This document shows positions 1-64,000 of a DNA stretch of 64,000 nt, in pieces. Each line of letters starts with the position of its first letter. Position 1 is the first letter of the stretch. Location: the NCBI GenBank assembly GCA_031289315.1, contig JAITPR010000031.1, positions 1 through 64,000 of the forward strand, in the 5' to 3' direction. The notes beneath the pieces were generated by a model. The model worked only from the letters and a program-made list of their open reading frames with translations, was not told the DNA's origin and ran no database searches. The stretch comes from Clostridiaceae bacterium (GTDB lineage: Bacteria > Bacillota > Clostridia > Christensenellales > CAG-917). Made by a program: the position numbers and the translations under genes.

Positions 1-339
1 CCGCTCTCGCTCACAAAGGTGTTTCCATTTCCGTGATATTGTGGTATTATTAGCTTGCTCCATTCTTAGTGACCGCCTCGTGTGTTTTGTTTGCAACCTT
101 ATTCTACACGTTTTCCTAAGAATGGAGTTCTTTTTTTTAGGCGACACTTTATTTTACAATCTACATTATCACCGTGAATTGTACACACCAATATTTATGC
201 TTGCCTTTATTCGCGTGCGTGGTATAATATATTAGGGACATAGGTTTGGGGCGATATTAAATAGCGGCGGGCTTTTGCGTTTGACGCGGGCGCGGCGCCG
301 GAAGCGGCTATCCTTATTCAGGGTATCCGCCGGAGGATT
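1..339. other. Intergenic leader upstream of the first gene
   Basis: No convincing gene is seen here. A 64-codon open frame at 41-235 has no ribosome site and runs into a good promoter, so it is not called. The stretch is AT-rich up to about 235 and then GC-rich (240-330), forming the leader of the hydrolase gene. Its only clear signals are the promoter at 201-228 and the GGAGG at about 331-335. Confidence 0.5.
201..228 (+). promoter_or_regulatory. Sigma-70-type promoter
   Basis: TTGCCT (201-206), a 16-bp spacer and a perfect TATAAT (223-228). It would give a leader of about 105 nt for the hydrolase gene starting at 340. Seen in sequence; use in the cell is inferred. Confidence 0.6.
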
Positions 340-2028
340 ATGGGTTATAAATTTTTAACGCCGCTTCAGGTTTGGGAGAATTTCAGCCCGGTAAAAGAGC
401 CTGTTGAGCTTTCCATTGTGAAGACTTCGGAGAACGACGGGGTTCATATTTCCGAATGTTTTTTCACGGCGGAAACGGTACGCGACGGAAAGGTACGCGG
501 GTTTATCAGCACCTACACTAAGACGGATTGGGCGGAGTCTACGGAGAGGCATCCTATAGCGGCGTTATTGCCGCCGGTTGCGTCGATTGATTTATCCGTC
601 TATTTAAAGGCGTTATTAGATAAGGGCATTGCCGTAGCGGTGATAAATTACGCGGGTGCGTCACCGGAAAGTGACAAGAACTGCACGATATATCCGCAGT
701 CCTTAGCGCACGGAAACTTTTTACAAGCGGGTAAGCGGTTGCATCTCGTGGAGGAAGACTCTAGAGATACGACGTGGTTTCTATGGGCGAAGCTTGCTAG
801 ACGCGCCCTCACCGCGCTTACGGAAATGTCCTTTGTGAATAAGGAAAAAATGGCGTTGATAGGCATAGGTGCCGGCGCTCAAATAGCGTGGCAGGTGGCG
901 GGTGTCGACGGCAGACTAAAGGCGGTTATGCCGCTGTTCGGTTGCGGATATACGGAGTACCATGGGCATTTCAAGTACGGAACGTCCAGCAACATAGAGA
1001 TGAAAGAGGAGCGTAAGTGTTGGATTGCGGGGACGGCTCCGCAAAGCTTCGCGCAATTTATAAACTGTCCGCTTTACTTCCTCACCGGCAGCAATTCGAC
1101 TTACGGAGATATGGATAGGGCGTACGACATCGTAAATTTTGTGCCGTCGTATGCGCTTATGGGGATAAGCCCTATGCGCGACAGACAGCTAGGCGCGGAT
1201 ATTATAAACAGCGCTATTTTATGGCTGGAGCTTGCTTTGAACGGCGGCTTGAAGGAGAGAAAGCCTCCGGAGCTTCGCTTTGAGAACCGCGCCGGCAAGC
1301 TGTTCCTGAACGTACGCACAAATAACGATATACTAAGGTCGGTGGTTTATTTCTCCGAAAATGAAATTGACCCGTCGCTAAGAACATGGGAGCAAATAGC
1401 GGATATAAGCCCGGCGGATAACGGGTCGGCGGAAAGCGAATATGAAATACCCGTGTATAAAGACCACGGAAGGGTTTTCGCTTTTGCAAACTCCGTATAT
1501 AAGGACAGGGTAATTGCATCAAGCCGCATGGTGACGGAGGTTCCGAGTCAATCCGGAATTGTTCAAGAAGCCGCGCCGCCGCTTGTGGAACGCGTTATAT
1601 ATACCGGAGCAATGGGTGCGGACGGAGCGTTTGTCGCCGAAAAAAACAGACTCTTTTTGGATGGAGGCACGCTTCTTACCGAAGAGGGTCCGGAGGGTAT
1701 AAGGGGCGTTAAGGCGGATGACGCTAATTTGGTTACTTATAAATTGAGTAAATCTGTGTTTGCAAAGGACAAAACGCGTCTTTTGAATTTCAGCGTGTAC
1801 AGCAAGGAGCGCCGGCGTATAACGATTACTCTGAAGGTAGCCGACGACGTGGGAGAATACGACAGCGATGTGGAGCTTGCGGGCTTGCCGGGCTGGCAGT
1901 GCGTGACCCTTACCGTTGCGGATTTCAAGAATGCGTTCGGGAAATCCTTAAAGGAATGGCTGAACGTGCGTAAGCTGACCATATCCAACGCCTCCGGGGT
2001 GTTGTTTAATAACTTCCTTTGGGTGTAA
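340..2028 (+). CDS. Alpha/beta-hydrolase-fold protein with C-terminal galactose-binding-like domain, nucleophile apparently lost
   Basis: A 562-residue protein. Start ATG follows GGAGG by a short spacer. The first ~300 residues read like an alpha/beta hydrolase of the acetyl-esterase/dienelactone-hydrolase type, with a predicted oxyanion-side strand (IAVAVINYAG, about 97-106) and the nucleophile-elbow region at 173-180. The elbow reads G-I-G-A-G (175-179), so the Ser expected at position 177 is Gly. A later segment (PLYFLTGSNS) is where the acid residue strand normally lies. The last ~150 residues form a beta-rich domain resembling galactose-binding/CBM-like folds. There is no signal peptide, so it is probably cytoplasmic. 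Substrate unknown; it may be a non-catalytic binding protein. The last codons are part of a tandem duplication continuing past the stop. Confidence 0.6.
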   Translation: MGYKFLTPLQVWENFSPVKEPVELSIVKTSENDGVHISECFFTAETVRDGKVRGFISTYTKTDWAESTERHPIAALLPPVASIDLSVYLKALLDKGIAVAVINYAGASPESDKNCTIYPQSLAHGNFLQAGKRLHLVEEDSRDTTWFLWAKLARRALTALTEMSFVNKEKMALIGIGAGAQIAWQVAGVDGRLKAVMPLFGCGYTEYHGHFKYGTSSNIEMKEERKCWIAGTAPQSFAQFINCPLYFLTGSNSTYGDMDRAYDIVNFVPSYALMGISPMRDRQLGADIINSAILWLELALNGGLKERKPPELRFENRAGKLFLNVRTNNDILRSVVYFSENEIDPSLRTWEQIADISPADNGSAESEYEIPVYKDHGRVFAFANSVYKDRVIASSRMVTEVPSQSGIVQEAAPPLVERVIYTGAMGADGAFVAEKNRLFLDGGTLLTEEGPEGIRGVKADDANLVTYKLSKSVFAKDKTRLLNFSVYSKERRRITITLKVADDVGEYDSDVELAGLPGWQCVTLTVADFKNAFGKSLKEWLNVRKLTISNASGVLFNNFLWV

Positions 2029-2124
2029 GCAAAACCCATTATATGAGGCATATGCCGCTACGAGAGGAACTTCCTTTGGGTGTAAGCAAAAGCCATTATA
2101 TGAGGCGTCTACCGCCTCGGGAGG
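2011..2124 (+). repeat. 57-bp tandem duplication spanning the hydrolase stop codon
   Basis: Two units of 57 bp (2011-2067 and 2068-2124). The first 39 bp differ at one position and the remainder is more diverged. The first unit contains the last six codons and the TAA of the hydrolase gene; the second repeats those codons and the stop in the intergenic region. A third, weaker resemblance follows to about 2160. Confidence 0.85.
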
Positions 2125-2329
2125 GTGTTGGTTAACGGCTTTCTTCGGGGATAGAATGCGGCGTGTGCTAAATACTATAAGTATTGAAGCGGCGCGGATA
2201 AATATAGCGGATAGATGTAAACAATAACACAAACAACGCCGCGTGCGGCGGCAACCGCAAAAATTTCGCGAAATATATTCGTGGGAAAAAATGCGGCAAG
2301 CGGAGTAGTTTCCGCACAATTAAATAAAA
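2029..2329. other. Intergenic region between hydrolase gene and lepB
   Basis: Besides the tandem duplication, it holds a 15-bp palindrome centred on ATA (AATACT-ATA-AGTATT, 2171-2185) and a CCGC/GCGG-rich segment near 2240-2255. No clear terminator or consensus promoter was recognised, although lepB must be expressed from somewhere in or above this stretch. Confidence 0.4.
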
Positions 2330-2917
2330 ATGGATGACTTGCAAGAATTCAGAGAACCGGAAACAAAAAGCAGACGTGCCGTAATAATTACGGTGGGTGC
2401 TTTCATATTCGTAATTGTACTTGCGATTGTAACGGCATCGCTGCTTAAAACCTATTGTACGGTGAGCTTTAACATAGACGGCTCTTCGATGTTGCCGACC
2501 TTCGACGGCGGTGTAACGAAGGTCGCGGACGACGGCGACAAGGTTATACTTTGGAAAAATCCGAAGCTATCACGCGGTAATATCGTGGTTTTCAAAACGC
2601 CGGCGGAAGAGAACCCTCTTGTAAAGCGCGTTATCGGTATTGCCGGCGACGTGATACGGATTGACAAAGGAAATGTGTATTTAAACGACAAGCTTTTAGA
2701 TGAACCGTATATACTAGAGCCGATGTCGCCTAGTAGCTGGCTAAATAACGGTCAGCGGATTGAGGTTAAAGACGGTGAGATTTATGTAATGGGAGATAAT
2801 CGGAATGACAGCAGCGACAGTAGGTCGTTCGGCGTGGTGAAAACTTCCAACGTAATAGGAAAGGTTATCGTTATCATAAAAATCGACGGGGGAATAACTT
2901 TCCCTAAAAAGAAGTAG
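2330..2917 (+). CDS. lepB: Signal peptidase I
   Basis: A 195-residue type I signal peptidase that cleaves Sec/Tat signal peptides at the outer face of the membrane. A short cytoplasmic tail (1-16) is followed by one membrane segment (about 17-39). The catalytic Ser is in the GSSMLPT box (Ser53), the general-base Lys is Lys99 in LVKRVIG, and the GDNRNDSSDSR box (from 155) is intact. Length and single membrane anchor match the Gram-positive SipS/LepB type. The start ATG has no clear Shine-Dalgarno sequence, so it is a little uncertain, but the tail plus anchor arrangement fits the family. It stands alone, about 300 bp after the preceding gene. Confidence 0.93.
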   Translation: MDDLQEFREPETKSRRAVIITVGAFIFVIVLAIVTASLLKTYCTVSFNIDGSSMLPTFDGGVTKVADDGDKVILWKNPKLSRGNIVVFKTPAEENPLVKRVIGIAGDVIRIDKGNVYLNDKLLDEPYILEPMSPSSWLNNGQRIEVKDGEIYVMGDNRNDSSDSRSFGVVKTSNVIGKVIVIIKIDGGITFPKKK

Positions 2918-3026
2918 GATGCGGCGTCGGTTGTGCGAATGCCGCATTCCGTTATAGAACAAAAAAACGTAAAAAACGCCTTTTTTCGCTATAAAAGCAC
3001 ATGGGCGGAAAGGCTACGGCGGATAT

Positions 3027-4397
3027 ATGGAACATACGGATATTAAAGATGTGCTTAAAAGCGCGAAGTTGGTAGGAAAAAAAATTACGGTATGCGGTTG
3101 GTTGAAAACCTCTAGAAATTCCAAATCCGTGATGTTTTTGGAGCTCAACGACGGTACCGGTCTTGCCAACCTGCAAACGGTAATCGACAAGGAAAATCAA
3201 GCCCTTTCGGCGGCGGCTTCATACGGCGTTGGCTCCGCACTTCGTGTAACGGGTACGCTGGTAAAGTCGGAAGGCGCCCAAAGCGTGGAGCTTCGCGCCG
3301 AGGAAATTGAACTTTTGGGCGCGGCGGACAGCAGTTACCCGTTGCAAAAAAAGCGCCACAGCCTAGAATTTTTGCGTGACAATGCACATTTGCGCGGTAG
3401 GACGAATACCTTTAATGCGGTGTTCCGTGTTCGCGGCGCGTTGTCAAAGGCAATACACGAGTTCTTTTGGTCGCGCGGCTTTTTATACGTGAATACGCCG
3501 ATAATAACCGGAAGCGATTGTGAGGGCGCGGGGGAGATTTTCCGCGTAACGACGCTTTCCGGCGAACAGCTTTTGAAAAAGGACTATTCGGAGGACTTCT
3601 TCGGCGTCAAGGCGGGGCTTACCGTTTCCGGGCAATTGGAGGGTGAGGCTATGGCGCTTGCCTTCTCTAAGATATACACTTTCGGTCCCACCTTCCGCGC
3701 GGAAAACAGCAATACGCCGCGTCACGCGGCGGAATTTTGGCAGATAGAACCGGAGGTCGCCTTTGCGGACTTGTACGATATAATTGCGCTTGCACGCGAC
3801 ATGGTTAAGAGCGTCATAGCCGACGTTCTAAAAAGCTGCAAATCGGAGTTGGAATTTTTTGAGAAATTCTACGAAGAGGGGTTGATAGAAAAGCTTACCG
3901 GTATAGTCGAAAAGGACTTCAAAATTTTGGAGTATCGGGACGCGGTGGAAATACTTAAAAATTCCGGCGAAAGCTTTGTCTATCCGGTGTCCTTCGGCAC
4001 GGATTTGCAAACGGAGCATGAGCGCTATTTGGTGGATAAGGTTTTCCGCGCGCCGGTGTTTATAGTAAACTACCCTAAAGAAATAAAATCCTTCTATATG
4101 AAATTGAATCCGGACGGTATAACCGTTGCTTCAACCGACCTGTTGGTTCCGGGCGTGGGCGAAATAATCGGCGCTTCGCAACGTGAGGACAATCTTGAAT
4201 TGCTAGAGCAACGTATAAAAGACCTTAAGATGAACATGGAGGACTACCGGTGGTATTTGGATCTCCGCCGCTACGGCTCCGCGCCTCACAGCGGCTTCGG
4301 ATTGGGTTTGGAACGCCTGCTCATGTACGTCACCGGAATGAGCAACATAAGAGACGTCGCACCGTTTCCGCGCACCAAGGGCAATCTGCTCTTTTAG
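3027..4397 (+). CDS. asnS: Asparaginyl-tRNA synthetase
   Basis: A 456-residue class IIb synthetase that charges tRNA-Asn with asparagine. An N-terminal OB-fold anticodon-binding domain (about 15-110) precedes the class II catalytic core. Motif 2 reads FRAENSNTPRH followed by the E-F-W-Q-IEPE strand, and motif 3 reads GFGLGLERLL (423-432). The end, with PFPRTKGNLLF, is typical of AsnRS rather than AspRS, and the length is close to the family norm (about 460). Upstream purines (GGCGG) make a weak ribosome site. A direct AsnRS suggests the organism need not rely on the transamidation route for Asn-tRNA. Confidence 0.95.
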   Translation: MEHTDIKDVLKSAKLVGKKITVCGWLKTSRNSKSVMFLELNDGTGLANLQTVIDKENQALSAAASYGVGSALRVTGTLVKSEGAQSVELRAEEIELLGAADSSYPLQKKRHSLEFLRDNAHLRGRTNTFNAVFRVRGALSKAIHEFFWSRGFLYVNTPIITGSDCEGAGEIFRVTTLSGEQLLKKDYSEDFFGVKAGLTVSGQLEGEAMALAFSKIYTFGPTFRAENSNTPRHAAEFWQIEPEVAFADLYDIIALARDMVKSVIADVLKSCKSELEFFEKFYEEGLIEKLTGIVEKDFKILEYRDAVEILKNSGESFVYPVSFGTDLQTEHERYLVDKVFRAPVFIVNYPKEIKSFYMKLNPDGITVASTDLLVPGVGEIIGASQREDNLELLEQRIKDLKMNMEDYRWYLDLRRYGSAPHSGFGLGLERLLMYVTGMSNIRDVAPFPRTKGNLLF

Positions 4398-4404
4398 AAT
4401 AACC

Positions 4405-4478
4405 TTAGGGTGTGTTGATACTAACGGTTTTCAAGAGAATTCCAATTCACAAAACCTCCTTGAGTAGCCGACACACAA
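4405..4478 (+). terminator. Possible imperfect stem-loop after asnS
   Basis: TGTGTTGA-type sequence soon after the asnS stop is mirrored imperfectly by CCGACACACA about 60 bp later, with TTCAAG/CTTGA inside. There is no run of T after it, so its role as a terminator is doubtful. Confidence 0.2.
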
Positions 4479-4516
4479 TAGCAAACAAAAAATAAATATT
4501 AAGAGGAATAAAGGCA

Positions 4517-5527
4517 ATGAAAAAGAAAATCTTAGTTACCGGCGGAACCGGGTACATAGGAAGTCATACCGTAGTGGAGCTTATAGCAAACGGCTACGAT
4601 ACGGTTATTTTGGATAACTTGTCGAACAGTAAGGAAGCCGTTATTGACCGTCTTTATAAGATTACCGGCAAAAAAGTAAAATTTTATCAAGCCGATTTGT
4701 GCGATAAACCCGCCGTTGCCGAAATTTTTAAGAAAGAAAATTTTACGGACGTAATTCATTTCGCCGGGCTTAAGGCAGTAGGGGAGTCGGTTTCTAAACC
4801 GCTTTATTATTACCGTAACAACATCTACGGCACCATAAATCTTTTGGAATGCATGAGGGAGGCGGGCGTTAAAAATATAGTTTTTTCCTCCTCCGCGACC
4901 GTTTACGGCGACCCGGAACGCGTTCCCATTACGGAGAATTTTCCTCTTAGCGCGACAAATCCGTACGGACAAACTAAGCTTATGATAGAGCAGATTTTGC
5001 GCGACATATACCGCGCCGACCCGTCGTTTAATATCGCGCTGTTGCGCTACTTTAACCCGATAGGCGCGCATGAAAGCGGACTTATCGGCGAAGACCCCAA
5101 CGGTATACCCAATAATTTGGCGCCTTATATCACCAAAGTGGCGGCGGGCAAGCTCCAAAAAATAAGCGTGTTCGGCAACGATTATCCCACTCCGGACGGT
5201 ACCGGCGTGCGCGACTATATACACGTCGTCGACCTTGCTAAGGGGCATATCGCCGCACTGAAGAAGATAGACGGCGCGGGACTTCTCACCGTCAACTTAG
5301 GGACGGGCAAGGGCTACAGCGTCCTCGATGTAATTAAAGCCTTTTCAAAAGCCGTCGGAAGAGAGCTTCCGTATGTGTTTACCGCCCGCAGACCGGGAGA
5401 TATAGCCGTGTGCTATGCCGACCCGTCGCTTGCTAAAAAGCTATTGGGTTGGGAGGCGAAAGCCGGAATTGAGAAAATGGCGGAAGACGGCTGGCGTTGG
5501 CAGCTACAAAATCCTGACGGCTTGTGA
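4517..5527 (+). CDS. galE: UDP-glucose 4-epimerase
   Basis: A 336-residue extended short-chain dehydrogenase that interconverts UDP-glucose and UDP-galactose (possibly also the N-acetylated forms) with bound NAD. The Rossmann motif GGTGYIGSHT is at 9-18. The SSSATVYG strand (Ser124-126) and the YxxxK pair Tyr150/Lys154 supply the catalytic residues, at nearly the positions of E. coli GalE. Length is normal. The ribosome site GAGG lies about 10 nt ahead of the ATG. It supplies activated sugars for envelope polymers. No sugar-catabolic leloir genes flank it, so a biosynthetic role is the more likely one (inference). Confidence 0.93.
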   Translation: MKKKILVTGGTGYIGSHTVVELIANGYDTVILDNLSNSKEAVIDRLYKITGKKVKFYQADLCDKPAVAEIFKKENFTDVIHFAGLKAVGESVSKPLYYYRNNIYGTINLLECMREAGVKNIVFSSSATVYGDPERVPITENFPLSATNPYGQTKLMIEQILRDIYRADPSFNIALLRYFNPIGAHESGLIGEDPNGIPNNLAPYITKVAAGKLQKISVFGNDYPTPDGTGVRDYIHVVDLAKGHIAALKKIDGAGLLTVNLGTGKGYSVLDVIKAFSKAVGRELPYVFTARRPGDIAVCYADPSLAKKLLGWEAKAGIEKMAEDGWRWQLQNPDGL

Positions 5528-5571
5528 GAGTAAGCCCGAACAATTAAGGTAAAAAAATGCGACGGCGGATG

Positions 5572-5736
5572 GCTTAGGGCGGATATGGCACCGTAACGAC
5601 CGTAAACGGCATATAGCTTAGGGCGTGCGTGGTAACGACTGTGAGCGACTACGGCTTAGGGCGTGCGTGGTAACGACTGTGAGCGACGTACGGCTTAGGG
5701 CGTGACCGACGACCGTGAGTGACTACGGCTTAGGGC
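5572..5736 (+). repeat. Degenerate tandem repeats between galE and guaA
   Basis: The 9-mer GCTTAGGGC recurs at 5572, 5616, 5654, 5693 and 5728, so units are 44, 38, 39 and 35 bp long. The middle units share most of their length (GCGTGCGTGGTAACGACTG and GAGCGAC). The stretch lies in the 286-bp gap before guaA. No CRISPR-like spacers: the intervals are themselves similar. Confidence 0.85.
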
Positions 5737-5813
5737 ATAAACGGCATCGCGGCAATAAATATTTTCGGACGTGACCAACGACCGTAAAACGGCGGATATT
5801 TCAAGGAAGACTT

Positions 5814-7346
5814 ATGAAAAAAGAAACAGTATTAGTGCTTGACTTCGGCGGGCAGTACAATCAGCTTATAGCAAGGCGCGTGCGCGACATGAAAGTCTAT
5901 TCGGAGTTAGTGCCTTGCACAATTTCTGCGGAGAGGGTTAAGGAGTACGCGCCCATAGGCTTGATATTTACGGGAGGTCCGCTCTCCGCATTCTCCGAAA
6001 CGTCGCCCAAATTGGACCCCGCTATATTTGAATTGGGAATACCCGTGTTAGGCATATGCTACGGCATGCAAGTGACCGCTTACGTTTTGGGCGGCAATGT
6101 CGAAAGCGGCAAGACCGGCGAGTACGGGCGTGTGGAAACGGAGTATTCCGACCACCTACTGTTTGACGGCGTTGCCAAAACCGGCGTAAGCTGGATGAGC
6201 CACACCGATATAGTAAGCCGTTGCCCCGCAGGCTTTAAGAGTATAGCCAAAACCGCGAATACCGTGAATGCGGCGTTCGCCAATGATGAAAAACGCATAT
6301 ACGGATTGCAGTTTCATCCGGAGGTCGTACATACCGCGCAAGGGCTTGACATCATGAGAAACTTTGTATTCGGTGTTTGCGGCGCGTCCGGCGATTGGGA
6401 CATGAAAAGCTTCGTCGATGACCAAATAAATATTTTACGTGCCAAATTAAAAGGCAAGAAGGTGTTGTTGGGGCTTTCCGGCGGTGTAGACAGCTCGGTT
6501 TGCGCGGCAATTCTGCATAAAGCCGTCCCCGAAGCGCTGACGTGCGTTTTTGTTGACCACGGCCTATTGCGCAAGGGTGAGGCGGAAGAGGTTCAGAATG
6601 TTTTCGGCAAACAGTTCGGTATAAATCTGATAACGGCTAATGCACAAGACATCTTTTTGAAAAAGCTTAGAGGCGTCAAGAACCCGGAGCACAAGCGCAA
6701 AATCATAGGAAAACAGTTCATAAAGGCGTTTGAACGCGAAGCTAAAAAAATTGGCGCGGTGAACTTTTTGGCGCAAGGCACCATTTACCCCGATATTGTG
6801 GAAAGCGGTGCCGGCGGCTCCGCAGTCATAAAAAGCCACCACAATGTAGGAGGGCTTCCGGACCGCATAGGCTTTGAAGGCGTCATAGAACCTCTTCGCG
6901 ACCTTTTTAAGGACGAGGTGCGCCGCGTCGGGTTTGAACTGGGGCTTCCGGAGCATATAGTCATGCGGCAACCGTTTCCCGGTCCCGGTTTGGGAATTCG
7001 TATTATCGGCAATATAACCCGTGAAAAGCTGGATATTCTGCGCGAAACGGATTATATATACCGCGATGAAATAGCTAAAGCCGGGTTGGATAAGGAAATC
7101 TGGCAGTATTTTACCGTGCTTACCAACATGCGTAGCGTAGGCGTTATGGGCGATCACCGCACTTATGATTATACCGTAGCGCTACGTGCGGTAAACAGCA
7201 TTGACGCTATGTCGGCGGATTGGTTTAAAATACCGTACGATGTCTTGGATAAATGCTCCGCACGTATCGTCAACGAGGTTAAAAAGGTCAACAGAATTGT
7301 CTACGACATTACCTCAAAGCCTCCCGCGACTATCGAATGGGAATGA
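5814..7346 (+). CDS. guaA: GMP synthase (glutamine-hydrolysing)
   Basis: A 510-residue enzyme making GMP from XMP, ATP and glutamine, the last step of guanine nucleotide synthesis. The N-terminal class I glutamine amidotransferase has Cys82 in GICYGMQ and the His168/Glu170 pair in LQFHPEV. The central ATP-pyrophosphatase domain has the SGGVDSS loop at 222-228. The C-terminal dimerisation domain ends in the conserved PPATIEWE. Full length and intact. AAGGAAG lies 5-11 nt ahead of the ATG. No purine riboswitch was recognised in the gap upstream, which is instead filled by tandem repeats. Confidence 0.96.
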
Positions 7347-7357
7347 CGCTAAACCAG

Positions 7358-7383
7358 GGTGCGGACAATCCGCTGTGACGATT
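7358..7383 (+). repeat. Half copy of palindromic element
   Basis: GGGTGCGGACAATCCGCTG followed by TGACG matches the left arm of the palindromic family described at 26139-26208. It starts 12 bp after the guaA stop. No right arm is found in the usual distance. Confidence 0.7.
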
Positions 7384-7605
7384 TGAAATACCGTAATACA
7401 ATAAATAAGACACTCCGGCAACAAATAACCACCTGTCTTTTAAGGCTTTTCTTATGAATGCTACGGTCAAAAATTTATTTTTGACGAGCCCCGTTATCCG
7501 CAGAAAATTTTTTTTGAGTACTATACAAATAAATTAATAGCGACGGCGGTTATATAAGTGAAAACACTCTGATATTTTGTGCTTTCAACAACACTCCTCT
7601 GCTTT

Positions 7606-7652
7606 GCAAACACGCCCAATTGATAACCTCCGGGCGTGTTTGCATTTATTTT
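7606..7652 (+). terminator. Rho-independent terminator
   Basis: A perfect 12-bp stem GCAAACACGCCC (7606-7617) / GGGCGTGTTTGC (7632-7643) with a 14-nt loop, followed by ATTTATTTT. It would end transcription from guaA, 260 bp downstream. Confidence 0.8.
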
Positions 7653-7840
7653 ACCCAAAGTTAGTCCACAGTCCTAAAATTTGTTTCGGCAAAACTATGC
7701 GTTATCATTATGTGTTCATATCAAAATTTAGGCAATTACACCCATGATAATTTGGAAATTGAATAATACTCATCGACATGTTGTAAAATATTATGTGTGC
7801 GGAGAGGGTTTATTGCGTACGATTATAAAAAAATGACATA

Positions 7841-7881
7841 TTTCAACAATAAAATACCATATAATACATTGTATATTGAAA
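7841..7881 (+). promoter_or_regulatory. Possible promoter and operator of the HTH gene
   Basis: A TATAAT (7860-7865) sits at the centre of the inverted pair TTTCAA (7841-7846) / TTGAAA (7876-7881). There is no good -35 at the right distance. An autoregulated promoter would look like this, but the evidence is thin. Confidence 0.25.
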
Positions 7882-7942
7882 CAATCTAATGAGAGGTGAA
7901 GTAAACTATCACTAAATGTTGAAGTTGAGAGGGGATAATTAA

Positions 7943-8284
7943 ATGGAATCGCTTGAAATATATGCAAAGATAGACAGTCTCAGAAAGCATAAGGGTTGGA
8001 CGACTAATTATTTGAGCAAACAAGCCGGTGTTTCACACAATACGCTTTATATGTGGAGAACCCGGCAAACAATGCCTACGTTTGAGGTCGTCGAAGCTCT
8101 TTGTGATGCTTTGCAAATTTCGCTCGTTCAGTTATTCGGCGACGAAAGTGCGGCAGGAATGACGACGGAGCAAAAAAGGGTTTTAGAGTATTGGTCTACG
8201 TTAAACCGCGAACAGAAAGACCTCATTATAAATATGATGGTTTCGTTGCGCGGCAGCGTAAGACAAAATCCGCCTCGCGTGTAA
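7943..8284 (+). CDS. XRE-family HTH transcriptional regulator
   Basis: A 113-residue protein. Residues about 8-62 form a Cro/C1-type helix-turn-helix (LRKHKGWTTNYLSKQAGVS with the recognition helix around NTLYMWRTRQ), ending in the usual hydrophobic LQISLVQLFG. The remaining ~50 residues (EQKRVLEYWSTLNREQKDLI) look like a helical dimerisation tail, as in many small Clostridial regulators. GAGAGGGGA precedes the ATG. Its target is unknown. Low G+C compared with its neighbours suggests it could be a recent arrival, but that is an impression only. Confidence 0.85.
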   Translation: MESLEIYAKIDSLRKHKGWTTNYLSKQAGVSHNTLYMWRTRQTMPTFEVVEALCDALQISLVQLFGDESAAGMTTEQKRVLEYWSTLNREQKDLIINMMVSLRGSVRQNPPRV

Positions 8285-8444
8285 CGGCACGATATTCCGT
8301 TGTGCGTATTTAGAATTCAAAATCAATTCTAAAAGCTTGCCGGATTTGCGCGCCATGTCTATTAACGCGAATTTATTTTACGTGTCTTTAAAAGGAAGCA
8401 CCTTTGTGTGTGAACGGCACGGTATTTTGCAATGGTTTATTTAC
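8281..8444 (-). pseudogene. Decayed second copy of the PRC-barrel gene 3' end
   Basis: Read on the - strand, 8281-8405 repeats the last ~40 codons and the region after the stop of the PRC-barrel gene (8411-8541), at an offset of 130-139 bp. The translated remnant matches FALIDxARKSGKLLELILNSK almost exactly, but has an in-frame TAA just before it and no stop at the original position. It is a tandem duplication that has lost coding function and fills the whole gap between the HTH gene and the PRC gene. Confidence 0.8.
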
Positions 8445-10433
8445 TTATTTAGAATTCAAAATCAATTCTAAAAGCTTGCCGGACTTACGCGCCTTGTCTA
8501 TTAACGCGAAGGTTATTACCGTGTCTTTAAAAAGAAGAATTTCACCTTCACGGGTGCGGATGTTGGTGAGAATGCGCCGTCCCAAAAGAAAATTATAATC
8601 GCTTATGATTTTGGCGGGTACGCCGGCGTCTGCGGCGCCTGTTATGCTGTCGCTTCCGCGAAAGGCTTCGTCTAGGGTTATCCCTGCGGTGGAGATTGTA
8701 ACGGGGCGGTCGGACGCATAGGTTACCGCCGAAAATACACTTACCCCGTCCGGCTTAGAAGCGGAAATAGGCTCCGCCGTTACCGTAGCTTGACCGTAGC
8801 TAGGGGCGGCGTTAATCTTTTCTTGACCATTGTCGGTGACGGGGGCGTTAAGCTTTTGTGCGTCGTCGCCGCGCATAGACTTTAAGGATAGGTTCTTAAA
8901 ATTTGTTTTTCCAATCTCGGTTGATGTGTTCGTAGTGATTGGCGCGTTCGTAGTGGTTAGTGCGTTTGACACGTTCGCGATATTTGACGCGGAGGATACG
9001 CTTTCAGTGTTTGGCACGTAGGGAAGATTGGAAACATGCTTGCCGCTATGCTCATAAGGGCTCAAAGGTGTTGCGCGTATAACCTCCGGCAATTCTGTCC
9101 GGTTTACGGCACGCGTTGTGTTAGCTAGAGCTAGACGGGTGACGTTTTCATTTACGGCGTGCGCGCCGTTTGCCGTAGTGGAACGGTTGATAGCTTCGTT
9201 TACAGCGCGTAGAATCTCCGGAGTGTAAAGCGGTGGGAGGTCGGGTTTCTCGTCCGTAATGCTCATGACATAGGCTCCGATTTTTGAGGAGTCTTTAATA
9301 GTGGGGTCGCTATCGGTTGTCGTTGCGGATACGTCCGTTGTATACGGAGGTTCGGTTGAGGTTATCGTATTTGCCGGCACTGAGGATGCCGCCGGAGCGG
9401 ACGATACCACCGGAGTGGAGGATACCGTAGGCACGGACGATACTACCGGAGCGGAGGATACCGAGTTGAGGAGCTCTGCGGAGGGTTCCGCTTTGCCTTT
9501 TGTGTCGTAGATGGTATCGAAAGATATGGCTTCGAATATATTTGGACTTTCATCCGGCAGTGTTTTAAACTTAGATACCGCATTTAAATCAACATCGTAA
9601 GACGGGTCCTCATCTAAAACGGAGATATCTTTCCGGGAAAAAACCGTGAGATCAGGCAATCCGCTAGCGGGGTCTTCCTCTAAAACGGAAATATTTTTCC
9701 GTGGGAAGATTGTAGAAGTAGGCAACACGCTAGGCGGGTCTGCGGTTAGAACGGAAATATTTTTCCGGGAGAAAATTACGGAAGTAGGCAATACGCCGGC
9801 GGAGTCCTCATTTGAAGCGGAAATATTTTTATTGGGGACGGCGTAGGTGCGCCCGGTACTCTTTTTGGTAGGTTTACGCTTCGGACGCAGACAAGGATTT
9901 TCCTCGGTCGGAGATGTAGACGAGAACATCTCCACCGGATAATCTTCCTTAGGCATACGGATTTTGGAAGGGCTTGCCGCACGCACCGTAAACCTTATTC
10001 CGTCCTCGTATACGATGAAAAGCTTTTTGCCGATGTTGGCAACGCTATCGCGCGGAAGTTCCCCGCTTTCCGTCATAAAGCGTAAAATTACTCCGCTTAA
10101 GTCGGCTATTTCAATCTCGCAAAGTCTGCCTTGTGCAACTCCCTCCGTGGTCACTATTTCCGCCGACCATATCGGTTCCGCACGGCTCAAATCCGCTTCG
10201 TCTTCAAACAGTACGCCGTTTAAGTTCATGACGGATATGTAATCGTTGACGGAACGGATTTTTTTTAGCGGCAGGAAGCGTCTACAGCCCTCGTATTCGT
10301 TTTCACCGCCTACCTCGAGAAAACGTACGCGCTTTAAGCGTTTGTCGTACAGCACGTCTGTTACGTGCCCTAAAACGGTTGCTTCCGACAGCGTCACGAC
10401 GCCTTTTCCTATATACTCGCTAAGTTTAATCAT
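8445..10433 (-). CDS. PRC-barrel domain protein with low-complexity centre
   Basis: A 662-residue protein. The N-terminal ~170 residues contain two PRC-barrel-like beta units (MIKLSEYIGKGVVTLSEATVLGHVTDVLYD..., and ...SAEIVTTEGVAQGRLCEIEI). The C-terminal ~45 residues (GRRILTNIRTREGEILLFKDTVIT...) match the extra domain common in Clostridial PRC-barrel proteins. Between them lie four 22-residue repeats with the core F(S/P)RKNISVL (about residues 198-285) and a Ser/Pro/Val/Thr-rich stretch with SSxPxVSS repeats (about 325-375). PRC-barrel proteins of this type are linked to RNA processing or envelope/sporulation roles, and the function here is unknown. No signal peptide. The middle looks disordered. 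The start is M-I-K-L at a family-typical position. Confidence 0.75.
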   Translation of the reverse strand: MIKLSEYIGKGVVTLSEATVLGHVTDVLYDKRLKRVRFLEVGGENEYEGCRRFLPLKKIRSVNDYISVMNLNGVLFEDEADLSRAEPIWSAEIVTTEGVAQGRLCEIEIADLSGVILRFMTESGELPRDSVANIGKKLFIVYEDGIRFTVRAASPSKIRMPKEDYPVEMFSSTSPTEENPCLRPKRKPTKKSTGRTYAVPNKNISASNEDSAGVLPTSVIFSRKNISVLTADPPSVLPTSTIFPRKNISVLEEDPASGLPDLTVFSRKDISVLDEDPSYDVDLNAVSKFKTLPDESPNIFEAISFDTIYDTKGKAEPSAELLNSVSSAPVVSSVPTVSSTPVVSSAPAASSVPANTITSTEPPYTTDVSATTTDSDPTIKDSSKIGAYVMSITDEKPDLPPLYTPEILRAVNEAINRSTTANGAHAVNENVTRLALANTTRAVNRTELPEVIRATPLSPYEHSGKHVSNLPYVPNTESVSSASNIANVSNALTTTNAPITTNTSTEIGKTNFKNLSLKSMRGDDAQKLNAPVTDNGQEKINAAPSYGQATVTAEPISASKPDGVSVFSAVTYASDRPVTISTAGITLDEAFRGSDSITGAADAGVPAKIISDYNFLLGRRILTNIRTREGEILLFKDTVITFALIDKARKSGKLLELILNSK
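9621..9842 (-). repeat. 66-bp in-frame repeats in the PRC gene
   Basis: A GGAAATATTTTTCC-like core recurs at 9621, 9687, 9753 and 9819, exactly 66 bp apart, coding for 22-residue units with the core RKNISVL. The regular spacing and high identity point to recent tandem duplication. Confidence 0.85.
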
Positions 10434-10531
10434 TGAAAGCCCCTTTCCGGCGCGCTAAGTTAAAACGGATACGCCGATATATGCGATATTTGCCGCGTAG
10501 CCGTTAAAGACTTGCGTTCATGCAAAATATG

Positions 10532-10629
10532 GGTGTGGACAGTTCGATGTGATTGCTTGCTATTCAAGAAAATTTTATTCTTAAAAATAGCTCGAAAAAT
10601 TTTTTTTACCACGAATTGTCCATACTCCC
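10532..10629 (+). repeat. Palindromic element, long variant
   Basis: Left arm GGTGTGGACAGTTCGATGTG and right arm ACCACGAATTGTCCATACTC bracket a 55-bp AT-rich centre that starts with CTTGCT...AAGAAAAT, as in the copy at 26139. The centre is about 28 bp longer than in the 70-bp copies. Confidence 0.75.
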
Positions 10630-10745
10630 AAAATATATTTACACGATGCCGACCGTATGACGATTTTAGCAAATTCGAGAGCATGAATTTAAGCTGATAA
10701 GAGGCTTTTTTAAGGGATATTGTCATTTTGCGGTTTTATACTTAA

Positions 10746-10944
10746 TACGAAAGCTCTTAGCCGTGAGCAAAATATTAGCCGGCAATAACGTGATTTACAA
10801 CGCAAAAGCTTTATGATAAAGTCCTTGCCGTGAGCAAACGCGGAGGACATAAAAATATTTTATCACCGCGAATTGTCCACACCCCTAAAAATATTTACAA
10901 GCCTGATTTCATACGAAAGCCTTAGCTATTAGTAAACCCGCGCC
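10746..10944 (-). repeat. Repeated 3' end of uppP
   Basis: The last codons of uppP (plus-strand ACGAAAGCCTTAGC... at 10913-10944) are echoed twice downstream of the stop: at 10746-10771 (ACGAAAGCTCTTAGCCGTG) and at about 10795-10839 (CGCAAAAGC... then CCTTGCCGTGAGCAAAC). The copies are diverged and non-coding. Confidence 0.55.
10853..10886 (+). repeat. Half copy of palindromic element
   Basis: AAAATATTTTATCACCGCG followed by AATTGTCCACACCC is the right half of the palindromic family. It ends about 22 bp before the uppP stop codon on the other strand. No left arm was seen. Confidence 0.75.
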
Positions 10945-12048
10945 GAGCAGAAAAGTATAGGCGGCAAAGCCTAAAAGCGATTTTTCTCTAAATACACGCA
11001 TCATAAATTTTACCGCGAACAGCCCGGAAAAAAATGCCGCCGTTACACCGGATATTAACGCCGGTATTCCTATGCCGATAGTGTTTATGGGCGTAGTCGC
11101 CGCCTCGTAGCCGACGGAAAGCAGTATTACCGGAATGGAAAGCAAAAATGAAAAGCTCAAAGCTTGTTCCCTGTTAACGCCGCCGATAAGAAGCGCAGCA
11201 GTGGTTGAGCCGCTACGTGAAAGTCCCGGCAAGACGGCTATTCCTTGAAAAATGCCGGCTAAAAGCCCGGCTGCTATTGTCAATCCATGCGCCGTGTGCT
11301 TTTTATTTTTACGTGTTGAAATTGCTTCTCCTATGGACGTGGTTTCTTGACTATTTGCCGCGTGTGTTCCTGAAGCGGATAGGGCGTTTGTAAGTCCGTT
11401 GTTTGGGCGTGACGTCAGTTCAGTTATTGGTGTAGGGCGGTACTCCGTACGCGTTTCGGCGGCGTTTGAAGAGGCTCCGTCGCCCGCGCCGTTACGCTCA
11501 TAAGCGATTGCGGAAAATTCCGCTGCGGCTTCCGAAGAGGTGCGCCGTCTTTCCGTGAACAGCGTTTTCTTGTTTGTCGCGGCTTCCGCAAAGGTGCGCT
11601 TCCCGTCTGCAAACCGCGTTTTTCTGTCCGTCGGGATAAAATCTCTTTTGCGCTTGTCCGCTCCCGCGGAAAGTCCGCGCTTGCCTATGCCCTCGCCGAT
11701 TACGAGAACCGCCGCGGTCGCAATAAATCCGAACGGAAGATATGCTCCGTTCAACGCGTCGGGTAGAAACAGCTTTAATAATATCGCTATCGCTCCGGTG
11801 GGTAGCATCGCTATAATCAAATAAGGGAATTCGCTCTTCAGCGGGTGGCGCGCCATTCGTGCTATTTCCTTGCGGAATACTATCAATACGGCAAGCAATG
11901 TGCCGGCATGAAGCATTACGTTGAAGAACAAGGATACTCCGCCCAATCCGATAGATTCGGCTAAGACGAGATGTCCGGACGAGGATACGGGCAGAAATTC
12001 CGTTAATCCTTGGATAATTCCTAATATTATCGCTTTTATTGTTTCCAT
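10909..12048 (-). CDS. uppP: Undecaprenyl-diphosphatase (BacA/UppP) with large hydrophilic insertion
   Basis: A 379-residue membrane enzyme that recycles the C55 lipid carrier by removing a phosphate from undecaprenyl diphosphate; loss of it affects bacitracin resistance. Conserved box 1 (GLTEFLPVSSSGH, Glu17 to His26) and box 2 (LPGLSRSGST, 273-282) are intact, and the multi-pass core is complete. The usual length is about 270. The excess is a charged, Ala/Thr/Glu/Arg-rich stretch of about 130 residues (123-253) between two membrane helices, ending in RKNKKHTAHG just before box 2. The insertion is probably in a non-membrane loop and disordered. Confidence 0.9.
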   Translation of the reverse strand: METIKAIILGIIQGLTEFLPVSSSGHLVLAESIGLGGVSLFFNVMLHAGTLLAVLIVFRKEIARMARHPLKSEFPYLIIAMLPTGAIAILLKLFLPDALNGAYLPFGFIATAAVLVIGEGIGKRGLSAGADKRKRDFIPTDRKTRFADGKRTFAEAATNKKTLFTERRRTSSEAAAEFSAIAYERNGAGDGASSNAAETRTEYRPTPITELTSRPNNGLTNALSASGTHAANSQETTSIGEAISTRKNKKHTAHGLTIAAGLLAGIFQGIAVLPGLSRSGSTTAALLIGGVNREQALSFSFLLSIPVILLSVGYEAATTPINTIGIGIPALISGVTAAFFSGLFAVKFMMRVFREKSLLGFAAYTFLLGAGLLIAKAFV

Positions 12049-12054
12049 AAGCCT

Positions 12055-12083
12055 TTGACTATTCCTAATATTTACTCTATAAT
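12055..12083 (+). promoter_or_regulatory. Sigma-70-type promoter of ychF
   Basis: TTGACT (12055-12060), 17-bp spacer, TATAAT (12078-12083). It lies just outside the uppP start codon and points toward ychF, giving a leader of about 140 nt. Confidence 0.7.
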
Positions 12084-12229
12084 ATTTATTCGCGGAAACT
12101 TTAATAATATGACGCGAAATGCCGATTGCAACGAATAAATTTATTTGTTGGCGGCGGGCGCAAGGTGAAAATAGGCAATAAGACTGTTTTCAATGTGCGG
12201 CGGGTCTGTTCCGCCGGAGAGGTACTTAT

Positions 12230-13318
12230 ATGAAACTTGGCGTTGTCGGCTTACCGAATGTAGGCAAAAGCACACTGTTTAACGCAATCACAAAGGCGGG
12301 AGCAATGGCGGCAAATTATCCGTTCTGTACGATAGAGCCGAACATCGGAGTGGTGGCGGTGCCGGATGAACGTCTGGATAAACTAGCGGCGCTTTATAAC
12401 AGTAAGAAAATTACTCCGACGTCGCTTGAATTTGTCGATATAGCCGGGCTGGTTAAGGGCGCCTCAAAGGGTGAGGGACTGGGAAATAAATTTCTGTCGC
12501 ATATAAGAGAGGTGGACGCGATAGTGCATACGGTGCGCTGTTTCGCCGACGAAAACGTTACGCATGTGGACGGCAGCGTGAACCCTGTGCGGGATATAGA
12601 AACCATAAATCTTGAGCTGATACTAGCGGATATGGAAACCTTAGAGAGGCGCATATCTAAAGCTAAGAGTGCGTCGAAGGGCGGAGATAAAAAGTTTTTA
12701 GAGGAAGCCGCTTTTTACGAGAGGATATACGCCCATCTGGAAAAGGGGCTTCCCGCGCGTACCATGAAGCTTACTCCGGATGAAAAGGAAAACGCACGCG
12801 ATTTATTTTTGCTCACCGCGAAGCCCGTCATATACGCGGCAAACGTGTCGGAGGATGCTGTAAACGGCGATAACGACTTGGTGCGTACGGTCAAGGGTTA
12901 TGCCGCCGCGGAGGGAAGCGGAGTGGTGGTAATATCCGCTAAAATTGAGGAGGAGTTGGCGCAACTCCCCGACGACGAGCGCGCGATATTTATGGAGGAG
13001 CTGGGCTTGAAGGAGAGCGGCTTACAACAGCTTGTTTCGGCTTGCTATTTCCTGTTGGGGCTTATAAGTTACTTAACCGCCGGCGAAAAGGAAGTGCGCG
13101 CATGGACCATTGAGCGCGGTACCAAAGCTCCCGGAGCCGCCGGCAAAATCCACAGCGATTTTGAAAAAGGCTTTATACGCGCCGAAATAGTTAAGTATCA
13201 CGACCTGCTTTCCTCCGGTAGCTTTAACGCGGCTAAGGAGCAAGGAAGGGTTCGTAGTGAGGGAAAGGACTACGTTATGCAAGACGACGACGTGGTGCTG
13301 TTCCGTTTTAACGTATAA
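12230..13318 (+). CDS. ychF: YchF/OLA1-family redox-related ATPase-GTPase
   Basis: A 362-residue P-loop protein of the Obg/YchF family, which binds ribosomes and acts in translation and stress response; YchF hydrolyses ATP more than GTP. G1 loop GLPNVGKS (7-14), G3 [19 protein letters not shown], the coiled-coil arm around 125-195, and the C-terminal TGS-like domain starting near [19 protein letters not shown] and ending [10 protein letters not shown]. Length is that of the family (363). GGAGAGG sits about 10 nt before the ATG. It stands alone, followed by a palindromic element. Confidence 0.95.
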
Positions 13319-13321
13319 TTT

Positions 13322-13390
13322 GGGGGGTACATTTCGCGGTGACGAAAGATTTTCTTGCCTAGCAAGTCGTCGTCATGGATTGTCCACACC
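13322..13390 (+). repeat. Palindromic element, full copy
   Basis: 69 bp: left arm ending TTCGCGGTGAC, centre GAAAGATTTTCTTGCCTAGC, right arm GTCGTCATGGATTGTCCACACC. It begins 4 bp after the ychF stop and could fold into a long hairpin in the ychF transcript. The centre is nearly identical to the copy at 18779. Confidence 0.85.
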
Positions 13391-13422
13391 CAAAAAATGT
13401 TTGTGTCTGTTGAGGTTTACAT

Positions 13423-15135
13423 ATGGATTATAATTATGAGCTTGCAAGGCTGATAAAGACCGAAGCCGCCGTCACGGAGGAAATTTTGGCAATGCTGGAA
13501 ATACCGAAGCAGGGGCAGGGCGACATCTCCCTCCCTTGTTTTAAATTGTCTAAGGCATTGAGAAAGTCCCCGATCGTCATTGCGGCGGAGCTTGCGGAAG
13601 CGTTTCCCGGCGCGCCGTTTATAGAACGCGCGGAGGCATTGAACGGATACCTCAACTTTTTTTTAAATAGAAAAAACATAGCCGACGAGCTTAAAGATAT
13701 TGCGGCGGCGGGCGCGGAATATGGCAGACAGAGCGTTGGCGCCGGCAAAACGGTATGTGTGGATTATTCCTCCGTGAATATCGCGAAGCCCTTCCACATA
13801 GGGCATCTTTCAAGCACGGCAATAGGCGCGGCACTGTACCGCATATATTCATATTTGGGCTACGAAGCGGTCGGCATAAATCATTTGGGCGACTGGGGAA
13901 CACAGTTTGGCAAGCTTATTTACGCATATAAGGCGTGGGGCGGCGACGGTAAAAAAGTAGAGAAAAAGGGGATTGAGGAACTTACGAGGTTGTATGTCCG
14001 TTTCCACGAGGAGGCGGAGACTAATCCCGCGCTTAACGAAGCCGCACGCGCGTGGTTCAAAAAAATTGAGGACGGCGACGCGGAAGCGTTGGAACTTTTT
14101 ACGCGGTTCAAGGCATTGACGCTTAAAGAGGTCGGAAAAATATATGAGCGTTTAAACGTTAAATTCGATAGCTACGCGGGGGAAAGCTTTTATAATGACA
14201 AGATGACTCCGGTTCTAAAACTGCTGGAAGAAAAGGGATTGCTGACGGAGAGCGACGGAGCTAAAATAGTGGACCTTTCCGCATACGACATGCCGCCGTG
14301 CATACTAGTACGCGCGGACGGAGCAACGCTTTACGCGACGAGAGATTTGGCGGCGGCATTCTACAGAAAAAATGTTTATGACTTTTATAAGTGCCTTTAC
14401 GTGGTGGCATATCAGCAGAATCTCCACTTTAAACAGATATTTAAGGTGCTTGAACTGATGGATTGTCAATGGGCAAAGAATATGGAACACGTGGCGTTCG
14501 GCATGGTATCGCTGGAAGACGGCGCAATGTCCACGCGCAAGGGACGCGTGGTATGGCTTAAGGACGTACTAAAGGAGGCGGTTAAAAAGGCGCGTGAAAT
14601 AATAGAAATAAAGTCACCGGACCTTAAAAATAAGGCGGCAACCGCCGCAAGCGTGGGTATCGGCGCGGTTATATTTTCCGTACTTTACAACAGCCGCATA
14701 AAGGATATTACCTTCTCATACGAGAAAATCTTGAATTTCGACGGCGAAACCTCTCCGTATATTCAATACACGCACGCGCGTTGTAGAAGCGTAATGGAAA
14801 AGGCGGGAGTGGGCGGCAACAAGTCTAAAGCCTTGAAACTTAACGGCGAAGTCGACTTGTCGACACTTGCGGACGACGAGTCGTTTGATGTTATACGGGC
14901 GTTGTTGCGCTTTCCGGAGGTGCTTCGCGACGCGGCGGATAAGAACGAGCCGTGTTATTTGTCGCGGTATCTCATTGATTTGGCGGGAAAATACAACAGA
15001 TTTTACATCGCGAACCGCATAATCAATGCTCCGGAAAGGGAGCGCGCCGCACGGCTTGTGTTGACAAGCGCGGTCGCGGACACGCTAAAAACCGGTTTAG
15101 GATTGTTGGGAATAGGCGCGCCGCCCAAAATGTAG
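13423..15135 (+). CDS. argS: Arginyl-tRNA synthetase
   Basis: A 570-residue class I synthetase that charges tRNA-Arg. The N-terminal Add-1-like domain (1-100) precedes the Rossmann core with the HIGH box at 125-128 (AKPFHIGHLS). The KMSKS equivalent reads MSTRKG at 369-374, as commonly seen in ArgRS. The C-terminal DALR anticodon-binding domain occupies the last ~130 residues, ending in GLGLLGIGAPPKM, as in the family. Full length. GAGG lies 8 nt ahead of the ATG. Repeats follow the stop. Confidence 0.95.
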   Translation: MDYNYELARLIKTEAAVTEEILAMLEIPKQGQGDISLPCFKLSKALRKSPIVIAAELAEAFPGAPFIERAEALNGYLNFFLNRKNIADELKDIAAAGAEYGRQSVGAGKTVCVDYSSVNIAKPFHIGHLSSTAIGAALYRIYSYLGYEAVGINHLGDWGTQFGKLIYAYKAWGGDGKKVEKKGIEELTRLYVRFHEEAETNPALNEAARAWFKKIEDGDAEALELFTRFKALTLKEVGKIYERLNVKFDSYAGESFYNDKMTPVLKLLEEKGLLTESDGAKIVDLSAYDMPPCILVRADGATLYATRDLAAAFYRKNVYDFYKCLYVVAYQQNLHFKQIFKVLELMDCQWAKNMEHVAFGMVSLEDGAMSTRKGRVVWLKDVLKEAVKKAREIIEIKSPDLKNKAATAASVGIGAVIFSVLYNSRIKDITFSYEKILNFDGETSPYIQYTHARCRSVMEKAGVGGNKSKALKLNGEVDLSTLADDESFDVIRALLRFPEVLRDAADKNEPCYLSRYLIDLAGKYNRFYIANRIINAPERERAARLVLTSAVADTLKTGLGLLGIGAPPKM

Positions 15136-15220
15136 CGGAACACGCAAGCGGAATGCGTAAATATACGGCAAAGGCGTATAAACACGCAAGCGGAATGTAT
15201 ATATGCATTAGCGGAACGTA
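15134..15220 (+). repeat. Short tandem repeats after argS
   Basis: ACACGCAAGCGGAATG occurs at 15140-15155 and 15182-15197 (42 bp apart), with TAGCGGAA before the first and a similar TTAGCGGAACGTATAAA after the second. The repeats begin at the argS stop codon itself. Confidence 0.7.
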
Positions 15221-15248
15221 TAAAATTGTTGCATCAAGAAATTTATCG

Positions 15249-15277
15249 TTGACTTTTAAGCAATTGTAACTTAGAAT
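15249..15277 (+). promoter_or_regulatory. Sigma-70-type promoter of the tup operon
   Basis: TTGACT (15249-15254), 17-bp spacer, TAGAAT (15272-15277). Transcription would begin near 15284, about 220 nt ahead of the tupA start, leaving room for the riboswitch. Confidence 0.7.
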
Positions 15278-15377
15278 AAAAATGCACCGACGAATACTTT
15301 TTTAACGTCGGCGTACAAAATATATGTTTGCGGATAAAAAAAATGCCGACGGTATTTTAGTATTCGCGGGCGTCCGA

Positions 15378-15506
15378 TTTCACTTGCCTAAGGTGTATTT
15401 CTCGTACTATGGGGGTGAAACGGTTGGATGTAGGCGCTTAAAGCGCTTTCGTTCCGAGGGTGCGGCGGGAAACGGTCGCGCCTCCCGTTGTGGAAAGGAG
15501 GAAATT
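15378..15506 (+). ncRNA. Moco/Tuco-type riboswitch (moco RNA motif)
   Basis: The 3' half (15457-15501) fits the conserved core of the molybdenum-cofactor RNA seen ahead of E. coli moaA: AGGG, a hairpin (GGTGCG paired with CGCGCC around a GGGAAAC-containing loop), CCTCCCG, a 4-nt gap and GGAAAGG. Further 5', TTTCAC/GGTGAAA (about 15389-15423) and GCGCT/AGCGC (15433-15447) can form the other helices. The GGAAAGG overlaps the tupA ribosome site, so control of translation is likely. Known examples sense Moco, and variants lacking one helix are thought to sense the tungsten form. Location ahead of tupABC fits that variant, but the 5' helices are not assigned with certainty. Confidence 0.72.
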
Positions 15507-16487
15507 ATGAGAAAGAAGCTTTTAGCCGTTCTTTTGGCGGTGGTGCTGTCCGTTGCGGTGGTCGCGTTTGCGGCGTGTAGCAGCGATGATGGCGATGGAA
15601 GGATTGACCTTATACCCAATCTTACGTTGCTGTATGAAACGGACGCGGATATGATAAATACGTATTCGTTGATTGCGGTAAACCCCGCCGCACCGTTTAC
15701 CGGCGGTGTTACGCCTAACATAAACACGGCGGGCGCGGATGCGTTCATAATTTGGCTGACCTCCGAAGAGGGCTTAAACGCCGTCAAGGATTATGGCAAG
15801 GAACAATATGACGAGGCTTTGTTCTATATAGAAACAGACTTTGTTGCGACTACTGCCGCCGTACCTCATGCAACCGACGCTACAAAAAATATCAACCTCT
15901 CCACAACCACCTCCGTCAACGACTCGGGCTTGTTGGAAGGCTATTTGAAACCGCTTTTTGAGGACAAATACGGATACAATTTAAAAATCGCATCGAACGG
16001 TACCGGCGCCGCTATTAAAGCCGCTACGGACGGCAACGCCGACTTATTGTTGGTGCATTCAAAGTCGCAAGAGGAAACCTTTATATCGGGCGGTTATGCG
16101 CGCAAGGTAGAGGGCTTCGCCGCAGAAAGAGTTCACTTCATGTATAACTACTTCGTGCTGATAGGACCAAAGGACGACCCCGCAGGCGTTAAGGACGCGG
16201 CAAAGGTGAAAGACGCTTTCGCCAAAATCGCCGCAGGCAGAAACAGCGAATCGCCGTATCAGTTTATTTCGCGCGGCGACAATTCAGGCACGCATACCGC
16301 CGAACTAAAGCTTTGGGCAGCCGACCTTGGAATCACGGATACTCCGGACGCGGCGGCGACGGGCAATTGGTACATCAGTGCCGGCACCGGTATGGGTAAC
16401 TGCCTTATCATGGCGAACGAAAAGAAGGCATATGTTTTAAGTGACAAGGCGACTTACCTCACCTACAAAAACTTCATTGAAGCGTAA
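15507..16487 (+). CDS. tupA: Tungstate-binding lipoprotein TupA, circularly permuted
   Basis: A 326-residue lipoprotein that would capture tungstate outside the membrane for the ABC importer. The start at 15507 is chosen because AAAGGAGG lies just before it and a signal peptide follows (lipobox AFAAC, Cys24); the open frame extends upstream to 15324, but only through the riboswitch. The binding core (TTTSVNDSG at 133-141, GTGAAIKAA, RGDNSGTH at 256-263, GTGMGNCL) is intact. The segment that ends ordinary TupA proteins (LLYE..NTYSLIAVNP...FIIWLTSEEGLNAV) is here at residues 35-110, before the core, and the protein stops after KATYLTYKNFIEA, where the ordinary order would continue into that segment. 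This is a circular permutation. Confidence 0.87.
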   Translation: MRKKLLAVLLAVVLSVAVVAFAACSSDDGDGRIDLIPNLTLLYETDADMINTYSLIAVNPAAPFTGGVTPNINTAGADAFIIWLTSEEGLNAVKDYGKEQYDEALFYIETDFVATTAAVPHATDATKNINLSTTTSVNDSGLLEGYLKPLFEDKYGYNLKIASNGTGAAIKAATDGNADLLLVHSKSQEETFISGGYARKVEGFAAERVHFMYNYFVLIGPKDDPAGVKDAAKVKDAFAKIAAGRNSESPYQFISRGDNSGTHTAELKLWAADLGITDTPDAAATGNWYISAGTGMGNCLIMANEKKAYVLSDKATYLTYKNFIEA

Positions 16488-16489
16488 AA

Positions 16490-17158
16490 ATGCTTTGGCA
16501 ATCTATAGTAAGAGCGTTTGAGTTGATGGGGGAGAACGATCCCCTCTTAAACGAAATAATCGCCACAACCATGAAAATGGCATTTACAAGTTCCGCATTG
16601 GCACTCCTTATAGGGGTGCCTTTCGGAATTTTAATAGGCATTTCCAAGTTTCCCGGCAAAAAAATAGTGATTACCGTGCTTCACGCTTGTATGGCGCTTC
16701 CGTCCGTGGTGGTGGGCTTGACGCTGTACATTCTTTTCTCCGGCACCGGAGCTATTTATTCGGTACGGCTTATGGTGGTGGCGCAGGTGGTGCTGATAGC
16801 TCCCGTTACCGCGGGCATGGCGGAAAGCTACGTGACCGCGCTAAGTCCGTGGTTGACGGAAACGGCGAAGGGCTTGCGCCTCAAAAAGCCTAAGGTCTTG
16901 TTCCTTGCCGTGAACGAAAGTAAGTATCAATTTATAGTAATTTACCTCATGGCGTTTGCACGTTCGATTTCGGAAGTGGGCGCGGTGCAAATCGTCGGCG
17001 GCAATATCCTACACGAAACTCGCGTTATGACTACGGCGATTGCACTAAACTATAATATGGGGCAGTTCCGTTATGCCGTTGCATTGGGTATAATCCTCTT
17101 GCTGATAGCCTTAGGCGTAAATACCGTCGCCACTATAATACAACACAAACTCAAGTGA
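16490..17158 (+). CDS. tupB: Tungstate ABC transporter permease TupB
   Basis: A 222-residue permease with about five membrane helices. The cytoplasmic coupling (EAA) loop is visible as ETAKGLRLKKPKVLFLAVNESKYQF, followed by the conserved ARSISEVGAVQIVGGN typical of TupB/ModB-like permeases. Size matches TupB (about 230). It starts 2 nt after the tupA stop with no separate ribosome site, so it is probably translated by coupling to tupA. Substrate assignment rests on tupA and tupC. Confidence 0.9.
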   Translation: MLWQSIVRAFELMGENDPLLNEIIATTMKMAFTSSALALLIGVPFGILIGISKFPGKKIVITVLHACMALPSVVVGLTLYILFSGTGAIYSVRLMVVAQVVLIAPVTAGMAESYVTALSPWLTETAKGLRLKKPKVLFLAVNESKYQFIVIYLMAFARSISEVGAVQIVGGNILHETRVMTTAIALNYNMGQFRYAVALGIILLLIALGVNTVATIIQHKLK

Positions 17159-17324
17159 GTCACGGACTTGTCGGCTACTGTCATCGGCGGTGTCATAAGA
17201 GTAACCGGAGATGACACGCTGTGCGGTAGGCAAGCTTTAAAAACCGCGCTTAGATACAGCGGCGATGAACCGACGGGATAGTGCGCGATGCTTCGTCCGG
17301 CATAAGGAGAAACCGTCTTAAATA

Positions 17325-17984
17325 ATGTTGACAATTGAAAATTTAAAAAAGAGATACGGAGAAAGAACCGTTCTTGACATAGAAAGACTGGAGTTTGAAG
17401 ACGGAAAAAGGTATGCGTTGTTAGGCGCAAACGGTTCCGGCAAATCGACGTTGCTCAAAATTTTGGCGGGTACGGAACGTGCGTCGGAAGGGCGGACGGT
17501 TTTTCCGGACGGGGTAAAAACCGCTTTTATGCCGCAGCATGCGGTTGGATTTAAGCTTAGCGCGGAAAACAATTTAAGAATTGTGTGCAATGATAAGGCA
17601 CTAATTGCCGCCGCGCTAAAGGAATTTGATTTAGGCACGCTTAAAAGCAAAAACGCGGCGAAGCTGTCCGGAGGAGAAACACAGCGGCTTGCTTTGGCAA
17701 GAACGCTGTTGGTTCCGTTTACACTGTTGCTATTGGACGAACCGACCGCCGCTATGGATTTAAACAGCGCGCAAGCGGCTTGCGACGCGATAAAGCGCGC
17801 CGTAACAGATTCTATTGCAACGCTTGTGTTTGCAACGCATTCATTGCCGCAAGCGGTTAGGCTTGCCGATTTCCTTATCTTTATGGACGGCGGCGTGATT
17901 GCCGAGGTTATGTCCTCCGAATGCCCTCTTACGGACGTAAAGGATGTGCGCGCACAAGCGTTTTTAAAGTCGATAATAGGCTAA
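17325..17984 (+). CDS. tupC: Tungstate ABC transporter ATP-binding protein TupC
   Basis: A 219-residue ATPase subunit. Walker A GANGSGKST (34-42), Q-loop near MPQHAV (69-74), signature LSGGETQ (114-120), Walker B LLLLDEP (134-140), D-loop AAMD and H-loop His172 in VFATHSLPQ are all intact. There is no C-terminal regulatory TOBE domain, as is usual for TupC. It lies 166 bp after tupB, an unusually wide gap for such an operon, and has AAGGAG some 15 nt before the ATG. The gap shows no terminator, so it is probably co-transcribed. Confidence 0.9.
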   Translation: MLTIENLKKRYGERTVLDIERLEFEDGKRYALLGANGSGKSTLLKILAGTERASEGRTVFPDGVKTAFMPQHAVGFKLSAENNLRIVCNDKALIAAALKEFDLGTLKSKNAAKLSGGETQRLALARTLLVPFTLLLLDEPTAAMDLNSAQAACDAIKRAVTDSIATLVFATHSLPQAVRLADFLIFMDGGVIAEVMSSECPLTDVKDVRAQAFLKSIIG

Positions 17985-18202
17985 AAACGGCGGGTGTGTG
18001 CGGCTAATTTCGACAAAAGAGGCGCTGCAAAAGAAGCAAAATGCCGAATTGCGCCGAATTTGACTATTATCAAATGCAATTGATTTAATAAACCCGCGAT
18101 TTTACAAAAACTAGATGCGTTCTGTGTTTTATACGGGTTGGTATACCCGGCTTATTTATTGCCGATTTATGTCTATTTACAAGCTGTAAGGTGCGCGAAA
18201 AA

Positions 18203-18658
18203 CTATTTGTCGTCATTGCAAAGCTCTATTGTGTCACCGGCTTTTATAACGCCTCCGCGCAATACTTTGGTGAATATGCCTTCCTTAGGCATGATACATG
18301 TTCCGGATATTCGCGCTATTTCGCACCCGTCGCCGGCATGACATTTCTTGCCTATTTGTGTAACTTGGTGTAAGGTTTCGCCGATTTTTAACAGTGTACC
18401 AACGGGAAGTTCGTAGAGAACTATACCTTGCGTAGTTATATTTTCGGCAAATTTACCCTCACATAATCCGGGAACGTCGTAGGCGCGCATCTTATAAATA
18501 CTTTCTATTCCAAGTAGGCTCACTTGTCTTTTGCTTCCGGTTTCGGCATGTGCATCGCGTTCTATGCCAAAATTCTCTATTAAACGCGCGGTCTCCACAG
18601 GGGTTTTGATAACGCCCTTTTTTTCACTTATGTTAACGGCTAATACTTTTGCTTCCAT
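18203..18658 (-). CDS. MOSC-domain protein
   Basis: A 151-residue MOSC domain (molybdenum cofactor sulfurase C-terminal type), a family thought to handle sulfur for or bind the molybdopterin cofactor. The start is taken at 18658 (MEAKVLAVNISEKKG), where the family begins and GGAG lies upstream; the open frame extends 30 codons further without family similarity. The RQVSLLG segment, CHAGDGCEIA (conserved Cys) and the IMPKEGIF segment are present. Single MOSC proteins next to moaC are common in Clostridia. Last gene of the cofactor run; it ends tail to tail with tupC. Confidence 0.88.
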   Translation of the reverse strand: MEAKVLAVNISEKKGVIKTPVETARLIENFGIERDAHAETGSKRQVSLLGIESIYKMRAYDVPGLCEGKFAENITTQGIVLYELPVGTLLKIGETLHQVTQIGKKCHAGDGCEIARISGTCIMPKEGIFTKVLRGGVIKAGDTIELCNDDK

Positions 18659-18778
18659 ATTTTCACATATCTCCAGGGTGGATTTAGGTTTGCATGCTTG
18701 TTTGTTTGGTGGCGCGTGTTGGGTTCCCGAAAGTGCTTTAATTCGCAAGAGATTACTTTTTCGCTCCGCTCTTATATG

Positions 18779-18850
18779 GGTGTGGATGATTTTCGCGGTG
18801 ACAAAATATTTTCTTGCCTAGCAAGTCATCACCGCGGATTGTCCGCATTC
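18779..18850 (+). repeat. Palindromic element overlapping the moaC 3' end
   Basis: GGTGTGGATGATTTTCGCGG, then TGACAAAATATTTTCTTGCC, then TAGCAAGTCATCACCGCGG and ATTGTCCGCATT. It is a long imperfect palindrome that matches the copy at 13322 across arms and centre. Its right arm lies inside moaC and encodes the last residues and stop. Confidence 0.85.
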
Positions 18851-19314
18851 CTTAGGTAATGCCCCGATTTGCCGCCGGTTTTTTCCAGTAAACGTATGTC
18901 GGTTATTAACACATCCTTGTCTATAGACTTTACCATGTCGTAAACCGTAAGCGCCGCGACGCTAACCGCGGTTAAAGCTTCCATTTCCACGCCAGTAACC
19001 GCAGTTGCGCTTACCTCTGCACAAATCACCATTTCAGTATCATTTAATGGTTTAAATTCAACTTTCACATGGTTTAAAGGTATATTATGACAAAGAGGAA
19101 TGAGTTCGGATGTTTTTTTCGCCGCCGCTATGCCGGCAATTTCCGCTATTGTCATTACGTCGCCCTTGCGTATTCCGCCGTTTGTAACACGTTCTAATGT
19201 TTCCGGTTTCATGACAATTTTTGCCTCTGCGCGTGCCGTTCGCATGGTTATGGACTTTTTGCTTACGTCGACCATATTCGCGCTGCCGTCCTTGTTTATG
19301 TGACTTAAATCCAT
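18829..19314 (-). CDS. moaC: Cyclic pyranopterin monophosphate synthase MoaC
   Basis: A 161-residue enzyme of the second half-step of pterin-cofactor synthesis, turning the MoaA product into cyclic pyranopterin monophosphate. Family features are intact: FxxINxxGxxNMVDVS start, the KGDVMTIAEIAGI helix, PLCHNIPLN with the active-site His, GVEMEALTAVSVAALTVYDMVKSIDK and LLEKTGGKSGHY end. It begins 3 nt after the moaA stop, with its ribosome site inside the end of moaA (GAGGCTGATAT). The C-terminal residues RNADNPR and the TGA come from the arm of a palindromic element. Confidence 0.95.
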   Translation of the reverse strand: MDLSHINKDGSANMVDVSKKSITMRTARAEAKIVMKPETLERVTNGGIRKGDVMTIAEIAGIAAAKKTSELIPLCHNIPLNHVKVEFKPLNDTEMVICAEVSATAVTGVEMEALTAVSVAALTVYDMVKSIDKDVLITDIRLLEKTGGKSGHYLRNADNPR

Positions 19315-19317
19315 ATA

Positions 19318-20259
19318 TCAGCCTCCTATGCGATTCATATCTCTGTTTTGCAATATGTTTTCATCTAAGCGTTGCGCGCGCGGCTTTGTTTTTACCGCGG
19401 CTTCAATTGCGGCGCGTAGCGCCGGACCGTCGCTTATGAACGGCTTTAAATCCGTCTCTCCCGACTGGAGAAGACAAGGCAAGAGCATTCCGTCTGCGGA
19501 GATTCGCACCTTATTGCAACGGTCGCAGAATTTATGCGATACGGAGGTTATAAGCCCTATGTGCGCGCCGTCCGCATCGTATATCTCCGCAACGCCGTCG
19601 CTTTTCAAGTGGGGCGGATTGTCGAGAGCGGTGAGTATCTCCTCAGCGGAGATGAAAAGCCCGACCTGTTTTACGCATTGCGACGCAAACGGCATCATTT
19701 CGATAAATCGCACCGTAACGCCGTTTTCTTTGGCGAACCGTGCGTAGTCCTTTATTTCGCTATCGTTTACGTTGCGCATAATTACGCAGTTTATTTTAAT
19801 TTCGTCGAAGCCAGCGGCTTTTGCTGCCTCAAGACCTTTCAGTACGTCTGTAAGCTTGCCGCCGCGCGTGATTTTTTCGAAAGTGTTTGTATTTAGGCTG
19901 TCCAAGCTGATGTTTACGGTTTTTACTCCGGCGTCTTTCAGCGATACTGCAAAGGTCGGCAACAGCACTCCGTTTGTAGTTATTCCAAAATCCTTTACGC
20001 GCGGCGATTTGCCGATATGTTCCGCTAAGGTTAGCAGTCCGCGCTTTAGGAGGGGTTCGCCGCCGGTGAGTCGTATTTTGGTAACACCCAAATCCGCCAG
20101 AGCGTCTATTACCAATAGGTAGTCCTCTAACGACAGCATTTCCGAATGCGGTTTTTTTACGACACCGCTTTCGCCCATGCAGTAAATGCACCGAAAATTG
20201 CAAAGGTCGGTGACGGATAAGCGCGCATATGTGATTTTTCTATTATATAAGTCTTCCAT
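19318..20259 (-). CDS. moaA: GTP 3',8-cyclase MoaA
   Basis: A 313-residue radical SAM enzyme that starts molybdopterin synthesis from GTP. The N-terminal [4Fe-4S] cluster cysteines are Cys20, Cys24 and Cys27 (CNFRCIYC); the GGEPLL SAM-binding segment follows; the C-terminal cluster is held by Cys245, Cys248 and Cys262. The protein ends in GG, the double-glycine tail needed for activity in known MoaA. GGAG lies about 10 nt before the ATG. Slightly shorter than the usual 325-330 but complete. A 181-bp gap separates it from the fused moeA gene, with an inverted repeat (TTAACG...CGTTAA, 20375-20394). Confidence 0.95.
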   Translation of the reverse strand: MEDLYNRKITYARLSVTDLCNFRCIYCMGESGVVKKPHSEMLSLEDYLLVIDALADLGVTKIRLTGGEPLLKRGLLTLAEHIGKSPRVKDFGITTNGVLLPTFAVSLKDAGVKTVNISLDSLNTNTFEKITRGGKLTDVLKGLEAAKAAGFDEIKINCVIMRNVNDSEIKDYARFAKENGVTVRFIEMMPFASQCVKQVGLFISAEEILTALDNPPHLKSDGVAEIYDADGAHIGLITSVSHKFCDRCNKVRISADGMLLPCLLQSGETDLKPFISDGPALRAAIEAAVKTKPRAQRLDENILQNRDMNRIGG

Positions 20260-20440
20260 TTTACGGTACTCCGAATGGGGCGTTGTCGGCGGTTTTTAAG
20301 CGAATTTTTAGGTTATTTTCGCATATATTGGGCAATTTTCACATGAGGTAATAAATACGCTCACAAAGGCAATGTTAACGTAATCAAACGTTAAAAAAGC
20401 TTAACATTCACATTAAAAGCCGTTTTAGTACGGACATGCC

Positions 20441-22318
20441 TTAGTCTATGCGAATTATTTCTCCTATGCCGTCCAGTGTGTAACCGCCTAAGGAGGCAAC
20501 GCGGCGTTTGAATTCTTTTGAGCGCAATACCGCGATAAACTGTTGCAAACGCGGGTCGTCAAGCGTTTCCGGTCGCACTAGAAAATCGTAGCTTTCGTTG
20601 CCTACGGGCGTGAAATTCAAGCCCATAGCCTTTGCCGCGGAAAAGATACCCAACCCCGTATTAAACGAGCCTTCCTTGACCGCCGCGGCTACCGCTAGGT
20701 GTGTGATAAACTCCTTTTCGTAGCCACGTATTTGCTCCTGAGAGATACCAGCTTCCTTCAGCTTTGCGTCAAAGAGAATTCGGGTACCGGCTCCCCGTTG
20801 GCGGTTAGCGAACATCAAGCCCTTTTCTTTTATATCGGAGATGTCTTTAATGACATCCGCTCCGTAACGCGAATATAGCCCTTGAACGCGCCCAACGCCC
20901 TTGATTAAAATCATAGGTTCCTCGAAGCAACGCTTTACGTAAGGTATATTATATTTTACTGTTTCCTCGTCTAGAAGGTGTATGGGCGCAACGTGGCACT
21001 CGCGTCGGAGCATTGCGGTAATTCCACCGGTGCTGCCCGTGTGCGAGGATTTAACCGGAATGACATCGGAAATTACATCTATTATCAAATCATGGGAACC
21101 TATCACGACTAAGGCTTTCTTAATCTCGTTTAAGTCGTTTAAAAGTTCGATTTTGACTTTTTCACCCGCTTCCAAACCTTCGCAAAGGCGGGGAATTTTC
21201 AAAATCCCGTCAGCTTTTACTAGACTCATGACAGCCGCCGCACCGCGCTCCAAAGGAGTTGTTACCAATATCCCCAACACCTCTCCTAATGACACGCGTA
21301 CAAATTCCTCGTGTTTGAAGGAGGACACTACACGGCGCGTAAGAGAGGCTTCCGCCGTAACGGGGCAGGTATTTGCTTTGCCGCTCAATACGTTAAGAAC
21401 CGGAACTACGACCCTTTCAAACACGAGGTTTGCGGATACCGGATAGCCGGGTATGCCTATAACCGGTTTGCCCGATACTACGCCTAAAATCGTCGGCTTT
21501 CCGGGGCGTATTGCAAGCCCGTGTGTTACCACTTCTCCCAACGCGGATATGACGGACGCCGTAAAATCTTTGGTTCCCGCGGACGAGCCGGCGTTTATTA
21601 TTACCGCATCATTTTCTTGTAGCGCGGCAAGAAGAATAGTTTTTAGTGCTTCGGTGTCGTCCTCCGTGACGGCATAGCGCTTAGGAACCGCGCCCGCAAT
21701 CCGTGCCGAAGCGGCAAAAGCGATGCTGTTGGATTCCATAAGCTTTCCGGGTGCAAGCTTGTCAGGGGAGTCTACCATTTCGCGTCCGGTCGGAATAATG
21801 CCTATGCGCGGGCGCTTTAATACCTTTACGGTTTTTGCGCCCGATGCCGCTAAGGCTCCGGTTGCCGCCGGCTTTATCTCCGCAAATGACGGGAGAATAA
21901 GCTCTCCTGCGGCTACGCTTTCGCCCACCGCCCGTATGTTCTGCCATGGATGAGACGCCGCGGTAATTTGCACGGTACCCTCCGAAAGTACCATTACGTC
22001 TTCGGTCATTATAACGCTGTTGAAACGCGAATTAATCAGGTTTCCTGTGTTTATATATTCGAAATCGCCATGTAAAGTCAGCGTTATCGGCGTAAGCTCC
22101 GTCGCACCTTCAGTTGTCGTCGAATTTACCGCTATACCGTCCATCGCCGCCGCGTTATATGCCGGGTCGGAAAGGCGCGCAAAAACCGCTTCGGCAGTTA
22201 TGCGTCCGCAAGCGTTTTGCACGGTAACTTTCTCCGTGCGTGTCAGTTTAGAGAACCGTTTAAGATATTCGGTCAGTGCGGTCTCAAAATCGTTGTTTTC
22301 GATGTATGAATTTTGCAT
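20441..22318 (-). CDS. MoeA fused to a periplasmic-binding-protein-like domain
   Basis: A 625-residue two-part protein. Residues 1-400 are MoeA (molybdopterin molybdotransferase, inserts the metal into the pterin): substrate region DPAYNAAAMDGIAV, the catalytic NAGSSAGTKDF and GIPGYPVSANLVFE segments, and domain IV. Residues about 405-625 are a PBP-like domain (VVIGSHDLIIDVI..., GSTGGITAMLRRECHVAPIHLLD, GLMFANRQRGAGTRILFD, FLVRPE), similar to domains fused to MoeA in many Clostridia and archaea and probably able to bind a metal oxoanion or pterin ligand. No membrane or signal segment, so it acts in the cytoplasm. It may be the tungsten- or molybdenum-specific insertase of a pair with the next gene. 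Confidence 0.9.
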   Translation of the reverse strand: MQNSYIENNDFETALTEYLKRFSKLTRTEKVTVQNACGRITAEAVFARLSDPAYNAAAMDGIAVNSTTTEGATELTPITLTLHGDFEYINTGNLINSRFNSVIMTEDVMVLSEGTVQITAASHPWQNIRAVGESVAAGELILPSFAEIKPAATGALAASGAKTVKVLKRPRIGIIPTGREMVDSPDKLAPGKLMESNSIAFAASARIAGAVPKRYAVTEDDTEALKTILLAALQENDAVIINAGSSAGTKDFTASVISALGEVVTHGLAIRPGKPTILGVVSGKPVIGIPGYPVSANLVFERVVVPVLNVLSGKANTCPVTAEASLTRRVVSSFKHEEFVRVSLGEVLGILVTTPLERGAAAVMSLVKADGILKIPRLCEGLEAGEKVKIELLNDLNEIKKALVVIGSHDLIIDVISDVIPVKSSHTGSTGGITAMLRRECHVAPIHLLDEETVKYNIPYVKRCFEEPMILIKGVGRVQGLYSRYGADVIKDISDIKEKGLMFANRQRGAGTRILFDAKLKEAGISQEQIRGYEKEFITHLAVAAAVKEGSFNTGLGIFSAAKAMGLNFTPVGNESYDFLVRPETLDDPRLQQFIAVLRSKEFKRRVASLGGYTLDGIGEIIRID

Positions 22319-22389
22319 TTTATAATTTAGGCTTTCGTCGTGTGATTTTCGTCAAATCGGAGAGGGGCTAAATGCGATGTTTACATGCA

Positions 22390-23583
22390 CTACAGTAAGT
22401 CCGTAATTTCGATAGTTTGCCCTTTGTATACGCCCTCCGCATTATCGGGAAGCACGGCTAGCGCATCCGCTTTAAAAAATGAGGACAGCAAGCCCGATTT
22501 TCCTAGCACGGGGAAAGCCTCTCCACTGCGAAAGGCTACCGGTTGAAAGGTGGTCTTTCCGGGGGAGGACGGAAAATTTATTCCCGCAATCGCTGTTTTT
22601 TTAGCTACGAAGCCGCCTCTTTTTTCGTCTATGGCTTTGAGTATCAATGCCTTGAAGACGATTGCTGCCGCCGCGGGATGCCCGGGAAGTCCAAAAATAG
22701 GTTTACCGTTTGCCATTGCGGCAAGCGTGGGCTTGCCGGGTTTTATCGCTACTCCGCGTATTCGAAGCCCGTATTTCTCCATTGCGGTTTCTGTGAAGTC
22801 CTTAGCCCCTACGGAGCTTCCCCCAGATATGAGAACTATATCAGCATCGGTTAGCGCCGTTTCTATTGTGTTTGACAACGCGGTAAGATCGTCCTTAACC
22901 GTGGTTATTCCTACTACGGAGTGTCCCGCGGCAACCGCAAGTGAGGACAAAAGCGTCCCGTTCGCGTCGTATATTTTTCCTTCGGATATAGACGAAGCGT
23001 CCGTTATAAGCTCGTCGCCAGTTGAAATGACGGCGAATTTAAGCGGCTTAAAAACCGTAACGGCACTTAACCCCGTTGCCGCGGCAACGGCGACGACGTA
23101 TGGAGTAATCAGAGTTCCTTTCGGTATCGCAGTATTGCCGATTTTCCCATCATCACCCTTAAAAGTAATATTTTCGCCTAATGAAACTGACTTTTGGATA
23201 CAAATAAGATTTCCGAGTGTGTCGGTATTTTCAAACATGACCACGGCGTCGGCACCGTTGGGAAGCATGGCGCCGGTGGAAATTTTATAAGCCTCCCCGG
23301 CGTTTATGCACATGGAGGTCGGTTGTCCCATGACGGCGGCTCCGACGAAATTCAGCATTGCGGGTACGGACTCCGTCGCGCCGAAGGTGTCGCGGGAACG
23401 TACGGCGTATCCGTCGACAACAGAGCGGTCGAACGACGGTAAGTCGGCGGAAAATTTCACGTCTTCGGCTAGCCGCATTCCGGTCGCACGGTAAAGTGGC
23501 GACACCGTAATTATACCGTCGTTTATGATTTCTTTTATAATTTCCTTTGCGTAGGAATAGGTTGTCGCGTTGATAAAATTCAT
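22390..23583 (-). CDS. moeA: Molybdopterin molybdotransferase MoeA
   Basis: A 397-residue MoeA. The N-terminal domain (ADLPSFDRSVVDGYAV), the MogA-like domain with SGGSSVGAKDFT and GLPGHPAAAAIVF, and a short C-terminal beta domain ending AEGVYKGQTIEITDLL are all present. It inserts molybdate or tungstate into adenylylated pterin. Having a second, domain-fused MoeA gene 71 bp downstream suggests a pair with different metals or partners, as found in organisms that use tungsten. No strong ribosome site before the ATG. Confidence 0.93.
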   Translation of the reverse strand: MNFINATTYSYAKEIIKEIINDGIITVSPLYRATGMRLAEDVKFSADLPSFDRSVVDGYAVRSRDTFGATESVPAMLNFVGAAVMGQPTSMCINAGEAYKISTGAMLPNGADAVVMFENTDTLGNLICIQKSVSLGENITFKGDDGKIGNTAIPKGTLITPYVVAVAAATGLSAVTVFKPLKFAVISTGDELITDASSISEGKIYDANGTLLSSLAVAAGHSVVGITTVKDDLTALSNTIETALTDADIVLISGGSSVGAKDFTETAMEKYGLRIRGVAIKPGKPTLAAMANGKPIFGLPGHPAAAAIVFKALILKAIDEKRGGFVAKKTAIAGINFPSSPGKTTFQPVAFRSGEAFPVLGKSGLLSSFFKADALAVLPDNAEGVYKGQTIEITDLL

Positions 23584-23722
23584 GTAGGTTAGGGAGTGGA
23601 TTGGTAGCGAGTTGCTTTTTCCGTAGAATGTGTTTTTCTGACGACATTCGCGGTTGAGTTGCCGGCTGGTAGGATTGTTTTTTATTTTTTTGCGCAGTCG
23701 GATGCCACTTCAAGCTTAGGGC

Positions 23723-24238
23723 TTATTTTCTTGCGCAATCGGACGACGCTTTAAGCAGGATATCAAGCCCGTGACAAAGAGTATCCAAGATAAAAGTTAA
23801 AGCTTCGTCGACCGCTTTAGGGGAGCCGGCAAGATTAACAATCAGGGTGTTCTTTCTGATGCCGCTTACCGCGCGTGAGAGCATAGCTCTTTCGGTGTAC
23901 TTCATGCCGTTTGCTCGGATAGCTTCTGAAATGCCGGGGGCTTCTCTTTCGATTACCGCCTTAGTCGCCTCCGGAGTGTTATCGCGCGGAGAAAAGCCCG
24001 TACCGCCGGTAGTCAGTATGAGATTGAGCTTTAAATCGTCCGTGAGCCGTAATAGAGCCTTCTCTATGCCTTGCAAGTCGTCCGATATAACGATGTATTC
24101 CTTGACGTCGAAAACGGCGTTGCCGTTCACGTCGCGACGGTTATCTAAAATTTCTTTAATCAGAGTACCGCTTCTGTCGACACGCCCGCCCTTGGCGCAA
24201 GTGTCGCTTAATACCACAATTCCGACGGTATATTTCAT
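23723..24238 (-). CDS. Molybdopterin adenylyltransferase (MogA/MoaB family)
   Basis: A 171-residue protein that adenylylates molybdopterin before metal insertion. It opens with VGIVVLSDTCAKGGRVDRSG, has TTGGTGFSPRDNTPEAT (the family's nucleotide-binding loop) and ends with a helix of the same family. Length 160-175 is normal for MogA/MoaB. It is the first gene of the run mogA-moeA-moeA fusion-moaA-moaC-MOSC, all on one strand with gaps of 3-180 bp. AAGGGGAA precedes the ATG. MogA and MoaB cannot be told apart safely. Confidence 0.92.
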   Translation of the reverse strand: MKYTVGIVVLSDTCAKGGRVDRSGTLIKEILDNRRDVNGNAVFDVKEYIVISDDLQGIEKALLRLTDDLKLNLILTTGGTGFSPRDNTPEATKAVIEREAPGISEAIRANGMKYTERAMLSRAVSGIRKNTLIVNLAGSPKAVDEALTFILDTLCHGLDILLKASSDCARK

Positions 24239-24300
24239 AAGTTCCCCTTTTATTGTATTGTATTGTCTTTGTCAATAGCTATCGGTTTTCGGTTTTTGCC

Positions 24301-24334
24301 GAAAATATTTTGTCACCGCGAGTTGTTCACACTC
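24301..24334 (+). repeat. Half copy of palindromic element
   Basis: GAAAATATTTTGTCACCGCG then AGTTGTTCACACTC matches the right half of the palindromic family. It ends at the 3' end of the symporter gene on the opposite strand. Confidence 0.75.
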
Positions 24335-25977
24335 TAGTTTTCCGTATCGCCGTCGGCGGCAATTATTGTTTCCGCAGAGGCGCCCGTATTTTGCGCCAAA
24401 CCGTCGTTTTCCGCCGCATGACGCTTTATGTTTAGTTCTTTCAATATTCTGTCGTGTTCGTCATCGGTGAGGGCGTACTTCCATGTCGGGATTACGGATA
24501 GCAGACAACCTATTGCCGGCAACAGAGATACGAGTACGAACAGCACCGTCATAAATCCGTAATATTGCGGTTCGTTGCGTGGAATTCCGCCGGCTTCGAT
24601 AAATGCGTTCAATTCCGCCACGCGCGTATCTGAAAAACCGACAATCGTGTAAGCTATTCCGCTTATAATTGTGGCGACGCCACCAGTAAGCTTTGCGATG
24701 AATGTTTGACCGCTAAAGAAAACGCCGTCAGGTCTGCCGCCGTAATGGTATTCTTCGTAGTCCACGGCGTCGGCAATCATGTATGATTGGAGCGCTAGAT
24801 TGATGCCCAGCGCCGCCCCGCACAGCGTAAATATCAAGGCGCACGCAACAAGCGCGGCGGGATGTACCAAGCCTCCGCGGGGTACGGCTATGTAGAGTAC
24901 GAAGAAAAGCGTGTACGGTATTGCGGAAAGGAGGTTGCTGTAATTATACAGCTTCTTTTTTGAGAACCGCAAGGCAATTTTCGGCGTCAAGGCGCTTGCG
25001 ACAAACTGTCCGGCAAAAAGTCCGCCGCCCAATATCAGCATGTACAAAAGCGCTTGTACTGCGTCCTTGCTTGCGAAGTAGTAGGTAACTATGGGCATAG
25101 CCACCAGTGCTACCAGCATGCGTGGGCTGCCCAATATGCCCGACAACAAAATTTGCCGGAACGGCTTATTCCGCCACATTATTTTGAAGCTTTCTTTAAG
25201 CGACGGCTTTTTACCGACGGACGGGATGCGTTCCTTTACTACGAAGCCGCATATTTGAAACAGCGCCGCGCCTACCAAGGCAAGCCCTGCCGCAACTATG
25301 AGGAAGCCGAACCGTTCGCCTTGAGCCGCTCCACCTACCGAAGGAGCCAACATGTCCCCTAGTCCCAGTGCGGCGGGTTGCATGGCAAGTAGTACCACGC
25401 CGCTTCCGATACCGCCGGCTATGCGTGCGAAGCTTAATAACTTATTCCGGTCCTTTTCGTTCTCCGTCATAAGGGCTGTTATGCCCCAGAGCGGTATGTC
25501 TCCGACGGTATATACCATCCCCCACAGCACATAGGTTACGGCAGCCCAAGCTACTATGCCGACGTCGAGCGCCGCGGAGCCGTTGCCGTAAAAACCGAAG
25601 CTTGTAAAGCATAGGGTTGTAAGTATCATGAGAGGTATAGGCACCAACCTTAAAAAGGGGCGGCATTTGCCGAGTTTGGTGCGGGTGCGGTCTACGAGTG
25701 TACCCATCATCGGGTCGTTGAGCGCGTCCCAAACCCGCGCGGCACCCATTATCACGCTTACGATGATAGCCGGTATTAGCACGGTAAATTGCAGATAGTA
25801 GGCAAGGCATGCGCCTATGATATTATAAAGTATGTTTTGTCCGAACATGGACGAAAGATATGCCCCTAGCTCCTTTTTAGAGTAGGTTTTGAGCTTTGAC
25901 GGTTCAGGCGAGCCGCTTGCCGCGTCGACGGGAGGGATTGCGGTATTTTGAACCGTTATGTCGTTGGAGTTTTCCAT
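24334..25977 (-). CDS. GPH-family sugar:cation symporter (MFS fold)
   Basis: A 547-residue, about 12-helix transporter of the glycoside-pentoside-hexuronide family, importing sugars with Na+ or H+. The family signatures are clear: ARVWDALNDPMMGTLVDRTRTKLGKCRPF and the later YMIADAVDYEEYHYGGRPDGVFFSGQTF. The start is placed at the second Met (25977), because AAGGAGG is 7 nt from it but only 1 nt from the first. The first ~40 residues and last ~35 are polar. Substrate is unknown; nearby GH20 and deacetylase genes make an amino sugar or its oligomer possible. It reads away from the cofactor run. Confidence 0.9.
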   Translation of the reverse strand: MENSNDITVQNTAIPPVDAASGSPEPSKLKTYSKKELGAYLSSMFGQNILYNIIGACLAYYLQFTVLIPAIIVSVIMGAARVWDALNDPMMGTLVDRTRTKLGKCRPFLRLVPIPLMILTTLCFTSFGFYGNGSAALDVGIVAWAAVTYVLWGMVYTVGDIPLWGITALMTENEKDRNKLLSFARIAGGIGSGVVLLAMQPAALGLGDMLAPSVGGAAQGERFGFLIVAAGLALVGAALFQICGFVVKERIPSVGKKPSLKESFKIMWRNKPFRQILLSGILGSPRMLVALVAMPIVTYYFASKDAVQALLYMLILGGGLFAGQFVASALTPKIALRFSKKKLYNYSNLLSAIPYTLFFVLYIAVPRGGLVHPAALVACALIFTLCGAALGINLALQSYMIADAVDYEEYHYGGRPDGVFFSGQTFIAKLTGGVATIISGIAYTIVGFSDTRVAELNAFIEAGGIPRNEPQYYGFMTVLFVLVSLLPAIGCLLSVIPTWKYALTDDEHDRILKELNIKRHAAENDGLAQNTGASAETIIAADGDTEN

Positions 25978-26092
25978 TTGCATACCTCCTTAGCGTTTTG
26001 GCTGCATGTGTTTTTGCCGCGGCTTTTGAGTTTGTTGAGTAGCACTGTTAGGTCACCGCTTAACGCGCATACTTTTATATAGTGCTAATATA

Positions 26093-26120
26093 ATTATATC
26101 ATAAAAATACGGATAGTCAA
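26093..26120 (-). promoter_or_regulatory. Sigma-70-type promoter of the symporter gene
   Basis: On the - strand: TTGACT (26120-26115), 16-bp spacer, TATAAT (26098-26093). Leader of about 110 nt to the chosen start. Confidence 0.65.
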
Positions 26121-26138
26121 TAAGGGTGATTTATTTAG

Positions 26139-26208
26139 GGCGTGAACAATCCGTGGGGACGAACTTGCTGGGTAAGAAAATATTTTGTCACCGCGAATTG
26201 TCCGCACC
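26139..26208 (-). repeat. Palindromic MITE-like element with flanking 10-bp direct repeats
   Basis: A 70-bp element whose ends are inverted (16 of 22 positions match): GGCGTGAACAATCCGTGGGG at the left and GTCACCGCGAATTGTCCGCACC at the right (shown here as a description of positions 26139-26160 and 26187-26208). The centre (CTTGCTGGGTAAGAAAATATTTT) is the reverse of that at 18779. ATTTATTTAG occurs on both sides (26129-26138 and 26209-26218), as a target-site duplication would. It lies in the divergent gap between the symporter and GH20 genes. Confidence 0.85.
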
Positions 26209-26337
26209 ATTTATTTAGATTTGTGTATACAAGGAATTTTTCTATTGCAATAAAGGGGTTGTTCAGACGAATTTGCCATGTAATAACCGTGCGAGGAAAA
26301 ATATTTGATTGTATTTTTTTGAATTTTGCGCGATACG

Positions 26338-26366
26338 TTGATTTTAGAAAGTGTTTGTGATAGAAT
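26338..26366 (+). promoter_or_regulatory. Sigma-70-type promoter of the GH20 gene run
   Basis: TTGATT (26338-26343), 17-bp spacer, TAGAAT (26361-26366). Leader of about 15 nt to the ribosome site GGAGG (26378-26382). Confidence 0.65.
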
Positions 26367-26387
26367 ATATATGCGTCGGAGGTAGGC

Positions 26388-27944
26388 ATGAAGATAATTC
26401 CCAAACCACATAAGATTACGGAAGTAAGCGGCGGTACTTTTATTTTTTCCGCGGCGACCGTTCTTCCCGACGGATATTCCGTAATACGGGAAAAATTGGC
26501 GGCAATATCATCAAGCTTTAAGTCTGTTGAGCCAAATGAAATAACGTTAAAGTTGTCTGAAGACTGTGATTTAAAAGGGGAAGAATATCGTCTTGAAATA
26601 ACGCCGCAAAAAGTGGAAATCACCGCAAAAAATTATAAAGGGCTGTTTTACGGAACACAAACGTTTATTCAACTGGCATTTGAACATGTCATTGACAAGG
26701 TGTCGGCAATGCCGTGTGTTATAATAGAGGATATGCCGCGCTATCCGTTCCGTGCCTTTATGCTTGATGTAAGCCGTCATTTTTTTTGTATAGAGGATAT
26801 AAAGCGACAAATAGATTTAATTTCCGCATTGAAGATAAATCGGTTGCATTTTCATTTTTGTGATGACCAAGGCTTCCGTATAGAGATAAAAAAATATCCG
26901 AAATTGACGGAAAAGGGCGCATATAGGGCGCAAACGCGCGGAGACGGAAAGCCGCACGGAGGCTTTTATACACAAGACGAAATAAAAGATCTCGTTGCTT
27001 ATGCGGCATTGCGCGCTGTGGAGATTGTGCCGGAGTTTGAAATCCCCGGACATTGTACCGCCGTGCTTGCGGCATATCCCGAGTTGTCATGCCGCGGAGA
27101 AGGTTTGCCTGTGGGCGACCGCTTCGGAATATTTATGGACATTTATTGCGGCGGAAACGCTAAAACCGTGGAATTTATAAAAGATGTGCTTTCTGAAATT
27201 GCAGAGCTTTTCCCGTGTGAATATATACATTTAGGCGGCGATGAAGCGCCTAAAATGCACTGGCGCCAATGTCCTAAGTGCAGAGCTGCAATAGAGGGAA
27301 ACGGACTAAAAAACGAAGAAGAGTTTCAAGCTTATTTGACAAACGAGGCGATTAAACATATAAAACAATATGGTAAAACCGCTATAGTTTGGAATGAGAG
27401 CATGAATTCCGGAATGCTTGACGAAAGCGCGGTGTGTCAATATTGGTGGGAAAACGAGTCGAAAATAGCCGCGGCGGCTAATCGGGGGCGGAAATTGATT
27501 GTATCCAAAACCGCGCCGTTTTATCTCGATTACCCATACGGTTCAAATTCGGTTAAAGATATATACAAATTCAATTTATCCTTACCGGGGTTGGACGGCG
27601 ACGGCGAAAAAAATATTTTAGGTTTCGACGCGCCGCTTTGGACCGAATATGTATCGGAAGCCGACATAGACTTTAAAGCTTATCCACGGCTTATAGCTGC
27701 GGCGGACAGAGGTTGGACGGATTGCGCTCCCGATTACGCGGATTTTAAGTCGCGCCTTGAAAATATTTTGTCGATTTTTAGTGGTTACGGCGTAAAATAC
27801 GCTACGCTTGTCGATGCGGAGCCGGGATATTTCCGTGCGCGCAAGAGCCTCCGTAAGTGGAAGCGCATAAGCGGAGGCGATAAGTTCGCGGAAGCCGTTT
27901 ATAGGGCATACATAGCCGACAAGAGAAAAAATGAAAAACGTTAA
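26388..27944 (+). CDS. Beta-N-acetylhexosaminidase, GH20
   Basis: A 518-residue family 20 glycosidase that removes terminal GlcNAc or GalNAc. An N-terminal GH20b-like domain (1-115) is followed by the catalytic barrel. The RAFMLDVSRHFF strand, HFHFCDDQGFRIEIKKYP and the catalytic pair Asp285-Glu286 in HLGGDEAP are intact; the catalytic mechanism of the family uses the substrate acetamido group. The conserved LPGLDGDGEKNILGFDAPLWTEYV lies near the end. No signal peptide, so it acts on imported oligosaccharides. It leads a run with a mutarotase-like gene and a deacetylase; GGAGG is 6 nt before the ATG. Confidence 0.93.
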   Translation: MKIIPKPHKITEVSGGTFIFSAATVLPDGYSVIREKLAAISSSFKSVEPNEITLKLSEDCDLKGEEYRLEITPQKVEITAKNYKGLFYGTQTFIQLAFEHVIDKVSAMPCVIIEDMPRYPFRAFMLDVSRHFFCIEDIKRQIDLISALKINRLHFHFCDDQGFRIEIKKYPKLTEKGAYRAQTRGDGKPHGGFYTQDEIKDLVAYAALRAVEIVPEFEIPGHCTAVLAAYPELSCRGEGLPVGDRFGIFMDIYCGGNAKTVEFIKDVLSEIAELFPCEYIHLGGDEAPKMHWRQCPKCRAAIEGNGLKNEEEFQAYLTNEAIKHIKQYGKTAIVWNESMNSGMLDESAVCQYWWENESKIAAAANRGRKLIVSKTAPFYLDYPYGSNSVKDIYKFNLSLPGLDGDGEKNILGFDAPLWTEYVSEADIDFKAYPRLIAAADRGWTDCAPDYADFKSRLENILSIFSGYGVKYATLVDAEPGYFRARKSLRKWKRISGGDKFAEAVYRAYIADKRKNEKR

Positions 27945-28063
27945 AACCGCGGTGTAATTCCGTATGCGGCGAACGGACAAAAAATAAAGCCGTCAATAAA
28001 ATATTCGGTACAGTGTGAGAACATTTTTCACAGAGCTGAAATAAATATATAAGGAGTAAAAAA

Positions 28064-28927
28064 ATGAGCGCATTAAAGGTCGAATATTATAAAAATTTTG
28101 GACGTTGCGTCAGCCTTGAGGGGGGCGGCGTCCATGCTTTAATCACCGTTGATTTGGGACCGAGAATTATTTATTTCGGCGATAAAAGACAAAATTTTCT
28201 CTACGAGGATACTGAGAGAAAAATCGTGAAAAACGGCGATTTTTTTGATAAGACCTATAAGAGCGGCGAGGAGTGGAGACTTTACGGCGGTCACCGTATT
28301 TGGAAATCACCGGAAGATTTATACACATATACGCCGGATAATTATCCGTTGAGATTTGAATTAGCAGACGGAACGGCGATATTTTATCCTAAAGCTACGA
28401 TTAACGGCTTAAAATTTACACTTAAAACCGAGTTTTTAGACGATGTGTTTCATATAACCAATTCGGTGGAAAACGTTGGTGCCGAAGATGCTAAGATAGG
28501 GCTATGGGCGTTGACCGTTTTGGCTAAAGGTGGCGAACTCTCTGTTCCTTTAAATACTAAGGATACCGGTTTCTTGCCTAACCGCAATTTAGTATTTTGG
28601 CCGTATTCGGATTTTACCGACCCACGCTTCAAATTGCATAAAAACAGCTTTACCCTAAAACAGACCGAAAGGGAGGGAGCATTTAAAGTAGGTTGCCGTT
28701 TAGATAAATCCGTAGTGCGTTATACGTTGAATGGAAAAACTTTAGAACTTAGGGCGGATATTGAAAAAATAAGGAGCGCTCCGTACCCGGATATGTGCTG
28801 CAATTTTGAAGCCTATACCAACGAGCATATAATAGAGTCCGAATGGTTGACACAAAGCGCGATTTTACCGACGGGCGCATCGTTGACGATAAAAGAAGAA
28901 TGGCAAATAATAGGAGAAACCAAATGA
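28064..28927 (+). CDS. Galactose-mutarotase-like fold protein (DUF4380-like)
   Basis: A 287-residue, all-beta protein with the look of the aldose-epimerase superfamily: the strands GGVHALITVDLGPRIIYFG, the GGHRIWKSPE loop, the YFTLKTEFLDDVFHITNSVENVG-like strands and EGAFKVGCRL. I place it with the DUF4380-type group by overall pattern, without a firm match. Such proteins bind carbohydrate, and a mutarotase activity is possible. AAGGAG is about 10 nt before the ATG. It overlaps the next gene by 4 nt (ATGA), a sign of co-translation. Confidence 0.65.
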   Translation: MSALKVEYYKNFGRCVSLEGGGVHALITVDLGPRIIYFGDKRQNFLYEDTERKIVKNGDFFDKTYKSGEEWRLYGGHRIWKSPEDLYTYTPDNYPLRFELADGTAIFYPKATINGLKFTLKTEFLDDVFHITNSVENVGAEDAKIGLWALTVLAKGGELSVPLNTKDTGFLPNRNLVFWPYSDFTDPRFKLHKNSFTLKQTEREGAFKVGCRLDKSVVRYTLNGKTLELRADIEKIRSAPYPDMCCNFEAYTNEHIIESEWLTQSAILPTGASLTIKEEWQIIGETK

Positions 28928-29736
28928 CAAAAACTGATGTTTACATGCCAAAAAATGCAAATAAAGGCGCCGTTAAGTATCTAGTTGTTGTTGCACATCC
29001 CGACGACGGCGAAATTTTGGCGGCAGGACCGGTGACAGAATCGGCGAACGGAAAGACAGTTTTAGCGCTTGCGGTGCTGACGGACGGGGCGGGAAGCGCG
29101 CGTTCCGGAGCGTTTGCAGCTTACACGGACGACGAGATGAAAGCGGTTCGGGTAAAGGAGCAACGCGCCGCCGCAGAGGAGGGGCGTTTTGAAAGCCTCT
29201 ACATGTTGCGTGTGCCGAGCGGCGAACTAAAAGCGGGCAGTGCGGAGGCGGTGCGTGCCATTGCGGACATAATTGCCGAAAAGCAGCCGGAGATTTTGAT
29301 AACGCACAATCCTTTCGACCGTCACCCCACGCACCTTGCCGCGGGGCGTACCGTTATGGAGGCATTGAGGTCCTTGCCGGCGGGTAAACGCCCTAAGACG
29401 GTATGGGGAGGAGAGGTTTGGCGTTCGTTGGATTGGTTGCCCGTCAAGTACCGGTTAGCATTGCCGGCGGATACCACGGACGGCGCTGCGGACAGAGTAC
29501 TTTTGTGCCATAAAAGTCAGATAGACGGCGGCAAGCGTTATGACGCGGCGGCAAAGGGCAGACGTTTGCAAAACGCCACCTTTTGCGAAAGCCATTCGAC
29601 GGATTTCGCGCATGAGGTCGCATATTTTACGGATTTATCACGTGTCGCAAGCGGTGAAATAACGCTTGCGGAATTTGTCGAAGAGGTATTGAAGGCGTTT
29701 AACGACGAAATATTAAGCGGCATTAAACGGAAATAG
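28924..29736 (+). CDS. PIG-L/LmbE-family deacetylase
   Basis: A 270-residue zinc-dependent N-acetylglucosaminyl-deacetylase-like protein. The start at 28924 is chosen because AGGAGAAACC precedes it and the ATG overlaps the upstream TGA; the open frame runs 27 codons further back into the preceding gene. The zinc motif HPDDGE is at 25-30 (usually HPDDE/HPDDxE), and the NPFDRHPTHLAAG segment supplies the last zinc His. It probably deacetylates an amino sugar or a related small molecule. Together with GH20 it suggests a small pathway for GlcNAc-type sugars. No sugar kinase or GlcN6P deaminase lies nearby in the window. Confidence 0.88.
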   Translation: MTKTDVYMPKNANKGAVKYLVVVAHPDDGEILAAGPVTESANGKTVLALAVLTDGAGSARSGAFAAYTDDEMKAVRVKEQRAAAEEGRFESLYMLRVPSGELKAGSAEAVRAIADIIAEKQPEILITHNPFDRHPTHLAAGRTVMEALRSLPAGKRPKTVWGGEVWRSLDWLPVKYRLALPADTTDGAADRVLLCHKSQIDGGKRYDAAAKGRRLQNATFCESHSTDFAHEVAYFTDLSRVASGEITLAEFVEEVLKAFNDEILSGIKRK

Positions 29737-29935
29737 GGTGTCGCCGTGCTTTTGTTACGGTACATTCGCCGTTGCCTTATGGCAGTCTTCCCTCTCCGTG
29801 CTTGCACGGTCTTGATTTTACCGGGAAATGCACGAAATTTTTCTACCATGTCGGTCATACCGCTTCGTTTGCAGTGGTTTCATCACCAAATTACGAATTT
29901 TTACCTTTCTTATATAGCGGCGCAAGGGTATACTG

Positions 29936-29969
29936 AAACGACTTGTTTTTTCAAACGAGTCGTTTTTTA
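29936..29969 (+). terminator. Rho-independent terminator after the deacetylase gene
   Basis: A 13-bp stem (AAACGACTTGTTT, 29936-29948, and AAACGAGTCGTTT, 29953-29965; one G-T pair) with a 4-nt loop, followed by TTTAT. A-rich on the 5' side, so it may also work on the other strand. It isolates the giant gene's promoter from the GH20 run. Confidence 0.85.
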
Positions 29970-30193
29970 TTCGGCAAACGCGGCACTTTTCCGTATACTT
30001 GGTCATGCCGTCCGAAATGTCATAATTTAACATAACATATATGAGCAAATAAAAGGAACGTGTGCAAGGTTTATAAAGTGTCCGTTGCGGTTGGTAGGGT
30101 AATTTCAGAGGATTTGTCGCGGTGTTTGCTTGATTTTTAGGGCAAACGGCGCGCACCCGAAAAAAATACTGTAAACTTTGTCAAAAACGGGGC

Positions 30194-30222
30194 TTGACAC
30201 GCGGGCGTTATAAGTATATAAT
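30194..30222 (+). promoter_or_regulatory. Consensus sigma-70 promoter of the giant gene
   Basis: TTGACA (30194-30199), a 17-bp spacer and TATAAT (30217-30222) match the consensus at all 12 positions. Transcription would start near 30229, leaving a leader of about 300 nt before the ATG. Confidence 0.85.
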
Positions 30223-30463
30223 TAATATACTTTGGGAGAGGTGCCGTCTTTCGGCGGTTTTTGCCGTTTTGAGGGCTCTACAAAGATTTTTCGTCGGGGG
30301 TACTCCGGCGGAAGCGCAAAAAAATAAGCAAGCGTGAAAAATCCGCGCGCACCCATGTATATGGCAACGCTTCGGACGGTTTTTCGGCGGGCGGGTTGCG
30401 GTTCAAGTTTTAAGTTCGGGGAAGCCGCATGAAGGTTTGCCCGATTTATATAAAAGCATATTC

Positions 30464-30483
30464 CGGCGGAGTTCTCTCCGCCG
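30464..30483 (+). promoter_or_regulatory. GC-rich leader hairpin of the giant gene
   Basis: CGGCGGAG (30464-30471) and CTCCGCCG (30476-30483) form a perfect 8-bp stem with a TTCT loop. No T run follows, so it is probably not a terminator. It lies 36 nt ahead of the GGAGG site and may affect stability or translation. Confidence 0.5.
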
Positions 30484-30528
30484 TTCGGGGCGGAGCTGGT
30501 ATGTTCCGTCGTCGAATTAGGAGGATTT

Positions 30529-33500
30529 ATGAAAAAGTTCAGTTTGAAGGTTATTCTTCTCGCGGCGTTGGTTATGGTGATGATCTTCGCGCTTACCGCA
30601 TGCGTCACGGATGACACGGAGGAACCGCCTATATCGTCGACGGGTGGCAAGGATGCCGTTCTCACGGGGCAGATGCCTGGCGTCGAAGGCTTGGTAATGC
30701 TTTACGATTCGGTCGTTGCGATGAAGCGCTACAACGAAACCACGGTCGACCCGGATTACATAAATTTTGATTTTGGGTTTGATTTTTCGATTGAGAAGGA
30801 CGGCACGAAGGACATGTATGCGGTTGTCTTGCAAGGTGCAATTTCCGTTGTGAACGATGCGGACTCCCGTTTCAAGCTTGAGCTTTGGAAATCCGCGGTG
30901 TCACCGGCGGGGCAGACTCCGCGTGAACTCATAATCGGTGCCTATCTTTCAAACGAGGTTATGCTAATCGACTTGTCCGGCTTTAAGGGCGGCAAGCACG
31001 TGGTCTATATTGACACAATCAATTTTTCCGCTTTATTTAGCACGGTTGCGGACGTATGGTACAATCTCCCGCTATACTTGCACGACGACGGCACTTTCAC
31101 GTCCTTCCCTGAGGACGGGACACAGGGCATAGGCGAGCTTATCTCGTACTTTTTAACGAATTTTTCGATTGACTTAGGCGGTATGCAATTAGGCGGCAGC
31201 GGCGGTCTTTTGCGTCTTGTCGGCGGTTTGATGTTCGGCAGTAACAAGAGTAATATCTATGATTTGGGCGGCGGTATGCAACGCATAGTCACCCAATTTA
31301 ACTTAAGCGGCTTGTTGGGCATGGTTTTAGGCATAGCGCCAGTTGCCGATCTCTTAAACGGCGACATGTTCAGCAGTATTTCCAACATAGCGAACGAGCT
31401 GTTAGGACTTGACGTGTTGGGGCTGATAGAAGCGCTTAAAACCGTTAAAGGCGACATATCCTTTGAAACCAACGGCGGACGGTTCTCATCCGTCAACGTA
31501 AACTTAAATGTAACGCCTCCTGCTGCTAGTCCGCTCAATATAGCGTTGGCAATAAATAAAATCCAGCTTGACGACGCGCCGATAATCACCATTCCGGATA
31601 TAGATACATCCGGTATGACGAAATTCTCTCCCACGGCGATAAGCCTTGACGCGACACTAAGTATAGTGATGAAGAGCCACCACTATGAGGTCGGCGGCAT
31701 AACGGACAGCTTGAGCGGCGTACTGGGCTTGCTAGGTGTGTCCGAGGATCTTTCCAGTTTAAGCGATATTTATTTTGACGTCACCCGTGATACGGAATTC
31801 GTTTTTGACGCGAAAATACGCGGCAGTTTGGACTTTATCGACAACGACAAGTCTGAAATTCTGATTGAAATTTCCGAAAGAGGCATTTTGCGCATAGGCG
31901 CGTATTATGTGGGCGCGGACGAAACCCTCTATTTAGATTTAGGCGGTTTGGGCGCCGGAAAATTCAAAATAAGCTATATTAAAGGTAAATCGTTAAACCT
32001 CACGGCGTTACTTCGTGACGAGTTAAATAAGTTATTTAAGGATTTGACCTCAGGTACGGAGGGTTCCGGCGGAGAGGCGCAAGCTACGGAACTGAAGGAA
32101 CTTTTTGCAAGCGGCGGTATAGTTGTTCCTTACGCGTCGTTAGGCGCGGGCGTATCGGCGGATGAACCGGCGGGCGAGCTAGACATATTCGGTCTAATAA
32201 CGACGATTTTAAATAACGTGGACATAGTAAAAAGTGATAGCTTAGCGGACGGTTTACTTTCCGTAAAATCGATAACCGCGATTTTGTCCGGCGAAATCAT
32301 CGACATGATTATAGGCGCCATTTCACCGGGGCTTACGCTTCCCATAACCTCCGTCGACATATTTGTTGACTTTGTAGACGGCGTCGACTTAGGATTGACC
32401 ATAACCATAGGCGAAAAGAACGGTATAGCGGATTTGGTGGCGATAGGCTTAGACGTAACAGATTTACGTTACGGGACCTTGAAAGCCGACTACGTGATGC
32501 CCAACTTCCACAGCGACGTAAACCGTGCGGACTACATGCAGCTTGACAAGAACGGGCAGGTGAGTTTAGAAACCATTTACTTTTCCATAAGCGGCGAATT
32601 TGATTTAAGAATTCCCGCTGCGGAGTGGAACCAGCTTAATTTGGCGGCGGACGCGTCCAAAATAGAATTAGGCATGATATTGGCAAAGCTTTTGGTGGAC
32701 TTTGAAGCCGAGGTTGACGCCAGTTACGCCTTTATTTTGGAGGCGAATATCAACATCGGTGAAATTATTAAATCCGGTATTAACGGCATTTGGGACTCCG
32801 ATTTGCGTCTTGCGGTCATCAACAAGAGGACGGGCGAAACCGTACTTGAGCTCATTTTAACGGAACGCGCCATTTATCTTGACGCGTCGGCTTTAGGCAT
32901 AGAGCGCATAAAGTTTGACTTAGGCGCGGTGCTTGAAGGCGGCTTCGTGGGTACCGCGTTATCTTCGGCGGACGAGGAGCCGGAGAAACTGAACCTAATG
33001 GGCATAATTGGCGCGGCGCTTACCGGTGTCAAATTGAGCGATACTTCTTTGGAAGTCGTGCTTGCCCAAAATGTGCTTCAAGCCGTTTTAAAAATATTGG
33101 GCGTATGGGGCGACGACGCGTCCGGACCGGTTTCAATCACTATAGAAGATCGTTCGGGCAATCCGTTGTTGCTTGAGGACGCATTATTCAGCAATTTAGG
33201 CTTGTCGATAAACTTCGGCGAGGGCTTAAATATACCGTCCTTATCCATAAATCTGTATGCGTCCGTTCCGGATCGTTTAAATTTGGGCTTGTCTTTGGGC
33301 AGTATAAATCTTTCGCTTGCGCCTAAGACGATAAAGCCGGCAAATATACTGGACTTTGTGGACATACTGGCGAACCCCAACATATGGCTTGCGGCGGGCG
33401 CTTACGTTGATTTAGATTTAAGCAATGGCAATATAAGCCTGCAAAACATGTTGGGAGGCATGCTTGCCAATCTTCTTTCCTACGACACGTATTTGGACGG

Positions 33501-36500
33501 CGAACAACAAAGGGATACGGACGGCACGCGGCAATATATAAGTTTTGTCAAAGAGGACTCCGGCACCTACACGGTTAAGGGTAAGGTTTACCCCGCCGAT
33601 CCGGAACTTGCTTCGATTTTCGGTTTTGTCGGTTACGGCACCGAGCAGGTATACGTACTGGCGATTGATTTGCCGCGCGTAAAAATTCCCGGTTCCAGCC
33701 CTGAAAGCTTTTACGAGAATATGGACATATTGGTTACGGGCGCGCCGTACGGCGTTTGGGATAATGTCGTTTACGTCAATGTCTCCAATCCGGCTAACTC
33801 TGCGTTTTCGATAAGCTATACGACCAGCGGAGTGAGAAAAGATCTCGCCTTTGAACTTGACGCTACCGAATTCGACAGACAAACAATCGAAGTCGGCACA
33901 CTTATAGAGGTTTACGGCGGCATAAATATTGATTTGGAGTTGAAATTAGAGGCTAATATCGACCTTTCCTCCGTATTGGCGGCGTTGCTTGTGCGTGAAC
34001 CCGTACAAGGCAAGATAGGAAAATCGTTTACTAATAAACTCTTATACCGTTACGACACGGCGGAAGGGAAATATGTGGTGACATCGGTGGAAGAAGCGGT
34101 TCTATATCAGACACAATATGTTAAATTGGAAGCCGACGGCTCCTTTGAAAAAATTCCCGACGGCACGTATAACTCCGCCGTCTATAAGGACACGGCTATA
34201 TACAAAGCCGGAATTTACGGTTATTCATTGAGCGCCAACAATTACGTTATAGTGGATACTTCAAAAATAGAAGGTTACCAAACTCTGTACACTACGGGTA
34301 AGCCGCAAAACGCAGACAATACCCAGTTGCTGTTAGAGGTTCGCAGTAAGAGCGCCAACGTCGTATTGTTCGGCATTTACTATGTCGGCGGTATCCTTTA
34401 TGCGGATTTATCGTCGATAGGCGTTGAGAGAGTGGCGATTTCCATTGATATAATGGATTTAGTGATAGGCTTATTGCTTGGGGAGTCTCCCGCGATAGCG
34501 GCGGCTGCCGGTGTCGGAGACATAGGCGGTGCGGCGGACGAGTTTGGCTTGACCTTCCTTGTGTTGTTATCCATACGGGACAGCGGCTTACAGCTTAGAC
34601 TGGCGGAAGGGCTTGCGGGCTTACTTTTGGAGCTTGCGGGTATAAATATTCCTTCCGTAATAGCTGAAGCCGGCATTAAAACCGAAGAAGGCGATGCCGG
34701 TGAATTTACCAAATATTACTTATCTATTGCGTTGGGACGCGACGAAACCGACGAGGTATTAAAACTTGAACTTGGCATAAACGCGCTTGAACTCGGTTTC
34801 ACCGCGCGCAACATTTCCCGCCGTTCCTTCGGTTCGGACTATTCTGCGGTCAACATGTCTGCGGAGGGCAAGGGAATTGCCGGTATTTATCTTGAAGCGT
34901 CCGCTTACATCTCGTTTGAAGCGGATCGGTACGCGAATCCCGACGATATGGAATGGAACGTGGGCGAATGGGGCTTGCAGGATGTGTTGGTGGCGCTTTT
35001 GAACGACTCCTTGACGACCGATCCCAATGCGTTGCTACAGCTCACCGGGGACAGTCTATCCTCATTTATATCTAAACTACTGATAGAATATCAGCTTTTG
35101 AATTCAATCGATGCGGCGCTCGGTATAAGATTGGCGCTTGACGTGCGCATCAATCCCAACGATTACACCTCATACGATGTCGGCAAGCACGGCGCGGTTT
35201 ACTTGAAAACAGAAAAAGGCTATCTGATACACTACGTTGACGGAGTAACCGCGGCGGATGTGGCGGTGCTTTCAAGAGGCGGAGCGTTTTATTATAATAC
35301 GGCGACTACCGGTCCGCAGACGTTTAGAAGCGCTACTGCGGAAGAAATAGCCGCAAGATTGACGGTATTTACGCTGAAAGCGAGTGAAGCGGGAGACGGC
35401 ACGGGGCTTTGGGAATACGTGAACGGCGAATACAAGGCGTTTACGGGTACCCCTGCGGACGGAGTTACCTATTACACAAGCGTTATAGCGACCAATGCGG
35501 AGATAAGCGTCGGAACGGGCTTGTACTTCTTTAAAGAAAACACTGATTCGGACGGCAATGTAACCGTAGATAAGGGATACTTAGTATCGGGTACAGCGGC
35601 GAGAGTTTTACAAACGCAAACGCTTGCCGCGGCTCTCTACTCCGCCGATATGCGTCCGGCAACGGAAAACGAATGTTATTCATCCGATAAAATATGGGTG
35701 GAAAAAGACAAATTAATCACACAGCATGATGTGGTTGAGCACGGCATCTTAGCGTATCAGACGGAACAAGGCAAGATTTTGTATATAAGAGCGTATGACT
35801 CCGTTTTAGAAGCGACGGTTTACCATCCCGCGCGCGCCGAAGAAATTTCAGCGTTCTACCGCGATATGGACAACGAAACGCTTAAGCTTTACGTGAAAAG
35901 CGACCTCCTTGACGGTAGCCCCGTCAGTGCGGACGGATATTCGGAATATGTTCCCGCCAAACACGGCATTGTGGCGCTTGCGGCGGGCGACGGCTCCGCG
36001 TTGTACTATTACGACGCGGCGACACGCATGTTGACCGTGGCTACCTTAGAGCAGACTATACGCGGACTTAACCTCTACGTACAACGCGGCTACGACATAA
36101 ATTACATATTAACGCACAGCGATATAGCCATAGAAATCTATAACGGCAAGTACGGCACCGGCGAGAAAATAATCGGCGTATACCTGTTCTACGACGGTGA
36201 CAACGTGTTAGGAAAGCCGCTGAATTCCGTTTATATCGACCTTGATACGTCGTTTGCAAACGGCGTCAAGTTAAAGGTTGACGGCGTTGCCTTAGGCGAT
36301 CTTTTAGGCTTCTCTTACGACGAAAGCGAAACGGTCATATCCGCCGGCACCTACGCCATATCCTCGGCTGCGGCGAAGGACGAAGAATACAAAGAAAACC
36401 CGAACGGCACATATGAAACGGTGTTCGGCGTTATAAACGGCGCGATACGTTCGTTATCATTGTCAAACGAAGCCGTTTCGATTAACTTGCAGGAGAACAT

Positions 36501-39500
36501 TTTAAACGAGCTTTTACCGCTTTTGTTCGGCGATATGCTTACGGACGCTATGAAGCAAAATCTTGACTTACCGGGCTTAGACGGCGATAAGAGTTATCTG
36601 CGGTATAACCTTGCGGCTAAGGAGTTGCAGATATCGCTTGCGGTGTCGCCGTTTGCCATAGGGATAGGCTTGGGCGGCTTACGAGTAAGCTTTGCTTCGC
36701 CCGGAATAGCCGGTGTAAACCGTGACGAATATTCGTCTCTACAAGACTTGTCGGAAATTTCGCTCACCTTGCGTGCGGAATTGCGCGTGGATCTCTACCG
36801 CAAGACCGTTCCCGTCGGCGACATAGTCGGCTCCTTCGTGTCGGATTTGGCGCTTGCGTTTAACCTTGACATAGAGGAAGATTTATATATCGACCTAGCG
36901 CTTTTGGTGGAAGCCAACCTGGACAAAAACAATATCGTTGCAAACGAATTGTTGATAGAATTAATCGATGTCAAGAACCACGATACGGTGCTGTTCGGCT
37001 TATACCTTTCCGGTTCCGTTATTTACGTGGACACCGGCGCTTTAAACAGCGTACCGTTCAAGCTTGACGCGCCTGAAGAGGTCAGTTTGCTTATTGATAT
37101 GATATTCGATCTCCTCAACAATATAATTCCCGCGGGGGAGGAGGTCGGAGCGGCTCCCGCCGACGACGGGCAGGTTATCGACGGCGCGCGTATCATTTTG
37201 GAGCTTGCGGAAAAGAATATCAAGCTTACGCTTGTGCAAAACCTTTTCTACGCGCTGTTAGAGAGCTTCTTGCCTAGCATATTTGATGCCCTTACGGAAG
37301 TTTCCTACGTGGTATACGACCCGTTGGTTCACATCAACGCCAATCAATTCTACTTCTTGAACGACGAAGGCAAATACGTTGAGGACACAATCACCAACAT
37401 CCAAAACGCCGGAAAAACCGCCTACGTTACTGGCGAAGTAGGAATGCGTCCTTTCTTTGATTCCTTAGATTTGTCGCTGTCTATTGCCATAAATACCGCT
37501 GCTCCCGCAATCGACATAGCTATTACGAGTTCCGTTTTGGCGCTCCGTTTATCCGTCGGCGACCCGCAGATACAGCTTTTCCGCTCCAATCTTGTGACCG
37601 GCAGAATTTTAAACGCCGTCAAGAACGCTGAGCAATTCGTTGACTTCGGTTCCAATAAGAAGATTTACTTCGACGTAGAATTTGAGATAAGATACGACAT
37701 AGACGCCGGATACGAGCCGATTCTTTTAGATGAGGACGTACCTGCGTATGCGAAGTATACCAGCTATTTTGAATACGACCCGGTTAAACACTCCGCGCAC
37801 ACGGTATTCTATTATTTTGATACTAACATCTATAAGCGTGCGGACGGAAAGACCGCGGCGGAAGTTATTTCGACATACGGCAAGGCATACGTGCTTGTTC
37901 CGGGCAGCTACCGTCAAGACGACTACGGCGAGTATAGGTTGCGTTCGCATGACCTTTCTCCGTTAATCGGCGTCGTTGCGGGCATAGACGGTATAGACGA
38001 CACCTTAGCTAAATTAGGCTCTTTTGATTTGGGCGGCAATAGCATCAATTTAGGCTTGTTGCTTTCAGATTTGTTACAGAGGATGGGGCTTTTGGTCTAC
38101 ACTAACGACCCCGTTTCAAATGCAATAGGTGTTAAAATATCCCTTCTTGTGGACTTGGAGCCCATCCTTGCCAACGGTTTCGGCGGTATTATTGGCGCTG
38201 TAGGCGACCTGCCCGGCTTACTCACCGGTTTGCTTGGCGGTTTGGAAATAGGTATCGAATTGTCCGCAAACGGCAAGACGGTATCCGTGTTCTTAATGGG
38301 CAATACCATTTATGTCGATTTAGGCGATATAGGCGGACCGCAGTTCAAATACTCCGGTCTTGACCTTGCCGCGCTTTTATTCCCGTCCGGACTGGATAAC
38401 CCCACGGGCTACGGCGATGTAAGAGGCGACAGCGCGTTGGGAGTTTCGGAAGCTGCCGAAACCGCCGCGGATGACACCAAGACGATTGTCGAGCGCATAA
38501 TGAACGGCGCACTTGACAAGATATTTATCAACAATAAGCAGTTTGGCATTGCGTTATTGCCGCAAGCGATAGACGTAATAGTCGCGGAAGTCATGAGCAT
38601 GCTTTTGGATACCGAGCTTGAGAATACCACCGATATGTTCTTCCTCTACGACTACGAAACCGGCAAGCTGATAGGCAGGACAAGCGGTTTGTACCTTAAC
38701 TTTGAGGACGAACGCGTAGATAACCGCAACTTAACGTTAGACTTTGACGTATTTCTTACCAACGGACTTGCGGTAGGCTTCTCATTCCTTACGTATGATA
38801 TAAGCTTCGGCGGCGTCAGCAGCATTATCGACAGACAGTCCATAGCTACGCTTCCCGACCTCAAAAACCTGTTGACACAGACCATAGATTTATCAATTAC
38901 GTTGGCGCTTACTGCGGACGCCGATGGGAAGTTCGAAATTGCCGACAACACCTACACGGGTGCGCGTTACAGTTTTGATTCTTCCACGGGACGCTACGTT
39001 CCCGACAACTTCGGCGAATATAAGATGAACCCGGACGGCATAAACGAATACGACTTCACCGACGTTATAAATTCGCTTGTCAATCAGTTGATGCCGGATT
39101 TGGGACTCATATTCGGCGGTCTTAAGCTTGACGTAGGACTGTTGGAAAAGGCGTTATACGGCAGAATTTCCGCCAGTCTTAACTTAGCGGACTTCTTTGG
39201 ATTGGGCAACACGCTCACCTCCGGTTACTCCATGGTGCCGGAAGGCATTGCCTCCTCCGCGGGTGTTGCCTATTACGAAATAAGCATGTCGCCCACGGTG
39301 GATGCGGACGGCGTTGCCGGTGTAAGCTACAAAATGGTGCCGGCGGAGTTCGATTACGAGTATTACTATCTTGCGACGGCATACGACGAAAACGCGACCT
39401 ATTATTCTGTTAACGGCGTCGACGTAAGAAAGTATGATAGCATACGTGAAAGCGTCTTCAACGGCGGTGTCTATCACTTAAAGGGAAGCACCTCATTATT

Positions 39501-42500
39501 AAATCACAATGACACGACTTTTGACCCGAACGCGCTGTACTTAGATTACTCAGGCGCGGTTTTGACTGGCGTGAGAGGCTACGAATTTGTGCTTGCAGAG
39601 TTAGACTTCATGTCCGCCCAAACAGGCGATTATCATTATCCCGCGACGGGAACGGCATATTTGGCGAAAAATAACGTTACCGGTTATGTGTCTTATGCCG
39701 GAGTACTTAAACCCGACGCTACCGCGGCGGAATTTAAGAACGGGTACTCATATATAGATATAGCAAGTGTAACACTATCCCGCGCAGAAAGCGATGTCCC
39801 GTCGGATAGCGCGACTTATATCTCGTTCAACCTTGCGACGGGAACTTATGCATTGACCGCCAAGAACGATAGCGGAAGCTATGTTTTCGAGGACGGCATT
39901 GTGTATTACGATGTCACTATTATCTATGATTATTCTATAAAACCTGTGGCGTACCGCACCGGTGGTAGAGGAGCGCCGCGCTTTAAGGAAGATAGGGACT
40001 ATTTCACCGCTAGCGCAACCACCGCGTTCATGGTAGTTAAAGAGAATGAGAAATATGATTTCTATACCTCTTATTATTACTACAATGAAACGTTGAGTGA
40101 ATACATAGAAGTGCCCAAGGGCAAGTTCTTAGCGCAAAACACCGAAGACTTTAACCCTGAAACGCAATACTACACACGCGATGCCGGCGGCACCAGTGAC
40201 GGACTCTACCGCGCGCTTAATACGACGACGGTATACGACGTAATTTCCGAGGATAGTTATTTCAACGAAGAAGCGGAGTATTACGGAGTGGTAAAGGTAT
40301 ACAACGAAAAGGGCGAAGCGGTAGGGCAAAAAACCGATAAAATTTACCGTGTCGCACGTACTGATGCCGGCGGGGCAATAGTCAAGGATTCCAAAGGGGA
40401 AATCGTCTATTACTTCCGTGCGGCGCGCAAAACTCAAAGCGGCGCAGTGCTTAGGGATGCAGGCGGTAATATAATCTACGACGAGATAGCCAGCGCGTCC
40501 GTAGCCAAAGCCGAGTATTTAGGCAGGGTTAACGTGTACAACAACGCGGGCGAGATTGTCGGTTGGAAATACGACAGCGTTTACCGTGTCGCGCGTACAA
40601 ACGCCGCAGAAGAAATTATCGGTTACTATTTCCGTACGGAACGCAAAACCGCAACCGGCGTAATACTTAAGGATAAGGACGGCAACACGCTCTATGACGA
40701 GGTGTCGTTTATCATAGACACGAAAGCGGAATACTACGGCTCAATCTTCGTTGAAAGCGACCACATAGTAGCTAAAATCGGCAGAGTTTACGCCTTTAAG
40801 ATGATCTTCGACGGCACGGTTGCGTACGGCTTTGTTGCCGCGGCTGAGAACGTAAACGGAGAAACGTTAAAGGACGACGACGGAAATGTCCGCTATGAAG
40901 GTACTAGGGCATTATATACGAAGGAAATCGTAATAACAAAGGTAGCCGCCTCGGCGACTTACGACCCGTCCGTCACATATGTAAGGTATAGCAATGATGT
41001 CGGCGGGTACATGCAGATTTACGGCGCCGATGACTTCAACAGTTATTTGAATAGCGACAGACTGTACCGCTACGGCTTCGCTTCCGCGGATAACGGCACA
41101 TACTTTATTCAAGGCGACTTCGAAACGGCGAAAAACACGCTTCCCTTGTACCGTTCGTTTATAATAAGCGACCTTGCAAGCGGCAACTGGAACTCCTTAG
41201 AGCTTGCCTTGCAGCTCATGGAAAAGAACGACGAGGGCGATTACAAGGTTTTAGGCGGCATCTATTTGGTGGACGGCACCTTGTACATAGACGGCTCCGG
41301 TATATTTGAAGACCAACCCGCTCCCGCGTACGTGTCCGGCTTTGCCGACCTCATAATGGCTGCGGCAGGCGTGTCTTCGGATGCCGCGTCTACGTCTGCG
41401 GACGGCGCTTCCACGGGCGACGCGTATGTACGCGACGCATTCTTAACGCTTTTGATGAGCGACCCCTTGTATAAGCTGTCCATAACCCGTGAAATTTTGG
41501 GCTTTGTGTTCTCATACGTATTGGGCGCCGACATCACGGACATTTTAGGCTCCATGAGCATAAGCGTCGACATAGGTAAGAACGTACCCTTACAGACCAT
41601 ACAGGACATCTCGTTAGGCTTAAGCATAAATTTGGGCGCGATAGATTTGTACGCCGGTATTTCCGACATCAACATCGACTTCAAACACGGTGCTTCGTTT
41701 ATGCCCCGCGAGGTTGCGGCAAACGCGACTTCGTTCGACAAAACGATAACTTCGTTCAGCTTTAACATCGACTTACACGTGCAGATGACCTCCGGAACGG
41801 TTGATTTCGGCGGCTTATTTGCCGACCTAGTCGGCGACATTTGGGGTATCACCGCGGTGATACCGGAGGCGACCGGTTCGGAAATAAATATATCCGTGCG
41901 CGTGCTTGCGTCAATAGACTGGGGCAACTTCGCCAACACTAAGCTTGGAATAGAGGTACACGCGGTATTCGGCGACTCCACCACTAAGTGGATAGGCTTA
42001 TACTTTATCAACGACACGCTTTATATCGACTTAAGCGAGATAGGCGTTGCGCCTATAGCCGTAGGCAAGCTTACCTATGTGCCTCTGATAGACAGCCTTA
42101 CCGCCGGCGCAAACGGCGTGGGTTTCCTTAACGGCATGGGTATCGGCGAATACTTAGAAAGCCTATTAGGCGGCTATTTAGGCAGAAATACCGCAACAGG
42201 CGTGGCGTTGTCCTCCATAGATACGGAGCTTGATTACGAGCTTGACGGTATACGCATACTACTCAACGACACCGGCGTGCGCTTAGAGATAGCCAACGAC
42301 TTCTTAAGGTCGGTACTGGGCTTACTGGGCGTCAACGGACTTATCCAAAACGCAATCGACTTAGGCGCGGAGCTTAGCGTAAACGGCGACCCCTTAGAGC
42401 TTAATCTAGCGTTGGGCTTGCACGCGGACGCGGACAGCGCATTCACTTACTACGACCGCTACAGAGAGCTTTCCGCAAGCGAAAAGAGCAGCGTTGCGGA

Positions 42501-45500
42501 CGCGGACAAATACAGCGAATATTATCGCTACGAGCCTACGGAGCATGCCGGAGCGCGCGTTTTCTACGCATACGACGCGGTAAACAAAAACTACTTCCGT
42601 CTTGATACGGACAGAAAGGTATACGCAAGTACAAGAATGTACATAACGCTGTTCACACTTGTAGGTAGCGTGTACGGCGTTTACAACGACGACGGCGTTA
42701 TCGGAGATGGGTTGTATTATTACGACTACGACGAAGAGGAATATTATCTCCTGACGACGCAAGCGGAATTGAACGTGGTACCCTTGACGGTAAATGAATT
42801 TATAGTTGCTTTAGCCCTTATTTTGGACGATAACTATGTCAAAATAAACGGCAAGTTCCGTTCCGACCCGAACGGTACTCACACAAAGACTCCCGACGGC
42901 GAAAAAGAATTTATTGTCCAACTGTCCTTGCGCAACTTCGCCATAGTTTTCAGCGACAGCGATATATTCGACTTCTCGGCGTCCGGCTACACCGACTGGG
43001 AGGACATGGAATATTTAAGCATAGATTGGCGCATAGATTTTGACTATAACTTACCCGCGGTTATAACGGACTTCTCCCCCTTAGCGCAGTTGTTATTGCC
43101 GGAGCTTGCCAATCTAGTCGTACAATCCGGCGTGACCAACGCGGCGATAGACGGCGAAGGCGCTTTGATAATCAGAGCGGATATAAACATCAAATATATA
43201 ATTGATTTTGTGACGCAAATCATAGACGCTTCGAGCAAGGATGAGGACATTTTAGACTTCATACTTGACAATATCACCGACGTACTGAGCGCGCTCAATC
43301 TTGAAATCTCGTTGCACTACAACGGTAAACAGATGTTTGGTCTGTACGTCGCGGACGGCGGCATATACCTCTACTTAGAGGGGTTGGGGCTTCCCAACAT
43401 TGCGGTGGGACCCGACATGATAAAAGAAGTTCTTACCATGCTGTTACCGCTTATAACGGGAGCCGGCACGTCCTCCGACGATAGCGCGCTTTCCACTGCG
43501 GACGAGAGCGGCAACGTGTTAGGGCTTGCCTTACCGTTGGTACAAGACCCGATAATTTTACAGGCTATAAACGGTATTATAAAGGGCATTACGATTACGT
43601 CGCGCGTTACGGAACTGTTAATTAAGAACAGCTACATAAACACGGTGTTGGAATTGTTGCTTTCGGTATACGTACCGTATGATCCGGCAGTACACGGCGA
43701 GCTTGACCCGGCGGTTGCGGCGGGCAACGTCACGATTGACGGCTACACGGTTTACTATCATTCTAAGGCGGGCGACACGGACATTTACGAGCCGGCTACG
43801 GCGTCGCAGTTAAGAAATGGAGCGGATTTATTTGTCAGCCCGCGCCTTAACCTATACGACGATCACGCATTTAAGGTAGGCGCGACTTACGTTCCCTACG
43901 ACGTAGCGGTATACGGGGCAATCGACGCCACCAATCCCAACGGAAACATAACCGAAAAGGGTTACACCGTCATGTTCAAGGACCCGGCAAGAAACTACTA
44001 TGCGCCGGCTACGATAGCGGAGGTAGCCGCCGGTGACAACCTTTATGTTGCGGACGGCGACGACAGCAAGATAAGTATCAACTTTGAAGATTACAGCTAT
44101 CAGCTCATAAACTCCGAAAACTGGACGGACGGCGATAAAAAGTATTCCTACGTAGACGGAAAGGACTTTATTGAAGACCCGAACGGTGCTTACGCTAGGG
44201 TAAAAAGAGACGCGTTTGTGTCCTTTAGACTTTATATATTTGAGAGCATGGTAAACGTCAAGCTTGACATACCCGCCGTCAAGGCAAACGAACGTCTTGT
44301 GAAGCTCCCGAACGGAGCCGTATTTGAGGACTTAGTTACTCTTAAATACGAGGTTTATACCGCTACGGAATACGGCGCGGTGCAATCCGTCACGGACGCC
44401 TCCGCACAGCTTACTACGTCGTCCGGCTACAAGCTTTATTACCTTAACGCCGGCGAATATCAGCCCGCCACCGCAAGCACGCCGTCGTCGCCCTTGTATA
44501 TCAAGACGTTGAACATCGGCTTATCCTTGCAGCTTCGCGGCACGATAGAAATAAGCGCTCCGTCCGCGGGTGCTAGCGTCAAGCTAGGCGACCTATTACC
44601 GGGCTTACTGGGTGACCTCCCGACCATCTTAGGCGCGGAAGACTCCATAGACGTCACATTCTACTATGAAATTATGCTCAATGCCGGCATATCCTTAAGC
44701 CCCGACACGGGTTCCTTTAAGGTATCCGACTTTGGTTTAGCGTTGAACCTTTCTAGACAGACCGGCACGTCCGTAACTAAGTTTATAAGCTTGTATTACG
44801 ACGACAAAACTGAAGCCTTATATATTGACTTGTCTAGCTACAACGTAGGCAAGGTTGCCATAGGCGGCGTTTCCGTCCCGGAGATAATCAACGGCTTGTT
44901 GTCGCCCGACAGCAGCGCTACGGCGTCGGCTTTAGACCCGTACGAAATTCCGTACTTACTCATCGACGTGTTCACGTCGGCACTGCGCGCGGAGCTTTCT
45001 CCGAGGCTTTTACAGAGCCTGCTTAACATGCTGTTGGGAAGCGATGTAGCCTCCTACATACCACAGGTAGGCATAACCTTGCAGCTTACGGAAAGCCCGA
45101 TTACCGCCTCCATAGGTCTTGTCGTATACGGCGACGTAACGCCTCCGGGCGGCGGCGTTTCCTCCACGGGACCGATACTTAACATAGCACTCGGTTGGAA
45201 CGGCTTTGACGTAGTAGATTTCGGTTCGGATTTGAAGCTTTACGTCGACAGAGGTATCTTCGGCGCGGACGGCGACAACGACTTTGCCGACTACACGAAG
45301 CTTGCCAACCTTGACTTAGCCCCGGTGCTTGCGGGCGGTACGCTTGATATAGGCAGCTTGATAAAGATTGACCCGGACTTTGACTCCGTAGGTCTTAACT
45401 TGAGCATAGACTTAGGCTTCTCCGCCGCGCAAGGCGAGCATTCGTGGGACGACTTCTTCACGGCGCTGCTTTCCGGCAATTCCGCCGCCGCACGCTTAAG

Positions 45501-48500
45501 CGTAATAGACGGTGACAGCATAACGAGCGTGAGCTTAGATATTGAAGCGTTGATAGGCTTAAGCCGCTTGACCGACTTCTTGTTAGGTGAAACCGACGAC
45601 ATCTTGCAAGCCCTTGCGGGTACGCAGCTTAGAATAGGGTTGGTAGTGCATTACGGTGCCGGACCCAACGCGGAAAAGGTAAAAATGGTTACGCTGGTCG
45701 TCGAAATAGACGAAAACGGCGGAATTACGGTATATATCGACGCGTCCGGGCTTGTGTCGCAGACAAAGGTTTGGGACGAATATTCGGGGACATGGCTTCC
45801 CGCCGCCGATAAACTGAACTTAGGCAAATTAAAGATAGGACCGCTGTATTTAAGCAACTTTGCGTCTACTGCCGGTGCATCCTCCGCGCTTTCCTCCGCC
45901 GACGAGGTTATCAGCGACGAAAACTACGGCTTAATCGGCGAAAGCGTATACAACGTAATCAAAAACCTATTCTACAAGATAGGTTACTCCGGCAACGCGT
46001 TGGTTATCACGTTTAACAACGACCTCACCAATGCCATAGCCGGTTTAATCGGCGCGGACGAGATGACCGACGCGGAAATCCCCATAAGATTGCTTGAGCT
46101 GTCGCTAGACTTGTTCGACATAACCTTAAACGGGCGCTTAAGCTTAGACAACGAGTCCGGCAACTTCGCCGCGGAGATATTGCTTAACGTCGGTGGTTTG
46201 TCCGTGACGTTCAATAAGCTTTCCGACAACAAAACGTTGCTTCCCGAGGATGTGCGCATGTACACGACTTTGGGCGAACTGGTAATCAACTATGAGTTAG
46301 GCGCGCGTTTGGACGTCTATTCCGACAGAACCGGCAAGACCTTAGAAAGCGGCAATGTAGCCCCGCCCATGGACATTTCCGGAGTAGTGGATCTCATAGG
46401 TTCGTTGCTTGAGGGCGGAGTGCTGTTCAAGAGCCCCGTTTTCAACATACGTTCCTCCGACGACATAATAAACATGTTTACGGAGCTTAAAATAGCCTTA
46501 TACCTTGACATAAGCGACCTTGACAGCCTGCAATTCATGCTTTCGCTGTACGGCGCTACGGGCATGGGCATGTCCGCGTACATAACGGGGCAAGACATCT
46601 ATATAGATATGGAGATGTTAGGTCTTCCCATGATAAAGATAGGGAGCCTCAATGTAGGTTCGCTGTTGGAGGGCTTAATCGGCAGTTATATCGGTGTGGA
46701 TTACGGCGACAGCGCGCATGCGGCGGATTTAACATCCGCAAAATCGCTTGCGCTTAACGCCGGTACCGCCTACCTGCTTGCGTTGATGAAGCCGGAGTAT
46801 TTGGCAATAGCCATAAATACCGAGCTTATAAACGTGATACTGGGCTTCATTCTTGACCTTGCGGGAGCGGATTTAGGAGACTTCACGTTGCCCGCTTTGG
46901 GAACGCTGTCCTTAGGGCTTGATTCCGAAGGCGTATACGCGGACGGCACGGTTTACGTGTCCGGAAGCGGGTATGCGACGGCGCAGCAATTAGAAGCCGC
47001 CTCCGAACTGTTCGTCAAGGACGGCGACACATACCGTCCGGCGACCAACGCGGACTTTATTGCCGCCAAGCAGATGTATACGGGGAATATCGTCAAGGCG
47101 ACGGCGGCACAGATTGCCGAAAGCGATAGGCTGTCCGTCAACGTGACCACGGTTATAAGACCGAATTTGACGCAATTGAAAAATTATCTTGCCGACCCGA
47201 CGATAGGTACGATACACTACATCGAGCAGTCCGGAAAGGCATTCCCGGCGACCGTAGCGCAGGTAGCGGCACGCTTGTCCTTCTACGAGATAAGCACCTC
47301 CGACCCGCTCTATACCTACACGCTGGTTCCCGACCTAGGCGCGATTTACGTGACGCCCGACAGCGTATTTAAGATCTCGTTTATAGAGGCGGCGGCGGCG
47401 CAAGTCGCATACCGCGCCACGCTTACCTACGGGAACGGCGACATAGCCGGCTACTACGGTATACGCACGGTGCTTGAGGGTATCTATGCGGATACTCCGG
47501 AACCCAACACGACGATAAATTCTACGTATGTAAAGGCGACCGGAGTTCCTTCCGTAGCTAGCCCCGGTTATTATCAGCTTTTACCGCGCGAATACGCGGT
47601 AGGAAACGCCTTCATAATGCTTAACGGTTATGAAGCATACGACCCCGGGAAGACGGTATTCCGTTCCGGCAACGTTGCGGATACCTATCAACGTGTGACC
47701 TACGCTCCGGCGACAATCTTGCAACTAAGCAGCAACAACGGGCTTTACGTCAAGATTTCAGACGGCGGAACGCGTCCCTTCTTAGATTGGAAGATTTCTG
47801 AAGGCACATACGTCAGCTTGGCCCTGCAAAGCTCCGAAATTACGCGTGCTTACACCGGCTTTATGCCGCAGTTAATGAAGGACTACGAGCCTGCGAACAG
47901 CGCCGGCAAGGACGTCTATTATCTTGAAGACGACGGCACCACGCTTACAAAGCTCACGGCGGCGCAACTGGAAGCCTACATAAAGGACGGCAAACCCACG
48001 GGCAAGCTACGCTACAGCGACTATACGGAGGTATTCAACATAGCCGATATGACGGTTACGGCGGATACAGTAAGCCTCAACATTGAAGGCACCATAACCT
48101 TACAGACCTCCAACGTCAGCGCACTCACCGGCGACAGCGAATATGCGGACAGCTTCCAAAAATGGATATCCACACTGCTTGCGGCGCTCTTGAAGGGCGG
48201 AGTTGCCGTCAATATGGAAGAGTTTAACGAGTACATAAACGCGTTCAACATCATCTTCCCCAGCGGCATGGTAGGCTTGAACTACAACATCAGAGTTGAT
48301 TTAAAGATAGGCGCGCTTATCAACGCGTTGATTTCCGGCGGCGGCTTTGACATAGGCGTGATTTTGGACTCCGACATCTATATTGATATAGGTTACGGCG
48401 CTCCGATAAACAAGATATTGCTTTCGCTTGCCTACGTAGGCAGTGAAAAGGTTACCACCTACGTGGACACTCACGGCGTGTTGGGTACGACACCCATAGA

Positions 48501-51500
48501 CCCGCCGAAGTATAAGGAAGGCGCGCTTTACGTCGACCTTTCCAGTTGGGGCTTGCCTAAGATTAAGCTGGCGCCCATAACGGCGTTCATGGGTCTTTTA
48601 GGCTTGAGTGCGTCGGAGGGGCTAAGCTCCGCGGACGTAAACGACGCGGACACCTTAGACCGCGACCCGTTGGCTTTGCCTACCGTCGTAGACTTATTGC
48701 TTGAGTTGTCGCGCTTAGAATTAAGCTTTGATAAGTCGCTTATAGACGGGATTTTGGATCTTGCTAACGTAAGCGTAATGAGCATTCTCAACGGCTTAGC
48801 GGAGTCGCTTGGCTCCACCCTGCCTCGCGACTTCGAAATGGAACTTTTGGACTTGAACGCGTTGAGCGCAGTGGTAAGCTTCGGCTTAGGTATCGACCGC
48901 ATAACGCTTGCCGGCAACCTTGACAACATAGGGCAAGGTTTCGAGTTGGCGGTAGACGACATCGGTGTGTCCTTTACGGAGCGCTACGTCGACACCAAAC
49001 AGATTGTCGCGGACGACGAGGCGGGCGAGTACGGCGGCGTGATTATTACCAGCGTAGCCGACATGATATTCGCTATCATAGAGGGCATCGACTTAGACCT
49101 GTCCATACACCTTGACAAGCGTACCAAACAAAACTATACGGTGTTGAACGGCGATTGGGGAGCGATAAGCTACAAGAACACCGACCTCACCTTGCAGATT
49201 AACAAGGATCAAAACAACGCCATCTATATAAACATAGGCAGCTATCACCCCGATCGCGCCAGCATGGCGTCCAACAGCACCCGCTACGACATAGCGCTGT
49301 GGCTTGCCGACTACATAATTTGGGCGGACCCGCGCAGCTTACTGGGTCAGGGTCTTCACGATTTGTTGGACGGCTTAGGCTTCTTGTTTGACTTGCTGGG
49401 CGCCAACAACGTCGATTCCGGCAGCTTGTTCCCGATAGACTTCTCGTCGCTCATATCCGAATTTATAGGCGGATACCGGCTTGACGACATTTTACGAGGT
49501 GCTTTTGGCGGCTCCGATTCGTCCGCTTCCGCCGCCGAAACCGCGCTTACCGCAACGGACGACACCGCTTCCGCAAGTAAAGTAACCAACAACAATCCCG
49601 CGTTGGATATTCTATCCGCAATTACGGGTGGTAAGGGCTTTAGTGTCGACTTTATTTTCGGGCTTATTGAGGGTATCACGTGGAACCTTTGGAACCCCGA
49701 CAACTACGAGTGGGTGGACGCCGCCGGCAAGCATCAGGTATATACCGACCCGCTCACCTACGGCGACGGACAAAACCTGACGCCGGAGTCGCGCCAAGCC
49801 TTGACGCGTTACAGCTCGCTGTCGCTTGAGTTGAACCCCGAAGCGGTAAACAACATAATAATATCACTAGTATCCTTGTTATTGGGGCAAGTGTTGAATA
49901 TAACGCAACTCACCCCGTATGCTACTCCGCCGGTTATAGGCGAGATGTACCACGAGTTCAACAACAGTGTTCAGGGCGATATCTCTAATGGACACTATGC
50001 TAAGTCATATCACAATTACGTTATGATAACCGCCGCAAATTACGACACCTATCGCCGAAACTATATAGAGGCATGGCGCGACATCATGGAGCATGTCGTT
50101 GCAGAGGCAAACAATGGCTTATGGGGTTCCCTACTTAACGGTGCAATCAACGACCTGCTAGGCGGTGCTTTGGATACCATTAATGATGTAGCTAACTTCT
50201 TCAACAACGGAGAAGATATTACCGACTTATACATGTTGGTAGCGTGGCTTGAAAATTTCCTTAGCGGCATTGACGCTATATCCACCATACTTCCGAACAC
50301 CGGTTACTGGTTGGGTACTATAGTTCCGTTCTGGTTGACGGCGGAGAAGTGTGAGCCGGATAAATACTGGTTGCAGTACTATCCGTATCAGCACGGCGTG
50401 TTGAGAACCGACCAAGCCGTGTTGCTTGCCGGCGGTCCCGCCAGAGTAAGCGCGTTAACCGATATAAACATGCGCGTATACGTCAAGAAGGGCGACCTCT
50501 ACGTCACGCCGACCGCGGCTGAATTGGCGACTATAAACGCCGCTATAAAGGCTAATACCGGCATAAGCGCCTCCGCGCTAAAAAATGCGACGAACTTAGA
50601 CCTATACGTAAAGAACGGCGCAAGCTTGACTATTTACGTCGACCGCCTTGCCGAACAAGAGGTAAAACAAATCGACATAAAACTCGGTCACGAGTTTAAA
50701 GTACACAACCCCAGCACCGGCTTAAAGGGCTACGGTTCGGACAATACCGGCGGAACTAACGCGGCCAACCAATGGGAAAGAATAACCATTGTCAATAACG
50801 GAATAGGCTTCCGTCCCGTGTCCGGCGTGCAAGACGCCTACGGACAGGTGGCGAAAAACCAAAACAACCTTAAAAACGGCATCGACGTTGCCGACCCGTT
50901 CAACGCTTTGGAGATAAAACCCGAGGTTCTGCTTGACGGCGATAAATTCCCGCAACGAATAGGTACGACGTTCTTCGACGGAGGCAACTCAAAGGGAACC
51001 GGCAGTACGTACACGAAAGGCGGCGGTATGCAGATACTCTACGATACGTCGAACGTGGACTTGACGCCGGGCGTAACTAGCTATATAAACGGCTATGTGC
51101 AGAATATTCTCTACGTCGCGGTACCGGTTAAGGTATCAAACGATTGGGCGTTCGAATACGTGACGCAGTTAAACGGCGACCCGATTTCCATAGACGGAAC
51201 CACGGGTGTTACCAGTCTGCCGAGCAACGTAATAGTAGGCTTTGCCAACGGCGCAACCAAATATTTCTCAACGAGCGGCGCCGGTACGGAAATAACGCTT
51301 CCGGACGGCAAAAAGGTCAAGGCGGACGGTACGCTGATATGGGATAACGCCCTATACCGCATACTTGCGGCGGATAAGTATAAGCCTTTCGCGGACTATG
51401 CGCCGGGAGAGCTAGAAAAAGCTTCCTTAGGCGACTACGCGGGCGGTACTTATATAGCGCTGTTCAGCTATCAAGCGGGTACCTCCGCGAAAATACGAGC

Positions 51501-54500
51501 GGAAGTCAAAATCGACGTGGCGGTGCGCAAGGTTGCGACGCTGTCACCCGATGCCTTCTCGTTCAACTCCATGACTTACGACGGCACTATGCGGGTTTAT
51601 TCCCCGTCGGCGGCGACAAAGGACGTAAACGGCAACATAATATCCGTTACCGAGTTGTCCAACGCTAAGGACATAATAGCCTATTTCGAGGGCTATAGGG
51701 CGTCCGCGTCGTATACGGTAAACGGTGTTTCCGTACCCAATGTGGGCGTACGTTACAGCAACGGAGTTTACGGTTACTTGAGCGTCGAATGGGATTTGAC
51801 GGAACTAAGGAAGATAGTCGGTGCGGACGGTTGGTCTCCCGATAAGGGCTTGTGGTGTACGGTAACGGCTAAGGTAGGCGGCAAGGAGAACAGCGAACAG
51901 ACGTTCTACGACATCGTTGTAACCATGCAGGCGCGCATACCCATAGAGATAAACTCCTCCACGATTAAATATAACCCCTACGCGGTAAATGGCGGGTTGG
52001 AGAGCTTCTACAACATACAAGTTAAATATGACGTAGGCTATGTGCCTTACGTTGCGGCTAACCACGACGGTTTGACGGTGTACTACTTAAGCGGCTCCTC
52101 CATGAGAAAGGCGACGGCGTTGCAAAGAGAAGCCGGCATAAGGCTGTTCGTAAGACCTTACGACAACGGCTTGACGACCACCCTTTCGACAAGGCTTTCG
52201 CTCATGGGCAGAAAGGTTTCCGTAGTAAAGTATGCCGCGAACGGCACGGAATCGACGGTTACCTCAATCGACGGCAAGGACGTCTACGTCAAGTACGCGA
52301 ACGGCAAGGACATAATAGTCATTAAAGGCGCGGACGGCAAGGAAACCGTAATAGCTAAGGATACCACCGACGGGCTTGATTTGAAAATCAAGTACGAGGT
52401 CGTGCCCTTGTCTGCGGTACTCACGCCGGAGTTTTTGGAGCAAGCCGGTTATAACGGCTCCGGACATCTCAGGGCATACCTGCTGTTCGGCGGCGCAACC
52501 AACTCGTGGTGGTACCGCGAGCAGCAAATAGAAATAGAGGTTACGCAAAAATCAGTGCGCACCTTTAACGTCGCCCTTAGCGACTCGTTCAACCCGCGTT
52601 GGTACGAAACGCCCGCGTTCTCATTGGTCAGCGCATTGTTCTCCGACAGCAGCAACGCCGACGTAATTCCGGATTGGTCGACGCTCACTTATCATGTAAG
52701 ATACGACCAAACGCTGCACGGCGCGATACCGGAAGGCGCGACTACCACGGCTACGGGACACAAGCTTTACTCCTACGACAGCTCTTCGCACAGATATGTG
52801 CCGGCTGTGGCGGGAGCGGGACGTTCAACCCTATTCGTACGCGATTTCACGGAATACAGAGCGGAGTTATACGGCGGAGCGGTGCTAAAAGGCGGTGTCT
52901 ACGTCACGTCGAACGGTTACGGGCTTTACACCCGCAATGCGGACGGCACATATATCCCCGCGACCTCCTTGACGGGAACAATCTACATCAAGAACGCAAC
53001 GGCGTTTAAATTCTCCACCATTACCGCTTACGCTACCGTGGAAATCGACGTACCGGGAACGGGCGGTTCGGTTGGCGGCAAGCAAGAGATGAGGGTAATG
53101 ATAAGCTCCTCCCGCGTGTCCGATGTGGAAGTCTACTTTGATTTCGCCGGCACTACGCCCGCATACAGCGCACTGCCTAACGTATACGTGTTCAACCCGT
53201 ATCTAACCTCGTTTGACAACCTCTTTGCGTCCTCCTTTGTGAACGGCACCTATTCGGGTGCAAACGGCAAGCAGGTTTTGGTAAGGTACAAGGTGGAAAA
53301 CGGCGGCATATTAGAAACTAAAACCGAAGTCATGCGCGTGGATAGTTGGTACTACGACGCGCAAGCGTTACGCGACGGCGACACCGTGTATGCTTGGATA
53401 GGCTCCGAAAGAAGCACTATAACGGCGGACTTCCTCAACTATACGGTGAGGTTCGACAACGCGGACGTAGGCACAACCGACAGACCTTACAATGAATTCG
53501 TCGACAATATTCAGACGAATCATCCGACGGTCACGGTGATTTGGTCCAACGGCTCACAAAACGATTATTCCGTTGAGTGGTCGGGAAGCATAAACCTTGA
53601 CGCGGCGAACAAGTTCACGCTTACCGGTACGGTCGACTCCGGCATAGCCTCTCCCGCCAAAACGATCGTGTTCAACGAAAGCTTTGTAAAGAGCGGCGAT
53701 TACACGTTGCCGGTCACCGGAGTTACGGTCACAAACCCGTACCTGCAAACAATAGAGAGTGTCACGGACGCGGCGTTCGTAGGCGTTCTTCCCGCCGGGC
53801 TGTCCTATGTCTTTAATAGCTACGACGCAGGCTCCGGACGCGCTACCGTCACCGTAAACGGCAACCTCTACAGCAAGGCGTACACGGTACCCGTAACCAT
53901 ATCGAGCGTTTCGGTAACAGACATAGAAGTCATTCTTCCCGTGTTGGAAAACGACGTTCCTGTGAGCAAAACCGTAAACCTTTTAGGTAGCGTCACGGTG
54001 GCGTACACGGCGTTCTCTGCTCCGGCAACCGCCGCCGTCGTCAAGTTCTCAAACGGCGAAACAAGAAACGTTACGCTGACATGGCAAACCGGGACGTTCT
54101 CCGGCAACAGCTTCCGCAGGAGCGTAAGCATAGCCAAGATAGGCGAAACCGCGTTCCCGACTACCGGCGGAGCAACCTTCGCGTTGCTTTCGGATAGCAC
54201 GACCGTTACCATAGACATAGTTAACCCCTATACGCAAAGCTTAAGGCAGCGCGTAAACAAGGTGTTGGATGCAACGTTCACCGAAGCGCAAACCGCCGTA
54301 AGCGGCTATAACGCCGTCGCGGGTACCGCAAACGTGGCGTTTACCAAAAACAATTACACCAAAACCTATGTGGCGGAGGTAAAGCTGCCCGCTACCGCGG
54401 TAACCGTTACGGCGGTTAAGGTGAACGGACAAGACGTAAAGTCGGGTGCCTACAGCTACAACGCGTACGCGACGGTTCCCACGACGGCAACGGTTGAGTT

Positions 54501-57500
54501 CTCCAACGGCAACACGCAAAGCTATACTATAAGCTGGTCGGCTAACTACGACTACAACGCGGATAAGACAAGCTTTAAGAGAAATCTGACATTCACGCAA
54601 CTAGCCATAGATGGACAGTCCGCGGTAACGGCAATGGCGGCAATCAACGGTGTAGTATTCAACGTAACCGACGATCTGCAGTTCACCGCCCGCGTAAAGA
54701 ACTACTTCACGCAGTCCCTATCCCCGTCGAACGGTACGCTCACATGGACGGGCGGCACCGGAGTGGTCGCCGGTGATATAAGCGTCAGCTACACACACGG
54801 CTCCTCCTCGAACGGAACGGCGGACATCACCGTTACCAAAGGCGGCTATTCTAAAACCTATACGGTTAGCGTAACCGTGGACGGCGTATATATCGCCGAA
54901 ATAACAATACCCGGCAACGGCACCTACGCCGTAACGGACAACAACGGCGTCAAGGGCATTGTGTACCGCAACGCGCCGTTTGCACAGGACGTAAGCTTGA
55001 GGTTCAGAAAAATTTCCGACGACAGCCTTGCGGAAGCCAACGACACCGTAACCGCCAATATCGAATGGGGCGTAATGATGTTTGACGCAGACGGAATTCT
55101 GTCAAAAAACGTAGTCGCGACGTCTAGCACGCTTAGAAGCGGTTCGGTAAATCTTAGCACGGAGGTCTATGCCTACGCCGTACTGTTGAGAAACGCGGTT
55201 AAGGACGTACAGTGGACAATCGACGCGCTTGACAACAACTCCGTGCTTACGCTGTCGGTTAACGAATATACTGTCACCGGCGGCGGTTTGGAAATAAGGC
55301 TGGCAAGCGCTCCCGCGCCCGCCGGCGTAATATCCGTACAAAACCGTACCGTCGTTGTGACGGCGGCAACCAAAGCCGATTCCACTTTGGACGGCTACGA
55401 CATAAGCAAGATTATAGAGGTGTCTTCGAAGGGCGTATCGTCGCCGGAAGCGCTGGTCAAGCTTAATGCGGACGGATTCATAATCGCGGGTACAATGAGA
55501 GTGAGCGTCATAGAGCGTACACCCGTAACCGTGACCTACACCGTAAACGGCGAAGAACATACGCTGTTACGCACGCAAACCGGCGCCAAGGTCATGTCCG
55601 ACATCGTGTTCATAGACAACCCGTATCTGTTCGACTCCGACCACGGCGGTACCAACTACAGCCTTGCCAAAACCGTCACCGTTACCTTTGAGGGCGGAGA
55701 AATTAAACAAATGCCTATCTATTGGTACATCTGCGAAGAAGTGGAAAGAACCGTGGGTACCGAAAAGGTAAAGGTATGGGAGTGGAGTTCCGTTCCCGCC
55801 TCGTTTACCGCTAGAGTCGGCGCTATCTTGAGAGTTTACGGTGTGTTGGGCGACAGCACGGGCGTAACCTTGACGGGCGCTCCGAACGACGTAACCGTGA
55901 CGGACAATAACGGAGGAAAGCACTTCGCTTACTCCGCGCTCATAAGGCTGCCGTCTGTGGCTCTTAAGCTTTCCGATATCGACTTCGGCGTCGGTTATAA
56001 CTTCACGTTCTACCCGTATCCGAACCCGAACGACAGCACGCAAGACGCTTTCGACATTGCCAACTACCCCGACTTCGTAACGCTTAAGGGCTACAAGAGC
56101 ATAGACGGCGGCGACTTTAAATTACCCGCGGTTTGGGACTTGAGCGGTCTTGTGTACACCTACAGAGGCGGCACGGGACACGTTACCGTAACACTCGGCA
56201 ACGAGGTAGGCGGCTATCAAACGCTGTCCGTACCCGTCACCATCGTTGAGCAAAGCTTTATCGCTCCCGTGTACGGCGCCCTAGACGACGGATACGAGTT
56301 TGCTAAGGCAATCGGCATGGAAGGCGGAGCGTTCTCCGGCATGTCCAAATACGCAGTACAATACAACGCGTCGTTGCATGCGGGCAAGACGGTATTCGTA
56401 CTCATGCCGGTAACGGTCAATAAGGGCAACAACGTCTACGAAACCGTTAAGGTGTGGACGGAAGCCAAGCCCGATCAGATTGCCGACCCGGCAATGGGCG
56501 GCAGCCTTTTCGTGAGAAGCGACCTATACGGCTTTAACCCGTTCGTTTCCTACGGCGTAGAGGACAACTATCCGTCCGAAGCGTACGTGGTGTTCTTCAA
56601 CGGTTCCGAATATGTGATGAGCGAAATGAAAATGAAGCTGTCATGGAATTTGAACGCCGTAACCCCGACCTACGCCGGTGGCGACTTCAGAGCAAACGTC
56701 ACGGTTGGCGGCGAATATTACGTCGGTAGCTTTGTGAACGGCATAAAGGTTAACGGCACCTCCGCCGGAGCGCAAACCTTCGCTCAAAACGTGACCTACT
56801 ACGACAGAACGATAGTGCAAATCTCCACCGACCTGCTAACTTCCATGACCTATGCGGATTACTGGGCGGCGGTGGCGTCAAACAACACCTCCGTAGAGAG
56901 CATGATTAAAACCAACTACGGCAGAGATCGCATCGACGCGAAGCTCACCGCAAGCAACTTCTTGATTACGGATGCGACGGAAGGCATTGGCGATATTACG
57001 TGGATTAACCCGTACCGTCTGTCCGGCACCAACCTGTATCTGTCCGATACCTCGTCTAGCACTAAGGTGTACGTGCGTATCCCCGACGGAAACGGCAACT
57101 ATGAGGTTGTTGAATACAGCTTAGGTAGCAACAAGTTCAACCTGCTTTGGAATATGAGTTCCTACCGCCCGATGTACACCGGCGAGGACGCCAAGGTTAC
57201 CGCGGCGCTCACCACCGCACGCGGCGGCACACAAGAAATAATATTCAACCTGCCCGTCATGAAGATGACCGCGAACAGAGTGGATATACCTCTCCCCAGT
57301 GGTGGCGGTTCGCAATATCTGTGGAGCAGTCAAGTTGCCGCTAGCAGAGTAAACAGCACGTGGACGGTTAACCCGTATGCAGATTACGATATGTTCACCG
57401 TACCCAACGCCGGTTACAAGCTTACGTTTGCCAGAAGCTTGCGCGGCGCCGCCCAAACCGTGTATTCCATGGAATTGCCGTATTCGGTCGTCACATTGCC

Positions 57501-58347
57501 GTCCTCATACAGCATAAACAAACCCGGTGCTTACTCCGCACAGATTAAACTGGGCATGCAGGAAGCGTTGCTTATGAACGTGTCGGTCTTGAAGGTGAAA
57601 ATACTTGACGACTGGACTTCACTGCAAGGCAAGTTGGCAACCGCTATGGGCAGCTTAGACACGAGAGCGGAGCGTGAAATCGGTGAAAACCTTATCACGT
57701 ACAAGAAAATGCCCGCGTCGATAGACAACGTAAAAACGCAAGCATACAACCCCGACGGAAGCGTCTACACGGGCGGCTACAACACTGAATCCGTGAGTTA
57801 TAACTTAAAGCCCGCAACCGCGTTGATTTCCGTCGCAAACAAGTATCAAGTCAATGATGTGAAATACTTAAAAGTTCCGTTGATATGGTTCGGCGAAATG
57901 CAATACTACCTTGCGGAATACTCGTCGAGTAGCTCCGGCGTAACCGACGGCATTAGATTGCTAGAGCCTATCTCCATACTAAGCAAGGCGTTTGTACCGT
58001 CGCCGACATTGATCACCAGAAGCGGTGAAAGCGTCGCCGTAACATTCGTGATTTCCTTGCCGGCAAATAAGGCGTACTCATATAGGTTGAACGCATTCGT
58101 CGGTACGTTGAGCGGCGACCTCTCCAACGGTTACTTGAAGTATGCCTACAGGGAGGACACCTTCGGTGAATACAACGTGCCGGCGGATATGATAATGCCC
58201 AAATCGTTGTTCTATACGGAGCGCCACTCTCACGACATCTACGAATACTACGATGCCGGCATCACGGGCTTAGGCGACCACGCCGATACCAGCGGTCCGG
58301 TGTGGACTAACGTAGACACCACCACGCCGGCGGCTAACAAGGCATAA
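30529..58347 (+). CDS. Giant repetitive surface lipoprotein, 9272 residues
   Basis: One uninterrupted frame of 27.8 kb, preceded by AGGAGG 5 nt before the ATG. It begins with a lipoprotein signal (MKKFSLKVILL..., lipobox LTAC, Cys25), so the mature protein is held in the membrane by its N-terminus outside the cell. There is no C-terminal anchor or sortase motif. Residues about 60-6,450 hold some 15 divergent copies of a beta-rich module with a core like (I/L)YIDLSxxGxxxIxxG, hydrophobic LLxGLLG-type stretches and an acidic Ser/Ala/Asp linker. Residues about 6,600-9,000 are Ig-like repeats with an NPY motif. A 45-60-residue cassette (Y..HG...YYxx..Y.PAT..L...LYVK) recurs in both parts. No enzyme motif was seen. 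The cores resemble LolA/LppX-type lipid-binding lipoproteins; this is inference only. Adhesion, lipid or glycan binding are all open. Confidence 0.9.
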   Translation: MKKFSLKVILLAALVMVMIFALTACVTDDTEEPPISSTGGKDAVLTGQMPGVEGLVMLYDSVVAMKRYNETTVDPDYINFDFGFDFSIEKDGTKDMYAVVLQGAISVVNDADSRFKLELWKSAVSPAGQTPRELIIGAYLSNEVMLIDLSGFKGGKHVVYIDTINFSALFSTVADVWYNLPLYLHDDGTFTSFPEDGTQGIGELISYFLTNFSIDLGGMQLGGSGGLLRLVGGLMFGSNKSNIYDLGGGMQRIVTQFNLSGLLGMVLGIAPVADLLNGDMFSSISNIANELLGLDVLGLIEALKTVKGDISFETNGGRFSSVNVNLNVTPPAASPLNIALAINKIQLDDAPIITIPDIDTSGMTKFSPTAISLDATLSIVMKSHHYEVGGITDSLSGVLGLLGVSEDLSSLSDIYFDVTRDTEFVFDAKIRGSLDFIDNDKSEILIEISERGILRIGAYYVGADETLYLDLGGLGAGKFKISYIKGKSLNLTALLRDELNKLFKDLTSGTEGSGGEAQATELKELFASGGIVVPYASLGAGVSADEPAGELDIFGLITTILNNVDIVKSDSLADGLLSVKSITAILSGEIIDMIIGAISPGLTLPITSVDIFVDFVDGVDLGLTITIGEKNGIADLVAIGLDVTDLRYGTLKADYVMPNFHSDVNRADYMQLDKNGQVSLETIYFSISGEFDLRIPAAEWNQLNLAADASKIELGMILAKLLVDFEAEVDASYAFILEANINIGEIIKSGINGIWDSDLRLAVINKRTGETVLELILTERAIYLDASALGIERIKFDLGAVLEGGFVGTALSSADEEPEKLNLMGIIGAALTGVKLSDTSLEVVLAQNVLQAVLKILGVWGDDASGPVSITIEDRSGNPLLLEDALFSNLGLSINFGEGLNIPSLSINLYASVPDRLNLGLSLGSINLSLAPKTIKPANILDFVDILANPNIWLAAGAYVDLDLSNGNISLQNMLGGMLANLLSYDTYLDGEQQRDTDGTRQYISFVKEDSGTYTVKGKVYPADPELASIFGFVGYGTEQVYVLAIDLPRVKIPGSSPESFYENMDILVTGAPYGVWDNVVYVNVSNPANSAFSISYTTSGVRKDLAFELDATEFDRQTIEVGTLIEVYGGINIDLELKLEANIDLSSVLAALLVREPVQGKIGKSFTNKLLYRYDTAEGKYVVTSVEEAVLYQTQYVKLEADGSFEKIPDGTYNSAVYKDTAIYKAGIYGYSLSANNYVIVDTSKIEGYQTLYTTGKPQNADNTQLLLEVRSKSANVVLFGIYYVGGILYADLSSIGVERVAISIDIMDLVIGLLLGESPAIAAAAGVGDIGGAADEFGLTFLVLLSIRDSGLQLRLAEGLAGLLLELAGINIPSVIAEAGIKTEEGDAGEFTKYYLSIALGRDETDEVLKLELGINALELGFTARNISRRSFGSDYSAVNMSAEGKGIAGIYLEASAYISFEADRYANPDDMEWNVGEWGLQDVLVALLNDSLTTDPNALLQLTGDSLSSFISKLLIEYQLLNSIDAALGIRLALDVRINPNDYTSYDVGKHGAVYLKTEKGYLIHYVDGVTAADVAVLSRGGAFYYNTATTGPQTFRSATAEEIAARLTVFTLKASEAGDGTGLWEYVNGEYKAFTGTPADGVTYYTSVIATNAEISVGTGLYFFKENTDSDGNVTVDKGYLVSGTAARVLQTQTLAAALYSADMRPATENECYSSDKIWVEKDKLITQHDVVEHGILAYQTEQGKILYIRAYDSVLEATVYHPARAEEISAFYRDMDNETLKLYVKSDLLDGSPVSADGYSEYVPAKHGIVALAAGDGSALYYYDAATRMLTVATLEQTIRGLNLYVQRGYDINYILTHSDIAIEIYNGKYGTGEKIIGVYLFYDGDNVLGKPLNSVYIDLDTSFANGVKLKVDGVALGDLLGFSYDESETVISAGTYAISSAAAKDEEYKENPNGTYETVFGVINGAIRSLSLSNEAVSINLQENILNELLPLLFGDMLTDAMKQNLDLPGLDGDKSYLRYNLAAKELQISLAVSPFAIGIGLGGLRVSFASPGIAGVNRDEYSSLQDLSEISLTLRAELRVDLYRKTVPVGDIVGSFVSDLALAFNLDIEEDLYIDLALLVEANLDKNNIVANELLIELIDVKNHDTVLFGLYLSGSVIYVDTGALNSVPFKLDAPEEVSLLIDMIFDLLNNIIPAGEEVGAAPADDGQVIDGARIILELAEKNIKLTLVQNLFYALLESFLPSIFDALTEVSYVVYDPLVHINANQFYFLNDEGKYVEDTITNIQNAGKTAYVTGEVGMRPFFDSLDLSLSIAINTAAPAIDIAITSSVLALRLSVGDPQIQLFRSNLVTGRILNAVKNAEQFVDFGSNKKIYFDVEFEIRYDIDAGYEPILLDEDVPAYAKYTSYFEYDPVKHSAHTVFYYFDTNIYKRADGKTAAEVISTYGKAYVLVPGSYRQDDYGEYRLRSHDLSPLIGVVAGIDGIDDTLAKLGSFDLGGNSINLGLLLSDLLQRMGLLVYTNDPVSNAIGVKISLLVDLEPILANGFGGIIGAVGDLPGLLTGLLGGLEIGIELSANGKTVSVFLMGNTIYVDLGDIGGPQFKYSGLDLAALLFPSGLDNPTGYGDVRGDSALGVSEAAETAADDTKTIVERIMNGALDKIFINNKQFGIALLPQAIDVIVAEVMSMLLDTELENTTDMFFLYDYETGKLIGRTSGLYLNFEDERVDNRNLTLDFDVFLTNGLAVGFSFLTYDISFGGVSSIIDRQSIATLPDLKNLLTQTIDLSITLALTADADGKFEIADNTYTGARYSFDSSTGRYVPDNFGEYKMNPDGINEYDFTDVINSLVNQLMPDLGLIFGGLKLDVGLLEKALYGRISASLNLADFFGLGNTLTSGYSMVPEGIASSAGVAYYEISMSPTVDADGVAGVSYKMVPAEFDYEYYYLATAYDENATYYSVNGVDVRKYDSIRESVFNGGVYHLKGSTSLLNHNDTTFDPNALYLDYSGAVLTGVRGYEFVLAELDFMSAQTGDYHYPATGTAYLAKNNVTGYVSYAGVLKPDATAAEFKNGYSYIDIASVTLSRAESDVPSDSATYISFNLATGTYALTAKNDSGSYVFEDGIVYYDVTIIYDYSIKPVAYRTGGRGAPRFKEDRDYFTASATTAFMVVKENEKYDFYTSYYYYNETLSEYIEVPKGKFLAQNTEDFNPETQYYTRDAGGTSDGLYRALNTTTVYDVISEDSYFNEEAEYYGVVKVYNEKGEAVGQKTDKIYRVARTDAGGAIVKDSKGEIVYYFRAARKTQSGAVLRDAGGNIIYDEIASASVAKAEYLGRVNVYNNAGEIVGWKYDSVYRVARTNAAEEIIGYYFRTERKTATGVILKDKDGNTLYDEVSFIIDTKAEYYGSIFVESDHIVAKIGRVYAFKMIFDGTVAYGFVAAAENVNGETLKDDDGNVRYEGTRALYTKEIVITKVAASATYDPSVTYVRYSNDVGGYMQIYGADDFNSYLNSDRLYRYGFASADNGTYFIQGDFETAKNTLPLYRSFIISDLASGNWNSLELALQLMEKNDEGDYKVLGGIYLVDGTLYIDGSGIFEDQPAPAYVSGFADLIMAAAGVSSDAASTSADGASTGDAYVRDAFLTLLMSDPLYKLSITREILGFVFSYVLGADITDILGSMSISVDIGKNVPLQTIQDISLGLSINLGAIDLYAGISDINIDFKHGASFMPREVAANATSFDKTITSFSFNIDLHVQMTSGTVDFGGLFADLVGDIWGITAVIPEATGSEINISVRVLASIDWGNFANTKLGIEVHAVFGDSTTKWIGLYFINDTLYIDLSEIGVAPIAVGKLTYVPLIDSLTAGANGVGFLNGMGIGEYLESLLGGYLGRNTATGVALSSIDTELDYELDGIRILLNDTGVRLEIANDFLRSVLGLLGVNGLIQNAIDLGAELSVNGDPLELNLALGLHADADSAFTYYDRYRELSASEKSSVADADKYSEYYRYEPTEHAGARVFYAYDAVNKNYFRLDTDRKVYASTRMYITLFTLVGSVYGVYNDDGVIGDGLYYYDYDEEEYYLLTTQAELNVVPLTVNEFIVALALILDDNYVKINGKFRSDPNGTHTKTPDGEKEFIVQLSLRNFAIVFSDSDIFDFSASGYTDWEDMEYLSIDWRIDFDYNLPAVITDFSPLAQLLLPELANLVVQSGVTNAAIDGEGALIIRADINIKYIIDFVTQIIDASSKDEDILDFILDNITDVLSALNLEISLHYNGKQMFGLYVADGGIYLYLEGLGLPNIAVGPDMIKEVLTMLLPLITGAGTSSDDSALSTADESGNVLGLALPLVQDPIILQAINGIIKGITITSRVTELLIKNSYINTVLELLLSVYVPYDPAVHGELDPAVAAGNVTIDGYTVYYHSKAGDTDIYEPATASQLRNGADLFVSPRLNLYDDHAFKVGATYVPYDVAVYGAIDATNPNGNITEKGYTVMFKDPARNYYAPATIAEVAAGDNLYVADGDDSKISINFEDYSYQLINSENWTDGDKKYSYVDGKDFIEDPNGAYARVKRDAFVSFRLYIFESMVNVKLDIPAVKANERLVKLPNGAVFEDLVTLKYEVYTATEYGAVQSVTDASAQLTTSSGYKLYYLNAGEYQPATASTPSSPLYIKTLNIGLSLQLRGTIEISAPSAGASVKLGDLLPGLLGDLPTILGAEDSIDVTFYYEIMLNAGISLSPDTGSFKVSDFGLALNLSRQTGTSVTKFISLYYDDKTEALYIDLSSYNVGKVAIGGVSVPEIINGLLSPDSSATASALDPYEIPYLLIDVFTSALRAELSPRLLQSLLNMLLGSDVASYIPQVGITLQLTESPITASIGLVVYGDVTPPGGGVSSTGPILNIALGWNGFDVVDFGSDLKLYVDRGIFGADGDNDFADYTKLANLDLAPVLAGGTLDIGSLIKIDPDFDSVGLNLSIDLGFSAAQGEHSWDDFFTALLSGNSAAARLSVIDGDSITSVSLDIEALIGLSRLTDFLLGETDDILQALAGTQLRIGLVVHYGAGPNAEKVKMVTLVVEIDENGGITVYIDASGLVSQTKVWDEYSGTWLPAADKLNLGKLKIGPLYLSNFASTAGASSALSSADEVISDENYGLIGESVYNVIKNLFYKIGYSGNALVITFNNDLTNAIAGLIGADEMTDAEIPIRLLELSLDLFDITLNGRLSLDNESGNFAAEILLNVGGLSVTFNKLSDNKTLLPEDVRMYTTLGELVINYELGARLDVYSDRTGKTLESGNVAPPMDISGVVDLIGSLLEGGVLFKSPVFNIRSSDDIINMFTELKIALYLDISDLDSLQFMLSLYGATGMGMSAYITGQDIYIDMEMLGLPMIKIGSLNVGSLLEGLIGSYIGVDYGDSAHAADLTSAKSLALNAGTAYLLALMKPEYLAIAINTELINVILGFILDLAGADLGDFTLPALGTLSLGLDSEGVYADGTVYVSGSGYATAQQLEAASELFVKDGDTYRPATNADFIAAKQMYTGNIVKATAAQIAESDRLSVNVTTVIRPNLTQLKNYLADPTIGTIHYIEQSGKAFPATVAQVAARLSFYEISTSDPLYTYTLVPDLGAIYVTPDSVFKISFIEAAAAQVAYRATLTYGNGDIAGYYGIRTVLEGIYADTPEPNTTINSTYVKATGVPSVASPGYYQLLPREYAVGNAFIMLNGYEAYDPGKTVFRSGNVADTYQRVTYAPATILQLSSNNGLYVKISDGGTRPFLDWKISEGTYVSLALQSSEITRAYTGFMPQLMKDYEPANSAGKDVYYLEDDGTTLTKLTAAQLEAYIKDGKPTGKLRYSDYTEVFNIADMTVTADTVSLNIEGTITLQTSNVSALTGDSEYADSFQKWISTLLAALLKGGVAVNMEEFNEYINAFNIIFPSGMVGLNYNIRVDLKIGALINALISGGGFDIGVILDSDIYIDIGYGAPINKILLSLAYVGSEKVTTYVDTHGVLGTTPIDPPKYKEGALYVDLSSWGLPKIKLAPITAFMGLLGLSASEGLSSADVNDADTLDRDPLALPTVVDLLLELSRLELSFDKSLIDGILDLANVSVMSILNGLAESLGSTLPRDFEMELLDLNALSAVVSFGLGIDRITLAGNLDNIGQGFELAVDDIGVSFTERYVDTKQIVADDEAGEYGGVIITSVADMIFAIIEGIDLDLSIHLDKRTKQNYTVLNGDWGAISYKNTDLTLQINKDQNNAIYINIGSYHPDRASMASNSTRYDIALWLADYIIWADPRSLLGQGLHDLLDGLGFLFDLLGANNVDSGSLFPIDFSSLISEFIGGYRLDDILRGAFGGSDSSASAAETALTATDDTASASKVTNNNPALDILSAITGGKGFSVDFIFGLIEGITWNLWNPDNYEWVDAAGKHQVYTDPLTYGDGQNLTPESRQALTRYSSLSLELNPEAVNNIIISLVSLLLGQVLNITQLTPYATPPVIGEMYHEFNNSVQGDISNGHYAKSYHNYVMITAANYDTYRRNYIEAWRDIMEHVVAEANNGLWGSLLNGAINDLLGGALDTINDVANFFNNGEDITDLYMLVAWLENFLSGIDAISTILPNTGYWLGTIVPFWLTAEKCEPDKYWLQYYPYQHGVLRTDQAVLLAGGPARVSALTDINMRVYVKKGDLYVTPTAAELATINAAIKANTGISASALKNATNLDLYVKNGASLTIYVDRLAEQEVKQIDIKLGHEFKVHNPSTGLKGYGSDNTGGTNAANQWERITIVNNGIGFRPVSGVQDAYGQVAKNQNNLKNGIDVADPFNALEIKPEVLLDGDKFPQRIGTTFFDGGNSKGTGSTYTKGGGMQILYDTSNVDLTPGVTSYINGYVQNILYVAVPVKVSNDWAFEYVTQLNGDPISIDGTTGVTSLPSNVIVGFANGATKYFSTSGAGTEITLPDGKKVKADGTLIWDNALYRILAADKYKPFADYAPGELEKASLGDYAGGTYIALFSYQAGTSAKIRAEVKIDVAVRKVATLSPDAFSFNSMTYDGTMRVYSPSAATKDVNGNIISVTELSNAKDIIAYFEGYRASASYTVNGVSVPNVGVRYSNGVYGYLSVEWDLTELRKIVGADGWSPDKGLWCTVTAKVGGKENSEQTFYDIVVTMQARIPIEINSSTIKYNPYAVNGGLESFYNIQVKYDVGYVPYVAANHDGLTVYYLSGSSMRKATALQREAGIRLFVRPYDNGLTTTLSTRLSLMGRKVSVVKYAANGTESTVTSIDGKDVYVKYANGKDIIVIKGADGKETVIAKDTTDGLDLKIKYEVVPLSAVLTPEFLEQAGYNGSGHLRAYLLFGGATNSWWYREQQIEIEVTQKSVRTFNVALSDSFNPRWYETPAFSLVSALFSDSSNADVIPDWSTLTYHVRYDQTLHGAIPEGATTTATGHKLYSYDSSSHRYVPAVAGAGRSTLFVRDFTEYRAELYGGAVLKGGVYVTSNGYGLYTRNADGTYIPATSLTGTIYIKNATAFKFSTITAYATVEIDVPGTGGSVGGKQEMRVMISSSRVSDVEVYFDFAGTTPAYSALPNVYVFNPYLTSFDNLFASSFVNGTYSGANGKQVLVRYKVENGGILETKTEVMRVDSWYYDAQALRDGDTVYAWIGSERSTITADFLNYTVRFDNADVGTTDRPYNEFVDNIQTNHPTVTVIWSNGSQNDYSVEWSGSINLDAANKFTLTGTVDSGIASPAKTIVFNESFVKSGDYTLPVTGVTVTNPYLQTIESVTDAAFVGVLPAGLSYVFNSYDAGSGRATVTVNGNLYSKAYTVPVTISSVSVTDIEVILPVLENDVPVSKTVNLLGSVTVAYTAFSAPATAAVVKFSNGETRNVTLTWQTGTFSGNSFRRSVSIAKIGETAFPTTGGATFALLSDSTTVTIDIVNPYTQSLRQRVNKVLDATFTEAQTAVSGYNAVAGTANVAFTKNNYTKTYVAEVKLPATAVTVTAVKVNGQDVKSGAYSYNAYATVPTTATVEFSNGNTQSYTISWSANYDYNADKTSFKRNLTFTQLAIDGQSAVTAMAAINGVVFNVTDDLQFTARVKNYFTQSLSPSNGTLTWTGGTGVVAGDISVSYTHGSSSNGTADITVTKGGYSKTYTVSVTVDGVYIAEITIPGNGTYAVTDNNGVKGIVYRNAPFAQDVSLRFRKISDDSLAEANDTVTANIEWGVMMFDADGILSKNVVATSSTLRSGSVNLSTEVYAYAVLLRNAVKDVQWTIDALDNNSVLTLSVNEYTVTGGGLEIRLASAPAPAGVISVQNRTVVVTAATKADSTLDGYDISKIIEVSSKGVSSPEALVKLNADGFIIAGTMRVSVIERTPVTVTYTVNGEEHTLLRTQTGAKVMSDIVFIDNPYLFDSDHGGTNYSLAKTVTVTFEGGEIKQMPIYWYICEEVERTVGTEKVKVWEWSSVPASFTARVGAILRVYGVLGDSTGVTLTGAPNDVTVTDNNGGKHFAYSALIRLPSVALKLSDIDFGVGYNFTFYPYPNPNDSTQDAFDIANYPDFVTLKGYKSIDGGDFKLPAVWDLSGLVYTYRGGTGHVTVTLGNEVGGYQTLSVPVTIVEQSFIAPVYGALDDGYEFAKAIGMEGGAFSGMSKYAVQYNASLHAGKTVFVLMPVTVNKGNNVYETVKVWTEAKPDQIADPAMGGSLFVRSDLYGFNPFVSYGVEDNYPSEAYVVFFNGSEYVMSEMKMKLSWNLNAVTPTYAGGDFRANVTVGGEYYVGSFVNGIKVNGTSAGAQTFAQNVTYYDRTIVQISTDLLTSMTYADYWAAVASNNTSVESMIKTNYGRDRIDAKLTASNFLITDATEGIGDITWINPYRLSGTNLYLSDTSSSTKVYVRIPDGNGNYEVVEYSLGSNKFNLLWNMSSYRPMYTGEDAKVTAALTTARGGTQEIIFNLPVMKMTANRVDIPLPSGGGSQYLWSSQVAASRVNSTWTVNPYADYDMFTVPNAGYKLTFARSLRGAAQTVYSMELPYSVVTLPSSYSINKPGAYSAQIKLGMQEALLMNVSVLKVKILDDWTSLQGKLATAMGSLDTRAEREIGENLITYKKMPASIDNVKTQAYNPDGSVYTGGYNTESVSYNLKPATALISVANKYQVNDVKYLKVPLIWFGEMQYYLAEYSSSSSGVTDGIRLLEPISILSKAFVPSPTLITRSGESVAVTFVISLPANKAYSYRLNAFVGTLSGDLSNGYLKYAYREDTFGEYNVPADMIMPKSLFYTERHSHDIYEYYDAGITGLGDHADTSGPVWTNVDTTTPAANKA
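30700..49800 (+). repeat. About 15 divergent beta-module repeats of the giant protein
   Basis: The core strand motif occurs near residues 145 (VMLIDLSGF), 464 (LYLDLGGLG), 778 (IYLDASALG), 1286 (LYADLSSIG), 1899 (VYIDLDTSF), 2162 (IYVDTGAL), 2591 (IYVDLGDIG), 3582 (LYIDGSGI), 3828 (LYIDLSEIG), 4277 (IYLYLEGLG), 4761 (LYIDLSSYN), 5065 (VYIDASGLV), 5354 (IYIDMEMLG), 5998 (LYVDLSSWG) and 6230 (IYINIGSYH). Spacing is 200-990 residues because cassettes and Tyr-rich blocks are inserted. Residue numbers are estimated from nucleotide positions. Confidence 0.75.
40278..40926 (+). repeat. Tandem 65-79-residue repeats inside the giant protein
   Basis: Three units start with Y(Y/L)G at 40278, 40516 and 40732. 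Units 1 and 2 share NxxGExVGxKxDxxYRVART and YFR(A/T)xRKTxxGxxLxDxxGNxxYDE; unit 3 is more diverged. The segment interrupts the region between the seventh and eighth beta modules. Confidence 0.75.
50640..57590 (+). repeat. Ig-like NPY repeats in the C-terminal part of the giant protein
   Basis: Repeats of roughly 100-150 residues with an NPY-type strand (VFNPYLTSF, VTNPYLQTI, IVNPYTQSL, IDNPYLFDS, WINPYRLSG, TVNPYADYD) followed by a strand reading like VxFSNGxTxxxxVxW. They resemble bacterial Ig-like surface domains in rhythm. Copy count is at least eight. Confidence 0.65.
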
Positions 58348-58394
58348 AGGGCTGCACGAACGCATGGGGGCAAACACCGTGCCTCTAAACGCAT

Positions 58395-58475
58395 AGGTAC
58401 ACAAGCTAAGCGCATAGGCACAGCTAAGTGTGCAGGCACAAGCTAAGCGCGTAGGCACAAGCTAGGCGCGCAAGT
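58395..58475 (+). repeat. Short tandem repeats after the giant gene
   Basis: A unit of about 18-20 bp (ACAAGCTAAGCGCATAGGC and variants) occurs about four times between the giant gene's stop and the terminator. It lies about 45 bp after the stop. Confidence 0.75.
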
Positions 58476-58486
58476 AAAAAACAATC

Positions 58487-58518
58487 AAAAAGCCCCGACT
58501 AAAAATCGGGGCTTTTTC
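58487..58518. terminator. Bidirectional rho-independent terminator
   Basis: AAAAAGCCCCGA (58487-58498) and TCGGGGCTTTTT (58506-58517) form a perfect 12-bp stem with a 7-nt loop, A-rich on one side and T-rich on the other. It serves the giant gene and the convergent tadA gene. Confidence 0.93.
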
Positions 58519-58603
58519 ATATAAAATAGTGTTTTTTTGAGTGGTATTTATCTTTTTTTTCGCCGAAAAAAAATCAGGGTTTTGACGTAGGCGGCGAACA
58601 TGT

Positions 58604-59050
58604 TTATCTTCTCTTGCCGCCGAAAAAAGCCGACAGCAACGCCGCGCATTCCTCCGCAAGTATTCCGCCTTCCACGCCGGGACGGTGGTTAAAACGCTTG
58701 TCGGAGGGCAAATTATACAGCGTGCCGCAACAACCGGCTTTCTTGTCGTATGCGCCGAAATATATGTGTCGTATGCGCGAATTGATAATCGCGCCAGCGC
58801 ACATTGCGCACGGTTCCAACGTAACATATATATCCGCACCGTCTAGATGCCAGTTGTCCAAACGCGTGCAAGCGGCTTCGATAGCCTCTATTTCGGCGTG
58901 ATGTACGGCGCATTTGCTGGCTTCCTTGCGGTTTTGCCCTATGCCGATAATTTCATTGCCCATCACGATAACCGCACCCACGGGTACCTCGTCGTTTTTC
59001 GCCGCCTCACGCGCCTGTTCTATTGCCAGCCGCATAAAATCTATATTCAT
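58604..59050 (-). CDS. tadA: tRNA-specific adenosine deaminase TadA
   Basis: A 148-residue deaminase that makes inosine at the wobble position of tRNA-Arg(ACG). The zinc site His51 and Glu53 (HAE) and the cysteines Cys81 and Cys84 (PCAMC) are intact, and the C-terminal helix with EECAALLSAFF is typical. GAGGAAAT precedes the ATG. It follows the M14 gene with a 243-bp gap that holds short TACTAC-type repeats and no clear promoter, so its own transcription start is uncertain. Confidence 0.95.
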   Translation of the reverse strand: MNIDFMRLAIEQAREAAKNDEVPVGAVIVMGNEIIGIGQNRKEASKCAVHHAEIEAIEAACTRLDNWHLDGADIYVTLEPCAMCAGAIINSRIRHIYFGAYDKKAGCCGTLYNLPSDKRFNHRPGVEGGILAEECAALLSAFFGGKRR

Positions 59051-59293
59051 AATTTCCTCATACGGTTTATTTTTTTCCCTTGTCCACTGTACGCGCGTTA
59101 TCAGGGTGCCGTTTTAGTAGCGTCCGCAGTTTTGACGTGTTGGCGCTTTTTGTACCGCGTACACGCTCAAACACAAATCCGTTGCGCCGCGTACGAACAC
59201 TAGTAGGCACTCTCTTGAAGAAGTAGTAAAGAGTAGTAAAGTAGTACTGTTAAACAAAGTCCGCGCGTTAAGGCACCTCTAACACCGTACCTC

Positions 59294-60139
59294 TCACACG
59301 TTGTGAGCGGCTTTGGCGATAAGTGCCGGAATGTTGCCGTTTTGGCGGTATACGCCTTCTAGTTCACGCAAATCCAGCGGATGGGGCAGCGCGTCCGAGC
59401 CGACCTCTATCGTCAGCGCAAAGCCCAAGCCCGTCCCCACAAACCAGTCCTTAAAGCCGCCGGCACTTCCTTTGCTTTCGGCAAGCGGATAACCGGTAAC
59501 CCCGGAAAACGGCAGGGCTTGCTCCGTTTGCAAGCGTTCGCCGTAACCGTGATAAATCACTTCGCCCTTTGTGTGGTAGGAAACGGCGGCGCGAATCCCG
59601 CCCGCCGCACGCAACAACGCCTTTGTTTCGGGTTCGCTTGACGCTTCCGTGCCTATGTAGCTTTCCGAAGAAGGGCGGTTGCGGTTGGACGCGCCGTTAC
59701 CCCAATCCATGGGGAAATTTACGTTTATGTCCGTACCGCGTATGTTGGCCTTCCACAAGGAGAAATCTCGTGAGCCGCCGTTTATTTCCAGCAGGTACTC
59801 CTTACGCCGTTTGAACTCTGCATCTGCGGCGGCGTCGCCGTATTCCGCGTCAAGTCCGTAAAGCGATAGCTGAACGCCGTCTATGTTTACCATGGGGACA
59901 AAAAGAATTGCCTCCTCTCCGGCGTATTCCTCCGCCAGTTTTATCACAAGCGCGGCGGTCAACCACTCACGCGCGTGTACCGCCCCGAATATGAGCGCGC
60001 GCGGAATTCCGCGTCCGACGGTGAGCGACGGTATGGGAAGTCCCAAAGCGGTACGCCCGATATTACCGGAACAGCCGATACTTTTGAGCCTGTCCGTGTC
60101 CTTTAAAAGGTCAAAATAATCGTAGACAAAATTATTCAC
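59294..60139 (-). CDS. M14-family zinc carboxypeptidase
   Basis: A 281-residue metallopeptidase. The zinc ligands are His55 and Glu58 (GAVHAREW) and His189 (SYHTKG), and the general-base Glu245 lies in LTIEVGSD. The NPMD/NxNFP-like segment (RGTDINVNFP, 135-142) is typical of M14 enzymes acting on peptidoglycan peptides (gamma-D-Glu-diaminopimelate type). No signal peptide, so it would act on recycled muropeptides in the cytoplasm, as some family members do (inference). It lies 185 bp from rlmH, in a separate or loosely linked transcript. Confidence 0.88.
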   Translation of the reverse strand: MNNFVYDYFDLLKDTDRLKSIGCSGNIGRTALGLPIPSLTVGRGIPRALIFGAVHAREWLTAALVIKLAEEYAGEEAILFVPMVNIDGVQLSLYGLDAEYGDAAADAEFKRRKEYLLEINGGSRDFSLWKANIRGTDINVNFPMDWGNGASNRNRPSSESYIGTEASSEPETKALLRAAGGIRAAVSYHTKGEVIYHGYGERLQTEQALPFSGVTGYPLAESKGSAGGFKDWFVGTGLGFALTIEVGSDALPHPLDLRELEGVYRQNGNIPALIAKAAHNV

Positions 60140-60324
60140 CCTATATTATATTCGGCACGGTACTCTATCGTGCTAAATTAAGCGTGAGGAGCCTAATGGG
60201 AGGGCTAAGAACAACACTGCGGAGGTCGAAAGCCGCATAGCCGGCGAAAAGCTTGTGCGGCGTTGTATTCAATGATGCCGTATTCGCGTTCACTAAATTA
60301 GGCGTACGAATAGAATTTACGGTT

Positions 60325-60795
60325 TTATTTATGGTAGGGCAGTTTATTGATTATGGCGACCGCCCGATAAAGCTGTTCGCACAGTATAAGGCGCATGAGC
60401 CGGTGAGGGTAGGTCGCCTTGCCGAAGGATAGGAGAAAGTCCGCGCGCGATAGCACTTCGCCGGACAGCCCGTCGGAGCCGCCTATTATAAAGGTAAATT
60501 CGGAAACGCCGTTCACGGATTTTGACGATATATATTCCGACAGTTCGGGGCTTGACAGCTCCTTGCCGTCTATAGCCAAAGCTATCACGTGTCCGCGCAA
60601 CCTTTCAAGTACGGCTTTCGCCTCGTTTTTAAGTGCCGTCGCAGTGTCAGCGGTACCGTCGGATACGGGAGGAAATTCCTTGCATTCTATGATATTGAGG
60701 TCGGCAAATCGCGAAATGCGTTTTTTGTATTCACATATCCCGTCGTTTAAATAATTTTCCTTGATATTCCCGACAGCGACAATATTAAATTTCAT
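60325..60795 (-). CDS. rlmH: 23S rRNA (pseudouridine1915-N3)-methyltransferase RlmH
   Basis: A 156-residue SPOUT methyltransferase that modifies pseudouridine 1915 of 23S rRNA. The start is set at 60795 (MKFNIVAVG), where the family begins, GGGGAA lies 7 nt upstream and the ATG overlaps the TGA of the CPBP gene; five more codons are open upstream. The SAM-binding loop FIIGGSDGLSGEV and the C-terminal YRAVAIINKLPYHK are typical. Last gene of the walJ run. Confidence 0.93.
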   Translation of the reverse strand: MKFNIVAVGNIKENYLNDGICEYKKRISRFADLNIIECKEFPPVSDGTADTATALKNEAKAVLERLRGHVIALAIDGKELSSPELSEYISSKSVNGVSEFTFIIGGSDGLSGEVLSRADFLLSFGKATYPHRLMRLILCEQLYRAVAIINKLPYHK

Positions 60796-61835
60796 CGCAA
60801 AATTCCCCAAATAAAACTGAATAACGTAGCCCCGGCGCTTAAAAATACCGCCGCCGCAAGAAATACATTTAGTTTTTTTGCACGCACGGCGGGAAACGAC
60901 GCATATGGCGCGGCTTTTAGGAGCGCACCGAAATCATAGTCCTCAACGGAATAAATTTTTACGTCTAAAACGGAGAAGCACTTATATTTTTTGTTGTCGC
61001 GCCGCATTCCGCGGAACAGTTCAAACATGAAGTACAGCGCAAGGACGAAGAGTACCGCGTAAATTATCCGCCCCACCAGTGTGTTTAAAAGCAGATTATA
61101 GAACATGTTCACATAGGCGTAAACGCCTCCGTTTTGCCCCGCATAGTCGCCCAGTACGGAAGAGAAGTTGTTTAAGAAGTGTACAAGCATGGCGGGGTAG
61201 ATACTGCGCGTGTAATACACCAACAAGCCTAAAATCACGCCGTCGTAAAAGGTGTAGCCGGTTTGCCGTATGTTGTTATGAATAAGGGCAAACAACGCGG
61301 CGGTCACAAAGACGACGCCTATTCCGTTGTTGCGGAAGCCGGCGAACAGCAACCCTCTGTGCGTAAGCTCCTCAAATACCGCCGGCAACACGGCAGTCAT
61401 GAAAATAGCTAGAAACAAATCTCCTATGTTCAGATATTCGGTAGGCGACGACGTAGCGGGAGTATAGCCTATGGAAACTAAGGCGTTAGACCAGATAAAA
61501 GAAATGAATTTAGCGGTAAAAATCATGAGGACGGCGATGCAAAGCGTGCGTCCCCAATTTGCCTGCGCCACCTTACCGATATAGCCGAAATCACGCAAGG
61601 TAGTCTTAAATGCGCGCCGTAAATTAGGGGAGGTTCCGCGTGCGCGTGGAGTGCGTACCATGTAAAGAACAAGGGGAATAAGCCCCATGCACACGCATTG
61701 CACCAAAAGGCTGAACACCTGCGAGGAGGACAGTGAAAACTGCGCAAAAACCCCGGCGCCGGAAAGCACGCGTACTACTATTACGGAAAGCACCGCAAAG
61801 AAATAAATTTTCCCGATATAACTCTGTTTGTCCAT
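60792..61835 (-). CDS. CPBP-family intramembrane metalloprotease
   Basis: A 347-residue, multi-pass membrane protein of the CAAX/bacteriocin-processing (Abi) family. The putative catalytic motifs are intact: EELTHR (Glu155-Glu156, Arg160), FALIH (His186) and HFLNN (His219, Asn223). Its stop overlaps the rlmH start. The ~80-residue end after the motif helices contains two more membrane segments. The substrate is unknown. It follows a second CPBP gene with a 17-bp gap. Confidence 0.85.
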   Translation of the reverse strand: MDKQSYIGKIYFFAVLSVIVVRVLSGAGVFAQFSLSSSQVFSLLVQCVCMGLIPLVLYMVRTPRARGTSPNLRRAFKTTLRDFGYIGKVAQANWGRTLCIAVLMIFTAKFISFIWSNALVSIGYTPATSSPTEYLNIGDLFLAIFMTAVLPAVFEELTHRGLLFAGFRNNGIGVVFVTAALFALIHNNIRQTGYTFYDGVILGLLVYYTRSIYPAMLVHFLNNFSSVLGDYAGQNGGVYAYVNMFYNLLLNTLVGRIIYAVLFVLALYFMFELFRGMRRDNKKYKCFSVLDVKIYSVEDYDFGALLKAAPYASFPAVRAKKLNVFLAAAVFLSAGATLFSFIWGILR

Positions 61836-61852
61836 ATTTCAAATAAGCCGCC

Positions 61853-63127
61853 TTACTTTAAAAAGAAACCCGATATGAAGTTTACAAGCCACAGCAAGCC
61901 TGCCACCATAAATCCCAATATAAGAGATGCGGGTACGCTTGCACCGGTATTGGCTTTTTCCGGCGGGTTGCCGTCCATTTGAGCCAACGCGGTGTTTATC
62001 TTCTTGAACGAGGCTTTTAAACGAATTTTTAAACCGATTACGCTTTCTTCGTTCGTATCCGTATCCGTTTTGGTACCGTCCGTCACGTCCGTGCCTTTTG
62101 CGACGGCGGATTTTTGCGCGGTAGTTGTTGCGGCGGTATCTTTTTTAGCGGACGTGTGCGCCGTTAACGAAGAAGCTACGTCGACGGCAAAAAAATCATT
62201 TGTCGCGTCCGCAATTTTCTTTGCGCCGTCCGCACACTCCGTATTTGCGGTATCTGCCGTAGCCGCGCTTATGTTTTCCTCCGCAGTAGCCGCATGCCGT
62301 AGCCTTATCGGCTTTCCGCCGCTTGCCTTATAGAATAAAATCAGCAGGAATATAAGCGCCGCGGTGCCTACGGCAAAGGACGCGACACCTAAGAGGAAGT
62401 TGTAAGGTCCTCCTAAGTCAAGACCATTCAACTGCGGAATGTATACGGTTACCACAAGGCTGATGAGGTTGTTTAAAAAGTGGAGTAGTACGGACGCCCA
62501 ATAAGAGCCAGACATAATGCATATCAAAGCCAAAACTATGCCAAGTGCGAACTGGTGTACGGTTTGCAAGGCGTTGCCGTGCATAAGCGAGAACAGGAGC
62601 GCGGAGCAGAGTACCGCAAATACGTACGAGCGTTGCTTAAGCCCGGACATCACCGCGCCGCGAATGAACATTTCTTCGCCCATAGCGGGCAAAACCCCCA
62701 ACATGAAAACGATCAACAAAAACAGCGGAAAATATTCGGCGTTGGGGAAGGAATTGGAATAGTTGTAGCCTAAAAGTGAAACGAACTTGACAAAGCCTTG
62801 CGCCAACGGCAAAAACGCCGCTATCGAAAACACCGCTAAGGGTATTATAAGCAAAATTTGCTTCCAATTAAGCGGTTTTGCCACCCGTACGGTTTTCAGA
62901 AATGCGACGTTTTTTACACGCATGATGAAGAAAACGCATGCGATGAACGCGGTTTGATTTAAAAACAGCACCAGCCACGAGGATAGCGGAAAGTCCGCGA
63001 CACCGATTATTCCCTTAGGAACGGCAAAAAATATCAAAAGCTGTAAAAAATAAACGACAAGCAAGCCTACCGTGTAAAGTTGACCGCCTTCGTTTATGGA
63101 GAGTCCCGTTTTTTTATCGGATTTCAT
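61853..63127 (-). CDS. CPBP-family intramembrane metalloprotease with low-complexity tail
   Basis: A 424-residue relative of the next gene. Motifs EEMFIR (Glu151-Glu152, Arg156), SLMH (His183) and HFLNN (His216, Asn220) are intact. Residues about 278-375 form a polar Ala/Thr/Lys/Asp-rich stretch followed by a last hydrophobic helix (about 402-423), so the stretch is a long loop. Its start codon directly follows the walJ stop. It may act on envelope or signal peptides; role unknown. Confidence 0.85.
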   Translation of the reverse strand: MKSDKKTGLSINEGGQLYTVGLLVVYFLQLLIFFAVPKGIIGVADFPLSSWLVLFLNQTAFIACVFFIMRVKNVAFLKTVRVAKPLNWKQILLIIPLAVFSIAAFLPLAQGFVKFVSLLGYNYSNSFPNAEYFPLFLLIVFMLGVLPAMGEEMFIRGAVMSGLKQRSYVFAVLCSALLFSLMHGNALQTVHQFALGIVLALICIMSGSYWASVLLHFLNNLISLVVTVYIPQLNGLDLGGPYNFLLGVASFAVGTAALIFLLILFYKASGGKPIRLRHAATAEENISAATADTANTECADGAKKIADATNDFFAVDVASSLTAHTSAKKDTAATTTAQKSAVAKGTDVTDGTKTDTDTNEESVIGLKIRLKASFKKINTALAQMDGNPPEKANTGASVPASLILGFMVAGLLWLVNFISGFFLK

Positions 63128-63946
63128 TTATATGCGTTTGACTCCGGAGATATTTGTTTTACATTCGACCGTCGCGCTTATATCGCGTTGCGTTGCGACT
63201 TCAAGTACAAAATCCTTGCCTGCATGCGCGCCCGAACGTTTAGCATATTCCGCAACAGTATTGTACGCCAACTCCGGTCGATTGTTTTCTTCGCTCAAAT
63301 GCCCTAAAATCACCGTATGAGTACCGCCGAACGCAAGAAGTTCACAAACCGTCAGCGCACTTATTTCATTCGATAAGTGACCGTTTCTGCCTAGAATTCT
63401 ACGTTTAAGCGCTTCCGGGTATCTGCCGGTTTTAAGTAGGCGTTCGTCGTGATTGGCTTCCAGTAACACCACGTCGCTACCCTTTAAGTTGTTAAGCACT
63501 CCGCGCGTCATATAGCCCAAGTCCGTAGCAACGCTTATCTTTCCGCCCTCCGCCTCAAAGGAAAAACCGACGGGATACGCGGCGTCGTGAGGCACTCTAA
63601 ACGGCGTAATATCTATGCCGCCTATGGTAAAACCTTTATCTCCGAAAACCTCTTCTCCGCAAGGCATAGCCGCGCAGACGCGTCCGCCGATGGCTTCCCG
63701 CGCGTTTTCGTGAACGTATACCGTGATTGCCTCCGCGACACGCGACAAGGAACGAACGTGGTCGGAATGCTCGTGCGACACTAAAACAGCACTTATTTCC
63801 GAAATATCGGAGCCGACGCGCTTAAGCCCGTTGCATATAGCCGAAAAGGAAATACCGGCGTCTATAAGTATGCTTGTGTTGCCGCCCGAGATAAATATGC
63901 AATTCCCTTTACTGCCGCTGGCAAGCGCGCAAATTTTCAGTGCCAT
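63128..63946 (-). CDS. walJ: WalJ/YycJ-type metallo-beta-lactamase-fold hydrolase
   Basis: A 272-residue cytoplasmic metallo-hydrolase. The metal motif HEHSDH (58-63) and the opening MALKICALASGSKGNC are the marks of the YycJ/WalJ family, whose members act in cell-wall or DNA-processing control in Bacillota (a 5'-exonuclease-like activity has been proposed). Later metal ligands are in LGYMTRG and VLLEANHD. No sensor kinase or response regulator of the WalRK type lies within the window. It begins the - strand run walJ-CPBP-CPBP-rlmH. Confidence 0.9.
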   Translation of the reverse strand: MALKICALASGSKGNCIFISGGNTSILIDAGISFSAICNGLKRVGSDISEISAVLVSHEHSDHVRSLSRVAEAITVYVHENAREAIGGRVCAAMPCGEEVFGDKGFTIGGIDITPFRVPHDAAYPVGFSFEAEGGKISVATDLGYMTRGVLNNLKGSDVVLLEANHDERLLKTGRYPEALKRRILGRNGHLSNEISALTVCELLAFGGTHTVILGHLSEENNRPELAYNTVAEYAKRSGAHAGKDFVLEVATQRDISATVECKTNISGVKRI

Positions 63947-63952
63947 GCGGTT

Positions 63953-63981
63953 ATTATAACTTATAAACCTATATTTGTCTA
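63953..63981 (-). promoter_or_regulatory. Sigma-70-type promoter at the walJ start
   Basis: On the - strand TAGACA (63981-63976), a 17-bp spacer and TATAAT (63958-63953). The -10 ends only 6-7 nt before the walJ ATG, so transcription would start at about the first codon (see findings). Confidence 0.55.
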
Positions 63982-64000
63982 CCTTAATTCTAGAGTTGCG

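Follow-up and report, generated by a model that had tools for sequence, protein, structure and literature searches.

The giant gene and its neighborhood

The window analyzed here, a stretch of 64,000 nucleotides at the start of contig JAITPR010000031.1, is drawn from a 96-kb contig of a MAG that comprises 2.18 Mb in 63 contigs. A preliminary description, made from the sequence of the window, had drawn attention to a single giant lipoprotein gene. The features at this locus are as follows.

26388..27944, + strand: GH20 beta-N-acetylhexosaminidase, conserved upstream neighbor
28064..28927, + strand: DUF4380/epimerase-like protein
28843..29736, + strand: PIG-L type N-acetylglucosamine deacetylase, conserved upstream neighbor
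30194..30222, + strand: sigma-70 type promoter, TTGACA-N17-TATAAT
30242..30256, + strand: small terminator-like hairpin with T-run, in the leader
30529..58347, + strand: giant lipoprotein gene, 9272 aa (~1.0 MDa), one frame without a stop
30529..30603, + strand: lipoprotein signal peptide, lipobox LTAC with Cys25, read from the sequence
30775..50049, + strand: module array
36733..37710, + strand: module 6
41752..42612, + strand: module 9
50050..58344, + strand: C-terminal ~2765 aa with Ig-like (Big_4) domains, no module match
58487..58517, no strand assigned: palindromic intrinsic terminator 3' of the giant gene

The frame, ribosome site, promoter and lipoprotein signal that had been claimed for this gene all stand. 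The frame of 9272 codons is unbroken, the ATG is preceded by AGGAGG, and the promoter, which lies ~306 nt 5' of the start codon, agrees with the consensus at 12 of 12 positions. Since the gene has its own promoter of this quality and its own terminator, it appears to be transcribed as a single-gene unit. The hairpin in the leader is a possible attenuator; such hairpins are no commoner here than in shuffled sequences, and a search of the leader against Rfam gave no match. Between the stop codon and the terminator lies a 19-bp tandem repeat in 3.8 copies (58400-58470).

The lipobox Cys25 is invariant in all 12 aligned orthologues, and LspA (PF01252) is present in each of nine genomes tested, the window's own included. 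Omp85, searched for in the same nine genomes, was not detected. This combination fits a monoderm with surface lipoproteins. The 9272 residues contain only five cysteines, which is compatible with an exported protein, and we infer that the giant protein lies at the cell surface. Its C-terminus, read directly, carries no LPXTG and no transmembrane or otherwise hydrophobic end, as the preliminary description had said of a sortase signal.

In several genera of the family, GH20 and PIG-L genes are found upstream of the giant gene; in the window, neither product has a visible signal peptide. The DUF4380/epimerase-like protein between them has no Pfam match and resembles, by eye, a neighbor in genome G006 and the start of a DUF4380-like neighbor in G160. 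The latter genome, a member of another family (f24), has DUF4380, ROK and PIG-L genes upstream of its giant gene. A member of genus g4, however, has an HGSNAT-type gene in place of the usual neighbors, and G111, G172 and G195 have others again. Because the neighbors differ in these genomes, a link to glycans is taken here as suggestive.

Downstream of the giant gene, some relatives encode two proteins with zinc ribbons, the first of them a Band_7/SPFH protein (L039:1844-5206, L043:14688-16907), in some cases together with a Mem_trans carrier. None of these Band_7/SPFH and zinc-ribbon genes directly follows the giant gene in the window. Here, two adjacent genes for Rce1-like CAAX endopeptidases stand next to a gene with a metallo-beta-lactamase fold (60792-63946, - strand). 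Elsewhere in the window, tandem repeats of 38 bp (3.2 copies, 5616-5736) and 66 bp (3.4 copies, 9604-9830) are found, the second inside the ORF at 8445-10433.

Relatives, selection and distribution

A 28-kb frame in a MAG of 63 contigs invites the explanation that it is an artefact of assembly or frame. To this reading we give almost no credence. Independent MAG assemblies contain uninterrupted orthologous frames, and no sign of a join or of a broken frame was seen. Homologues, mostly in giant open frames, were found in 17 of 60 related genomes, all of the same family. Complete orthologues range from 6203 to 10465 aa without stops; the shorter frames, where checked, end at the end of a contig.

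The pattern of substitution is a second argument against an artefact. In one close pair of orthologues (G010 and G015, 79% identical), dN/dS is 0.20 overall and 0.14-0.31 in each 1000-codon block across a 31-kb frame. Low values in every block imply that, in that pair, translation and constraint extend over the entire frame. Thus, the giant gene is real, and in this pair it is kept by purifying selection. A 28-kb gene is also a heavy cost to a 2-Mb genome. The cost and the selection together imply that the giant protein must matter to these bacteria.

In some relatives, antisense open frames of more than 2500 aa face the giant gene (L024:12349-19998 and L025:2126-9823, G029). Such long antisense frames are probably an effect of codon composition.

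The protein had been described as rare. Within its lineage it is not. In a profile search that covered 43 genomes of the family, 33 had an N-terminal match above 300 bits among the matches listed and are counted as having an orthologue; such a gene also occurs in several genomes from the order's other families. An order-wide survey of 297 genomes returned weaker matches within giant frames in these other families. One example, in family f16, is 10,300 aa long with 20 modules by the module profile; four giants from f24, a family whose giants reach 12,531 aa, have 13-15, and two shorter proteins from f5 (2627 and 3173 aa) have 3-7. When five genomes, drawn from three of the order's families, were searched with the module profile, all matches but one fell inside the one giant frame. 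In a class-level sample of 341 genomes, the sole match was the window's own genome. Since few genomes in this sample come from the positive families, it sets no more than a loose bound on the range.

By these profile matches, most genomes of one gut Clostridia family encode a member of the predicted giant-protein family, and members also turn up in at least two further families of the order. The relatives named in sequence records are MAGs of Clostridia, among them Candidatus Limadaptatus stercoripullorum and one recovered from roe deer cecum; where the source is readable in the record, it is an animal gut. The contig search behind these sources used a five-sequence alignment as its query.

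One relative (G007, contig 3) has a cluster of smaller lipoproteins of 596-1143 aa (L056:3623-7033 and neighboring ORFs). Their N-terminus matches the beginning of the giant one, and Pfam gave no match for them.

A divergent module in frozen order

The N-terminal ~6500 residues consist of 14-15 divergent copies of one module of ~310 residues. An iterated HMM search (~311 positions) gave, on its first pass, 13-15 modules per complete orthologue. In the window's protein 15 were detected, of which 14 are common to the family and one is weak. Their limits by the module HMM, all encoded on the + strand, are as follows.

Modules 1-5: aa 83-358, 363-681, 679-973, 1126-1470, 1854-2072
Modules 6-10: aa 2069-2394, 2497-2804, 3541-3722, 3742-4028, 4155-4502
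Modules 11-15: aa 4665-4929, 4950-5233, 5256-5503, 5844-6156, 6188-6507

Mean identity between modules is 17%, and modules 2 and 3 align with an hhalign probability of 98%. Module 9 is among the most typical copies (126.6 bits with the HMM). Neither NCBIfam nor the PDB sequences gave a match to the module, and a Pfam scan of 87 modules returned scattered single matches, none of them recurrent. No match to a well-described family of giant proteins was seen either. The claim that the protein has no known motif therefore holds for its N-terminal two thirds and fails for the C-terminal third, where Big_4 (PF07532) scores 42.9 bits against a cut-off of 22.1 (E = 3.5e-11). Big_4 was found in this tail only, and the tail is partly conserved between orthologues. 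A literature search, largely confined to open-access papers outside bioRxiv, turned up no account of a lipoprotein like this one from the group. Judged by these comparisons, the predicted module is previously undescribed, and the analysis defines both a module that lacked annotation and a family of giant proteins.

A second, Tyr-rich repeat of ~45 residues (Y-x-PYD...HG...YY...Y-x-PAT...LYV) occurs inside or between modules and also in the C-terminal tail. Its sites are at ~35600-36000, 43700-44100, 46900-47800 and 52700-53000, which are aa ~1700-1800, 4400-4500, 5470-5730 and 7400-7480.

The strongest and least expected result of the analysis is the colinearity of the array. Among nine 14-module orthologues from genera g3, g4, g5 and g8, the best match of a module is the module at the same ordinal in 992 of 993 comparisons, where chance would give ~7%. 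The window's own protein, from genus g1, matches these nine at the same ordinal in 97 of 108 comparisons. Members of g6, g7 and g9 show the same order on inspection of the table, once a module that is divided into two in G006 is taken into account, and the four f24 giants are largely colinear among themselves. With count and order both frozen, it must be the length or a specialized order that matters, not the mere presence of repeats. The question is then whether the selected trait is length, position-specific binding or transport.

The structure of one module was predicted with AlphaFold. The sequence modeled was not the window's own, coming instead from the orthologue of module 6 at locus L051, with an alignment of 87 rows that combined orthologous and paralogous modules. 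The model is partly confident (pLDDT 76.6, pTM 0.68, 119 of 316 residues at 90 or above). It has nine predicted strands, hydrophobic on one face and polar on the other, together with amphipathic helices. Over the 87 modules, alternate positions in most strands are ~80-100% and 10-30% hydrophobic. Low-confidence linkers inside the modules, with a consensus like SAEAVTAAD, are probably flexible. Prediction for three modules together, with 11 sequences, reached a pLDDT of only 40.

Foldseek found no significant match to the module model in the PDB or a viral library. The best E-values belonged to CD1-type folds, with TM below 0.2; these were taken as noise. The LolA-like carrier 4mxt gave E 0.17, below significance, with TM 0.33 by target length, the best target TM among the matches listed. 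The profile of DUF6612, a family that we take to be LppX-like, aligned to the module with an hhalign probability below 1%, from a small DUF6612 alignment. For the TULIP/BPI fold, query A1 gave non-significant matches to BPIFA1 (E 0.49-0.68) and query A5 gave nothing.

Possible roles: fiber, conduit, adhesin or precursor

What such a protein might do can be read in several ways. The one we favor, tentatively and at somewhat less than even probability, is a lipid-anchored cell-surface fiber of fixed length that serves as a scaffold for extracellular material. Here, lipidated Cys25 would tether the N-terminus to the membrane's outer face, some fourteen amphipathic beta modules would make a fixed-length stalk, which is probably long enough to span the wall of the cell, and the Ig-like region would be borne at its far end. 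The scaffold would hold extracellular material, perhaps a GlcNAc-containing glycan, close to the membrane for uptake, and the material taken up would serve the intracellular GH20 and PIG-L enzymes encoded alongside. Both the extended shape and the tie to glycans are presumptive. The invariant Cys and LspA, the lack of detectable Omp85, the colinear modules (14-15 per complete orthologue), the constraint over the full frame in one pair, the Big_4 tail and the scarcity of cysteines all point this way, as do the GH20 and PIG-L neighbors in several genera and the ROK and PIG-L neighbors in one member of another family. The neighbor link is, however, not universal. Against the glycan part, in particular, stand the lack of a visible signal peptide on either enzyme, the giant gene's own promoter, and modules in which no carbohydrate-binding domain was found.

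The alternating faces of the strands, the amphipathic helices and the fixed number and order, which would suit a bridge, allow a different reading. The modules might be LolA/LppX-like or other single-sheet lipid-binding half-barrels, set in a row of fourteen to form a conduit or relay that carries lipids or other hydrophobic molecules between membrane and cell surface, as bridge-like lipid transfer proteins do in principle. The non-significant similarities to 4mxt and BPIFA1 lean in this direction. Yet no fold match is significant, the DUF6612 comparison speaks against it, and amphipathic strands are normal in packed beta domains too; we consider such a conduit rather unlikely. In its bolder form, where fourteen hydrophobic-groove modules in fixed array conduct hydrophobic molecules across the wall of a monoderm, the idea is decidedly unlikely. 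Were it true, a bridge-like transfer protein would exist in a cell without an outer membrane. An ordinary giant adhesin, with a generic repeat stalk and an Ig-like tip that binds host mucus or other cells, would agree with the size, the lipoprotein signal, the Big_4 tail and the gut sources of relatives. Adhesin repeats are usually similar to each other, and they expand and contract. The divergent, strictly colinear copies found here are unlike these, and an adhesin of this kind has a small share of the probability. The contrast with typical giant adhesins had been drawn earlier from the lipid-anchored N-terminus and the free C-terminus; it is borne out by the frozen module number. The linkers inside the modules speak for a precursor that is cleaved after export to release many separate proteins of one module each, and processing has been suggested for other giant proteins (PMC13104272). 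But the modules stay in one frame in all complete orthologues seen, and loose products need no fixed order, which makes a precursor very unlikely.

Among comparable known systems are the surface giants Giant1-5 of Apilactobacillus kunkeei, a Gram-positive bacterium with a small genome; these are reported to be extracellular proteins of 3,000-8,000 aa (PMC12863079). The likeness is one of description, and the present protein differs in being a predicted lipoprotein with an unmatched module. The giant genes of Omnitrophota (West-Roberts et al., cited in PMC13104272), seen through that citing paper, likewise encode giant proteins in single genes of uncultured bacteria, and are likened by description alone. 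The RBG and AsmA-TamB bridge-like proteins, as described in PMC7613979 and PMC11014939, are also long, repeat-built and strand-rich, with one hydrophobic strand face and a fixed arrangement; they share no sequence or significant fold match with the present protein, and Omp85 was absent from the genomes tested.

Big_4 proteins are alike in the C-terminal third, and the N-terminal ~6500 residues are unrelated to them. The module may share with the LolA/LppX/DUF6612 lipoprotein folds a strand meander with an element of the form 'G-x-Y-x-x-G-x-L-Y-x-D' and then a helix; the profile comparison with DUF6612 and the LolA-like fold match were both non-significant. Repeat adhesins, finally, have a variable count of similar repeats, while the present array holds 14 modules, 17% identical, in a fixed order.
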